NCBI GenBank assembly: GCA_963971425.1
Contig: OZ020522.1
Span: 2,764,168-2,828,167, forward strand
Source of the DNA: Bryoerythrophyllum caledonicum
Lineage: Eukaryota; Streptophyta; Bryopsida; Pottiales; Pottiaceae
Direction: 5' to 3'
DNA length: 64,000 bases
This document shows positions 1 through 64,000 of this stretch, in pieces; position 1 is the first letter of the stretch; the number at the start of each line of letters is the position of its first letter. The notes below the pieces were generated by a model. It saw only the letters and a program-made list of their open reading frames with translations, was not told the DNA's origin and made no database searches. The translations under genes were made by a program, and so were the position numbers.

Positions 1-3000
1 TCAGCAATAGGTAGCTGCTTCATAACTTCAGACCGTCTGTCCTTCCTTATCTTAGCTACAGCTCTTCCAATGACCTCATGAAGCTTCGCAGCATTCCACT
101 GGCTTGATTTCTCCGGAAACTCTTCTTTAAACTTCCTTGTCGCATGGGCAACCGCGTCGCCTAAATCTTGCTGCAAGAATTACAGATAAAGAGTTTGATC
201 AGAAAATGAAAATAATAATAGATGACAGGCAAAGTCAACTGCGAGGAGGCTTATTAAGAACGTTCTCTTACATAACGGAATTTGCGCAATATTTGTTAAT
301 GGAGGCGCAACAAATTAACGTTCATTCGAGTTAATTGAAGAAAATTCTAGAAGTCAAAGAAATTATCTTGGTCCCTGGGGGAGTCCAAATCGGCACCTCT
401 GTGGAGGTTCAACAATTAGTGACTAAAGTAACAGAAGTAATCATTCATGGAACAAAAACCATTTCAGGATGTGCTGATGTCGGCACTACTAGCACGGTGC
501 CTCTTCAAGCGGAAAGTATGCTCGAAGAAGAAGGGGCTGAAGCCGGCACCTCAATCCAAGAGAAGCTAAAATTGTGAGACTGAACGCAAATGGAGATGAA
601 AAATCTATGCTCTACCTGATAGAGCACACCGATTAGTGCATCCACTGTCAATGTGTACCACGTGTGATGATTAGCAGACTTTTGCTTCTTGTCAGCACTC
701 GCTAAGTCTTCCTTCGATACTAGATTCTCAAAAAACGTCAACGGTTGACCTGCGATTCCTTGCATGCGGTACAACTTGTGGACAAGGTTAAGTTTAACAT
801 GCCCAGTTTGATTTCTCCTGCACATCACATAAAAACCAATAAATATCTAGGAAGGCAATGGAAGAGATCTAGACATTGTCGAGTAGCTTACCAATTCACT
901 TGATGGAGCGCCGTTTGAAGCCTTCCCGCCTGACCATCAACAACAAGAATGATGGACTCCACCGCATAGTGCCATGCTGAATCAGTTGCATGATCTCTGT
1001 TGATTATTGGCAACCATGCTGCAAGACGGTGGTTACCGTCCCAAACAAAGAACATCATTCCAGAGAACTGCTTCCAATCTTCCTCCTTCATTAACTCTAC
1101 TTCAAAGGCATTGTTAGCCTCAACCCAAAACGGGCTCCAATTTGATTTTATATGGTCAGAGACAGCCTTGGATCTGCCTTCGTTATCATGCATCGCAATG
1201 TAGAACACTCTTTGGCCATCCATATATCCGGTGCTTACAAACTGAGCCCCAAGTGCCATAACATCGTTTTTTAAATATGGCCTAACAGCAGCTAAGGGAA
1301 GCATTCGGCACAGAGGAATATTTAGCTTCGACTTGTTCCTTGGTTTGAACCGAAGTTCGTCAAGGACAAGACTTGTATTAGCGGACTCCATAACCACCAA
1401 CTTATCCATTTCTCTACTGAGGTCCTCCGCTGACATCTCTAAACCAAAAACACTATTTTCAAGCACGTCATCTTCACCCGGATAGTCGTTGACCAGAACA
1501 ATAATACGATCAGCTGCCTCCCCAACCTCCGAACCTAATAAAATGAGGTCAGACTACAATTCAGAAATTAATCCAAAATTTAAACACCATCATCAGTACT
1601 TGCCATAAAAATATGCGGTTGTGAGCGTTGAGATGATCCACCATAAGCCCCAGCACTTGCCGTCTCCTCTCCCTCCGAAGCTAATCATCAAAATCCAAGC
1701 AAATGAGAACAAATTATTTGCAAATAAGATCAAAATCAGAAGTCATCACGCAAATTCCAACCAAGAAGCTCATGCAATTGAGCGTCACCGATATCCAAAT
1801 CTTCTCGGAGACAATGTCGATTCAAACAGCTTCACCGGAGCCAGGCACTCAGTATCGACAACTCCTCCCGCCGGGGGGCTGCCGACATTGGCAGCTCCGG
1901 AGTGCGGGCACTTTCCTAGCGGGAAGCACCCGCACTCGAGAGCTGCCGATGTCGGTAGCTCCTCGGCAAAGGAGCGGTCGAGACATGGCAAATTGTTAGG
2001 GGGGCAGCTGGACAATCGCAATGCATGCAGCTGTGTTTTATACTCTGCCGCCCCTCTGAACATACCCGGGCCAAGTGCAAGGCTGGTTGATCATAATCCA
2101 GTCCCTTTTATAAACAAATAACATCTCATGTTGAAGATGATCTGTCCTTTGATTAATCAACACATGACCCCTCTTGTAGAGGTGAAATCGTGATATTCTT
2201 TGGTTTTTCAGGTGTTATCAATAACCAGCTCAATGTTGCTGGAGTGTTCACGGAACGTGATCAAGATGTAGGGCCGACTGTTGAGGCATTCAACCCCGAG
2301 AGCAATCAATGGCGCCTGATCTCGTCCATGAAAATCTCCTTGGAGCTCTACGAGTCCGGCGTTCTCGACCACAAGTTTTATGATGTCAACTCCTCCTGTG
2401 AGAATCTGGTCGGGCTTGTTAACGACCTGAATGTTTACGGGTGTACATGCCTATCACAGGTGATGCCTCTCACGAACAGTCCTTGGAAGTTGACATGAAT
2501 ATGTCCAATAACCCTAAAACGTCACAAGGCCACAATATTCTACATGTATGGTGTCGTATTAGAACATAACAAGGTTCACAAATTTATATGACCTCCTTAC
2601 GAAAGATGATAGTTGAATCCTCAATCCGAAGGTGCTACAGATTTTGTACTCTGCGGAGTATAATGCGTCCCTGTCAAGACTGACGTTTCAGGGTTGAAGT
2701 TTGGTTGATAGTAAGGCTTCCTCGTGCGGTCAGGTTGGCAATCCTTGACGGCAACGATAAATAGAAAGCTGTACTCAAGAAGGGGACTCGCACTCTCTGA
2801 AGCAGTAATCAGTAGGGGACTCTTACTCTCCGAAGCTGTACACGAGAACGAGATAACCGTGCCCAAATCTCCTCGGACTAGCCAGGAGCAGTACGCAGCC
2901 AGGCTGTCAGTATCGTCAGCTTCTCCTGCCGAGGGGCTGCCAACATCGGCAGCTTCGGAGTGCGGGTGCTTCCCGCTAGGAAAGTGCCCACACTCTGGAG

Positions 3001-5908
3001 CTGCCGATGTCGGCAGCCCCTCGGCAGGAGCAATTTCACGAGTCATCGAATGCTTGGACTCTAACTATCGAGATTCGAATCGCGAAAACTTGACAATGGA
3101 ACTAGTGCACTTACCCTCCTCGACGTCCTGTCCGCTCGCGTGGGGTTCTCCTTTCCCTGGCTCCTTACTGCGCCGGTCTTTGCGCTCTCCAGTCTCCAGT
3201 CTGTGATGGTAATCGCGTCCTGTAGAATGACATGGGATTTGGGTCAAATTTAAATGCAATGCATTTCAAACTTCTGTAATCGCTCGCGGGCGCAGTAAAC
3301 CCTAGAAGACGAGAATATGCTCTAAGAAGGAAGCAGCGATTAGGAGAACAATAACTCTAATTTTGTCGTGGTGCATTCCCCTAACCCAACCCAGACAATG
3401 GCTTATAATCAGTGATCAATGCGACTCATAGCAGTAAGGATCAGATCTTCAGTATGTGACTAAACTTTAGTAAACCCTAGAAGACGATAATATGCTCAAA
3501 GAAAGTAGCAGCGATTAGGAGAACTTCTGACAAACTGAATGAACAACGGCTCACATCAACAGTAACTCAAATTTCATCGTGGTGCATTCTCCTCACCCAA
3601 CCCAGACAATGACTTATTATCAGTGATCAATGCGACTCATAGTAGTGAGGATAACATATTCAGTTTGGGCCTAAACTTCTCGGCTTTAGGCCCTTAACTT
3701 CTTGAGTTTGGGCCCAAACTTCTTGGGTTTGGGCCCCTATTATCTGGAATTTGGGCATAAATTGTTTGGGCCCCAAGCATCTTCGATCACGGCCTAAACA
3801 TAATTAGTTTGTTGAATGCAGTGAATATCACCGACGCTGAAGGAACACTCAATATCGGCTATTCATCTCTACAGTCTTCTAAGTTCATTGCTTTGCAGCA
3901 ATTCCAAGTTCATACCACGACGCCTTTTAGATTTGCGAAAAATGATAAATGAAAAACCTATGTTACCAAAAAATACAAATTCCAAAGTCTGATCAAGCAA
4001 AGCGGCACAGGAAACCAACAATCAACACGGAAGGAGTGATCTATGAAGTTGGCACCAAACCAGCATCTTGTCAATTCGATCTGTTAAACTCCTCGACGGC
4101 AATGGAGTCAATGATCGTAAGAAGCTAAAAATTTTACACAACTTAACCGATGAGCGCTCAGTGATATTTTCTCAAGCCACCTAAAATAAAGAGGATACAA
4201 CTTGTGATCCCAATATGTGTGGGCACGAGTCAAAACAACAATCTGTTAAGCAATGAGACATCGCTCCTTGAACCTGGTGCTCTAGCGCTCTCTCGCCGCT
4301 ACCAGCGAAGGTTGCGACTCGAGCAGGGGGCTGCCGATGTCGGCAGCCTCCAGGTGTTGGCCCTCTCGCGCTATGAGTGTGTGCCTGGGAGCTGCCGACA
4401 TCGGCAGCCTCCCTGTTGGCGCCGCTACCAGCGAGGGTCGCGACACCAATAGGGGGCTGCCGATGTCGGCAGCCTCCAGGTGTTGGCCCTCTCGCGCTAT
4501 GAGTGTGTGTGCCTGGGAGCTGCCGACATCGGCAGCTCCTTGTTGGCGCCGCTACCAGCGAGGGTCGCGACGCCAATAGGGGGCTGCCGATGTCGGCAGC
4601 CTCCAGGTGTTGGCCCTCTCGCGCTATGAGTGTGTGTGCCTGGGAGCTGCCGACATCGGCAGCTCCCTGTTGGCGCCGCTACCAGCGAGGGTCGCGACGC
4701 CAATAGGGGGCTGCCGATGTCAACAGCCTCCAGGTGTTGGCCCACTCGCGCTATGAGTGTGTGCCTAGGAGCTGCCGACATCGGGAGCTTCCTGTTGGCG
4801 CCGCTACCAGCGAGGGTCGCGACGCCAATAGGGGGCTGCCGATGTCGGCAGCCTCTAGGTGTTGGCCCTCTCGCGCTATGAGTGTGTGTGCCTGGGAGCT
4901 GCCGACATCGGCAACCCCCTGTTGGCACCTCAACCTCTACTTACCCTACTTCCGTGAAGTCAGTCCACTTCGACTATACTGACTCATTTCAATCACCTTG
5001 CAAGCGACAAGTCCACACTCGAGACCTAATCTAAAATCATGACAATGAGATGAGAAGCGACAGAATTTACATACCGTCGGTGATGGCCGGCGAGCTGCCT
5101 CTTAAGTCGGCGCCCTCCATTGCGAAACTATTAGGATCACGTTCTTCTGTATTCACGAGAATACAACTTGAGCATACATAACTACTTATGAGAAATGGAA
5201 CGACTCCTCAATCCTCGGCACCTTAGTTTTGACCAAATCTGGAACCATGACTCTTAGAAATACATAGACAAGAGTTACATACCCTCGATGATGGCCGGCG
5301 AGCTCCCCCCACAATCGGCTTCAACTATCGCCAAACTATGAAGATCTCGTTCTTCTGCGATCACATCAACACAGTTAAAGCAAGCAAAACTATGACGGCC
5401 GCTTAGAGTCAGAAAGCGGATACATCTCTTACGAGGCAGCAGGTCGATCACAGATACTAGCACGAAGGGTAAGAGCGTTGATCTGAAACCCTATGACTTT
5501 ACAGCATTCATCACCGCGACTGGGATACATGGTAATCGAGAACGACAGAATTGTCTGCAGTCATTAGAGACTTTGTGAACTTGCTAGCTGTCAGTTCCTC
5601 AGACCTTGCCCCGCCTCATCGGCGCTGCCGCATTCACCAACACCATCCTCACTTGTACTACCGCTATTGCTCCCTGCGAGACTACCACCTTTTACTATAT
5701 TGCTTTCTAACAATCTCTGAAGCTCAATTGAACTAGCTCCTCCCTCCCCCACTCTGGCCATCCATGTCCCTTCAAACTCAAGTACTTTTGCTGTGTCCCC
5801 GACATTTGCCAATCTATTGCTCGATCTCATCTCCCTTATCTGCCGGGATTGTTTCAGCTGCTTTCTATTCGTAAAGAAAAATGTTTGTTTTCTGCATCTC
5901 TTCGGCAT
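1..5908 (-). CDS. Gene A of E1: ParB/sulfiredoxin-like domain protein, 5' part (3' part outside window)
   Basis: Exons supported by splice signals and by homology to the E4 copy are: exon 1 from an ATG at 5,908 to about 5,680; a duplicated pair of 72-bp exons at 5,354-5,283 and 5,146-5,075; 3,219-3,115; 1,534-892; 817-616; and 170 to beyond base 1. Exon 1 encodes a basic start (MPKRCRKQTFFF) and then DTAKVLEFEG, matching NTARVLSFKKG in E4. The 1,534-892 exon encodes the ParB/sulfiredoxin-like region, with LCRMLPLAAVRP near its middle and FFVWDGNHRLAAW toward its end. The exon junction in the NW codon has the same phase as in E4. No stop is seen in the exons at 1,534-892, 817-616 and 170-1, so this copy may be less decayed than E4. 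The methyltransferase part would lie outside the window. Function is inferred from the E4 copy. Confidence 0.72.
469..484. repeat. Single palindrome GTGCTGATGTCGGCAC in gene A intron
   Basis: This 16-bp near-perfect palindrome lies in the intron between the 817-616 and 170-1 exons and shares the GATGTCGG core with the arrays further along E1. The rest of 171-615 shows nothing else that I can assign. Confidence 0.5.
2180..2500 (+). pseudogene. Captured Kelch-repeat gene fragment
   Basis: A plus-strand open stretch from about 2,190 to 2,498 encodes a Kelch-like blade: INNQLNVAGVF, then VEAFNPESNQWRLISSM, the classic 'vevydp..n.W..+..M' pattern. It continues for about 40 residues and ends without a gene context. 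It sits inside an intron of gene A on the opposite strand, next to a small TTAA element. MULEs are known to pick up host gene pieces (Pack-MULEs), so a captured fragment is the simplest reading. A TTTTTCAG acceptor-like site lies just before GTGTTATCAAT. Confidence 0.55.
2508..2698. mobile_element. Small TTAA-type non-autonomous element
   Basis: The ends form an inverted repeat: ATAACCCTAAAACGTCA at the left and TGACGTTTCAGGGTTGAA at the right. The body from about 2,540 to 2,665 closely matches 13,350-13,510. The ends resemble the TTAA-CCC start of piggyBac-like elements, with the target sites diverged (ATAA and TTGA). Confidence 0.5.
3295..3780. repeat. Tandem duplication of about 175 bp plus short TTGGGCCC repeats
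   Basis: The stretch 3,295-3,453, starting GCAGTAAACCCTAGAAGACG, is repeated with few changes at 3,470-3,663. It is followed at 3,661-3,780 by about five short units around TTTGGGCCCAAACTTCT. No coding signal is seen. From 3,780 to 4,270 I see nothing assignable. Confidence 0.65.
4270..4930. repeat. Array of five ~128-bp units, each with two GCCGATGTCGGC palindromes
   Basis: About five head-to-tail units of 127-128 bp each contain GCTGCCGATGTCGGCAGC and, about 60 bp later, GAGCTGCCGACATCGGCAGC. These are separated by CCTCCAGGTGTTGGCCCTCTC and TGTTGGCGCCGCTACCAGC spacers. The palindromes fall at roughly 60-66-bp spacing (near 4,328, 4,389, 4,455, 4,515, 4,581, 4,645, 4,710, 4,770, 4,836 and 4,898). 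The array lies in the first introns of gene A, downstream of its duplicated exons. Open frames across it are produced by the repeat and are not genes. Confidence 0.9.
5075..5354 (-). other. Tandemly duplicated 72-bp exon in gene A of E1
   Basis: Two exons of exactly 72 bp lie at 5,354-5,283 and 5,146-5,075. Both follow a CAG acceptor, begin AAGAACG, share the peptide core GSSPAI and end at a G|GTATGT donor in the same phase. The exon at 3,219-3,115 has the same boundary phases, so all three can be spliced in frame. No counterpart was found in E4, so this part of the protein is lineage-specific and low-complexity. Confidence 0.6.
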
Positions 5909-6513
5909 AGCCCTTGAATTGCAATTCCCCTTCTCTGTCAAGTTCACCCCTTCATTCTAGTCGAGACCCCCTACTCATTCTAATCCTATATAGCGACTGC
6001 CACCAATAAATCTGACAAGTCCATTAATCTAGCACTTAATACTAATCGCCAAGCCGAAATCCCTGGTAGAACCCACGATCATTGATTCACTGAATTTGTT
6101 ATGCATCGGTCACTGTGCTAACTGAGGTGGTACTTTTATGAAATTAATTGAGTTCGCCGCCATTCTTTTAACTAGTGGATATTTAGGCTGCAACCTGAGA
6201 TGAATATTGACGGCCTCCTTTATAAAATACTTGAATCCACTATATCGCTCTTTAGTGCTCCTACCTGACATGTTTTGAAACACTGTACTCTTCACGGATT
6301 TTATGATTCAACCTCTGATACCACTTTTCAAAGGCGGCATATCTTAATCACTCTACGGAATTGGTTGAACTTCGTCTCCCTTGTACTTTTGGCATTCTCT
6401 AAACTTATATTTACTATATATTCCGTCCTCTCCAAAGATCTTGCCATTTTGCATCCTTAGCCTCATTAGCCTCTGCCTTCTTTTGAATCTCTTCACCAAA
6501 TCTCTTGTATTTC
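5909..6513. promoter_or_regulatory. Head-to-head spacer between gene A and gene B of E1
   Basis: The 605 bp between the gene A ATG (minus) and the gene B ATG (plus) must hold both start regions, because E4 has the same divergent layout with a spacer of about 1,060 bp. The sequence is AT-rich with runs such as TATATTTACTATATA near 6,410. No clear TATA box or operator can be assigned. Confidence 0.45.
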
Positions 6514-9500
6514 ATGGCTGCTTCACATGTTCTGAACTGTGGATCTGTTTTCATTCGGGCTGTTGGTCAAACTTTACCCATTTCTTTTCCTGCTTTAGAA
6601 GATGGGTTTGCTACAGTTTCTGAAAGTCGTTTAACCTCTCGTTTCCATTTCTTGGAACACAGTGTCCATGTTGATATGGATGTTCTTGACCCCGTCACAA
6701 ACGAGGTCAGCCATACAGTTGCTCAAATGCCTTCCTCTGTTGATGGTACAAAGACTTGGCTCCTGGCTCGTGGAAACTATCGAGTCTATGGAACTGTCGA
6801 TAATGCACCTGATATCGGTTCGTCCAACTTGACACCTGGTCGCTGTTCTGCTGCAGCTGATGTGACTCCACTTCTCCGGAAGGTTAAACTAGAGCCACCT
6901 GATGAAGGAGTAGTCGTTCTAAGTGACGATTCCGATAGCGACCGCATCCCTTATGCTACCGTTCCTAGTGCTTCCCTTCTGAACTCGGCAATCCATGTTT
7001 CTCAGTCCACTCCGTCTCAGCGTGTTGGTCCAGCCAATCATAAACCCCCTCTTCCTCCTTCCGATAGTATCGTCCACTATCTTCGACTTCTTAGCAGCCG
7101 ACGTGGATCGAAGTCCGTTTTGTCAAAACTAGATTACAATTCCATTCCAGTTCGTAAGGTTGATTTTCTTCCTCCAGATTTCAATGGAGATGTCATCTTC
7201 GAACTTCCCCCTCTGGGAAAGTATCCTCCTTCCACTAAGGCTCGGCACCTGCACGGAATGGATAAGCGGGATGATGGCCACGCTTGGACGAGAACTGCCA
7301 CTTCGCACATCAAATCTGAGTTTCACCTCACCTTTCGAATGTCTTCATGTCTTGGCGAGCTCAAGTGCGCCAATGATTCCTGTGATTTTATAAAGCGTCC
7401 AAACAGGTCGTCCTCAGTTAATGAAACTGAGTGGGAGGGGAATTCTGCATCACCTTTTGTGCCTGGCTGTGACCCTCCTCTTCATTCTACTGTTGTCTGC
7501 GCTGTGTGTCACGTTCCGCCTACCTGTTATGGCTGTTGCCCGGCAAAGATATATTACGTTCTTGGCGAAAGCCATGTTACCCGAGCTTGTATTCACTTGG
7601 GTTCACATGGTCATGCTGTAAAGAAAGGGAACTACATGGACTCCTCTACAAAGCTTCGTTGCCTCATTGGCGACCAGGTGGAACGAACTCCGGCTAGAAC
7701 AAATTCCTCTATTGTCCTCGAAGCTAGCAAGGAGTTCCTTGGGGAATTACTCTTATGCCCTGATGGCGTGCCACAGAGAACATTGCCTTTGGAAGAACTT
7801 GTCCCCGTCTTGGACAAGTTCAAACTGATGTCCTCTCCTAGCATTCGGAATGAGGTGACAACGTTCCGTTACCTTCGCCGATTCGGTGTCATGGACAGCA
7901 TCACCAAGCTGAGGGGGTCAAGCAACTGGGCCTTCATTCAGGAGAATCGTTTCCCTGGTCAAGGAACAGACTCTGATAAAGTCTTCATTTTCAAGATGGC
8001 GGAGGTTGGTCCTGGGAGTAGAGTTGATTTAGTGAAGCGAATGCAACAAGGGGGTGATTTAGGAGACTCCTGGATGATGTTTGACCACGTCAAACGTGTC
8101 AAATCTTGGACCACAATGGCTTGCCATGTGTACGACTCTACTTACTGTTGGGTCATGACCATTGCAATTTGCGATATGCAGTCCGAAGATGTGGCAGCTC
8201 AAGTAGTGTTCTGGCGGAATCTGAATGCAGTTTGTAGGAGGCATGACCTCCTCAGTCCAAATTTCAAGGGATTCATGGCGGATAGTGCCCAGGCAAACTG
8301 GAATGCTGTTCGAATAATTTATAGTAGTGGCGACCCTGCCGTTCCAATGGAGTCCAGAGAAAGAACTTGCCTCTTTCATTGGGCTCAGTCTCTTGAAAAG
8401 CATACGAAGGCAGATATTCGAAGAGACCTCCAAGATCAGCACCGAAGGCTCTGTAAGCAATATAAAAATTCCATCTCGTTGGAGGTGGCTGAGTGTAGGT
8501 ACCTGGCAATCAGGGCGTGGTGGTTGTCCTCCGTGGCATCAACTGAGGACGGGCTTCCGAGACTAGAGCTCTGGCTATCTTCTGGCATTTCCGATATCGG
8601 CAGTGGGGAGGATTCATGGAGCTTGTAAGTGCACTCATTGTTTCCTTTTCACAATTGCTTGAATTGGTGTCATCCGATAGCCTCACAGACTTTGTCATTG
8701 TAGGCACCCAGAAAGAACTCTAAGTTGCACATTCTGTATTTTACATTTCATATCATTCATTTCAACAATGCCGACGTCGGCTGCTCGTGCTCCACAGCCG
8801 AAGCACCGCAATTTGGTTCTCGCTTGATAGTCGCCCCATCAGTTTTGGGCTTGCCGATATCGGCAGTACGAAAGTTGTGGCCCTCATTACGTTACATATA
8901 ATCATTGAAGTCGCATTGCCAGATTTCCTAACATGTCCCTCCTCTTAGTGAACTCCTATGTTATTTAATTCACGTCTTCATCACTGCATTGCTTTTCTTT
9001 GCTGTTCTAAATGGTCCTTACAATTCAATCTTTCTCTTGAACTATGTTTTGTCCCATTCTCTGCAGAACCTCAGCGAAGCTGAACTAGCTGAAATGCCTT
9101 CCTGTAATTTGGCGGAGTTGGTTCACAACAAATGGTTACAACAGTCCGGAAAACGAGGGAATGATTTGTATGTTGCTGCAGTCGACGACATGGTTCGTGC
9201 TTTCATGCAAGTTGTCGCGTACTATCAATTCCTGAAGGGTGAGAAGCCAGGTACAGGTCCAGGAAAGGAAGAACTCCGGCTCCGTACTGCCCTTCGCACC
9301 GCACAGCGCACAGGAAATGCTAAGGTTCTTCATGCCGCCCTCGCCAACATGCCCGGTGCGGACGAATTCTGCACTCGCAATCCTCACTTGGAAGGAGAAG
9401 AGGAGTTTGTATCCTTGAAGAGAAAAGCTGATCTACCTCCAGGTTCTGAATTTGATTCACATCGCCCGGATAAGATTAGCATCTCCCGCCCCAGAGGTAA

Positions 9501-10515
9501 GGCACGTCGCATTGATGAAGTGATTGTGGATCTCACAGGTGATGATCCCTTGCCATCACCAAATCCCTTTCCGGAAGCTCCTAAAGTACTTTCTTCGTCT
9601 CCACCAAGAACTTCTTCCCGAGTTCCAGGCATGAGAGCTGTACAAGAGTCGGTCTGTGATGAGAATGACTGGCACATCGCAAGGCTTCCTAAAACATCTG
9701 CTAGGAAATGTTTCGCTCTTCAAGCCGGTACAAGGAAGAAGTCTGTGGCATCTATTGTACAGAACAACCGAGCAACAGCTGCCCCTACTTACACTGGCTT
9801 GATGGACAATTACAGAAAGACTAGATTAGAGAGACATCGGTTCTTCTTCTGCAACGACGACATTCATCGTTGTGTTATGGGCACATGGCGCAAGTGGGTT
9901 CAAAGTATGCCACCTCCTCCATAGTTCTGGCCAGTTCAGATGGGCACAAATCTGAGCAGAACAGAGATACTTGCCTTAGAAACTGTTGGGTTTTGTCTCG
10001 TTGAGCGTGAGGTTCTCTCTCCTAGAAAGTTGTTCGGTGAAGGCGTCTCGGTGAACCTGAACGATTACCCTATGCCTCCTAACCCTACAAACCATCCAAC
10101 CAAGCGATACGGAAAAAACATCCGAAGAAACGAAGCTACTCCTACTACTCGTCACCATAACAGCTGCGCCTCTGCTCACTCCATACTGGGAAAACTCTGC
10201 ACGATTCTAATGGTTCCACCTCCAGCCCTTGGTTGCATTGTCACTTTGGAGTCGCGGAACATTTCCACAGTTTCCCGATATTTCGTCACAATTGGTCAAT
10301 TTCCAAGCTGCGACTGCCTCTCTTTCACAGAGATGTCGAAGAAATCGCTTGGCAAACGCGGTTCATGGACTTACTGTAAGCACCTCTACTACATATTCAA
10401 CATTGTGTGTGGTTTAGACCCGGAGGTAGATGTCTTTATTCACGCACCTAGTTTCAGTTGGAATGAAATCAAGCGTATTCTTCAGATTCTACTCCTCAAA
10501 TACTATGCAGTATAG
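6514..10515 (+). pseudogene. Gene B of E1: MULE-type transposase with SWIM zinc finger (slightly broken)
   Basis: Exon 1 runs 6,514-8,624 (donor GTAAGT) and exon 2 runs 9,067-10,515 (acceptor TCTCTGCAG), for about 1,190 residues. The start ATG reads MAASHVLNCG and aligns with the E4 start region. In order: a SUMO-type site VKLEP and the acidic hydrophobic motif VVVLSDDSDSD; a Cys/His cluster (CLGELKCANDSC, VCAVCHVPPTCYGCC, HLGSHGH) resembling the N-terminal zinc fingers of MULE proteins; and an RNase-H core with MMFDHVKRVKSW, FMADSAQANWNAVR and CLFHWAQSLEKHTK. A second acidic motif, VIVDLTGDD, follows. The SWIM finger at about 10,310-10,395 reads CDC then C-K-H about 23 residues later. This copy has one in-frame TAG near 9,922 and a one-base shift near 8,577, where the E4 frame reads FWHF. 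It would cut and join the element's ends in the nucleus. Confidence 0.85.
8760..8865. repeat. Two palindromes in the gene B intron of E1
   Basis: TGCCGACGTCGGC at about 8,768 and TTGCCGATATCGGCAG at about 8,849 lie in the single intron of gene B (8,625-9,066). A further CCGATATCGG lies inside exon 1 at about 8,590. The equivalent E3 intron holds a much larger array of the same motif. Confidence 0.7.
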
Positions 10516-11394
10516 CTACCATTCCCACTCGCTAAGCTTGTAAGAAGACAATCCTTCCATTTAAAAGACGGTGAGACTAAAAGGGCCACCTCCACAGCTT
10601 GAAGTACATCTTGTCTACTCTATCTCTTCACTTGCATGAAAGAAGGGACAGTTACCCTCTGCCGCTTCTAATTTTGCTTGTCCCTAAACCTCGAACGTGG
10701 TTGAATCTCTCACTATTCCACTAACCCCTTGTGACTGTCTATCGTTTTTCGTAGTTCTCTTAAACTTATGAAGCTCCCCCAATATCCTTAAACCGTGTTT
10801 GCTATCCACTTCACCTAAACCAAATCCAACTATCCATCTTCTTATTGACCACTTCGTATAGGACTCCCATGAGACCCTACAACGTTTACTCTAACCGTAT
10901 ATCTTTTGTTATCCATCACTCTCGCCTCAACCTACATATCTCCATCTTCTACTTTGTCTGCCACCAACGTTGTGTCTCTACAGCTCCATAAAACTGGGGA
11001 CCCATCACCGTAAGTACTAGTTCCCCTAAACCAGGAGTCCTACACCCTGATCCCTAACCTGAAAACTACACTACCACATGCCTCTCCTCCTCTCTTCCAC
11101 TGCACTATTTTATACGTTGAACCCATAAACCAAATGCTTCATAGCTACAAATATCCTATCTACCCATTTTTGTTGGACCATAGAATCCACGGCCATAGGT
11201 ACAGGTAGGGAAATATGAACTAAATTATCAAACCCTATAACCTCACGTTTTGAGACCTTTCACCGTCCGGCACGGTCATAGGTCCACCCATTTATTGCGC
11301 CCAAACCTAGGTCACCAAAAACAAAACCCACTAAACTTTTATTTTCTCTTACTTTTTTCAAATTTGAAACAAAATATTTGCGTGCAAGGCTCGC
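10516..11394. other. 3' flank of gene B inside E1; no gene seen
   Basis: This pyrimidine-rich stretch between the gene B stop and the terminal repeats shows no coding signal on either strand and no clear repeat. It should contain the gene B polyadenylation region. Confidence 0.4.
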
Positions 11395-11456
11395 AACCGT
11401 AGGCTCGCAGCTCGCAGCTCGCAAAATTGAGCACGCAAAATAGCTTGGTCCCAACT
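11395..11456 (-). repeat. Right terminus of E1
   Basis: Read inward from the right (minus strand), the sequence is GGGACCAAGCTATTTTGCGTGC, followed by repeated GCGAGCTGCGAGC and GGTTGCGAGCC. The string AAGCTATTTTGCGTGC is identical at 49,598-49,613 (E4), and the E3 terminus (45,048-45,120) has both a related start and GGTTCGCGAGCC. The outermost base cannot be fixed without the other end. Confidence 0.65.
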
Positions 11457-11512
11457 AAAGGATATATAGTTGCATTACAATCACCAGCTTGAAAAGTAAC
11501 AACAACTACATC

Positions 11513-12080
11513 GCTTCAAAACCCCTGAAGGACCATTTCTCTTTCGGAGGGAATTTTCCAGTTTAGTAAGGTTCCTAAGCTCACAGATTTGATCTTGAGT
11601 TTTTGAAACTTTTTATGATGGTGCGGCATAGTAGTAGCTTTGTGGATATATATATATATATATTGTAGCTTTGTGGAGGGGAAATAAAAATAACAATTTA
11701 AAATATATATACTTTCTTTTTTTTTCTTTTTTTTTTCACACCAAACCTTTAAAGTAAGAAAAAGGTATGCCATTCTAAATGCAAAATTAGAGACTCCAAG
11801 CATCTCCAAAATTTTGCTACAATTTTCTACTTGTATTATGATTTTTTGTAGAGTTAAATTTGTAGAGAGAATATCATTTTCTTGTCTTAAGTCAATAAAT
11901 TCTTGTCTTAAGTGTAAAACATCATGTAAGACCAAGTCAAATATTTCCACATTGTCAGGCAAGGTACCAAAAAATTCTTCTCCACATAAAAACAAAAGAT
12001 TTTAATTTTTTTTGCTTTTTATTCTTCCTACTACAACATGTGGTGTAAACCTTCTTATTGACCATTTGGATTCTCAATAT
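11513..12080 (+). repeat. Dispersed repeat with TTAA-element-like start (copy 1)
   Basis: It begins AAAACCCCTGAAGGACC and includes GGTTCCTAA, an AT/poly-T stretch, GAGACTCCAAGCATCTCCAA and CCTTCTTATTGACCATTTG. The same succession occurs at 13,537-13,975 in the same orientation, and the first part recurs inverted at 51,420-51,598. A (TA)n tract lies at 11,649-11,663. No protein is encoded. Confidence 0.6.
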
Positions 12081-12284
12081 GGTCAAAATTTGTATTAAAA
12101 ATATATGTAACATCTTGTGATTTTTATAACAAAAATGAAGATTTTTACGATTGGAATAAAAACTTTCATGACAAGTTTTTCCGTACAAGGGTGGGAAAGA
12201 GTTTAGAGTAGAGGTAGAGGTCGTTGAATGAGTTTGGCCCAAAACATGGTGTTGCTCTTGGATTATTGTGCAAACTATGCAAGG

Positions 12285-12640
12285 CACTACGGCCTTGGTG
12301 TAGTGGTTTGGGTCATGGCACACCGTTGAGGTGGTTGTGAGTTGAAGTCCTATTGCCGGCGTGGTGCCTACCACCATAGTCCACCCAATTATGGTTTGGG
12401 GTCCCATGGCCTCGTTGTATGGGGACCCACAAAGCCCTTGGGAGAGATGACATGTCGGATGTCTCTAAGGCGACTATTGTAGGGAAGCACTTAGTATAGA
12501 AAAGTATTTACCCTCGAGAGGGGGGAGTAATCCTATTACACTAGCCTATGTCTAGTGGCCATATGCTTAGTGAAGAGAATGAACAAACACTATATTCACG
12601 TCGGTCTCCTTGGGAGAATATAGTTCTTCTTCTCTTGCTC
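12285..12640 (+). mobile_element. tRNA-derived SINE with a LINE-like 3' tail
   Basis: The head has RNA polymerase III boxes: TGGTGTAGTGG (12,296-12,306) as box A and GAGTTGAAGTCC (12,339-12,350) as box B, spaced as in tRNAs. The tail from about 12,505 (ACCCTCGAGAGGGGGGAGTA to TTCTTCTTCTC) matches the 3' ends of the two LINE copies here, at 19,225-19,385 and 40,600-40,760 inverted. SINEs that borrow a partner LINE's 3' end are well known. A tRNA gene is unlikely, since no cloverleaf can be folded around the boxes. Confidence 0.65.
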
Positions 12641-13079
12641 ACAATACTATTAAGTAGCCATTTTACCATATGAAGCTATAATTTGATATATCCCCCATAT
12701 GACCTCATGTACTATTCTTTTTTCATAGTTTTCATAAAAACGCATTGCTAGTAAAATATTTGGTCAAAGTGACAGTGGGTGGCGGACTTCCACTTTGGAA
12801 TGAAACTAGTTTTCTTGCACTATGTCTCTTGTTTCAATGGGGCATTGTATTGTCATGTATTCTTGAATATTCTTGTAACTAATAGTTAGATTCAGTCGAG
12901 TTTGTTTGGTTCATGCCAATTGTTGTGAGTTAGATGAATATGCTTGTATATAAGTATGTGCAAAAAAGATTCCATAGAATTTTATTAGATATTACTTAAA
13001 GTTAATGGTTTAATAAAGTGTTATGTTGTGTATATCTTTTAATTTTGATATTGTAATCATTTTTTAAAAAAATGCAATT
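12641..13079. other. AT-rich stretch, nothing assigned
   Basis: I see no coding frame, repeat or RNA gene that I can support in this interval. Confidence 0.5.
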
Positions 13080-13245
13080 TTTGTAACATATACAAGACAT
13101 GTGATTTCTGTAACATATACAAGACATGTGATTTCTGTAACAAATACAAGACATGTGATTTCTGTAACATATACAAGACATGTGATTTCTGTAACATATA
13201 CAAGACATGTGATTTCTGTAACATATACAAGACATGTGATTTCAT
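13080..13245. repeat. 27-bp minisatellite, about six copies
   Basis: The unit is TTTCTGTAACATATACAAGACATGTGA, repeated about six times with one TATA-to-AATA change. As 27 is a multiple of three, all frames stay open, which gives spurious peptides such as CICYRNHMS; no gene is implied. Confidence 0.9.
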
Positions 13246-13311
13246 CTCTAAAAAATGATTTTTTTTTTAATACAGAGTAGAATTGATGCCACAATTATAG
13301 GCTCTATTGTT

Positions 13312-13530
13312 GTAGGGTTAACCCTTAAACACCATAAGGTGCCATTGGTGGCCACAGTGTTCTACATGTACGGTGTTGTATTTGAACATGATAAGGTTCA
13401 AATATTCAAATGACCTCTAAATAAAAGATGTTTGTTGAAGAATCTTCAATCCAAAGGCATAAGTCTTGCTAAACTTTAATACATTCTTTATATTCTACAG
13501 AGTAAAGTACGTGCCTAGAGTATCCTGACT
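13312..13530. repeat. Relative of the 2.5-2.7 kb TTAA element
   Basis: It starts GTTAACCCTTAAACACC and matches 2,508-2,680 through the phrases TTCTACATGTAYGGTGTYGTATT and GAACATRAYAAGGTTCA. Its right end runs straight into the next repeat at 13,537. Confidence 0.55.
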
Positions 13531-13536
13531 CATATT

Positions 13537-13975
13537 TAACCCCTAAAGGCCCATTTGACCCAGGAGGGGCGTTTATCATTTTGGGCAGGTTCCTAAAATT
13601 TGAAAAAAACATTAATTTTTTTTTGACCAGATTGTTCGTAATAAGAGCTTTGTGGAGTTTTTTTTTTTTTTTTTTTGGATTCATGGTTTGAAAGTTAGTA
13701 CCAGTCAAAGTTAGAAATGGGGACTCCAAGCAGCTCCAATATTTTTGCTAGAAGTTTCTATTGACATTGAAATTTTTCATACATATGGAGAGTATAACCT
13801 TCTTTGAAAATTTCACAAAAAAAATTCTTTAGTGTAAAAAGAACCTTTTCACTTCATCTTTTCTACATAAAACCTAAAGATCTTCATATTTTTCATGTTT
13901 TATTTTTTCATCAACAATATGTGTTGGAAACCTTCTTATTGACCATTTACATTATCATTCCAAAATTTATTAAGT
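13537..13975 (+). repeat. Dispersed repeat with TTAA-element-like start (copy 2)
   Basis: It begins TTTAACCCCTAAAGGCCC, the same terminal string as both ends of the 50.4-51.6 kb element, and matches that element's right end (inverted) for about 180 bp. It also matches the 11,513-12,080 repeat throughout. The right end abuts the LINE. Confidence 0.6.
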
Positions 13976-13984
13976 TTACACACA

Positions 13985-16900
13985 AAACACCTATACGAAT
14001 GGCACGTCAATCACATTACCTAGTACAAAAACCTCCCACAATACAATCTTTTCCATGGCACAACCAAAACACCTCCCTTCACAACATCCCACTACTCACA
14101 TACTACTACCAATAACTTCAACACACACACTACCTCAAAATCATACCAGACCATCACCCCCAAAAACAAACAAGTGATATCAGATTTGTTACACCCCCAC
14201 ATCATCTCCCTCCTTAGCATTTCTACAACCAAATGCAACTCCAAAACCGACATTATCACACAGTCAAATATTATACACATCAAAAACAACATGACACTTA
14301 TCTACAAAAGCAATGGCAGCCACCTCATTACCATCCCAACCACCAAACTCCAATGGTTATGGAAACAATACTATAAAGCGCAACTCTCTCCTCTTAGCTT
14401 AGAATCCATCACACAATTGTTTGAGACCAAAATCGTATGGTTGTACCAAAGATACAAATACACATTCTAAAAATCAACCTCCTAAAAATATAACACTACA
14501 CACTTTCTATTTCAATAATAGATTCTCTTATTACAATCTTTAACATCCAACATTCTTACTTCTCATCCCCAGTCACATGCTCCATCCAAATAACAAAATT
14601 CTATTTCTACTTTAGATGAGATAATATTTGGCTCCCTTGGCAATGCCTTTTACTACAATGAGAAGGCATTGAACTTCCACACTCCCACTACCCCATTGAA
14701 ATAGAACAAGCCATCCATTGGGCCAGGTTAGTTGCCCAAAACAACCCAATCTCTACCTCCATCTTTATCATACAACCTAATATCAACTAGTACCACAACT
14801 TTGAACCCCACTCCAGCCCATTCCTAGACTCACACATCCTAGCCCACTTTCCGGCCGACTCTATCACATACTATGAACCAACAATCCCAGCCCATTGCTA
14901 GACTCACTCCGGCCCATTCCAACCCCCATGTTGAACCAACAACTCTACAAATAATATATGTACACCACCAAAGCCAACCTATTGATAATCCTACACAACT
15001 TAAAAACCTCCAACTCTCAGCATACAATCATAAGATCAAACACTTCTACACGCACCCCGCACCACCCCCTTCCCTACAAATCCACATCAACAAGAATAAA
15101 TCATGGTCCAAAATTCTATACAAAACATATTCTCGAACCTCCTCCACTTAACCCCCCAACTTCCAAACTACCAATCAGACACCCTTCTAAAATTTAATCG
15201 TGCACATAGCTACTACATAGATGGATCCTTCAAGGAACCAATAAAAGTTAGCCTTGGCCATTGGCACCGCGAGAAGGCCGGATACGGCATTTACAATCCC
15301 GCCAAAGAAATCAAACTAGCCAAGCAATTACATCGACTCAAAAATATCTCAAAGTAGAAATGATGGCCATTCACAAAAAATTACGTATTATTACCACACA
15401 ATATCCAAATGAACCAACACATATCTTCACGAATTGGATAACTGTGATTTACCTCCTCAACACCCAAACACAACATCCGTCCAGTCACAATAGCTACCTG
15501 GATAAAACCAATCTAGCATCCATGGTTCAAATGCTACAAACACGCACCCAAATTATCACACTTCACAAAGTTCGAGGACAAACTAGCCAAAGAAGGCCGA
15601 GACAATGCCCATCGAGATACCAAGCACCCTTACAAACATGCCGACGCAACCTCATATTACTTCCAAAAATATAAATGGTATTCCATCGAAGACACCCCGG
15701 ACAAAGGCCCGGTTAGATTTCTTGACAAATAACTTAAGAAACACAACCTCGCTCACAACCTATAATTACTCACCAAAAATTTCCCCAATATTGCCAAATT
15801 AGACTGGCAACAACGACATTGACAACACACTATCCACCAATTTTTAGAACAATCCCTCCATCACCAACTTCCAAAAAACCTCTGTATCAAATTCCGCATC
15901 GGACAATACATGGGTGTGAGCCACAAAAATGGCTCCCGTTGACGAATGGATCGCACAACGTGTGCGTTGAGGTTAATAAGTAGTAAAAATGGGTTAATCA
16001 ATTGCATTAGCCCATGAATTTTGACCAAAATGGCCAATTGGCCTTTTTCATCCACTAATTCTTAAGTTGGGAGCCACATTAGGGCAACCAAGAATTTTAT
16101 ATGGTTAACCAAAAAATAAATAGAAAGAAAGAAAAAACAAATAAAAGGTTAAAAAATAAAAACAATAAAAAAGTTAAAAAGAAAAGGAATGGAGAAGAAT
16201 GTACCTCCTATCAATTTGGAGACCGCGAAGTAGCCACGGTGATTTAACCGCGATTAAATAGGAGTAGATGGGAGAATGATGGTGAGGAGGAAGAAAAAAC
16301 AAGAGGCTTTAAAAGCTCATTAAAAAGTAGTCAAGAAGGGTCAAAATGGCTTGGGCAAAACCCCCACCAATCACTAATTAAATTAGATATAACCCCATGC
16401 AAGGGGAATTCAAGTTAGGTAGATAGAGGTGAGTTTAGAACCCTTGAATGAGTTAGAGGGGCTCACTTATTGTCGATCATGCGCACATCATGTGGCTTAA
16501 GGTTAAAATATTAGTAGAAGTATTCCTAGGTTAGTAGTGACACCTCCCTAGTTATTGCAAGGGTGGTTTAGAAGGAGTTAGTGGGTAGGTTAATGTTTTT
16601 TTAAAGGTGCCATTAGTAGTGGCAGCCAAGATGGCGGCTAAAGCATGCCAAAAAATTCTGGGGAACGCTAGGGGAGCAAGAGGCCCTAGGGGTTACCCCA
16701 ACGAGGAGAGCTCATTCGCAAGAGATGAGGGGAATGAAGGACGAGTGGTCTGAGAGACTGAAGGAGGTAGACCGGAAGCCCCGGCGAGGGAGAGAGTGCG
16801 ATTAGGAACAACCAACAGAGGTAGACCGGAAGCCTCGGCTAGTGCAAGGAGTTGAATTAGGTTACACGAGCAGAAGAAGAGCAACACCAGGGAGACGAAG

Positions 16901-19385
16901 ACGAGCACGATCATGAGCAGAAGAAGAGCAACACCAGGGAGACAAAGACAAGCACGATCACGAGCAGAAGAAGAGCAACAATAGGGAGACGATCACGAGC
17001 AGAAGGTGAGAAGGAGACGAGAGACGGACACGATCGAGGTCACCATCAAAGGGCAAAGGGTGAATTAAGTTGGATCAGGGAGCTTCTTTCCTCTCTCGAA
17101 CTTGTTAACTATCCTCCTTGTTGCATGTGGTAGGAAGGAACCCTAATTTCACTATCTACAACGATCGTGCGGAAGCGCTGCTCAAATAAAATTAGAATTA
17201 GGGTTTCATAAACCTAAACACCGGTTTTAAATAAATACAAGGAGTTTAACACAGCTGGAAAAGTATGTATGACAAGGTGCATGAGTAAGACTCCTTAAGG
17301 TGAATGTGCATGATGCATGCATGTGATGTATGGTGCATGACTTAAGTAAATGTATGTGTTGAGTATTGCACTGTTGGTCGCATGGCGGTGAGTCCAGGTT
17401 TAATTTGGTTGGTTAATTGAACGTTGCCATTGTGTTAAGCACGAAAAACTAATAAGAGTAAAATAAGAAAATATAAAAAAACAAAGTTATAACCAAAGAG
17501 ATAAGGGGAACATAAGTTCTGGAACCAAGAAAAGTGTCTGACTGCTGTCCACCGCTGTCAGGGTCGTACCTTGGTCTAACCCTGGTCCTGAAGGGTCTAG
17601 TCAAATTCACAAGGCCGAGCTGAAGCCATTTAAGCCAAAAAAGTTGAAAACAAAGCCATAAGACAAAACTTATGCATGTTTAAAGGTTGGACATGAATTA
17701 AGGCTGAATTCAGTCATAACAACACCAATTGCTCACCAAAATCCCAAGTTGCCACAACATAAGTCACTATGCTTCGTATGTGGTGTGTATGATTGGTCTC
17801 AATGGTGGTTGTACAAGGGGTTGCATCCGTGAGTTAGGGTCTCGTGTTTAAGATAAGCCATCCGCTAGGGGGGGTTTATTTGGCTCACAATGGGCAAGGT
17901 TTGTAAACAATTATTCTTTGGAACTTATAGATTTCCATCCATTAGATGCTCTATCTATCCCTCCACCAATCTAGACACATGGGATCATGTACCACTCAGA
18001 TGCCAAATCCACTCCATACATTTGTTCATTGTCAAATGCCATAATATAGGTGTTTGGGGTGTAAGTCAACTAAGCTAGTATGATAAATCTGTCACGAAAG
18101 ATGTAGGAATGAGTTACAAACCTTCTCTTGCTCCCTAGTGCTAATGTGGGTTTGATTTTGGAATTCTTTTGACAGAACTTGATGGGTATCTTCAATAACA
18201 TTATGGGAATTCTAAAAATTTAGAGTTCTGGCTTATGGTTTGGCCAGTAGAAGTGTATCCTCCATTACTACATACTTGTCACAAGTATATAAAATTGGTG
18301 AAATATGCTTCTATTAAGAGTTTCAAGAGGTAAAATACTTTGAAAATTTTGGCACATATCCACACCATAATGTATTCATACATTATGATTCAAATTCTAA
18401 ATCAAAAACTTGATTTGACTTTTATTGGTGAAAAACAAGCTGTTTTTTATGATGCTAAAATTAGGGATTAATGTTGGGTGTTGCTTCAAATTCTTATTTC
18501 AAACTTCTCCAGCATAAAAAAATCTATCTTGATACATAATGTGTTTTCAGGAAAAAAAATCCATTATTTTCTTTAAAAGTTAATTTTTGGTGCCCTGATT
18601 CAATATATATATATATGTATTGCGCAATATATTTTGGTATATTTTCAGCCTATGCAATATGCAATATACTCATCTCGGGAAAAAGGTTGGCCCACCTATA
18701 GAATGACATGTATTATGACAACACAAAGTTCAAAAAATCAACATCTTGTCCAAGATATCTTTAGCTTATCAAACAACATGATGGCCACTTAAGGGATGCT
18801 ATCAAAATTTAATTCATTAAATTAACCTTCTGTAATGACCGATTCGCACCTAAAACTATTGCAAAAAAAATAGATAAATATAAACCACTTTTGGAAGACA
18901 TTGCTGCACTAGGCTGGACACTTGAACCTCTAATTGTCATCACATCCAGCCCTCACGCCATCACATTTATCCCATCCATGACCTCCCTAGAAACCACATT
19001 TGACATCCCCATGGCCCTAATACAAGAGTCCTTCAACACCATTAATAACATTGCAATCTTCCATGCTATGTCCATACTTCTCTTCAAACAAAAAATTGAA
19101 AACAACCAACCTCTCCCCGACCAACATGACCCTCCATAACTCATACATACAACGACACATTCATCCCAACACCCCTATAACTGTTGGTCCCGTGTGTTAT
19201 TATTTTTGGTTACTGGTTACTTGGTACTCAGTTACTTATAGTGTCTACTCTCGAGGGGGAGGAGTAGTACCATCCTACTAACCTTTGTCCCGTGGGCTTG
19301 GACTCAATAGTCATACAAATAGACACTCTATTCACGCCAGCCCCCTTCATGGATCGGAGTTCTTCTTTCTATTAAATTAACAAAA
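13985..19385 (+). mobile_element. LINE with RNase H domain (5'-truncated, decayed), split by an insertion
   Basis: Fragments align in order with the minus-strand copy at 40.6-45.0 kb. About 14,000-14,465 contains LITIPTTKLQWLWKQYY and TKIVWLYQRY. About 15,200-15,680 is an RNase H domain with YYIDGSF, a Glu in LKVEMMAIH and an HKVRG end. 17,890-18,075 contains QLFFGTYRFPSI, and 18,840-19,140 contains DIAALGWTLEPLIVIT. The tail at 19,225-19,385 is shared with the SINE and with an isolated tail at 33.8 kb. The reverse transcriptase core is missing here, so the copy is 5'-truncated, and several frames are broken. The interval 18,090-18,670 has no match to the other copy and may be a further insertion. 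Confidence 0.75.
15915..17889. mobile_element. 1,975-bp insertion in the LINE with TG...CA ends; LTR-like or TIR element
   Basis: The ends are TGTGAGCCA and TGGCTCACA, and both sides are flanked by ATGGG (15,910-15,914 and 17,890-17,894), a clean 5-bp target duplication. TG...CA ends with a 5-bp duplication fit a solitary LTR, while a nine-base inverted end also fits a TIR element. No protein domain is seen. Inside are repeats of GAGCAGAAGAAGAGCAACA (about 16,865-17,000). The insertion is younger than the LINE copy it splits. Confidence 0.7.
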
Positions 19386-20400
19386 AAATAAAACGTGAAT
19401 TGACCGAATTTGAACCTCCACTCCTAGCACACTTGTTTTGAATATGTTGCACCCCTTCTCTACCTCTAAAAATTGGTGTATTGGGAACTAACATCATGCT
19501 TAACACAATTGTAAAAGATTTAGCCCTTGTGTAGTGCATAAAATTTGATACCAAGTGAAGTCCAAGTCTCCTGATCCACTCAATGCAGGGAAGAAAATGA
19601 ACCATTTTATTGACTTCAAACACTATAATCTTTCAATCCGTGCACTCAAAGTTTTTGAAGTTTTGTGAGTATCTAACTTAGTAGGTCTTAATTGGAATCC
19701 TCAAGTCAAAACTGTAAATATTAGATTTTTTTTCTTTCCTTACTCATTGCATCATAATCAACAATTTTGAAGTGTTTTTTATGTGAAATTGTCACAGTCC
19801 TTTAGGAATTAAGAGCGTCTCCACCATGGGTGGGTCTTCTATGTTAATTGACCCACCGATCCTCAAGACAACCTTGGTGAGGCCACCGTGCGGGCCTCCA
19901 GCCCGCCCTATACCCATTCCACTGCCGGGAGTGGAGTGGCCTTGTCATGCACAACCGCATCGTGCCAAGATAACATCGTGCTAATCATGTGAGAGCGCAC
20001 AGTTAGAGACAACTCGGGAGTGACGGTGACACAACCACCACCATTACATGTATTAAACAATAAACCAATACACACTTACACACTATCAACAATCCAAACT
20101 TAGGGAAAAGAAATAAATGACCCATAACCTCGTATACCAAGAACTAGTAAGTGGCCTACAAGTACCCCTTTACTCTCCCCCTTCGTCCGTGTTGAAGCTC
20201 CTTTCACACCAACGAACCACACAATTTACATGTAAACTGAATGATAACTGTGAATGAAAACCTCTCACAACCATAGAATCAATGTGGTCCACATGAAAAG
20301 ACGCTAAAAGACTCAACAAACAAAGGGTAGGCCGGGTGCAAGTAAAGCCCCATCGTTAATCGCCTCTAACACATTTTTAATGCTAGACTTTGTCTACTCA
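19386..20400. other. Unassigned stretch between LINE and gypsy fossil
   Basis: No coding or RNA gene signal is seen. Part of 19,800-20,400 may be the downstream flank or LTR of the adjacent fossil, but no matching repeat was recognised upstream of it. Confidence 0.35.
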
Positions 20401-20405
20401 GACCC

Positions 20406-20612
20406 TCAACATGCTAAACACTCAAGACAAGACCATTGACCCACTGGTACCTCCAAAAGAGGTGGAGTTAAGCATTTTAAATGCCACCTCGTAGAACATA
20501 AGTCACAAATAACCATTGTGGCTGTCCGTTTGGCACTACCACACAACCGACAACGTAATCTAGTAGAGATGTGAGAGAGACCAAGATGTATTGTCCCATC
20601 AATGTGTGGCAA
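20406..20612 (-). pseudogene. PHD finger downstream of the gypsy integrase
   Basis: The sequence shows CRLCGSA, then VICDLCSTRWHLKCL and WSCLECLAC, giving the C4-H-C3 pattern of a PHD finger. It lies where chromoviruses carry a chromodomain, so a role in reading histone tails to direct integration is an inference. It belongs to the fossil described above. Confidence 0.75.
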
Positions 20613-23600
20613 GTGGCAAGGCGCACAATTGCGCGTGTGATCCTTCTACATCTTACCATCACGACCCTCCAACACTAACACCCCTAAGTCCTTCCCCTCA
20701 CGAACTCTCAAGATTACCCTTCCTGCTATGACATCCAAGGTGGTTGGTGCTGCTTGTTGAAAATATACATAGTCTCCAAGCGTGAAACCCCGCACCTGCG
20801 GTCTATAACCACCTCCCTGTATTGTAGCATAGCGCAACGTATCCCAATGTTGAGCAATGGAGAGGTTCTCCAATGCCATAGGCATCACCCTTTTGAACAA
20901 ATCTGCACATTGCTCATACACTTAGGCCCACGTGTCTGGATTGTCCATGTTAGCCAACACCGTGTTAACATCTGCTTGAATGGCCTTTGGTAAAACCGGG
21001 TGCCTTCCAAACAATAGGTAGTAAGGTGAAAAAGATGCCACGGACGCTTGTTTGCTGAACCGATAGCCCATTGCTATCCACGGTAGCTGCAAATCCCAAT
21101 CCTAATGGTGTCCTTTCTTAAAACTATACTTCCGGAGCACCCTCTTCATGGTTTGCACCATGCGCTCCGCCAATCCATCTTCTTCGGGATGATCCCTCGA
21201 AGTAGTGCGATGATCAATCATCGTTTGCGCACACAACGTCTGAAACTCACCTAAGAATTATCTCCCTTGGTCTGTAAGAGCCTCTGTTGGAGCTCCAAAG
21301 TGACTCAAAACACGGTCAAGAAACGAATAAGCGGCCCCCTCACTGAACTTATCAGGCAATGCCACTAACTTTATCTATTTCGAGAAATGCTCGATGATTA
21401 CCAACACATATTTGTTGTGTCGAGGTGTCACTAGCAATGGACGTGAAAAATCCAAGCTCCAACTATATCCTAAGCCCATAATTGGCAATGGTTGTAATTG
21501 TGGCATCGGAGCGTTAAAAGACGCTCGTACGCGGTTATACACCATACACCGGGCCACCAAAGCTTGCACTTGGATTTGTATTCCACGCCACCAATAGTGA
21601 ATCTGAAGTAAACTACAAGTCCTCTGCACTCCAAAGTGTCCAAGGTCCTCATGTGAGTCCTTAATCAGTTTCACTCTTTCTATTGGAGCTGGTACCACCT
21701 TCTTAGTACCATCTGCCCACAATCTCATAAAGTGAGTCCTCTCCCAGACAAACCTCTTAGCTCGTTGTAGAACCCGATCTCTCTCCTTATGAGACCATGA
21801 AGCCATCACCTCGCCATCCTTCAGAAACTGCATTACATTCGTGTCTTCATCGATATCTTTGGCGCCCCCAGACTCTTCACCTCCATCCTCATCTACTGTG
21901 GCCACAGTAGCTTCCCCGATGGTATCTCCATTCAATGCCAATATCCCTAGAAAGACCGAACAATGCGAACCTGACAGCGGGTCGGTTTCACCCTCAGTAT
22001 GCTACCTAGCACCTCTATCATCCTCTCTATTTAGAATTGGATTGCGGCTAAGGCCATCAGCATCCATATTTACCAAACCTGCCCTATGAACTACCTTGAA
22101 GTCATACTCCATTAGCATCAAGGCCCACCGTGCTAGTTTTCGTGTCAATATATCAGACTCCATCAACCATTTCAAAGGGTGATGATCTGTAACTAACAGA
22201 AATTCATTACCATAAAGATAACACCAAAAATGAGCAATTGCCCACATGGCAGACAAACATTCCCCTTCATACGAGCTATGCTGATCCTCCGCGTTGGTGT
22301 TGGACCGGCTGCCATACGCAATCACAAATTCCTTCCCATCATCATTCATTTGTGTCAATACTGCACCAATTCCCAACAAGCTCTAATATGTGTGTAGCTG
22401 GTACGTCCTTCCTACTGTAGGCCTCCAAAGTATTGGTGCTCATGCCAAACGGTCTTTCAATTGTTGAAAGGCCGCCTCTTGTTCATCTCTCCAGATCCAA
22501 GGTTGATAATTCATTGTCAACATGGTTAATGGCTTGGCAATAGCACTGAAGGTTTTGACAAACTTTCTATAATAATTACACAACCCCAGAAATGCTCTCA
22601 ACCTGCTAACATCTCGTGGTCTAGGAATAGACATTACTACTTCCACTTTGCTAGCTACCACACCTAATCCACTTGAATAAATCATGTGGCCTAAATACTC
22701 AATGCGATCAAAGTAGAATTTACACCTACCACGGTGCAACTTTAATCCATGGAGCCTCTATCTAGCAAAAACCTCCATCAAGTATAGTCTATATTGCTTT
22801 CGATTCCTGCTAAAGACAATGATGTCATCAATATAGCATCTCGCAAAATCCAACCCCGAGAATACTCTGTCCATAATCCTTTGAAAATCTGCTGGAGCAT
22901 TCTTCAATCCAAACGGTAGAAACTTCCATGGAAACAACCGGTCCTTCCCATCTCTGTTAATGCTCCAGAACGCAGTTTTCTCCTTGTCTTCATCTCTCAA
23001 TCCAATCTGATGGTATCCAGACCGTAAATCTAACGTTCTAAATACTTTGGCATGGCCAATGGCCTCAAAGTACTCCTCCAGAGTTGGCATGGCATAACGA
23101 TCTGAGTTAGTGAATTTATTAATTCTCTAATAGTCACCACACATCTTTTTCTCAGTCCAATTACCATAAATGTCCTTCTTGGATGGCATAATCGTTGCTA
23201 ATGCATACTCACAATCTGATGGAGCAAATTCCACCAATCCCGCAGCCATCAATTCTTCTATGCGAGCACGAATCATCTTTCGTTCCATGTCGCTGTACTT
23301 ATATGGCTTTCGGTAAATTGGTACTTCGTCGGTTAAGTTAATACACACTTCTTGCCCCTTCAACACTCCCAAATCATGTAAGCTGAAAGCAAAACAATCT
23401 AAATACTCTTTCAGGAACTCATGTTCCTCCACCTCTACTGCTCCATCCGCCAGGCCTACTCATGGTTTATAAGTTCCTTGGTCACCACCTTTTTCGGTTC
23501 CTTTGGTTCAAGGTTTTGCACCCTTGGTTGCTATTGAATCCCATGTGAAGGAGGCTCCTCTCTTCCCTCTCCAATAATACTCCCAAGTCCTTCCAATTGA

Positions 23601-23939
23601 CCCACTTTGTCAATTTCTTCCATGTGAAGAGCTCTGTGTTCTTCCAAGAAAATCTTGTCCACAACATCCTCAAAGTCTATCGTCTGCTGAGCCAATCTGC
23701 TTCCTTCACTCCAGTTCTCCCCTCCATAGTGAAGATCTGTTGTTGTGGTGGTCGGAAAAATATTTGTGGTATCCCACATGTTCCATGGGTGAGGTGCAAA
23801 GGTCCTCTCGCCCCCAACCACTTTGCTTGTCACCCTGATAGAGGCAAGTGGTTCTCCAGCCGACCGCAACTCATAATAACCTGTGTAACTAGTCAAACTA
23901 GAAGCTAATGACTTCAGTTCTGCAACCACTAATGAAACA

Positions 23940-24870
23940 ATCCAAGTCAGACAATTTAAATCCATTGCCTGACCAAGTAAAAACCGTCTCTGTGGTTCTG
24001 AAATCCCAAGCATATTAGTGGTGTCAGTGGAAAAGCCCATGGCTCTCTCCCACTCATCTGCATTAGGCTCCACCATCTCCTGGGACAATGAATCCTATAC
24101 AAGCCCAGGTCCATTATCCTTGAAAGCATAAGACTGTGCAAAGCTAACCAACGTGGGCAAGGCCCTACGTAGTTCCCCCTTGCGGATAACCACCGCTAAT
24201 GGTGCCTAGTCATCGTGATACACGCGCCGTAGTGTCTTGTGAGGATCCAAAATATCACTTATAAATACATCTGGGCGTTTAATGCGATCCACTACGGACT
24301 CTAGCAACTCTGCCAGTGCCATGTTTGTCCACCATAAGCGTGGTCGATGTGCTCTTGACCCTACTGCAGCCGCATCAATTAACACTGGCAATCCCATAGT
24401 CTGATGGTTTTTGTGCATACTCTCTACTGTCCTGGATCTCAAACTGCTCACCACCGGCACGTTTTCTACAATATAACCAGGCAGTTGTCTCTGAGAAGTT
24501 TGAAGCAACCGTAGCACTCGAATCATATCAAAGAACCTGGAAGAACAGGAGTCCTTTAACCCATTCTGATTGTCTGCCTTAGACATGCCTTGGCAAGGCC
24601 ACCCTGCAATGACAAGGTCAAAATGACCCACACGATGAATGTCATCGTCTGATAGCAAGGAAATATCACCCACAAGTGTAGAGAAGGAAGTGGCCAACAA
24701 TTCTGGAAATTATGTCCTCAGTCTTCGTGAGTGACGTTTGGCCACATGCCTTGTTGCTTCATTCACATCGACGTAAATTTAGCGCTTAACTTTGATCCCA
24801 ACTTGTAAATCAACTGCCAATCTTGTGCCAATTCCTCCAAATAGCTTCAACAACACAATGCCATCTGTTG
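23940..24870 (-). pseudogene. C5-cytosine DNA methyltransferase domain of the gypsy fossil
   Basis: Recognisable C5-methyltransferase blocks come in the usual order: a motif I region with KLFGGIGTRLAV, the catalytic motif IV region with VIAGWPCQGMS, motif VI as VENVP, motif VIII as RAHRPRLWW, and a C-terminal block with QRRFLLGQAMD like motifs IX-X. The domain lies between the protease and the reverse transcriptase. In the family this domain transfers a methyl group to C5 of cytosine. Ty3/gypsy elements with captured cytosine methyltransferases are known from dinoflagellates and a streptophyte alga, which makes a land-plant occurrence interesting. It is a fossil here. Confidence 0.85.
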
Positions 24871-27800
24871 GTGCCTTCCAATGGATGGTAGTAGTCTCTA
24901 ACAGAGGCCCTAGGTTGTGCTCAACTCTAGGCTCCTATTGCATATGTGGTAGCATGAAATGGTGCCATGCTTTTTCCACTGCTAACTCCGCGGCCTCCCT
25001 TAACTGGATGGTGTTGCTTCACGCCGCCTCGATCCCAGGTTGATATCCTTCTCTCTCTCCACCATTCGTGTTGCCCATAGAGACATCCACCTTCTCTGAA
25101 ATGTGGTCAACCATAGAAGGATCCTCAAAATATGTCTGAATCCACAAAGGTTTCATATTCATAAATCCAGAGAAGGCAAATACGTCAGCAAAGTTACCAG
25201 TAAGAACTCAAACAAATCGAGTTGGCAGTTGAGCCTTCCGCCCATCTCCTACTTGCCAACCTGGTCTACAGCTTGCTGACTCCTCCCAGAAATCCAAGGA
25301 GAATCTGATTGGGTATAGCACCGCCGAGCCTACCAAGACATCATATGATTTGGCCTCCGTGGCTATTGCCTTCATCTTCATGGAACTTACATCTGTCACA
25401 TCACTTTGATTCAGTTGTAACATCAACTCAGCCCTTGTGATGCCTGTAGCGTGCTCTATACCCTCCATGGATGTGCTAATTGTCCATGGACACTTCTCCA
25501 AAGTATCCCCAGTTAAGTCCAACCCTTCAATAGCTGACGTGCCTAGCATCAGAGTTTGAGCTCCTGAATCCAAAAGCACACGTCGATGTACAAAAACCTT
25601 CCTATTAGGCCCAACAAGTTGAAAAATGCCTTGGAAATTATCAACCACTACTACAGCAGGATAATGGATCATCTCTGAATCGCATGTGTGGTGGCCATTG
25701 TCTTCACACGCATAGCTGCTAAAAGCAGCCCCTCCACGTTGTCACTCTGGCTCTCCTCTACATTGATTATCTCCGTCTTCAACACATTTACACCCGTGGA
25801 ATTGTCCAACTCACACATTGAGTCTACTGTCTTGAAAACCTGAAGTCATCTTGTGACAACATCTTAGTAGAAAACAAAGAAGTTTCCCATATAGCAGTTG
25901 TTGCTTCCATAAGTGCTACAATTCCTCTTCTGAGTCCTCCAGCTCGTGGTGAGGCTCATGTGGATGTCGCCACCAATCGTGGTGGACGCACCATAGACGA
26001 CGTGGGTACCATCTCTTCTAACGTGAAGGATTGAGGCAACCGCGCTTGTCAGTTATCTTTTCCATGGTGGGGATCTAGAGTTAGACTGGCTCCATGTGGA
26101 ACTTCCTTGGAAATTGGAGTATGGCTCCGTATCAGGGCATAGGCCTCATGTGTGCCATCCCTAATGGCAAGTGCCATGCCACTCAACATAAAGTCTCCGA
26201 AATTCATCATCCATGGGACTAAAACCGCCTCCAACATGGAAACTAGGAGTAACTTGAGAGCTTCCACCTACCACGGTAGTGTTGGCACTCATTGCTTGTA
26301 TTTTGGCTTCCAACTCTGCGAACTTGGCTTTCCAGCTCTTATTTTCTCCTCCAGTGACCTTGGATTCCTTCTCTTTGCCTCCTCCTTTGGCTTCCTTGCT
26401 CCCGGTGGACTTCAACTCTAGATGAAACTTACAGCAGCTGACCTCTGCGTGCCCCTTGGCACCACAACCAGAGCAGAAACCTCCTGCATGGAGTGTGGAA
26501 GTCTTACCTTCTTTGCAATCTTTCCTCTGATGGCCTGGCTTCCTACATTTGAAGCACAAGCCACCAGTGTCTGCGGTATACGAAGGGATAGCCACCTTGG
26601 CCACTTTAACTTTCTCCAGGACATTCTCTTCATGTTTGAGAAATTCCATGGCTGCCTTCTCTTCTAATATATTTATCTCAATCCGCTCCGAGGTTTCAAA
26701 AACAAATCGTAGTGTAGTTGGCACTCTCAATCGCAATGCCTCATTGCAAACTAAGGTCTTCAACTCCTTGTCCAGGATACTATACCAATGTTGCATGCCT
26801 GTTATTTTGTAACTCCGTCAGTGGCTGAGATTAGTCTCCTTAATCTCGCATGAGTCTTTCTCTGAGACTCGTCACCTCCACGAGTGAAGGAACGAAGGGC
26901 TTTCATCTTATCTACCCTTCGTCCTTGATAGTCTCTGTGGAGTTGCACAAAGAATCCTATAGTGGGATTAAATGGAGGTGGGTGATTTACCAGCCCCTCT
27001 AGCTGCATCATAACCTCCATCGTGCTTGTGCCTTCTTCCATCTTCCACTTGGACAAGAATGGTGATGTCACCCTCGGTGCTCCACCCGATACGTCCACAT
27101 AATTCGGTGCGTAGAAATCTCTCCAGGCCATAATTTCTAGGAAATGAGCCTCCTCGAACTCTCCGTAGTCCGCCAATGGAGCTCCCTCCAGACACCCAAA
27201 CAATGCCCTCCACACCATGTACGAATTGAAATTGGGATTACGGGACTTCTGGTGTTCACACCACATCGTGAACTCCCTCTTGAAGTCATCGACTTCGATG
27301 GTGCCCGTGGAACCCGAAAATCTCCGTACCCCTTGTTCTCCACCTCCATATGGTGAAGCCATCTCCTCCCAATCAAAGTATGATTGGTAAGACTTTGTGG
27401 GTAAAATTGGTACCTGAACACTCACCTTCGGATTTTCAAGAAATTCCTCTTCTTCTACCAGTGGCAAAGATTGTCTTCTGCCTCTTCTGGTTGATCACGA
27501 ATTTTTGTTCACACCCTCTTACTAGCATCTATTGAGAAGGGGGTATTTCTACACGTAAAACCGGGACCTTTCCAATTATCCAGATTGCTAGTTTGGTGAT
27601 TTATTCGAACAATCGCCAAGCTTCATGGATTCTTCTCATCTCTGGAGCATAGATCGTAGGTGATACTTCCCAGTCCAACAACTCTAAGGTAAGAGTATCC
27701 CACACACTAGTGGCACGCTTCTGCCACGTGTTAACCTCCCACTACTACGTAGTGTGGAATAAGAACCATTCGCTCTCAAACTCGGTGAAAATAAGGGAGA

Positions 27801-28079
27801 AGGTGGGTAATTGGATGCCTGAAAAGAAGTCTTCTACTTCTATACCATACCTTGACCCAAAATTCCGAAAAATCACAGCCTTACCTTCAATCAACAAATC
27901 CTCGACCCTAACTTGCCCACGAGCGCGGCACAAAGGTGCTGGAATTCCCTCCTTCACCCGAAGTGAACGGATCTTCTGCACTCCACCAAGTGAAGTCCAA
28001 TACTTCACCGATTCCGTGCTCAACACTTTTGTGCATGGTTTACGCAAGTTTGAGGACTCCGTGCGAGACCTAGGGAGAA

Positions 28080-29145
28080 AGCTCGTATGTGAGCGGTGAG
28101 CGGTGAGTGGAGAGTGGTGAGGAAAAAAAGAGAACTAACCTTTAAGGATTTTACATAGACTTAATGAACAAGGGGGGCCCTATTACCGTGGGATACTTTT
28201 AAAAAACTTGAAAAAATTTGCATTCGAATGGATTTTCTTAGTATATTTATAGACATTAGGGCTGACATCATCATGAACATTTATTAAAAAGAGTGATGTC
28301 ACCATGTACTATGTAGGGTTTTTAGACCATAATTTTTTATACTATTTGGATTAAGGGCTCAAATATTACAAGTACTAACAAAAAGAAAAACTCAAAAGTG
28401 AAACTAAATAAAGATTGATAAGACAAAGACCCAAAGTATGGTTAAATATATTTCTTTTTTGATAACATGATAGTGCGGGAGTACATTAGTAAGATAGAAG
28501 ATAAATGTATAAGCTAGTTATTACTTATTAGTGTGAAATTGGTATTGTAAAACCATTGTAACATTACATGAAGAGAATAAAAGAAGATCAATATATAATG
28601 AAATAGTCCTAAAGGACATGGTACAATGCGATAAGTATAAATGAAATCTAAGATAAAGCTATCTATTGGCAAATCAATGTCAATTGAAGGCCAAGTAAAA
28701 CCAAAAAAATACTTATTCACTTAGCATGCAATGCAAATCAAAGAACTATCTGTGAACAAACCGCCATTGTAAGCCTATTTAGAACTATCCTTGCTACTAG
28801 CACTTTCATGAGCCTCTAAATCAAGATACTGAATAACATGCTAATCAAAAGCGCGTCTAGGTTGCCGTAATTGTGGAGATGGCAACTCTGCCATCACTTC
28901 AGCCGCATCTGCAGCATAGCTAGGGAGAAAAATGCTTGATGGTGGTGAAGACATCACAAGCCCTGATGGAGCAGAAGGAGTTGATCTTGTTGAAACTCTA
29001 CAAGAAAAAAAAAATAAGGAATTTCTGGAATATTCGAATATTTTCCCGGAATATTCATGGAATATTCGAATATTTTCTGCTCTCCGTGGTTGAATTCTCT
29101 GCTCACCGCTCTCCGCTCTCCGCTCTCCGCTCACCGCTCATGAAT
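28080..29145. mobile_element. E2: ~1.07-kb deletion derivative of the E family
   Basis: The left end reads GAGCGGTGAGCGGTGAG (28,091-28,107) and the right end is its inverse, CTCCGCTCACCGCTCAT (29,127-29,143), with more GGAGAGCGG units inside each. Between them lies only the last exon of gene A plus non-coding DNA. Both transposase and methyltransferase are gone, so it could move only in trans. It lies at the upstream side of the gypsy fossil, so the E family was still mobile after that element settled. A possible imperfect 9-bp duplication (GACTCCGTG / GACTCCCTC) flanks it but is weak. Confidence 0.6.
28780..28998 (-). pseudogene. Last exon of gene A retained in E2
   Basis: After a CTTGTAG acceptor the frame reads VSTRSTPSAPSG, SIFLPSYAADAAEVMAELPS and LDLEAHESASS. 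This aligns with the last exon of gene A in E4 (SLFLPHYAEQMAQVYATITS and VDDEAHESSG), in the same splice phase. One in-frame TAG interrupts it. Confidence 0.75.
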
Positions 29146-29369
29146 AAGACTCCCTCCAAGCAAGTGATTAAGGTGTCCAACACCTCCCCATCAATTTCCA
29201 CCTTAGGCCCACTAGCCTTCCCAGGTTTTTTAGCCTTACCTCTTCCCTCCATGGTCCATAGTTTAAGTTCCAAATATCCTTGAAACACCCTAAACCATGT
29301 TAATAGTGTCCTCGCAATCTATAAGCTTCTACCCTAACCTCCCTAATTTTCCTTAGCACTCGTAGTGTG

Positions 29370-29755
29370 GGATACAACTGTGATAAGGTACAATACGGGA
29401 ACAATATGGTCGTTGTTGAGTACCATACGGGTACAATACAAACTCGATACAATACGGTTACTGCTGGGTATGAATTTCTACAAACCGGGTATCAACCCAA
29501 ACCGGTTATCAGCACAAGCGCCACGTATCAGCACCAACGCCGAGTACTAGCCCTAACCAGGTACCACCCCTAACTGGTTACCACCCCTAACCGGGTACCA
29601 CCCCCAACCGGGTACCAGCCCTAACCGGATACCAACAGCAGTGTAGCATATATGTAGCCGATCCGGGTATACATAGCAGCAGTCGGGTATAATGAGATAC
29701 AATCGGGTATCAATATGAAACGGGGTACCACACAGTAGCCGGGTATGAGTTGGTG
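29370..29755. repeat. Degenerate CGGGTAYC / ACCGGGTACC repeat tract
   Basis: About twenty copies of a CGGGTAYC or GGTACC-centred motif occur with irregular 15-30-bp spacing, most regular at 29,555-29,635 (ACCACCCCTAACCGGGTACC). No protein is encoded. The palindromic GGTACC core is reminiscent of the E-family arrays, but the tract lies outside E2. Confidence 0.65.
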
Positions 29756-31260
29756 GAGGTAGGGCACCTCGTGCACTCACCGTTCTTCTACCGTGTCTGT
29801 ACTGTGTCTATGCTCACAAGAATCGTGTATGTGTGCACACAGATCACCAACGCCGGCGCTCTCAACACGCCCCTAACCCCAACACCCAGAACTCACTCAC
29901 CAATTCCAAATTCCCCGAAATCCCCACAAAAGCTCGTCGCCCGGAGCTCCCCCGCAACTCCAAACCGGACGATGGCCGTGAGCCCGTAGCGACGGCGAGG
30001 ACAATTGGGATTTGGTGAAACCCTAGGGAAGATCGCATGGGGGCAATTCACGAGTATTTGGAGGTCGGAGGAGTACAACAGTGCTACTCTTGGACCCTTC
30101 ACCAGCACCAAGACATGTTGATGTCCTACCTACGCTAAATGCTCTACAGGGACTTGCGAAGGATGATCACGCGCTACTTCGGGCCTATTTCGCCGCTAAT
30201 CTTCTGCCCTCTGGACAGGAACGAAGCGCTTACCTTGGCAGATCCCTCACTTCCTGTGACGACGGCAACGCGTCCGCGTGCACAACCACACCGCGCCTAC
30301 AGCTCGAGCGCATCACCAAGTTGTTATATCCAACCTCTTCCCACACTACTGCAACCCTCAGAGCGCCATGACGGAGTCGCACCGCATAGAGTAAATCCTA
30401 GCACGCGCCTTCGCCATCCCAAACTCCCCCACTCTCTCTGTCAACGTCCACCTTCCTCCTACGAAAGTGGATCTGGATGAAGACTCCCACTTCTTGTGGA
30501 TGAGCTAAGAGTCAATGGAATGTCATCCAACTCTATCTCCGTTGTTTGGCTCTCAACCACAACTTCTAGCCTTACCCCCAACTTTCATCCATTCTCCTCT
30601 AAACATGCTTGAGCTTTTGCAACAACAATTTCAGCACTAAAGCATTGCTCAAAAACACCTCAAACACAAGATTTTGAAAGTTTTAAGTGTTAAAAATCCA
30701 CTAAAACTACACTCATATCAAAGTGGTGATCTTTCTCAAGTAATAAACAAGTAGGAAATACTCATAAACTACACATAATCAAGTCAATGCCATTCTTAAA
30801 GAATGATCGCATAGTAACAATGAAGCTAAAGAAGTACATGCACGCACGCACTCTCTCATTCCATCACATGGGAGACTCAACTTGAGAAAGATGAGTCTCC
30901 TTTAACAACACGTGGAGGTCATTTGGACTCTAAGTCCCAAATGAGGTGTCAAATGACACCACCAATGCCCTAAAAGTCAAAAGACTCTAATACTAACTCT
31001 AATTAATAACTAGAGCTAGAATCTAGATCTCCTTTGGGCCGCTTAACCTCATTGTTGGTTCATAACGCATAAACCAACCTCCACAAACCCTCCAACGCAC
31101 AGAACTTGACAGCCTCGTAGCCCTTCGCCAAGAACCTTGTGACTGCTTCCTTTACCAAAACTTCGCCCTTTTAGGAAACTGCAGCTAATAAGCTCACGAC
31201 ATGTGTGCGGATGAGCCTCCGTTGGGGCCTCAACGATTGGTGGTAGGCCCTACTAAACAA
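29756..31260. other. CpG-richer stretch, no gene assigned
   Basis: About 29,830-30,480 is richer in CG than its surroundings and has overlapping open frames on both strands, but none shows a domain I recognise or convincing splice sites. It may be the first exon of an unknown gene or a gene fragment. 30,480-31,260 shows nothing assignable. Confidence 0.3.
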
Positions 31261-31316
31261 AAGGTAAATTTGAATAAAATTTTAAAAGTATAAATTGATT
31301 CCCCGGGTTAAAGCAT

Positions 31317-31415
31317 TGGGAACTATTTGAGAATGCATGGGAATGTTGGAGAACACGATGGGGAACTCTGGGGAACAACATGGAAACTCATCGGGAACGC
31401 AATGGGAACATTGTG
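31317..31415. repeat. Short GGGAAC repeats
   Basis: Seven or so irregular units around GGGGAAC occur in 100 bp (GGGAACTATTTG, GGGAATGTTGG, GGGGAACTC, GGGGAACAAC and others). No other feature is seen from here to 33,080. Confidence 0.5.
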
Positions 31416-33089
31416 GTAATAATATGGTTAAAAAGGTAAATCATTAGAGGGTAACCTAATGGTTTGGTTAGGAACCACATTGGATTTTATCATGAAACTG
31501 GTGTGGGTATGAGGAGCCCAACCCGGACTTTAAGGGACCATATCTGGGAGCTCTTTATGGTTGCCCCATATGGTTGTCATGTGCGTCTGCTTAATGTCTT
31601 CCTGTCAAGGTCAAAGGTAAAGGAGTCGTTGGTGGAGCTTCAAACCTTGGTCGCGGCTGGTCAAATACTATTATCCCCGCCCTCCATCACCTGGTTTGCA
31701 AAAAACCAGTGGGGAACCTCTAAGGGTATGCTTCCATGTGAGACCCGACTCTACATTTTCCATGTAGCACCCGACTCTCCCCTGCATAAAATTTCCTAGA
31801 GGATGGTTTATCATGGCCCTTACATGCACTACCCACAATGATGGTGGAACCAAAAATAAATCAATCAGTCACCCATGACTTGGAATGAGGCATGGCCCAT
31901 GTCAGAGAAAAGTCAAGCTCTAAATCAGAATGACAAAGTTCCCAAGCCGCCATCTTTCTACTCCCATTTATTTTGGTCACATCTAGTTTTCCCTTTAAAT
32001 GCCTTCTCTGTTACATTCAAGGCTCTCTCATCATACACTGACTTTTGTGGTCTTGTGAGGATGCATTGAACACATGGACAGAGAGTGGTACTCAAAAGAA
32101 ATACAGACTTGTTAAATCACTCAACAACATTGACGTTGTAGCAAATGGAGGAGAAGAAAGAAGGTTGCAAGTGCCTGCTATGTGAGGAAGAGGTCCCTGT
32201 AAAAGAAAAAGAAGCTAAAAGATTGGAGAATGTGTTCCCTAAGTTCTCAGTGGTACTTTTGCACATCATGGGACCATGATCATTGAGAGTGTTAAATTAG
32301 AAGGAAACAGGGATTCCAGGGACTTAAGATGGACATTGCGGGTACCCGAAGAATTTTGTGGGTCTACCACATCCTTGTGGCAAGCCTGAAAAAAATTGCA
32401 GGCACCGGATATTATTATTTCGGGTAGAAATCTCCAAGTTTGCATGGAAGTGCCTGGCTCCCGCAAAAAAATGAGGGTCGGGTCTCACATGGAAGTAGAA
32501 GATACATTGTTCACGTGCTCCATTTGGTGAAATAATGTGCAAGATGGAGAGGGCCAAGTTTCAGCTCGAGGCACTCAAAATCTGATCCCGGCGGTCGCTT
32601 TCGATGAGGCAACTTTGAATGAAAGTACCAGTGCTGTGGTGGCCTAACTTAGAATGTTATGGTCCAATGCGCGAAGCTGATGAGAATGAGCGAAATAAAA
32701 AAAGCAGTGCCAGGGAACGGTAGACCCGATACTTCTGCCCAAGTTGTGTCCTGGGCAGTCTGAAGATACTGTAGCGGAACCACAGCCAGTCCAAATTGGC
32801 GCCAGCCGCTCTTCCCCCCTTCCAGATTTAGCGGGCACGGGAAAAGGAAACGTAATGACTTGTCAGTATAGCTCTCAAATAGAGGCACAAGAAATGTATG
32901 CTAGGCATGGCGACCCGGAATTAGATACTGTATCCTGGATTGATTAGATCCTGAATGTGGAGTGTCGAAATTGAGGAACCAAAAAGATTGAGTGGCCAGG
33001 TTGAATTTAGAGTGCAAGTAATCCCAGATATTATTAGCTACACCCAACCTTACTTTCTTGGGTAGGGTGAGAAGCTAGCTACATGGAAG

Positions 33090-33385
33090 TGACCCGACGC
33101 CCAGGGCGAACTGACCCCCTCTTTGGTACTTATCCGAGGTGGGCCCCGTCTAATCTACATGGGGTCATTTCTCGGGCCCTCTTATTTTGGGTGGTCCGGA
33201 GGCTTTTTTTGGATTTTTTTTTGACAAATTTGGGGCTTATGGTCATTGTTCACCTGAGATGTTTCCCCCTTGCTACAAATAGGGCCCCAACCAAAAACAA
33301 AATAGGGGCCAGGTTTGGCCCCACCACCTCATGGCCCCCTCATGTAAGTACCAACAAGGGGGTCAGTTGGCCCTGGGCGTGACCT
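33090..33385. mobile_element. ~295-bp inverted-repeat element (MITE-like)
   Basis: The ends are inverted repeats of about 35 bp: ACGCCCAGGGCGAACTGACC at the left, and the inverse of ACGCCCAGGGCCAACTGACC at the right, each followed inward by CCCT..TTGGTACTTA. There is no coding capacity. The target duplication is unclear. Confidence 0.65.
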
Positions 33386-33781
33386 GACCCCGTCAGACAT
33401 GACAGGTCGGGCATTGCATGGAACCAGGCCCTTAGAAGTTGAGGTGAAGCTTGTGGATACTATAATACTACTCAAGGAATGTCAGCCTATCGTCCAAGAA
33501 ATATGCAGAGTGAGATTTCTCGCCCTACAAAAATTTCCACTTCTAGATCTCATAGTGAGTTTGTCTTTAGAGAAAGACACAGTATCTCCACATCTTGCTC
33601 CACCCTCTCTTTTTGCCTGACATATGCCAACCACCTTGGGAAAACACGACTTTTGGGAAAACTCTAATGATTTACAGCTATGAAATCACATTAAATGATA
33701 CAAACTGGATTAAAATTGTAGACTGTATAGCTCCCACCAAGGCATCAAAATGCTAATGCGGATGAAAGCAAACAAATACAT

Positions 33782-34330
33782 GAGTTTGCCTGAAAGTAGT
33801 CTACCCTCGAGAAGAGAGAGTAATTCCATACTACTAAATCTTTGTCTCGTGGACATTGGTCTAGTGGTGGATCAAACAGACACTCTATTTACTCCGGCCC
33901 CTCGCGGGGACCAGAGTTCTTCTTCTTTTTCTTCCTGAAAGTACGTACCAAAGAGGCAAGTTCGTATGGAAATGGTGCCAGACAGGGTCAGATGTAACAT
34001 GATAGAGTTTTCCTGAAAGTCACCAAAATACACAAGATAGTCATCCCGGATCTTATGGCCCTATGTTAGTGAGTGGACCATATGCACATGGTGACCTGGT
34101 TTGGGAAAGGTATGGGGGAACTATTAGTCAACTCTTTGAGAACTTAGGGTACTATGGGGGAGCTTTAGCTTGCATAGAATAGGGCCCAAGAGCATTGATG
34201 GCCAAACATTTAATAAAAAAGGAGCCTAAGATCTGTAATGCTCTCTTTCTTTCCGTATTTAAATCTCACCCTGTATGGTGCCATTTCCATATTGACTTGC
34301 CTCTTTGATACACACTTTCAGGAAAACTCT
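33782..34330. mobile_element. Inverted-repeat element with ~65-bp arms
   Basis: The left arm (33,782-33,993, interrupted by a later insertion) reads GAGTTTGCCTGAAAGTA then CAAAGAGGCAAG, TATGGAAATGG and CAGGGT. The right arm (34,265-34,329) is its inverse. The string GAGTTTTCCTGAAAGT recurs once more inside at 34,005-34,020. There is no coding capacity. Confidence 0.65.
33799..33933 (+). mobile_element. Isolated LINE/SINE 3' tail with 10-bp target duplication
   Basis: This 135-bp insert matches the 3' tails of the LINE copies and the SINE (TACCCTCGAG to TTCTTCTTC). It is flanked by CCTGAAAGTA at 33,789-33,798 and 33,934-33,943, and lies inside the left arm of the inverted-repeat element. It is a severely 5'-truncated retroposition product, younger than the element it entered. 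Confidence 0.8.
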
Positions 34331-34796
34331 ACTCTGCAAAAGCATGAGAAAATGCTAGAGCTAGAGACTGAGCCTAGACAAAAGTAGAAGTGAAAGCAAG
34401 GAATCCTAAAGTTAGAACAAGTGTACAATATCACGCTTCATTCTGTACAATTTTGTAGTCCAAAAGTCAACGAGGCCGATTTTCCCTTAAAATCCAGCAT
34501 AAATTCAGTCTTACCTTCATAATATCACACCCTCTGTTTTACCAAAAAGTGTGATATAAACAAGGTGTGACATATTTCATAATATCACATTTGGCAAATT
34601 TATGCATATTGTGATATTGTAAAACAAAAAGGTAGAAAAAGTGAAAAGGTAATTTAAAAAATGAAATAAAATAAATAACAATATAACAAACTTTCACATT
34701 GAATGCCTCTATTATGTAGTTAAACATCTTGAGATACAATATTTTTGGCAATATCATCATATGACCAATCAAAATGCATAATATGCAAAATGAACT

Positions 34797-35090
34797 GGAC
34801 AAACTTTGGCAAAAGTCTCTTAGAAAGATCCCATCTTGTATAGTACATGCTATAGCAATTTCAATGACCATCATATGACCATGAATGAACAAAACAAATG
34901 AGGATCAATGACTAAAACTCATTATAATTTATTGGGATTATAAATTACGTGGCTTGCATCTCCTATGCACGTGGGAAATGAAGTAGACAAATTTTAGCTA
35001 AAGTCTCTTTGAAAGACCCCATCATGTACCTATTGTAGCAATTTCAATGACCATCCAAGACCAAATCTAATGAGGATCAATGACAAAAAC
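34797..35090. repeat. Tandem duplication of ~110 bp
   Basis: The stretch 34,797-34,917 (AAAGTCTCTTAGAAAGA, AGCAATTTCAATGACCATC, GAGGATCAATGAC) recurs at 34,987-35,090 with scattered changes. Confidence 0.65.
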
Positions 35091-35200
35091 AAGGGCGAAG
35101 GTGGCGCCGTGACACGACATGGGAGGGCAAGGGAGAGCGATTCCGAGAACAACTACTAAGGGAGAGGGATTTTGGTAACAGGGAACATCGAACAAGGAGT

Positions 35201-35578
35201 GAGGGGCGGATTCAACAATGTACTGTCCCAACATGGGTTGCGGGGAGGGAGAATTTGGTCTTGGGTTCCGCTACTGTAAAGAAGGTTCAAAGACATGGTT
35301 CATGAACAGGCGGAAAGGGTGGAAGCGAGGGGCGGATTCATCACTGTATTGTCCTGACATGGTTTACGGGGAGGGAGGGTTTGGTCTTGGATTCCGCTAC
35401 TGTAAACATGGTTCAAAGACATGATTCAAGAATAGGCAGGAAGGGGTGGGAGTGAGGGGCAAATTCAACAATGTACTGTTCCGACATGGGTTACGGGGAG
35501 GGAGGGTTTGGTCTTGGGTTCCGCTATTGTAAACAAGGTTCAAAGACATGGTTCAGGAGCACGCACGAGGGAGGGTTT
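35201..35578 (+). repeat. 126-bp tandem repeat, three copies
   Basis: Units start at about 35,201, 35,327 and 35,453 with GAGGGGCGGATTC and contain GGGAGGGTTTGGTCTTGG and TTCAAAGACATGG. Because 126 is 42 codons, one frame stays open and yields a repeated peptide with FGLGFRYCK. Stops separate the units and there is no start context, so I do not call a gene. From 35,580 to 36,640 nothing else is seen except a few GGGTATCAC repeats near 36,170-36,225. Confidence 0.75.
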
Positions 35579-36642
35579 GACGACAAGGAGACTACCATAG
35601 TTAGGGAGGGTTTACTAATTCTGCAAAAAAAATTCATATTTAGAATTTTTTGATAGGAACAAGGGTTGAGTCCACAAGGGGCAAGGATGATAATACAAAA
35701 ACCTGTATATGTGTGTCATCCATCTGGCACTTATTCATCTTTGGAACTTGTTATTGTCACACTTACAGAATGGATTTTGAAAAAAAATGATTTCATCAAG
35801 GGTGATAGGGATATTAACGAGGGAGTTTGAACTAGGAAAATTAGTTTCAAGGTTTTGAGTGACAATATCAGGGTGAGTCTATTAACAAGGGTGATATTAT
35901 CAAGGTTAGACTGTATAAACATTCTCGAAGCTTTAGCGGAGTTGCTCACTTGCATCCAGTGATCGAAGCAGGTCGTTGGGAGCTTATCCCCACCGTCGCA
36001 GTAAAGACCGGAGGAAAGCAAAGGACGCGCATCTGGCAATTCGGATATCGTTCTACAGACGTTTACCACGAAAATTGGATAACCGTTTCGTGAGGGCCTC
36101 CGGTCACTTCCCATACCGTTTGTAGGATTCAGATTCTGCCGAATATTTCTCCTTTATTCAAATGGTGACTTCGGGTATCACCTAGACATTGCATGGGTAT
36201 CACTCGGCATCACACGGGTATCACATGGACAAATCTCTTGAATTCTCTAAACTTTTTGGACATTCTCCATTGTGATCTCATTATGTACGAAACTGACCGC
36301 TGCGTACCGTAAATAGGAAAAAACGAATTGTACTGTAAGCGTGATGAATTCGGAAGTGTGGACTGTTCCTCACGCGCGGCAGTTGTAGCAGGTGCTTTCA
36401 GCGAGGCCGCCAAGCTTTTCAAAATAGCCCGCACTCGATGCAGCTCTCGCGTCGAACTAGGTACTTCCCACGACGCCCTCCGTCATTCGCACAGTTGCAG
36501 AAGCGGAGCAAGATGCAACTCCGTCCTCGGAGTGACCCGCACCTCACCAGGAACAAGGGTGTCTCACTGGACATGAGACGCTAATCGGGAGCACTGAATC
36601 ATTTAAGTTGTTTTAGTTGAAGTTCCTGGTTCAGGTTTGAAG

Positions 36643-38776
36643 ATGACGACGATGGTGGCGGTTTTGCTGGTGGTGTCCATGTTCAACTTGGCGACCGCGT
36701 TCGATAGCCCGTCAGGGTTCCCAGTGCCGTCGTACTTCGTCATGGGAGATGAGTTCCACGACGCTGGCAATAACAACTTCATCGCCAAGTACGTGCCCAA
36801 GGCCAACCTTAAGCCGTATGGAATGACTTTCTTCAAGACGCCCACGGGCCGCTTCACCGACGGCCGCATCTTCTCTGACCTCCTCGGTAGGTAGACCGCA
36901 CTCAGAATTGGAGCAATTGTAGCTAGAAGTGGTATCATTGCGACATGTACACCGGCATTGTTGAGGGAAAGGTCTGTTGCTGGTGCCGAAGTGGCCTACA
37001 TTGCGGATTCGTGGACTGGGCAATGAGCATGATCTAGGATTCGGATTTCGCGGGTTTAGTGTGGAACTGAAGTTTCACGGCTACAGATGAGTAGTGTCCG
37101 TGTTCTAGAACTCGCAACAGGCTTCCATTTTCTCAAAGCTGTAGTTCAAACTATAGTGGCTCAGGGTGTGAATGTACCACGTCGGCAGAATGCGATCATT
37201 TAGACAGAATGTGACCTAGTTTGGTTGTTCGTGCTGCAGCCAAGATCATGATACTGCCGCAAGCGCCGCCATCGCTGTCCAACATCACGATCGTCCAGAA
37301 GGGGACGTGCATCAACTACGCTTCCGGAGGCTCTGCCATCCTTCCGGCCTCTAGCGCTGCACACGTATGTAATAACGCCTCCCTTGCATTCTAGTTCACT
37401 ACTTCAAAATGCGTGGACATGACCTTCTCGTGCACTCTCAGGGTGCGAAGAACGCGTTCTCGTTTGAGCAGCAAGTGAAGCAGTACGAGGGCCACGCCGT
37501 GGACGTGATCTATGAGTATGGAGTGGACCAAGCGCTGCTCGTCCTGAACGACGCCATCTACCAGCTTAACTTTGGCACCGTCGACCTGCTGGCGTACTTC
37601 ACGAACCCCAACTACGCCGCCGCCTCCGGCCCCATCGACGTCTTCGTCAAGGCTCTAGCCACCGAGTACCTCCGAATGGTCGAGGTGAGTGATCGCCACA
37701 CCTAGCCCATGTTATCCTGTTTTTTTTCGCTTGTAGTGAGGTTTTTCTTCGCTTGTCGTGAGGTTTTTCTCGAGGACAACAATTTGGCTGACAATGGTTG
37801 GTGTGAGTGCTGCAATTCCATCTTCACCTAGGTCGTGTTTTCCTTGTTATCCTGGTCACAGTGTGGTTGTGTTTTTAAGGACACAACTGATCAGGTTTTG
37901 GTTGACAGAGATTGTGCTCACGGGAGTAGGATCTATTTGCTTCAAACCTAGGTCATGTTTTTGTTGCTTTTGTAATGAGGTTGCTTCTGGAGCACCCAAA
38001 CTAATTAGCTTGTACTCGCAAGAATGGCTGGCCTGAGTGCTCCAATTGCATCATGTGTCTAGGACACCTTCTCCTGGCGTTTTTTCTGATTTAGGATTGG
38101 TTGGGCTTGTTTCAGAGGCTGTTTTCTCAAGGTGCGCGGAAGATCGTGGTGTTCGGAATCGGGCCGATCCAGAAGTCGCCTCTGGGGCGGCTGCTATCGT
38201 CGAAGCTGACGTTGGAGACGGGGAGGAAGTGGTGCGTGGAAATCGACTCCGCGGCGCGCAAGCTGAACGGCAAGCTGCAGGTCATGGTGACGAAGATTAA
38301 CGCCGACAGCGGCCTTGACCAGGCCCACTCTGGTTTGCAGCTAGTCTTCGCCGACATGTACGGCGCCATCATGGACATCCAAAAGAACCCTAAAAATTAT
38401 GGTAATCAAAACACGGAATCATCATTCCATCCTCTGCTTGATTCTAATGAAAAAAGTGGGCGGTACCTTCACGTGACTTTACTAATAACTAAAACTTTAC
38501 CTTGGTCGCTCAACTCTCTGCTTTCCTGTCTCAGGTTTCCAGGACGTGAGTAAAGCGTGCTGCGGCGGCGGAAAATTCGGCGCGGAGTTCCTGTGCGGGG
38601 GCACGAAGTCACAGACGTGCCGCGCCGTGAGCAAGTCGCTGTACTGGAACAGCATGCAGTTCACGGAGGCCGGCACCAAGCAGCTCTTCACGCTCTTCTT
38701 CGGGGGCTCCCGCTTCGTGAAGCCCTTCAGCGTCAAGCACCTCTGCAAGCTCCTCATCCCCGGAGTGCCCTACTAG
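36643..38776 (+). CDS. GDSL-esterase/lipase family protein lacking catalytic residues (host gene)
   Basis: There are five exons with consensus splice sites: 36,643-36,886, 37,240-37,364, 37,442-37,684, 38,116-38,401 and 38,535-38,776. They give 379 residues, the usual family length, with no stop. The first 20 residues (MTTMVAVLLVVSMFNLATAF) form a signal peptide. Family layout is clear: FVMGDEFHDAGNNNF at the GDSL block, NYASGGSAIL at block II, YWNSMQFTEAG at block V. Active family members use Ser in GDS, Asn in GxND and Asp/His in DxxH. Here the Ser is Glu (GDE), the GxND region reads GTVD, and DxxH reads NSMQ. The protein is therefore probably secreted but inactive as an esterase. The exons are GC-rich, unlike the surroundings. 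The gene is intact and not part of a transposon. Confidence 0.88.
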
Positions 38777-38779
38777 ATC

Positions 38780-39450
38780 ATGGCTTCTCTCACCATTCAC
38801 GATTTGTTCTTCTTTCCTAGTGCGTGATATGTCGGTATTCTTTCCTGATTCATTCTTTTGTTCATAATTATGCAGTCGGACTAGACTCAGAGATTGTTTG
38901 ACGTTATGAGAGTTGTGTGAGGATCTCACTTAGTTTGTAACGTATCAATGAATTTTCTACATGACGACAGTTGTCTTGGATTCTTCTTGAGTTTGAGGTG
39001 TACATATACTGTGTAGCGTTGAGGGGCGATATCTAGTGGAATAACTTTTTTTTTCACTGTATGTTAACCCTGTAAGGCCTAATGTCGTTTTGGCATGATA
39101 GCCAAACGCTGCAGGCCACCTCCATGAATAATTTAAATTATGGCATAGAGGTGGAGGAAGAGGGGCATCTATTTGGACAGGTCTACAAAAATCAGTGCAA
39201 GCACCGGCGAGCTAGAATGATATCCATGCCGTGGTGTCGCAATGAAATGTACCCTACGTGTGGATGTTGTTCTGCAAGATCTAGAACACCTATAGATTCT
39301 TGCATTCTATAAAAGCCCATCAGCCTTATAGGGTTAAACACTTAAAGAAATGCTGCTCCACTTGTTCTGTAGTTGGTATTTTATTATTTTTGAGTTGGAA
39401 TGGATTTGTGATGTGTATTTCTCTCTAGAAAAAAATTGGAGTGAGTAGAT
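38780..39450. other. 3' flank of the GDSL gene
   Basis: The untranslated region and downstream flank of the GDSL gene lie here. The open frame around 39,082-39,312 has no recognisable domain and I do not call it. Confidence 0.4.
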
Positions 39451-39453
39451 GAT

Positions 39454-39562
39454 AGGTAGCTTGGGTTTGTATAAAGGGAGTTGTATCATATACTTGTATA
39501 AAGGGACCTTTATACAAGTATATGACACAACTGCGGTTTCATTATAACAGGTAGCTTGGGTT
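39454..39562. repeat. Hairpin flanked by direct repeats
   Basis: A 25-bp inverted repeat with one mismatch (TTGTATCATATACTTGTATA and its inverse) fills 39,481-39,530. AGGTAGCTTGGGTT occurs on both sides, at 39,454-39,467 and 39,549-39,562, as a 14-bp direct repeat. It may be a tiny foldback insertion. Confidence 0.6.
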
Positions 39563-39747
39563 AGAACAAATCTTTGCTGTAACATTCATTATATTGCCAG
39601 TAGAACAAGCAAGGCCAGGTTGTAAAGGGTGCTGATTGTAGTAGGAATAAACAGTTTGACTCTTGAACCTTTGTCCTTGTGTCATGTACTTTCCATTTGA
39701 CTTGTGCAATGTGACAACGACAACAACACGAAAGGGTTATGTAGTAC

Positions 39748-40222
39748 GTACTTTTCGATCTCTTTGTGCCATGTACTTTTCGATCTCTTTGTGCCATGTA
39801 CTTTTCGATCTCTTTGTGCCATGTACTTTTCAATCTCTTTGTGCCATGTACTTTTCGATCTCTTTGTGCCATGTACTTTTCGATCTCTTTGTGCCATGTA
39901 CTTTTCGATCTCTTTGTGCCATGTACTTTTCGATCTCTTTGTGCCATGTACTTTTCGATCTCTTTGTGCCATGTACTTTTCGATCTCTTTGTGCCATGTA
40001 CTTTTCGATCTCTTTGTGCCATGTACTTTTCGATCTCTTTGTGCCATGTACTTTTCGATCTCTTTGTGCCATGTACTTTTCGATCTCTTTGTGCCATGTA
40101 CTTTTCGATCTCTTTGTGCCATGTACTTTTCGATCTCTTTGTGCCATGTACTTTTCGATCTCTTTGTGCCATGTACTTTTCGATCTCTTTGTGCCATGTA
40201 CTTTTCGATCTCTTTGGGCCAT
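39748..40222. repeat. 25-bp minisatellite, about 19 copies
   Basis: The unit GTACTTTTCGATCTCTTTGTGCCAT repeats about 19 times almost without change (one CGATC to CAATC near 39,829, one GTG to GGG near 40,217). As 25 is not a multiple of three, each strand's frames cycle with a 25-residue period, which gives long but spurious open frames on both strands. The homogeneity implies recent expansion. Confidence 0.95.
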
Positions 40223-40594
40223 GTGGCAATGACAACAAGAGAGTGTTATGATAATAGTTCTGGTGTGTTGCTATTGAGAATTGAGTTCATCAAAGTCCAT
40301 GTTTTTTGGATTGCTTGTTTTGGAGTAGGTAATGTGCAAGAAGCTCTAGAGTATAAAAATTACCGTTGAGAGAGGTGATTTCTGTAAATTGGTTTCTTGC
40401 ACATTACAATTGCACCCATAATCATCACTAATGGAATACTCAATAAAATTTAAAAACAACCCAACATGAGCCATTGAATTTTACGATTAGTGTAGTGATT
40501 GAACCAAAATAGTTTGAATCAAAAGTGATTGAATTAAAAGAGTCAAGAGTATATATTTAGTAAATCATGTTTGTACTACCTAAGAAGGTTAATT

Positions 40595-43500
40595 ATACCT
40601 TCACAAAAGAAGAACTCCCGTCTCCAAGGGGGGGTGGAGTGAATAAAGTGTTTGTTTGTTTCACCACTAAACCAATGTCCACCAGACATAGATTTAGTAA
40701 TATGGAACTACTCCCTCCTCTCTAGGGGTAGACATTATGTAACAAGTAATTTGTAACTAGTAACCAATAACCAAGGACCAAGGACCAAGGACCAATTAAA
40801 GTCACATGGCTCAATTTGAAGAGATGGTATGTAGACATTAAGTGTGTGCTTTGAGAGGTTTTAGGGGTATCATTTAATTCTAGGATATGTTGGTTATATT
40901 CTATTTTTTTTTGTGTAGGAGTATAGACATTGCATGTTGAATAGCAATGGCATTAATTTTTGTGAATGTCTTTTTAATTAGATTAATGGGGTATTGAATT
41001 TTTTTTCAAGACTTTTCGTAGAGGGAATAAAGGTAGTAGCTTTAGCTCCAGTGGCAATGACAATAAGGGGGTCAATTTTCCATCCAAGAGGTGCAATGTC
41101 ATTAATAAGTGGTTGGTATTTCTTAAAAAAAAATCCAATTGCTTCCATGGAAAATCTATAATTACAATACTTGAATTCGATAAATTGAATAGTAAGGTTT
41201 GTGTTTATGTAGTTTAGTGGGGGGTCTTCATATGGTAGTCCTTTAACATAGTATGTCTGGTTGAAATCTCGTATTACAATGACATCTTTGGATTCCACAT
41301 GTGCATGGAAGTAGCCATGGAGGGACTATTTTTTCTTGTGGATTGTTGTTGAAGGTTCTCGCATTCACAAGTATAAAGCATTAGGATTTGTTTGAGGATA
41401 CAATTAGTTTGAGGATACAATTAGTTTTCGGATTTCCATACCGCTTTGTTAAGTCTTTTGACGACCAGGGAATGTATGTGATGGTCTTGGCATTTGAGGA
41501 GTACGTATTGCCAAGTGTCTGGGTCCGTAAAGGTGCATATTGGATATGTTATGGATGAAAATTGTTCTATTTCAAAAAAGAGTTGTATGTGGGCATTTCC
41601 CATGTATTGTCCAGTGCGGAATTTGATAAGGCATGTTTTTTGTCAATTTGTAACTCTAGGATTTTTCCAAAAGTTTGTAGAGAGTTCATTGTCAATGTTG
41701 TTACCGGTCCATTCGTCAACACTAGGGAAGTTTTTGGAGATTAAATCAGGGTTGTTAGTTAGATCTTGTTCTTGAGATATTTGTCGAGAAATCTTATGAG
41801 ACCTTTGTCTGGGGTGTCTTCTGTAGAAGACCAACTTTCTCTTTGGAAGTAGTATGGGATAGCTTGGGCATGTTCATGCGGGTGTTTGACAATTCTATCC
41901 GATTTACCTAGTCCTTTTATGGCCAATTTTTCCGCTTGTTCATTTCCTTCTATATTGACATGTGTTCTAATTTTATAAAGGGTTGTATTTTGTGTGCGAT
42001 TTTGAAGCATTTGAACCATAGATGTTAATATGTCTTAGTCGGGGTGGCTATTGTGGAGGGTAGGGTGAGTTATTTGTGTGTTTAGTAGATGCAATACATT
42101 TATACAATCTATAAAGATGTGTGCGGGTTCATTTGCATATTGTGGGGTGTTAATTTGGAGGGTTTTATGGAGGGCCATCATTTCTACTCTAAGGATATTT
42201 TGAAGTCCATGGAGTCTTTTGGATATTTTTATTTCTTTAGTTGAGTTGTATATGCCATATCTAGCTTTTTAGTAGTGCCAATGTCCCGAGCTGACTTCTA
42301 TTGATACTTTGAAGGAACCATTTGTATTACAGTTATATGTGGGGTTAAATTTTAATGAGATATGGTCAATATATGTAGGGAAGGAAGGTGGTGAGGTGAG
42401 GTAGTTTCGTGTTGTGTTTACGTATTTACATCTTTGACCATATTTTGTTGTGGTTTATCGAGGTTAAGGAAGGTGTAGGGGGGAATATTTTGTATACAAT
42501 TGGTGTATGTTAAGATTGTTTGATGTAGAGGTGAGTGTGGCAAGTTGTTTAGTGGTTCCTATATTATTATTATCGTGGTGTATGCATACTATTTGTAAGG
42601 TGGATGGCTCAAGTCTTGATTTATTTCTTAGTTTGGGTGGTAACATGGGTTCTTCATATGGTACAAGTGTGCTTCAAATAATGCGATGATGTGAGAATTT
42701 GGAAATGGGCCTGAGTGTGGGATAAAATTTTTATACCAGTTAATGTTTGGTGTGATGATAAGAGTGGAAGTTGTGCTTTTGGATCATTTTTGGCCGCAAG
42801 TCTTGTCCAATTTATTGCTTGTTGTGTTTCCTATGAATTGTGAGGGTGTGCAATACCATTTCTAATCCATCTGTGGTCAAAGGCGTTTCCTAGTGAGCCA
42901 AATTTTTTGTTTCTTTCAAAGGATGAATAGAACTTAGTGAGTTGGGTGGAGCATGTGACGGGGGATAAAAAGTACGAGTGTTGGATGCTAAAGGATGAGA
43001 TTAGTGAATCTAGGATGGGCATGGATATTGTGTATTGTGCAAATTTAAGGGGGTCACTTTCCTGGATACGATATTTATATTCTTTGGTATAGCCAAACTA
43101 TTTTAGTTCCAAATGGTTCAGTTATTGGCTCTATGTTTGTGTGAGTTTGTAATTTGTTATGGTATCGGTTCCATAGCCATTGGAGTATAGTGATAGGAAT
43201 AGTGATAAGATACCTCCCAATGTCTTTGTATATATGTGCATGATCTTCGTTAATTTTAATTGTATAGCTTGATGCGAGAATGTCCTTTTCAGGGTTACAA
43301 TTAATTGTGCATATATTGAAGAAGGGCATGAGTATAGGTGGGATAATTGATCTTGAGTCCCGAAATTGCTCTTGAAGATGATGTGCTTGAATGATTTCTA
43401 AGTAGACTTTATTATGGATGTTTTGATAATATTGTGCTACTTGTGTGGAGTTATGGGTAGAGGTGTTTTGGTCATGCCATGGGAAGAGGTTGCATTGGGG

Positions 43501-44990
43501 TAACCATTTGTTGTAGGTATTGTTATTGTGTTGCCACTGGCATAAATATGGAATATGTGGATGGATTTTTGAGGATATGTGTTGGGGGAGGGCAAAAGGA
43601 ATGGATGTGGTCGGTTCGAGGGGGTGAATTGGCAAGGGATTGTTTCTTGGTTGGATGTTGTTGTTGGTGGTGGTGTATGCCTCTTTGAATGTGTATGGGT
43701 TTGGGTGTGTAGGGCATGGTGAGGTGCATGGATTAGGGCATGGAGGGTAGCAAAATAGTTGTTGTGCAATATTGGGGGTGTTTTTTACTAATTTGGACGG
43801 TGTCGCATGAAATGTTTTGAAGTCATTGTGGTTTATAATGTGTGTTCCATTTGGTAGTGTAATTTTTTTAAGTCGGTGATATGTACTGAAAAAAAATTTG
43901 TAAAAGTTTTTGGTAGAGGTCACCTTGGTTAATTCTTGGGTCATTTTTGGGTTTTATGTAGCCATATTTGTTCGAGAGGTGAGGGTTCTAGAAGGAAATT
44001 TGTGAGTGTGCTTTTTAAGTAAGCTTTAGCTTTGTTTTTTAGTAGAAAAAGTGTTAAGGTGATTGGTGGTCTAATACAATCGGATTTTTTTATTCTAGGA
44101 ATGCTTTTAGCACCACTGTATTTGGTAAGGGTAGAGTGGGTGAGTCCTCTGTAAATTTTACCATGTCTACCTTTGTCGTTGAGTGCATTTTAAAGTTGTT
44201 CCGCTATTTATCGGAGGTAGGCATTTTTATGGGAAAAAGCTTCTAATCCAAATAAATTTTGTGGAAGTTGGATAGTGATATTTGACATACATTTTGAGAG
44301 GTCAACATTGGCTTTTTGAATGGCTATGGTTTTTTTGTCTAATTTTTTGATAGTAGGCATGGACTATGAAATTGTGTAGGAAATGTATGTTACCCCGGTG
44401 TAAATATTTTGTCTACCATTTTTATTTTTTGTTTCACAGTGGCCGGGCATGTTATTAGTTCTTTGCATTGTTTAGTACGTTTTGTGGGAGTGATGTGAAT
44501 TTGTATCTTCCATTTTAGTGAGGAGACAAGATTTGTGGCTAGATATACATATGGTTTGTTTTGATGTAGTAGAGGGATGGGTTGCTTATGGTATTTTATG
44601 TTGGTGGCTTGCATGACTGCTTTGAATGCAGTCAGGTTCATTTTGAATTTATTAGGACATCTCGTGGCGGCTCATTTTTGGGTGCCAACATCCATTCTGG
44701 ACCAATCGCTGAATTTATCAATTTTCTTGAGTTGGATTTGTAGTGATTTAAATTTATCGACTACAGCGGCAAAGTCATAAGCGTAAAGGGCCGAGTTGAT
44801 GGTGACTTGTGATGTTCGAAAGGTGTATCCGTTATTTCCCCTTTGCATTCATCTTAGTAGTGGTTCGAAGAAAATAATGAATAGATATGGGTTTATGGTA
44901 TCACCTTGTATAGTTCTGCATTGTATGGGATGGGACGGGTTGAATGAGAGTAGATGTTTAATATTCTCCACCGTATGAGGTGGATGAATG
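40595..44990 (-). mobile_element. LINE with RNase H domain (second copy, decayed)
   Basis: On the minus strand the order is: end of the reverse transcriptase (about 44,960-44,700: IQGDTINPYLFIIFFEPLL, then YAYDFAAVVD in place of the YADD box), a connecting region (43,944-43,075), RNase H (about 42,330-41,900), a C-terminal region (41,603-40,978: QLFFEIEQFSSI, DIAPLGWKIDPLIVIA) and the 3' tail (40,760-40,600) shared with the SINE. The 5' part is missing and E3 begins directly upstream at about 45,043. Many frames are broken. It and the 14-19 kb copy define one LINE family. Confidence 0.75.
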
Positions 44991-45899
44991 AGAGTAGATG
45001 TTTCCAATTAGTGCAATTGTGTCGGTGGGGTATCCAGGGTCAAACATAGTTGCCGACGAGGCTATGTTGCGAGCATAGAGTTGCGAGCAGAGAGCGGTGA
45101 GCCTTGGTTCGCGAGCCTAAAGCGCAAAAAGTAGGGAGTTTTGAGAAAAAAGTAAAAGTTTCTTAAATTATTTTGGGGAAAAATACTAAATTTAGTACGT
45201 CACTGCCGTATTACTGTGGAGTAGGTGGCTAAAACAATAGACAAGCCAAAATAGTTTTTCACAATAAAGAGACTTCAAGAGGAAAAAATTGCAAGCCATC
45301 AAGAGAAAGGCTTATGACCGTGGTGATAAGGTTTTCAAATGATGGAAAGATATGATTCCTAAGGCAAAGAAGATAGAGGAGAAGTTAAGATAAACATGTA
45401 GACATTGAGAGAGTAGACAAAAAGTTGGTAGCAGGAACACAATTGAGGTGGATAAAAGAAAATGACTATGAAAAGCACTGTTATGGACAGACAATAACTG
45501 ATATGGATAAGAGAGTTTATATGGGGAAATAGTGAGAAACAAGAAGAATGAGAGGGTTATGGTTTAGAGATGGAAAGAGTTAATTCAAGGTAGATATATT
45601 GTTTAGGGGAAGTTTGATAGAGATTGAGCTAGGACATGATGTTTGTGAGAGGGACAACGAGGCTTGGACGGGTGCAGAGAGGAGTAGGGAGACCGAAAAT
45701 CAATTTTAAAAGTGTGAGATACATGTGCACTAAACATCCATCCAGCCATTTTCATGTGATATACAAGAAACTTGTCATGAATAAAATGTTGAGGTGGCTT
45801 TTTTAGTCTCACCGCAATTTGTATAGAAGTGAAGGATAATAGTACCCTGTAGAGTTCTGAAGTTTATTTACACACCGTAGTGTATTAGAAGCAAAATCT

Positions 45900-47110
45900 A
45901 AAGGACTTCTTTAATCTCATTCTACGTGAAACTAGGAGCGTATATAAAGACATTTAGGTCCTGGTCAAATCCACATAGTATGGTAAAGATGTAGTACAAG
46001 TGCTTGCAGTATGTCCACACACCGCCCTAATCACGTGACTTGTTTGACATCTCCGTGAACTGGTCAATCATCCGCGAGATTCATTGAAATGCCTTTGCCA
46101 AATAGCATTTAAGGATACATCTCCACATGCTTGGCAAGTCTGAAGCCGCCGCACTCGAGCGCAAGTATCTTGGACTTGCTAAGGTTTGTGCCCTTCTTCA
46201 CCAACCAGATGTTTAGAGATGGGGTTTTAAACCACTCACGCTCATCGAGGACTGTGAACACAATAATTATTATTATCTCTGTAGAAGAAAAACTGCATCT
46301 TCTCTAGTCTGGTCTTCTTATAATTTTCTATGAGGCCAATATAAGTTGGAGTAGCCATAGGTTGCCTATTCTACAGAATCCTTGCTACACATTTCATTTT
46401 GCCAAACATGACAAAGCAAGTTTTTGTTGAGGTCTTAGAAAGTCTTGCAATGTGCCATTGCTCCTTGTCACAATGAGTCTTGTGAATAGATTTCACATTT
46501 TGCACAAAAGGCAAAGAAGCCGAAGTCTTAGACAAATCAACCTTGATTAGAAGAGGTCTGCTTTTAGAGGGCGTGTCAAAGTCATCAACTATGAGATCAA
46601 TAAATCTAAGATTATTTTGTCATCTCCTAAGCCACGGACGGAAGAAACAAATATTGTCTAGGCAATAGGAGTCAAATTGAGAACACGGAGGGAGTTTTGT
46701 TTTTTGTTTCACCAAAAAAAAATTCTTCTTCACCTTCTAGATAAGGATCCCGTGTGTAAAAAAATTCCGCACAAGGAATTGTGGCGAGAGCCGCACGAAG
46801 AACCTTTGCATTCCCAGTGTGCTGAGCAATACAATAGGCAATACGAAGTTGCAGTTTTTTTTTGTCAGGACCAGTTCCCGGCTTCTCACCCTTAAGAAAC
46901 TGGTAGTAGGCAACGACTTGCATGAATGTGTAGACCATATCATCAACATCGGCGACATACAAATCGTTCCCTCTATTGTCGGACAGTTGTAGCCATTTGT
47001 TGCGAACCGTCTATGTCAAAATACATGTCGGCATTTCCGCCATCTTAACATCGGACATATCCTTCCATGAGGAATTTTCATTAGCAATGACATGGCAAGT
47101 GAAGTTGAAA
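45900..47110 (-). pseudogene. Gene B exon 2 remnant of E3
   Basis: Decayed minus-strand pieces match E1 gene B: EMPTCILT and NKWLQLSDNRGNDLYVADVD, VVAYYQFLKGEKPGTGPDKK, PTYIGLIENYKKTRLEK, GTNLSKSKILALE, and the SWIM end WTYCKHLYYIFTILCGFD. Several stops and shifts interrupt it. Confidence 0.8.
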
Positions 47111-47229
47111 GTGCACACAAAGATTCAAAGTGACTATAGTAGTACAAGGGAAGACGTAGTAGAGCGTGGTTGATGTCAGGAACACTTAGGGACTGAAACC
47201 AAACATAATCATATGACGCCATTAACGAT

Positions 47230-49270
47230 GAATGCTATATTCTGCTGGGCTCATATAGACAGCCGACGTCGGCATTGCAACAAACTCTCATAGAAATATT
47301 ATACTACCCAATAAATGCTAAGGACTACACTCTTGAGAGCGTTGATACTCGCATAGGATGTAGGGGGAAAGCGTGGGCCAGAACGTTGCCAATGCCAGTT
47401 ACGTTCAATCGGCAGAAAAAACGACATCTACAGTGATACTATGAAGAGGCAGCCAATATCGGCGGCCTGTAATTGGGATAGGAGAAAAACTAAACAAATG
47501 AAAATTCTCAAAAAATCATGGAAAAAAATAGAAAAAAATAATTTAAAAATGCATTGCCGATGTTGGCAGTGCGTCATTGTAGAACAAAGAAGGAGAATTA
47601 GTAATAAAATAGATTGCATTACCAATGTTGGCGAGCATATAATTTTGATCTTACTTGATGGCAAACTTCCCCAATGGTAGAAGGAATTTCTAGAAGAAGT
47701 CTCCGACATCGACACTTTTTTGAAGGGCCTTTCATATATTTAGAAAAGGAACTTTCAAAGGGGTGTTGATATCAACATTCCTCTAGGAGGCTTTTCCAAT
47801 GTTTAAAAAGGAAACCTTTGAAGTGGGTGGCGACATGGATAACCCTATAGAGGGCCATCACGATGTTTAAAAAGGGAATTCCTTAAAGGATGCTAACATT
47901 GGCACCGCTTCAGAGGGCCTTTCCGATATTCAAAATGGAACCTCTAAAAGGGACACCAACATTAGAACCCCTTTTCTATGATCTTTAATGTTTATTACTG
48001 AAACTTTAAAAAGGCATACCGAAGTACGACATCGGCATTTCTCTAGGAGGCCCCTCCGACGTTTAAAAATGGAACCTCCAAAAGAAGTGCCGACATCGGT
48101 ACCCCTTAAGAGAGCTTTTCCAATGTTTAGAAAAAATATCTCCAAAAGGGGTACTGACAACAAAATCATACTGCAGGGCCCTTCTAATGTTTATTAAGGA
48201 AACTTCCAAAATGGATGCCGACATCGACACTCCTCCAAAAGGCCCCCCCAATGTTTGAAGCAAACCTCTAGAAGGGCTGCAAACCTTGGCATCTGTTGAG
48301 GTGGGTCCCTTCAATTTTTTTATTAAAAAAACTCCAAAAGAGGAGCCGAAATCAGCACCCCTCAAGAGGACCCCTTAAATGTATATTAAAGGAACCTCCA
48401 AAAGGGCAGCCGACATCGGCTACCTCTAAAGTGTGCAACCACGCTCTAGATAATTTGAAGAGAATTCCAAAATAATATTACACTTTATCATCGGATGTTG
48501 TGTGTATGAGATATTTTTGGATGAAGTTATGACTTTCAAAACTTCATGCGTTGATAAATCATCCGTAAAGTATCGGATGATAAAATGTGATACCATTTCG
48601 GAATTCTTTTCAAATTTTCAACAACGTGGTTGCAAACTCTAGAGGTAGCCGATGTCGGCTGCCCTTTTGGAGGTTTCCTTAATATACATATAATGAGTTG
48701 TCTTTAGGGGCGCCGATATTGGCTCTCCTTTTGGAAGTTCCGTGATATACATTGAAGGCGTCCTCTAGAGAGATGTCAATGTTGGCGGCCCTTTTGGAGG
48801 TTCTCCTAATATACATTTGAGAGGTCTTCTTGAAGAGCACCGATATCGGCTGCCCTTTTGGAGGTTCCCTTAATGAAAATTGCAAGGACCGTCTAGAGAG
48901 GTGCCAATGTCGGCAGTTTCTTTGGAGGTTTCTTATTTAAACATTGGAGCTATCCTCTTCATGGGTGTAGATGTTGGCATATGCTTTTTCAGTTCTAAAA
49001 AAAAAGGGTTATTTGGAATGGTGTCAATGTCTCCATGGGTTGCTGAAGTAGCGGACTTGTAAGCGGACATTCAAATCCAACCTCCGCTTTGTAGGTAGCT
49101 AATATAAGCAATTGCTAGTTTAGGTCAATTGTAGTCTTAGAAATTCTCGCAGCTAAGCGGGTGCCGTCAAGTAGGGGCCGTATAGCATGTTTCAAGTCCC
49201 CGCTTGGAAGCTGCCGATATCAGCTACCTCCGCATTGTGACGTGCCATTACTGTGTTTCAGAACAATAGT
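47230..49270. repeat. Large foldback built from ~84-bp units with CCGAYRTCGG palindromes
   Basis: About eight units of roughly 84 bp run from 47,695 to 48,430, each with a variant of GCCGACATCGGC and AAAGGGAACCTCCAAAAGGG. About five units run in the opposite direction from 48,640 to 48,990, with CCCTTTTGGAGGTTCC. The centre (48,440-48,640) is itself an inverted repeat containing ATTCCAAAATAATATTACAC on one side and a related inverse on the other. Further single palindromes occur at about 47,262, 47,454, 47,562 and 49,213. It occupies the position of the gene B intron in E3. Confidence 0.8.
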
Positions 49271-49409
49271 ATCCTTTTTCTCATCCTTCATTGCCTCCTT
49301 TGCTGATGCAATTATACTTCGTTAATTTAGAAACAATTTGGTAATATCGTTCCCATGCAACTCAAATGTTTCAAGAGCAATTTTTTGATTAGTCAGTGAG
49401 TGGACAACG

Positions 49410-49585
49410 GGGAAATTGCACAAGGCGATTAACAAAGTTGTGATGATTATGAAGAAGGAGATGGCATCTATGTTGAGGAAGTTGCTGCCAATTGCAGACC
49501 CTAAGTATACTCCACAGTTCGTTGAATAAGTCAAGCCACATAACTAGAGTCACAAAGATGAGCCAAAGATGTCTTCAGAAAAGTT
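49410..49585 (+). pseudogene. Gene A exon 6-7 remnant of E3
   Basis: The plus-strand frame reads MLRKLLPIADPKYTPQFVE, matching the end of gene A exon 6 (VMKQLPIA in E1, YLAVAKPLHRDAFFEE in E4). It is followed by HN.SHKDEPKMSSEKL, matching the start of exon 7 (HFSHFKKPQMTIEKL). The match stops exactly where the E4 terminus starts. Confidence 0.6.
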
Positions 49586-49629
49586 GGGATACGGACGAAG
49601 CTATTTTGCGTGCCGAGAGCGGTGAGCGG

Positions 49630-50414
49630 TGAGCTGTGAGTAGTGAGTACAGGGTCACAAAAAAGGGCTTTTTAGGATTTATAAAAGGATTCCTTATGTT
49701 TAAAAAAACAAAAAAAAATGAAATTTTTAGTGCAAGTTCAAAGAAATATAAGTAAAAGTTAAAAAATGTAAAGTAAATGTTTGTTGAAGAAATTGTAAAT
49801 AAAGAAAAAATTGTTAAAGTTTTAGTGAAAAAGAAAAAGTAAAAAGTAGAGGCCTATAGCCGCGGAAGTAGTGGAATAATTGAACGAGAAGATTAAACTT
49901 AAGGACATGAAGTACATTACGAGCCTCTGATTGACTAAATAAGTGGGAAATATTCTCTTTTGGTGAATGAAGTTAGTTCGATTAAAATGTGATCAAATGT
50001 TTGAAAAGTGTTTTGTTTTGGTGATTGAAGCAAGTTCTATCAATATGTGATCTTGCTGAAGTAGAGGACGCAAATCATAAGCGAGAAAAATGGCATCTTG
50101 CGGCAAAGAAGGGCCATCTCTTTTAGATGTTTTTTGAGATTGTCCGGAATAGATCAAAGTGATATAGTTATGTAAATTACCCTATAGCCGTGGATATATA
50201 CTTCCATTGTGGAATTTATCATGTTCTCACTTACCATTTTTTGATACATTTGTTTTTTACATCTTATTTACAAGTAGTTATGCTACATCAAATCCTAAAT
50301 CATAAATCCTAAGCCCTAAACCCTAAAGTTTTAGTCCTAAATCCTAAACCGTAAACCCTAAACCCTAAGAGCTCGGAATTTTTCAATATAGATCTATAGA
50401 TTAAAAGACCGATT
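49630..50414. other. Non-coding E4 flank with degenerate CCCTAAA repeats
   Basis: No gene is seen. At 50,290-50,370 about a dozen irregular CCCTAAA / TCCTAAA units resemble the plant telomere repeat. They are too few and too varied for a true telomeric tract. Confidence 0.6.
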
Positions 50415-51117
50415 CTTTAACCCCTAAAGGTCCTTGACATTTTCTGTCCAAATCTAGTCCAAAACTGCCATAGTCAAACATGGCCGCAATAATCACAATT
50501 TTTAGAAGAATTTTCAACTTTTAACCGTAAGATCTAAAACTAGACTCATGTATAATAATCCTGTAAAATTTTAGTTGCAATCCACCGCACGGATGTGAAG
50601 ATTATAGTGTTTGAAGTGCACAAAGTAGTTTTTTTTCCCTCTTGCCCGACAAAGTCAGCTCACTTTGACTAAGCATATCTCCTAGTTTTTAGAGTACATT
50701 GTGTTGGAAATCATAACAAGTACAAAGAATATGATGTTAGCTAAGTGTGTGCAAAATTTGAGGTCATTTCGAGTGGTACATCATGCTCAAATAAATACTT
50801 TAGTGAAAGGGGGTATAAAACAATGCAAATGACTACAAATGAAGTGAGAAATTATTTGCTAAATATGAATTTACAAATTTAGAAATCCGTACGGTTGAAA
50901 TGTGGAATTTATTTTTTTACTTATTTTAGAGATTTTTTTTTCTAAAACGGGTGAAATCTCTAATTTTAATGAATTTATTGAATTATTCAAATATTATAAG
51001 TGAGGGCAGGGCTTCAAAATGGGGACCCTTCAAGAAATGAAGGGCCACATCATTCACCCACTCCCCTGTGCGGGACCCGCACAGGTCCTTGGGGGTGGCC
51101 CGCCACTGCAAGGTGGC

Positions 51118-51166
<49 letters not shown>

Positions 51167-51598
51167 CCACACGTGCCATCTCTTCAGTACCCACAGCCCC
51201 TGCCATGCACCACTTTTTGCTATTTTAAAAAAAATTCTATTTATCCCTTTTCTTGGAATTTGTGGGGTCTTCCCTTCCACTATTCCTCCCCTTGATTTGG
51301 GCTGCCCCACCCTTTCTCCACCCTTCGTGCCCCTAATTACTGCCCCTCTTTCACACTTGCATTTCATTGGTTCCCAGGGGTGCCCACGCTGCCCATCCTC
51401 CCCATTTTTGACAATAGGTGGTACTAACTTTCAAACCGTAAATCCAAAAAAAAAATTAAAAATACCTCCACGAAGCTCTTATCAGGGCCGATCTATAATA
51501 AAAGTTTCAAAAAAAAAGGATTTTTTTTCTAATTTTAGGAACCTGCCCAAAATGTGAAATCCCCCCGAAGGAGACTCTGGTCCTTTAGGGGTTAAACA
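50415..51598. mobile_element. piggyBac-like TTAA element, ~1.18 kb, non-autonomous
   Basis: The ends are TTTAACCCCTAAAGGTCC and GGTCCTTTAGGGGTTAAA, a nearly perfect 18-bp inverted repeat including TTAA target sites, as in piggyBac-like elements (TTAA then CCC). No transposase is encoded. A poly-T tract of about 50 bases lies at 51,118-51,166. The right end matches the dispersed repeats at 11.5 and 13.5 kb. Confidence 0.65.
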
Positions 51599-52956
51599 CC
51601 AATTTGACTTAGACATATGGGAGAGATAGTTTAATCCAAGCATGTCATTTGACTTTATCGCCTTCCTATAGAATTGAGCTCCTTGGTCCATTACAAGCAA
51701 TTCAATAATTTCTTGACTCCTTGTCACCACGATCTTGCTACCACATGAAAGTCCAATATTTAGATATTTCTGTACATCATTATTAGAATTGTTTGGAATT
51801 TCAATGTTGTTAGTTGGTATAAATACTTGGAGAAACTGGTTCATTAGTCCATTATTCATGCAATAACAACCCTGCTTCAAATGAAGTTTACTTGTTATGT
51901 TAGAAAGACCACACCGTTGAAAACGACAACAATCTGGAGACATTCAACTAGAAGAGACTGTGATGTGAAATTGATTCAATTAATTCATGCCGAACTAGTC
52001 CCGATAAATCTAAAGATTGAACAGAACAATAAAACCCACATTAAACAAATACCAGATAAATACCTGATAAATACATGTTTATGTATAAGTGAGGTATATT
52101 TTATTTGACACCTTTTAGTTAAGGTTCATTCATCATTAGAGATGCATACATGCTGTTCCTTTGGAAGAGTTCGAACTTGGAGAAAGATAAACCATTGTTC
52201 AAAGACATGCATAAGACGATAGAAAATATGAAAATACAATCATGTATATAATGATTTTCAAATAAAAACCAAGTAAAGGACAAATCAAATACAAATAATA
52301 ATAGACACATAAAAATACTATCAATGGCTACCAAGACTATAACTACTACCACTGTCTTCAGAACTGCTTTCAGTACCTGAACTTTCATGAGCCTCGTCAT
52401 CAACAAACTTCAAAATCCGAGGATCATAAGGACGTTTTGATGGCTGTAGAGATGGAGATGTTATAGTTGCATAAACTTGAGCCATTTGCTCTGCATAGTG
52501 TGGAAGGAATAGGCTTGAGGATGGTGTAAATTTTGGCGACATCATCGTAGTAGAAGTAGGGGTCATTGCCGAAGATCTATAAAAAAATTCAAGGAATTAG
52601 ATAATACGTGATAAGAATAACTTGAAAAGACATTTGAAATGAATACCAACATTAAAGCACAACTTACTCACAAGAAAACGCGGTTGCATTTTTGCTTCTT
52701 CTCAAGGCGGTCTTTGGGATCAAGCCACCTAACCTTTTGCTTTTCAACAACTGTTGCAACAGAAGGAACATGGATAAGAGGCTCTAGAAGAGCCTTGAAG
52801 ATCTCAAGGTCTTCTTCAAATGCCAATATATGTCTGCCAAGAGATTGACAAGCTCGAATAGAGGCACCTGGAAAAACAAAGATTTAGGTATTAATTAACA
52901 TAAGCTTAATAATGAAAAAATGAGCTAAAACAATAAAGGTTGGGATTGAGACTAAC

Positions 52957-53670
52957 CAGTAGAAGCAGACCAATCCAACACAATGTCTCCAACCTTGGTA
53001 GTGGTGTCAATAAAAGCCTTCACAAAATCTTCAGCTTTCTCCCGAGGTCCTCTCCATGGTACACTTCCTCGCATATGTAGCTTCTCAGAAGGCAACATGT
53101 TCCAAACCATGTCTTCTTCTCAATATCACATGTGATGGAGAACTTGGATTGCACAGGAGTGTCCCGCACAAATAGTTGAACCCAAAAACGAGTGCACTAC
53201 AAAAACAAAGTGGGTGGAAGAAGCTTTAATGATAAAAGAAAACCTTCGGAATGAATGAAGCAATAGTAACAATGAAAATTTATTAGATGATAAAAATCAA
53301 TAATATAAAAATGACAAATTACCGTAGACTTTGGATTCCGTGGTGAAGCCAAAGGAAGTTCATTCATTGCCCACCAATCGTGCTCCAAACGAAAGCTATA
53401 AGTCTCTGCACAATCCTCCACTTCTCGAAGAAGGTCGCGATCGTTTGGATGAAACAATAAAAGGACTGCATCATTATGAAGGTACAAATCAACAAACTCA
53501 AATATAGTCTCAACATAATTTGTAGGCCTAATATTCCATGACGGAATTGCCATAGAAGGTGTTGAAATCCCTGGTACACGTAAATTTTCGGGAATGTCTG
53601 CAATAAGCAAATCAATTCCCGTATGTTGACACTTCTCTGAAGAGACACGACGACTCCTCCCTCCACCAAC
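52957..53670 (-). other. Methyltransferase core exons of gene A in E4
   Basis: Exons 10 and 11 carry motif IV and motif X/I; the intron at 52,956-52,868 splits motif I right after SAST. The phase of the exon 11-12-13 joins independently confirms that the VLDWSASTG frame is the coding one. Conserved features are the GD.VLD start of motif I, the Gly of STG, the conserved acidic pair in AFEED, and the hydrophobic strand LLLFHPND after motif IV. DIPE instead of DPPY/W may mean lost catalysis or a family variant; with a single copy this cannot be decided. Confidence 0.72.
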
Positions 53671-56600
53671 CTGAGAATAAAATGAAAAAATATAATTACA
53701 ACAATGCTTTAAAATATTATAAAAATAGAGATTTCTTGTAGTACTAACAACATAGAGATTAACCAAACTTTGAAATATAAGTTACTTACCCTAGCAACAA
53801 AATCATGAAGAGATTGCCATAATGGATGAGGTCCCGAGGGTTGCTCCAAGGAATCCATCAAAGTTGATATTGAGGCATTGTGGATGAATGACTCAGATGG
53901 GGTAGGCATAGGAGGTGTAGAAGAGCCAGATGGAGTTAGACGGTGTTGGCGTCGTTGCCGCACTACATCTCTAGTTGCTTGGATATAGCTTGAACCGGCT
54001 GCATGTGACTCAATCACAGGAGGAGAATATCCTGCAACATCATCTACCGGTGAACTATCGCTAGGTGGAGAAACTGAAGGAGCCACTTTGGCAAGAGCCT
54101 CTGCTACAGCCTTTTCAACAACTACAACTTGCTCAGCTGCAACTTTGGCAGCTAACTCTTTCTCCAGTTTGATCTTTTGCGCCTTTGTTAACCTCTTCTT
54201 CTTTAAATTTGTACCATTTGCAATGGTAAGTAGAGATGATGAAGGTTCAAGGAGAACAACATCATCTTCATTATCTGATTTTTGAGGTAGAAGATCAGCC
54301 ACATCAAGAGAGCTCCAAAGGTCATTTTCCTCATCAGGTGTTTATGAGCCTTGGCACTCCAAATACCAACCTCCTCCACGGAGATGTGATGCAGAAAACC
54401 TATTTTCTTGTTGCTTATCGTAGATGCACATACCGGAACCAGGCTGTGTCCAAGCAGCAAAAAATGTAGGACTATTGTTCTGCCCTAATGCATTCTTTGG
54501 TGTGAGCTCTCGAACAATGTACCTGAAATTGAAACAAATTATATAGCACATAATATAAATGTAATAAAATCAAAATTAAAAGGGAAAATAAATTGCTCAC
54601 CTGTAGAGAGTCCGCTGGACAGCAACCTTAGCGAGAGGACGGTCCTCAAATGAAGTGCTTTTCAAAAATGGAGGCTTTACGCTTGGGTGCAAAAATGATT
54701 GGAATGCCCTGTCCCATAGCAGAATTCGCCATCTATCAACGTACTCAACAGGTTTGAGAATTTCCGTTGATACCTCCAAATTAACAGAAATACATCCATC
54801 TTCGCAAAACTTCTCAAATTCCTTCACAAAACGCGCTTCAAGCTGGAAAATCAAGTATTAAAACATGAGAAAATATTTATTAAGATAGAGTGTACATTGA
54901 ATTCAAGAAAAAAAGTTGTTACCTGTGCCCAGAAAGCTGCCCGACTCAGCCACAAATCGAGGGTACTCTCTTTTACATCTCCATCAGGGAACCAAAAAGA
55001 AGTGCGAAGAAGAGAGCCAGAATTCCACCAGTGCAACCATTTTGCCATGAAGCGAGGCTCCACAACACAAGTGACCACTTTTTATAACTTTTCAATGGTC
55101 ATTTGTGGCTTCTTGAAGTGGCTAAAATGGTAATTGATCTACAAAACAAAAACAATGTTAAATGATACTAAAGGCAAAGTGATTTGAGTTATATAATTTC
55201 TTATAAAAAAAATATAGAATTGAATTAATAATGTCATACCTCTTCAAAAAATGCATCTCTATGCAAGGGTTTGGCAACTGCAAGATACTTCACAAAGTCC
55301 TTCAATTTGATTGCCTTCACCATTTTCTCTGCAGCAGAAGTCATAGCTTGCCAAATTCCTTCAGCTGATTTGTCTTCTTTGGGTGTTTTTTCTTCATACT
55401 CAGCAGCTGCTTCATCAGAAGTCCGTGCAATGTCTTGCTGTATCAAGCATAGAATATTCAACATATATTAGCCATGAAATTGCCAAATAATGAAATTATT
55501 GGATGAAAATGAAGACAATAAAGACAATTACCCGATATAAGAAGGATATAAAAACGTCCACAGTAAGTGGATACCACGACGGTCTAGATTTCTTGACTTT
55601 CACGCAAGTTCTATATTCTTCTGAAGTTAACAAGTCCTTGAAGTCTTCAAGCTTCAAACCACCGTAGTAACGCATGCGGTGAAGCCTAGCGGTAAGACTG
55701 GACTTTACATGATCATTTTGAGTTGACCTACACATAAACAATGATTAATATATAGGTAAATGACAAGTGAAAGCTTCAATCAATAAAATCAATGATAGAA
55801 GTTTTACCAGTTGACGTCGTGCATGGCATTAAGAAGTGACAATACTTTCCCCTTCGGATTAACAACACTGAAGACTGAATAGTGCCAGTGGCGGTCTTCA
55901 AAATGCAAAGTAGAAATATGTCGCCACCATGCTGTATACCGATGGTTTCCATCCCATATAAAAAATATCTTTCCAACAAAAGATGCATATTGTGGATCTG
56001 CCTTCAAAGTTGCCTCAAAGCAATTGTTAATATCACGCCAATGTGAATTCCATGAAGCAATAGTGTCCTCAGTCACATCTGATGTGCACTCCTTGTCATC
56101 ATAAATGGAAACATAGATAGCACGATCTCCTTCAAGGTACCCCCCTTCAAACCTCTTCTCTAAAGTCATGACATCCACTTCTTGAATGGGTCTTACTCTA
56201 GGAAGTGGAACCATACGACATAGTAGTATATATAACCGTTCGCGAGACACGCGCATGGTGTCAAGGATGGAAACAAAATCTGACTTGCTTTGAAATCTCT
56301 TCGCTCGCGCACCAGCAGCTGAATCTCCAAGACCAGTTGGGCATATTGGAACACTCGAATCTTCGTCGTCCATATCATTAACACCATCAATAGTGTCCTA
56401 AATGAATGCACCTAAATAATGTTTTAGAAATTTGTGACACATGATTTAGATAAGAACAATACGATCTAAAGACAACATACCTTTGAAGTCTCTTGAACAT
56501 CAACTCTTGCTTCTCCACTCTCATTTTCACCTTCGGCAGCCATAGCGATTTCAACCTTTAACATCCACAAAGAAGATAGTATGTAGCAAAAATGAACAAG

Positions 56601-56943
56601 ACAAATCCAAAGAAACATATGATTAACAAATATATTGAAAAGACATGATTAAGTCACAATAAACTATCACCTCCTTAAATTGAATATCCTTTGTAGAGGC
56701 TTCGGATCCAAGTGCTTTCATTTCACTGATTTGTATATCACGTTCACATGATTGACTTGGCAACTGCAACTAGAGTGAAACATGAAAACAAAATAATAAG
56801 TCTTGTGAGGATACCGAAAAAATTAAATGCAGAGTAGAACCAACATGCAACTCTTGGATCTGGTCATTGAAAATTTTCGAGACAAACATTCCGAGATAAG
56901 AGAAGTAAAATTCAAGGGTTCATAGAGAGGCCAAATAGTAGAA

Positions 56944-57498
56944 TTCGGATCCGAACTCTTTTTGCCATGCACAAAAAGACCATTCAAGGCCAAGCAAATC
57001 AAGCAAGAAATTTAGCAGAAGTCATATATGAAAACTTCAAAGGTAGCAAAATATGAGTGTTCGGATCCGAAGTCTAGTTGTCATGCACAACTTGGCCTAT
57101 CTAGAGCAATTACATCAATCAAGTAATCTACATCAAATTATTCAGAAAATGTAAAAAAGAAGCAAAAGAAGAGTATTCGGATCCGAACTCTTATTGTCAT
57201 TCACAACTTGGCCTATCCAGACTAATGACATCAACTTCTGTTTGATTCTACCACGATCATAATGACTTCGCTCGAGCAACGCATACCGCAAGCATTCGGA
57301 TCCGTACACTCAACACTCAAGATAAACGGAACACTTAATTGACAGTACTTATTTGCGACCAACTATCCTTACTGCACGTTGACCTCACTGATCGAGTTAC
57401 ACATTGTAAGTATTCGGATCCGAACACTCAGTAGTCAATCCAAATATGAAACGGTCCGCATTTCTAGATCCTCTCTAGAATAAGTGTGCGGATCCGAA
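56944..57498. repeat. Array of TTCGGATCCGAA palindromes in gene A intron 1 of E4
   Basis: Six copies occur at 56,944, 57,061, 57,176, 57,295 (one change), 57,413 and about 57,487. The first five are spaced 115-119 bp apart and the last about 75 bp. Most are preceded by GTAT or CA and followed by CTCTT or CACTC. The sequence between them is only loosely repeated, so the palindrome is better conserved than its unit. The position matches the palindrome array of E1. Confidence 0.85.
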
Positions 57499-57534
57499 CA
57501 CTCAATTGTTAGTTCACTACATTGCAACTAGCTT

Positions 57535-57872
57535 GAGTCACTGCACATCAACCTACCAAGTTAGAACGACTTTAATAAGTCGCATCAAGTATCTTGTGTG
57601 TAAGATCAGAAGTATAATCTCGGCAAGCCAGCCAAATAATAGCTCACAGTTAGCTCATGTTCGAGCTCATTAAACTGTAGACAGACTAATATTACATTAG
57701 CTTTCGTCATTGTACATCAACCTACCAAGTTAGAACGACCTTAATAAGTCGCATCATGTATCTCGTGTGGCAGATCAGAAATATAATCTCGGCAAGCCAG
57801 CCAAACAGACAGCTCACAGACAGCTTATGTTCGAGCTCATTAAATTGTAGAGAGACTAATATTACATGCGCA
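57535..57872. repeat. Tandem duplication of ~170 bp
   Basis: Two units (57,535-57,705 and 57,706-57,872) share CATCAACCTACCAAGTTAG, ATAATCTCGGCAAGCCAGCC and GTTCGAGCTCATTAAA. They lie in gene A intron 1 of E4. Confidence 0.8.
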
Positions 57873-58026
57873 GGTGCATGATCTGTCTGTTTGGCAGGCT
57901 TATAATATATGTGCAGTGCATGGCAGGTGCATGAGCTGGCGCACGCACTAAAAGTACCTGGACCATTTGGATGGGTCCCAATATCTGAAATCTACACCAC
58001 CTGTAAGTGTACTGGCATATCATGCA

Positions 58027-58104
58027 CATGAATGAGTAAGTTTAATTATTGACTGTTTCATGCACATGTATGAAACAGTCAATAATTAAACTTACTCATT
58101 CATG
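58027..58104. repeat. Perfect 35-bp hairpin
   Basis: The arms 58,027-58,061 and 58,070-58,104 are exact inverse complements (CATGAATGAGTAAGTTTAAT onward) with an 8-nt loop GCACATGT. No mismatch suggests recent origin or constraint. It lies in gene A intron 1. Confidence 0.9.
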
Positions 58105-58159
58105 CATGAAACTTAGCCCATGCATGCCCATGCTGGATCACTGTTGTACATTATCAGTG

Positions 58160-58375
58160 ATGTTCCTTAAGCACATACATGCCCATGCATGCCCATACAT
58201 GCCCATACATGTCGAGTAATGTACATCAGCCCATACATGCCCATGCATGCCCATACATGCCCATACATGCCAAGTAATGTACATCAGCCCATACATGTCC
58301 ATGCATGCCCATACATGCCCATACATGCCCATGCATGCCCAGTAATGTACATCAGCCCATACATGCCCATCAACC
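58160..58375. repeat. CATGCCCATACATGCCC repeats
   Basis: Ten-base units CATGCCCATA or CATGCCCATG are grouped into about three higher-order units of about 60 bp, each ending AGTAATGTACATCAGCC. Open frames across it are repeat artefacts. Confidence 0.85.
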
Positions 58376-58551
58376 ATCAAAATTTTATTTTACGTTTGTT
58401 TCTTCACAATATGTAGTCTAAATCAAAATTCTTCGTACAAAAATGAAGAAATGTGAGACCAATCAACTTCATGGCAAATCATCATGTTCAGCAGATAGTA
58501 GTTGATATGATCTAGTGTTGTTGACCCCATAGGACTCTAAACCATAGAGAA

Positions 58552-58760
58552 CAACCAATTTAACCCCTGTATGTCCGTGAGAAGGTCAAACCAAATGACA
58601 CTTCCAAACTCCTGATTTTAGTGCAAGGAAACAAGAACATGTTTAGTCCACTTCTGATCGTTGGATCCCAATTAAAACTTCTAAAGCAACATAACCACAA
58701 AATTTCATTGACTTTGACAGTACAGATTCAAAGATTGTAGTATTTGAAGAAGATTAACAT
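58552..58760 (+). repeat. Fragment related to the left part of the 50.4-kb TTAA element
   Basis: It begins TTTAACCCCTGTATGTCC and shares the phrase around AAAATTT..TTG and ATTGTAGTATTTGAAG with 50,415-50,620. It is truncated or strongly diverged. Confidence 0.45.
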
Positions 58761-59125
58761 GTTCATTTTCCTTCCTTGATAAAGTGGTTTGTCTTCCTCA
58801 ATGATACATGATCATGGAGCAATGGCAATGCGCATACCTCTAGAATGGTCTGTAAGCTCCCATCTTCATCAACTCCACCTTTCTTGAACGATAAGACACG
58901 AGCAGTGTTTCTCAAGTCTTCCTTTGAAACTAGGGCCTTCCGTCTCCCCATCCTTGACTTCCGAAGCTGCTTACTACTTGAAAATCGAAATCTGCACTTC
59001 CTTCTCTTCTTCTTTTCTGCAACTATAAGAGAAGGTGTTTCAAAAACAACTTCTTCAGGCATCTGCAAATGCTCACATTTCATCTCATTCTCCTCTATAT
59101 GCATGAAGAGCCTACTACAACGCAT

Positions 59126-60184
59126 GTTCTTATATCTTCCTCAACTATGGCGTCACAACTGAAACGGTCATAAATTACTTCTAAACTAATTAATTGAGTA
59201 TATGTGGAATAATCCATCATGCACATGTTAGTCTTTACTAACAATAATTAATCCGTCCAAATTGAAATTCAAAATTCAAATTAAGCTATAATCTATTTCG
59301 AATGACTAGTACATTTAGTATTCCATTATAATTGTCTAACTGTCATCCCCTGTCACGCCGTTTAATCTTGCTTAAATTTCATAAAAGATAACTGATGGCT
59401 ACTAGATTTAAAATTTACCTTTTTAATTAGATTATATTTTGTACAATTGGTCACTAATTTTAATTTCCTACTTGCCATCCTAATTAAGTTTGCTCGTGAA
59501 CCTCAACACTACTTCGTTTGTTGTCAGCATTATTGTGCATGCTATTGGACGCCAATGATATTTTTCCTATTTTGATGACCCTCCAAAAACAATCAATTAT
59601 ATTGCCGATTTATTTACTTTTTTGTCACAGTGACGATGCAATTTCTATATCTAAGATTACAAATATAGTTCTTCATTAATTTTCTTTCTTTTCATCCATA
59701 ATAAGATAAAATACAATATCATTCATTTCTTAGCCACTTCATGTTTTGCAGCTTTATTGAAGAATCTAATGAGAATCTTGTGTCAGAAAGTTTAATATAT
59801 TTGGTGTAGGTTTGAATTAGGCGGCATGGTATAAATCTGTATCATGACGAGGCAACCATTCACTAAGCCCCAACAACTCTGCCATGATTAGTGTCCACCT
59901 TGCTGGTGATGACAAGTAATGCCAGCTACCCCATCAAATCTCGAAATAGATTTTTAGAATATGAAGATGTTTCTTGAACCACAAATATCACGTCCAATGA
60001 AAATTGCATCAATTCCCACTGCTTAGAACTTCAAGAATTTATAAAAGTGTCGTCACAACTTCCATAAACCTCTCTGATTTCCACTCCCAACTTTGACGAG
60101 ACTCCTAAACCACTTTCCAGTATCATTTCAGTCTCTTTTCTTTCTTGAAACGCTAGCATTATTGCTTTCTCAGATTCAAGAAGA
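59126..60184. promoter_or_regulatory. Head-to-head spacer between gene A and gene B of E4
   Basis: These 1,059 bp separate the two start codons and should hold both promoters. It is very AT-rich. No palindrome of the TTCGGATCCGAA type lies here, so the array is intronic and not at the promoter itself. Confidence 0.45.
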
Positions 60185-63100
60185 ATGACCACCGAGAACA
60201 TTGGCCTTTCGGAGTCAGTTATTATCCGTGGTACCGGTCCCGGAGTTCCCATTTCATTTGAGCTTGGAGAGGATGGCCTTTCTTCAGTTAGTGGTTGTCG
60301 CTTATCCTCTCGGTTTCAGATCATGGATGGGACCCTCCATATTGACAAGGAGGTATTTGATCCTCTCACAGGAGAGCTTTCTCACACTATTGCTCAAATT
60401 TCGAGTGGTCGTGGCGTAGACGAAGTTTGGATGCTAAAGCCAGGGAAGTATCGGGTATATGGTGTGAAGGAAAGTCGGCAAGGTGTTGCCTCCAATACTC
60501 TTACACCTAGGCAGTCCTCTATCGCAACTGACGTGACACCACTCCTTGCAAAGGTAAAACTTGAGCCCAGTGATAACGCAATCCACGTTTTGAGTGATGA
60601 TTCTGACAATGAGTGTGTACCGTGCACTCCCCATAGTATCATTTCTCCCATCACACCCACAGTTTTTGTAGGCACACCTTCGTATTCTACTCATGTGTCA
60701 TCTTCAAGACCACCACTCCCCCGTGTTATTGTTCCTCAAAAATAGTATAGTTGCATGTCTCAAGAAATTGAGCAGTCGTAGGGGTTCAAAGTCTGCTCTC
60801 AACAAACTCGACTACAATTCAGTTACTGTGGCGGAGGTGGAATTCCTTCCACCTTCATTCAACGGTGATATTATCTACGAACTACCCGTGCTAGGGAAGG
60901 TCCCGACAACTTCAAAGGCTGGTCAACTTCTTGGAATGGATAAGAAGCATGATGGTCATGCTTGGACTCGCACTGTAACATCGCACATAAAGTCTGAGTA
61001 CCATTTGACATTTAGGATGTCAGCCTGCTTGGGTCACCTACGGTGCATGAATAATGGATGCAGTTTTAGAGAGCGTGTTGGCCGACCGTCCATTCAGAAT
61101 GAAACTGAGTGGGAAGGTACCGTTCAATCTCCTTTCATTCCCTTCTGCGATCCACCACATAATTCTACCATTGTTTGCGCAGTCTGTCATGTCCCACCCA
61201 CATTGCATTGAGGCATGCCAAGCTAAGATCTACTATGCTTTGGGAGGGACTCATATGACACGAGTTTGTGTCCACTTAGGATTCCATAGTCATCCAGTAA
61301 AGAAGGGAAATTGTAGGGACTCAGCCGACAAACTTCGGTCCCTCATTGGGGAACAAGTTGAACGGACCCTTGTTGCGACGAACTCGTCCATCATCCTGGA
61401 GGCTTCTAAGGAGTATCTTGGAGGATTACTGCTCTGTCCAGATGGGGTTCCTCAGAAGACGCTAGACATTGAGGAACTAATTCTTGTCCTAGATAAATTC
61501 AAACTAATGACTTCTCCCAATATCCGGAATGAGGTAACTTCATTTAGATACTTGAGGCGCTTTGGTGTCATCGATAGCATCAAAAAGTTAAGAGGATCTA
61601 GCAACTGGGCATTTATTCAAGAGAATCGGTTTCCAGGCCAAGGTGCAGATTTGGACAAAGTCTTCGTATTTAAGATGGTAGAGATTGGGCCTGGGAGTGG
61701 AGTCGACCTCGTCCGACGAATGCAAGGCGGAGGGGATTTGGAGAACTCATGGATGATGTTCGACCACGTGAAACGCGTAAAGGGGTGGACAACTATGGCG
61801 TGCCATGTTTATGACTCCACATACTCCCGAGTTATGACCATAGCAGTATGCGACATGGAGTCTGAAGATGTCGCTACCCAGGAGATGTTCTGGAAAAACC
61901 TCAATGCTGTTGCGAGTAGACACAACATTGCCACTGTTAACTTCAAGGGATTTATGGCGGACAGCGCCCAAGCCAACTGGAACGCTGTTCGAATCATTTA
62001 CGGGTCTGGCGACCCTACTATCCGCATGGAGAACCGCGAAAGGACTTGTCTTTTTCATTGGACGCAGTCCTTGGAGAAGCACACAAAGGCGGACATTCGA
62101 TCAGACCTTCAGGATCAACACCGGCGTCTATGCAAGCAATATAAGAACTCGACATCTATGGAGGAGGCTCAATCCAAGTACCTTGCCATTCGGTCATGGT
62201 GGTTGTCTTTAGGTGCAACCACCGATGAGGGCCTCGTTCGCCTTGACTTATGGCTTGGGTTTTGGCATTTTTGATATCGACAATGGGGCGGTTTTATGGA
62301 TCATGTCAGTCACTCTTACAACCTGCCTACTGTATGAGTGATATTTCCACATCGATGCCCACCCTTTTTCATTCGTTGATGTCTCTCTTATGGTCCAGTG
62401 GAAGTCCCCTATCGAGTTGCTCTGAACTTCATGCAATACTGATGGATGTTATGATCACCTTCTCAAGGGTGCCGCTAGTGACACCCCTTCACGATGTGCC
62501 CTAAAAATATTTCTTCATCATCATCTTTTCTTTCCTCTTTCAACTTAGCCGTCACCTGAATTATGTTTTTTCTCTTGGTCTAACTTGGTGGTTCCAAATA
62601 TAACCCTTATCTCCTTTTGGCAGGTCCTCTCCCAGTCCGAGATGGCAGAGATGCCGTCATGTAACTTAGCCGAAACGGTACACAACAAATGGTTGCAGCA
62701 GTCTGGCAAGAGAGGGAATGACTTATATGTTGCAACTATAGATGACATGGTACGTGCATTTATGCAAGTCGTCAGTTACGATCAATTCTTGAACGGTGAG
62801 AAGGCAGGAACCGGCCCATGCAAAGAGGAGCTTCGACTTAGGGTTGCTCAGCGAACTGCACAACGATCTGGAAATTTGAAGGTCCTTCACGAGGCCCTTG
62901 CTTGCATGCCTGGGGCTGACACTTTCTGCACGTGCGAACCACATTTTGAAGGTGAGGAAGTTTTTGTTTCTCTAAAACGAAAGGCTGACCTTCCCCTAGG
63001 TTCAGAGTTTGACTCTCACCGCCCCGACAAGATTAGCATCTCACTACCAAAACGACGTAGGCTCCACCAATTTGATCTTCCGGTTGTCGATCTGACAACT

Positions 63101-64000
63101 GACTATGAGGCGACGCAGTCCCCTTCTGTTTCACTTGTTCCAGTTTCCGTCCGCACTCTTTCTCCACCATCTTCTTCAAGGGTGCAACACGTGAAGTATG
63201 TTCAGGAATCTGTTTGCGATGAGAAACTATGGCACATTGCTCAGCTTCCGAGGACATCCGCCAAGAAGTGTTTTGCTCTTCAAGCATCAATAATGAAGAA
63301 GTGTGTTGGAAAGATTGTCCAAGACAATCGATCTACCGCTGCCCCAACGTACACAGGCTTGATGGAATCTTATAAGAAGAAAAAGAATGAAAGACATCAA
63401 TTTTTCTTCTGCAATGATGACATTCTTCGTTGTGTGATGGGCACAAAGCGTCCGTGGGTTCTATCAAAACCTGATATACCATTCATTTGGCCAGTGAAAT
63501 TGGGAACCAATCTCAGCAAGTCAAAAATACTAGCTCTTGAGAACGTGGGGTTCCAACTTGCAGAGCATGTTGAGTTGTCACCCAGGAAGCTTTTTACTGA
63601 TACTGCACTGCCTGTGGACTTGGAAAAGTATCCCACACCTGACAATCATTCGACTCATCCTACGAGAAGGTTTGGTAAGAATATCCGACGTAATCCAGAT
63701 GCTCGAGCAATAAAACATCAGAATAGTTGTGCCTCTGCCTTGACTGTGGTTGGAAAGATTTGCAAGATCTTGATGGTGCCGCCACCGGCTCTTGGGTGCA
63801 TTGTCAGTTTGGAGTCAAAGAGCATTTCAAAAGTTTCCACGTACTTGGTGACCATTGATCAATTTCCAAGCTGCAATTGCCCAGCCTTCACGGAGATGTC
63901 CAAAAAGTTTCTAGGAAAACGAGCGCAATGGTCTTACTGTAAGCACATCTACTTCATCTTGAACATTGTCTGTGCATTTGATCCCGAGGCACATGTCTTC
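60185..64000 (+). pseudogene. Gene B of E4: MULE-type transposase with SWIM finger (slightly broken, 3' end outside window)
   Basis: Exon 1 is 60,185-62,304 and exon 2 starts at 62,624 after TTTTGGCAG and runs past the window end. The same landmarks as in E1 appear in order: VKLEP, then VLSDDSDNE, the Cys/His cluster (CLGHLRCMNNGC, VCAVCHVPPT), MMFDHVKRVKGW, FMADSAQANWNAVR, CLFHWTQSLEKHTK, VVDLTTDYE and the SWIM finger CNCPAFTEMSKK to YCKH at about 63,870-63,945. One-base shifts lie near 60,740 and 61,200, and an in-frame TGA near 62,270 replaces an Arg codon of FWHFRYRQWGGFM. Exon 2 is open throughout. Similarity to E1 extends along the whole protein, while the non-coding parts do not align, which points to past selection on the protein. 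Confidence 0.85.

Follow-up and report, generated by a model that had tools for sequence, protein, structure and literature searches.

Genomic organization of the locus

The analyzed window is a stretch of 64,000 nucleotides (contig C10, positions 2764168 to 2828167) from a host genome of 437 Mb in 894 contigs. It contains parts of two elements, E1 and E4, which lie about 38 kb apart on the same contig and share the same gene arrangement, and remnants of a third element, E3. The elements belong to a family of Mutator-like DNA transposons (MULEs), each about 15 kb long and carrying two head-to-head genes, named gene A and gene B. The following elements and genes were located:

1..11451: element E1, right 11,451 bp of 15,146 bp, with terminal inverted repeats (TIRs), a target site duplication (TSD) and sharp boundaries common to the C1 and C12 copies
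3..1553 (−): gene A of E1, exons 3 to 5 (exon 3, 891-1553; exon 4, approximately 616-813; exon 5, 3-179)
6505..8628 (+): gene B of E1, exon 1, predicted transposase core
8932..10515 (+): gene B of E1, exon 2 region with a SWIM-like motif and one in-frame stop at 9922
28805..29023 (−): lone remnant of the last exon of gene A (E 5e-8), with an in-frame stop
45871..47070 (−): gene B remnant of E3
49395..49496 (+): weak remnant of E3 resembling exon 5 of gene A (tblastn E 2e-5)
49593..64000: element E4, 15,057 bp in full, with TIRs and a 10-bp TSD
52321..56763 (−): gene A of E4, 12 hand-placed exons, the first two uncertain
60149..64000 (+): gene B of E4, with at least 2 frame changes, running at least 72 bp past the window

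The exon models of gene A were made by hand and without transcripts. The E4 model corresponds to a protein of approximately 1092 aa and contains in-frame TAA codons at 55084-55082 and 54344-54342 as well as one frame change in exon 10. The later gene A exons of E1 lie outside the window (stretch L038). Eight exon pieces of gene A were read in the C1 copy (exons 3-6 and 8-11), all of them free of stops. Beside the lone remnant at 28805-29023 no further exon of gene A was seen, and none was found in the 5 kb to the right of the window. The whole gene A, used as a single query of 1092 aa against the protein library, gave nothing at E 0.01, probably because the genes in this library are cut at introns.

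Element ends and target site duplications

The left end of E1 is located 3,695 bp to the left of the window (C10:2760473) and the right end of E4 649 bp beyond it. Since both ends fall outside, the window alone could not reveal the TIR and TSD pairs. The sequence around the C1 and C12 copies matches E1 up to identical sharp ends on both sides. The lengths of the complete copies are 15,519 bp (C1), 15,210 bp (C12), 15,146 bp (E1) and 15,057 bp (E4), whereby those of C1, C12 and E1 leave out one base belonging to the duplication. The end features in the window are:

11382..11451 (−): right TIR of E1, 70 bp shown
11452..11461 (+): right TSD of E1, CAACTAAAGG; the same 10 bp flank the left side of E1
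45055..45118 (+): TIR-like end of E3 on the gene B side, 73-78% identical to the C1 TIRs
49583..49592 (+): left TSD of E4, GTTGGGATAC

TIRs were identified in E1, E4, C1 and C12. The ends are inverted (GGGGATTGCTATTTTGCGTGCC... versus GGACCAAGCTATTTTGCGTGC...) and have the sequence GCTATTTTGCGTGC in common. All four complete copies are flanked by perfect 10-bp TSDs, which are CACTGGGATA, GGTTTGGCCA, CAACTAAAGG (E1) and GTTGGGATAC (E4). The four duplications are all different and the copies are distributed over three contigs. A TSD of 10 bp in 4/4 complete copies lies within the 8-11 bp by which MULEs are recognized and within the 8-10 bp that the initial annotation had proposed together with matching inverted ends.

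Three other repeats had been considered as TIRs and were rejected: the true ends place the repeats at 11520-11672 and 13535-13723 outside E1 and the repeat at 51399-51596 inside E4. E4 may have landed in E3, since the start of E4 at 49593 directly adjoins the E3 remnant.

Gene B encodes a predicted transposase

Among 7991 scored library proteins, 55 homologues of gene B were found. In its own genome at least 64 matches were obtained, many of them single exons; this number is a lower bound, with 36 of 5739 candidates scored. A single scan of genome contigs yielded one gene B.

The AlphaFold model of gene B (56 sequences) reached a pLDDT of 78.7. Its two best Foldseek matches are both ISCth4 (probability 1.00 with E 1.8e-3, and E 3.5e-3 for the second), a transposase of the IS256/Mutator group. 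These stand among the best 50 of 1049 matches, many of the others being unrelated, and no PDB match was obtained by Foldseek at E 0.001 or better. On the sequence level, PF00872 was matched by 2/56 members of the family (best E 0.034) and the IS256 model likewise by 2/56 (best E 0.13), and no match to the Pfam family MULE (PF10551) was listed. The C-terminal part contains a SWIM-like CxC...CKH motif (E1, E4, P0001 and L001). As judged from the model, gene B is an RNase H-fold DDE transposase of the IS256/Mutator type, with the third acidic residue left unassigned. The initial annotation had described a MULE-type gene B, and the TIRs, the 10-bp TSDs, the ISCth4-like model and the SWIM-like motif agree with it.

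The N-terminal part of gene A resembles ParB and sulfiredoxin

The exon coding for this part of gene A lies in E4 at the following position:

55808..56397 (−): exon of E4 gene A with the ParB/sulfiredoxin-like domain, including DGNHR

The counterpart in E1 is exon 3 (891-1553, −). Starting from this exon (a query of two members), 73 relatives were identified among 1075 candidates. Of 75 rows, 64 carry the Box II arginine motif as an unchanged DGNHR, and two of the 75 stop short of the motif.

The model of the exon (pLDDT 84.7) was compared to the PDB using Foldseek. 44 of the 49 matches were ParB, Noc, KorB, PadC, SbnI, free serine kinase or sulfiredoxin, with a best E of 0.037 and none reaching E 0.001. 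In the viral structure library, ParB-like proteins lead with a best E of 1.8e-3, and a phage DNA methylase was also matched (E 0.02), both among the best 50 of 162 matches.

In the sequence-based searches, no ParB model was found above the cut-off in Pfam and NCBIfam, and nothing convincing was obtained from NCBIfam and PADLOC. Pfam DndB (PF14072) was weakly matched by 7/75 members (best E 0.0011). The PHROGs matches were all weak, with a ParB-like PHROG in 3/75 members (best E 0.14). The sequence search of the PDB with this exon found no ParB; a match to eL24 (E 0.008) was taken as chance. When one relative of the exon was searched against phages, a single match was obtained, at E 10, so that a phage origin is unsupported by sequence. 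Three scans of viral contigs found no relatives. Based on the structure model, the N-terminal domain of gene A is predicted to have a ParB/sulfiredoxin-like fold of the nucleotide-binding type.

The C-terminal part of gene A is a methyltransferase-like domain with an altered motif IV

The second conserved part of gene A is located in E4 as follows:

52670..53670 (−): exons 9-11 of E4 gene A with the predicted N6/N4 methyltransferase fold

The scan with exons 9-11, which used E4 only and was read through with X, matched PF01555 with 27.1 bits at a cut-off of 26.7 (E 5e-6), and exons 10-11 alone reached 26.3 bits, just under this cut-off. Sequence matches in the PDB were weak (CcrM, E 0.012; DpnA-like, 0.016; N4C methyltransferase, 0.045). 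At E values up to 10, 380 phage records were matched, with a best E of 2e-4 among the listed rows. Of the 15 listed rows, 11 have an annotation, which in every case is methylase or methyltransferase and in one case also exonuclease.

The E4 exons contain a motif IV-like ADIPEN and a motif I-like VLDWSASTG. All six aligned phage enzymes have D[PIL]PY as motif IV, including the terminal tyrosine, and E4 has DIPE. The motif is DLKD in E1 and in the C1, C12 and C4 copies, DIPD in C3, C11 and C2, and DFPD in C7, so that the catalytic aromatic residue is replaced by D or E in 9/9 copies read. The PF01555-type catalytic motif IV with a terminal aromatic residue is thus absent in gene A. E4 was not regarded as a plain loss of DPPY, since the aligned phage enzymes also have DIPY and DLPY; due to this variation, the aromatic residue is the sole telling change in motif IV. 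Decay of E4 does not explain the loss, because C1 is stop-free in its eight exon pieces. In motif I, GSG or GTG of the phage enzymes corresponds to STG in E4, and the first glycine is a serine in both E1 and E4. The phage sequences HPTQKP, HPCEKP or HPTEKP correspond to GPREKA in E4, GPREK being found in E1 and E4.

According to these sequence comparisons, the C-terminal domain of gene A is a permuted N6/N4-methyltransferase fold without the canonical catalytic motif. Gene A probably does something other than DNA methylation, or it may have an unusual active site. Self-methylation of the element should therefore not be assumed, as the fold was retained and the catalytic motif lost.

Regarding the initial annotation, both of its domain assignments for gene A stand, the DGNHR-containing ParB/sulfiredoxin-like domain and the permuted N6A/N4C-type methyltransferase domain. 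Of the two profile matches it had proposed, PF01555 was recovered just above the cut-off and a ParB model was not. Its suggestion that the element marks its own DNA is not supported as it stands, given motif IV in 9/9 copies and the altered motif I and HPTQKP-like stretch.

Gene A and gene B form a conserved pair under selection

The head-to-head pair described in the initial annotation for E1 and E4 was confirmed and extended to 7/7 further copies in which the upstream stretch was read (L039, L040, L042 and L047-L050). These were mostly selected for a little-disrupted gene B, which makes the choice non-random. L049, which belongs to a more divergent gene B group, also has gene A head-to-head, and a tenth locus, L019, shows this arrangement in part. 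In 9/9 copies gene A is encoded on the strand opposite to gene B, and the methyltransferase exons were read in 8/9. Remnants of both genes in E3, likewise proposed before, could be located, gene A being represented by one weak exon match.

Between E1 and E4, pN/pS was 0.54 (0.46-0.63) in exons 3-4 of gene A and reached 0.27 (0.24-0.30) in gene B, compared to approximately 0.95 for shuffled codon pairs; synonymous sites between E1 and E4 are saturated. Among C1, C12 and E1, dN/dS was 0.23-0.24 for gene A and 0.17-0.30 for exon 2 of gene B. The values were approximately 0.15-0.25 for the methyltransferase exons (bootstrap upper limits 0.60-0.90) and 0.24-0.42 for the ParB exons (C1-C12 bootstrap upper limit 1.81). 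Dead copies already exist in the family and would bias the ratios upward. Purifying selection acts on both genes, and gene A is maintained as a regular component of the element, not as loose cargo.

In the trees, for which 72/74 rows were kept for gene A (P0128 not given) and 57/57 for gene B, E1 and E4 are close in gene B (76%) and far apart in gene A (34%).

Comparison with known systems

Accessory proteins combining ParB and an N4C/N6A methyltransferase are already known from DNA transposons: the giant transposon Sola1-1_Ec32 of Ectocarpus encodes one, and green and red algal cases are cited in the same paper (PMC12477816). The initial annotation, which knew of no MULE with such a partner gene, holds in so far as no ParB-methyltransferase on a MULE was found in the searches of open-licence papers, and does not extend to DNA transposons in general. 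The Ectocarpus protein is similar to gene A in its domains, in its position on the strand opposite to the transposase and in its size (1104 aa compared to approximately 1092 aa in the gene A model). The transposases differ, being Sola1 in Ectocarpus and Mutator/IS256-like with SWIM and a 10-bp TSD here. Moreover, the Ectocarpus domain is called a predicted methyltransferase, whereas the catalytic motif is degenerate here, a comparison made by description only (PMC12477816). The present elements thus provide a MULE whose ends are defined and which carries an accessory gene of the ParB-methyltransferase type.

MuDR and VANDAL MULEs (mudrB, vanB/vanC) also possess an accessory gene besides the transposase and have TSDs of 8-11 bp, but the extra ORFs named for them are different ones, for example SET, found in MULEs of Phytophthora; the main text of this source does not use the word "methyltransferase" (PMC6446971). 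Transposon-borne epigenetic factors have been described in the form of VANDAL proteins and of SET histone methyltransferases of MuDR families (PMC12730594). In phage ParB-N6_N4 fusions, a ParB-CTPase fold is joined to PF01555 as in gene A, but these are prokaryotic and lie outside transposons, and no word beginning with "transpos" or "plant" is present in the main text (PMC12704722). DndB, a bacterial regulator of DNA phosphorothioation (PMC12704722), resembles the ParB-like exon family in the weak match of 7/75 members, which may be due to chance. DNA methyltransferases on mobile elements are further represented by Gypsy-Dnmt3 of Klebsormidium and the Dam-like methylases of DIRS. These are retrotransposons, however, and Dnmt3 is a C5 enzyme with key residues reported as conserved (PMC5890265).

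Proposed function of the gene pair

We favor, with a probability of roughly 0.6, a two-gene MULE in which gene B would be the SWIM-bearing DDE transposase and gene A a selected, standing accessory protein in which a long middle part connects a ParB/sulfiredoxin-fold N-terminus to a C-terminal pseudo-methyltransferase domain. The ParB domain could be a switch that binds DNA under NTP control, and the methyltransferase fold may have been kept for binding DNA or a cofactor. Gene A would aid transposition or counter silencing rather than methylate the element. The NTP-controlled DNA-binding role is preferred since gene A accompanies gene B and is constrained, yet lacks the methylase motif.

More tentatively, and at somewhat less than even odds, methyl transfer may have been lost before the subfamilies split, an acid replacing the aromatic residue, and the protein retained as a DNA clamp or cofactor, gated by NTP, that its own element would need for transposition or for release from silencing; the algal "methylases" may match this. 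The question can be tested, as the 437-Mb genome holds many copies, some undisrupted in the exons read.

By analogy, gene A could instead be mainly a VANC-like anti-silencing factor, recruited by ParB and opposing host 5mC outside the transposition chemistry. VANC proteins of Arabidopsis VANDAL MULEs are reported to counter silencing sequence-specifically, and of the two genes it is gene A that evolves faster, as seen in the E1-E4 ratios (0.54 versus 0.27) and in the far greater E1-E4 distance. We consider this exclusive role rather unlikely. Anti-silencing is at the same time one of the two branches contained in the favored explanation.

An active N6A/N4C methyltransferase that marks the element's own DNA is the role proposed for gene A in the initial annotation, and the Ectocarpus authors suggested it in similar form for their protein (PMC12477816). 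The PF01555 match above the cut-off, the purifying selection on the domain and an architecture resembling the phage ParB-N6_N4 fusions, described as more frequent in phages (PMC12704722), are consistent with activity. Against these stand DLKD, DIPD, DFPD or DIPE as motif IV in 9/9 copies, the serine in motif I and GPREK in place of the HPTQKP-like stretch (E1 and E4), which make methylation improbable compared to the favored accessory role.

MULEs often capture genes, and gene A might be a passenger of some copies, similar to a Pack-MULE. Its occurrence in all nine copies read (a non-random choice), including L049 of the divergent group, and its purifying selection leave very little room for this. 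The duplication of two neighboring host genes without any transposon, which the similar arrangement of E1 and E4 about 38 kb apart on one contig would suit, can practically be dismissed in view of the TIRs, the four different 10-bp TSDs on three contigs and the at least 64 gene B matches across the 437-Mb genome.

Relationships of gene A and gene B

In the tree of the transposase gene (gene B), the two ~15-kb Mutator-like transposon copies E1 and E4 lie close together (76% identity), whereas in that of the head-to-head gene with ParB/Srx-like and methyltransferase-fold domains (gene A) they are distant, with an identity of 34% (rank 59 of 71). The gene A comparison was made between the ParB-like exons at 891-1553 (E1) and 55808-56397 (E4). 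The nearest relative of E4 by gene B is the protein P0001, which is 81% identical to gene B of a further genomic copy of the family, C3. Gene A of C3 is E1-like, with 65% identity to E1 and 34% to E4. From sequence comparison, this discordant relatedness of E1, E4 and C3 suggests that gene A may have been exchanged between elements.

The ParB exon of C3 is interrupted by an insert of ~4.3 kb (L042, 933-5201).

A further gene B relative was found as two long open frames on a 4.1-kb contig (L001) assigned to a cyanobacterial MAG, in which it is probably a contamination of eukaryotic origin.

Other elements in the window

Gypsy-like retrotransposon and other repeats
20500-27500, −, Gypsy-like retrotransposon (domains and motifs along the element)
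26556 and 26475, −, its gag zinc knuckles (motif)
25576, −, its protease motif
24206-24700, −, its C5 DNA methyltransferase (PF00145)
22835, −, its YIDD reverse transcriptase motif
13992-15914, +, inverted repeat arm 1 (65% identity between arms)
41599-43544, −, inverted repeat arm 2
39623-40324, tandem array of a 25-bp unit, several frames open
11520-11672, 13535-13723 and 51399-51596, dispersed repeat, sharp start near AACCCCTAAAGG

The retrotransposon also contains an integrase H2C2 motif, and its methyltransferase domain carries both PCQG and ENV. Thus, DNA-methyltransferase domains occur in two unrelated element families within the same window. In composition, the retrotransposon resembles KnitGypsy-Dnmt3 of Klebsormidium, as described in PMC5890265.

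The dispersed repeat was ruled out as an end of E1 or E4. The ORF at 43075-43944 had no Pfam match. The inverted repeat arms show an extreme strand skew, with a GC skew of −0.49 (13992-15914) and +0.49 (41599-43544).
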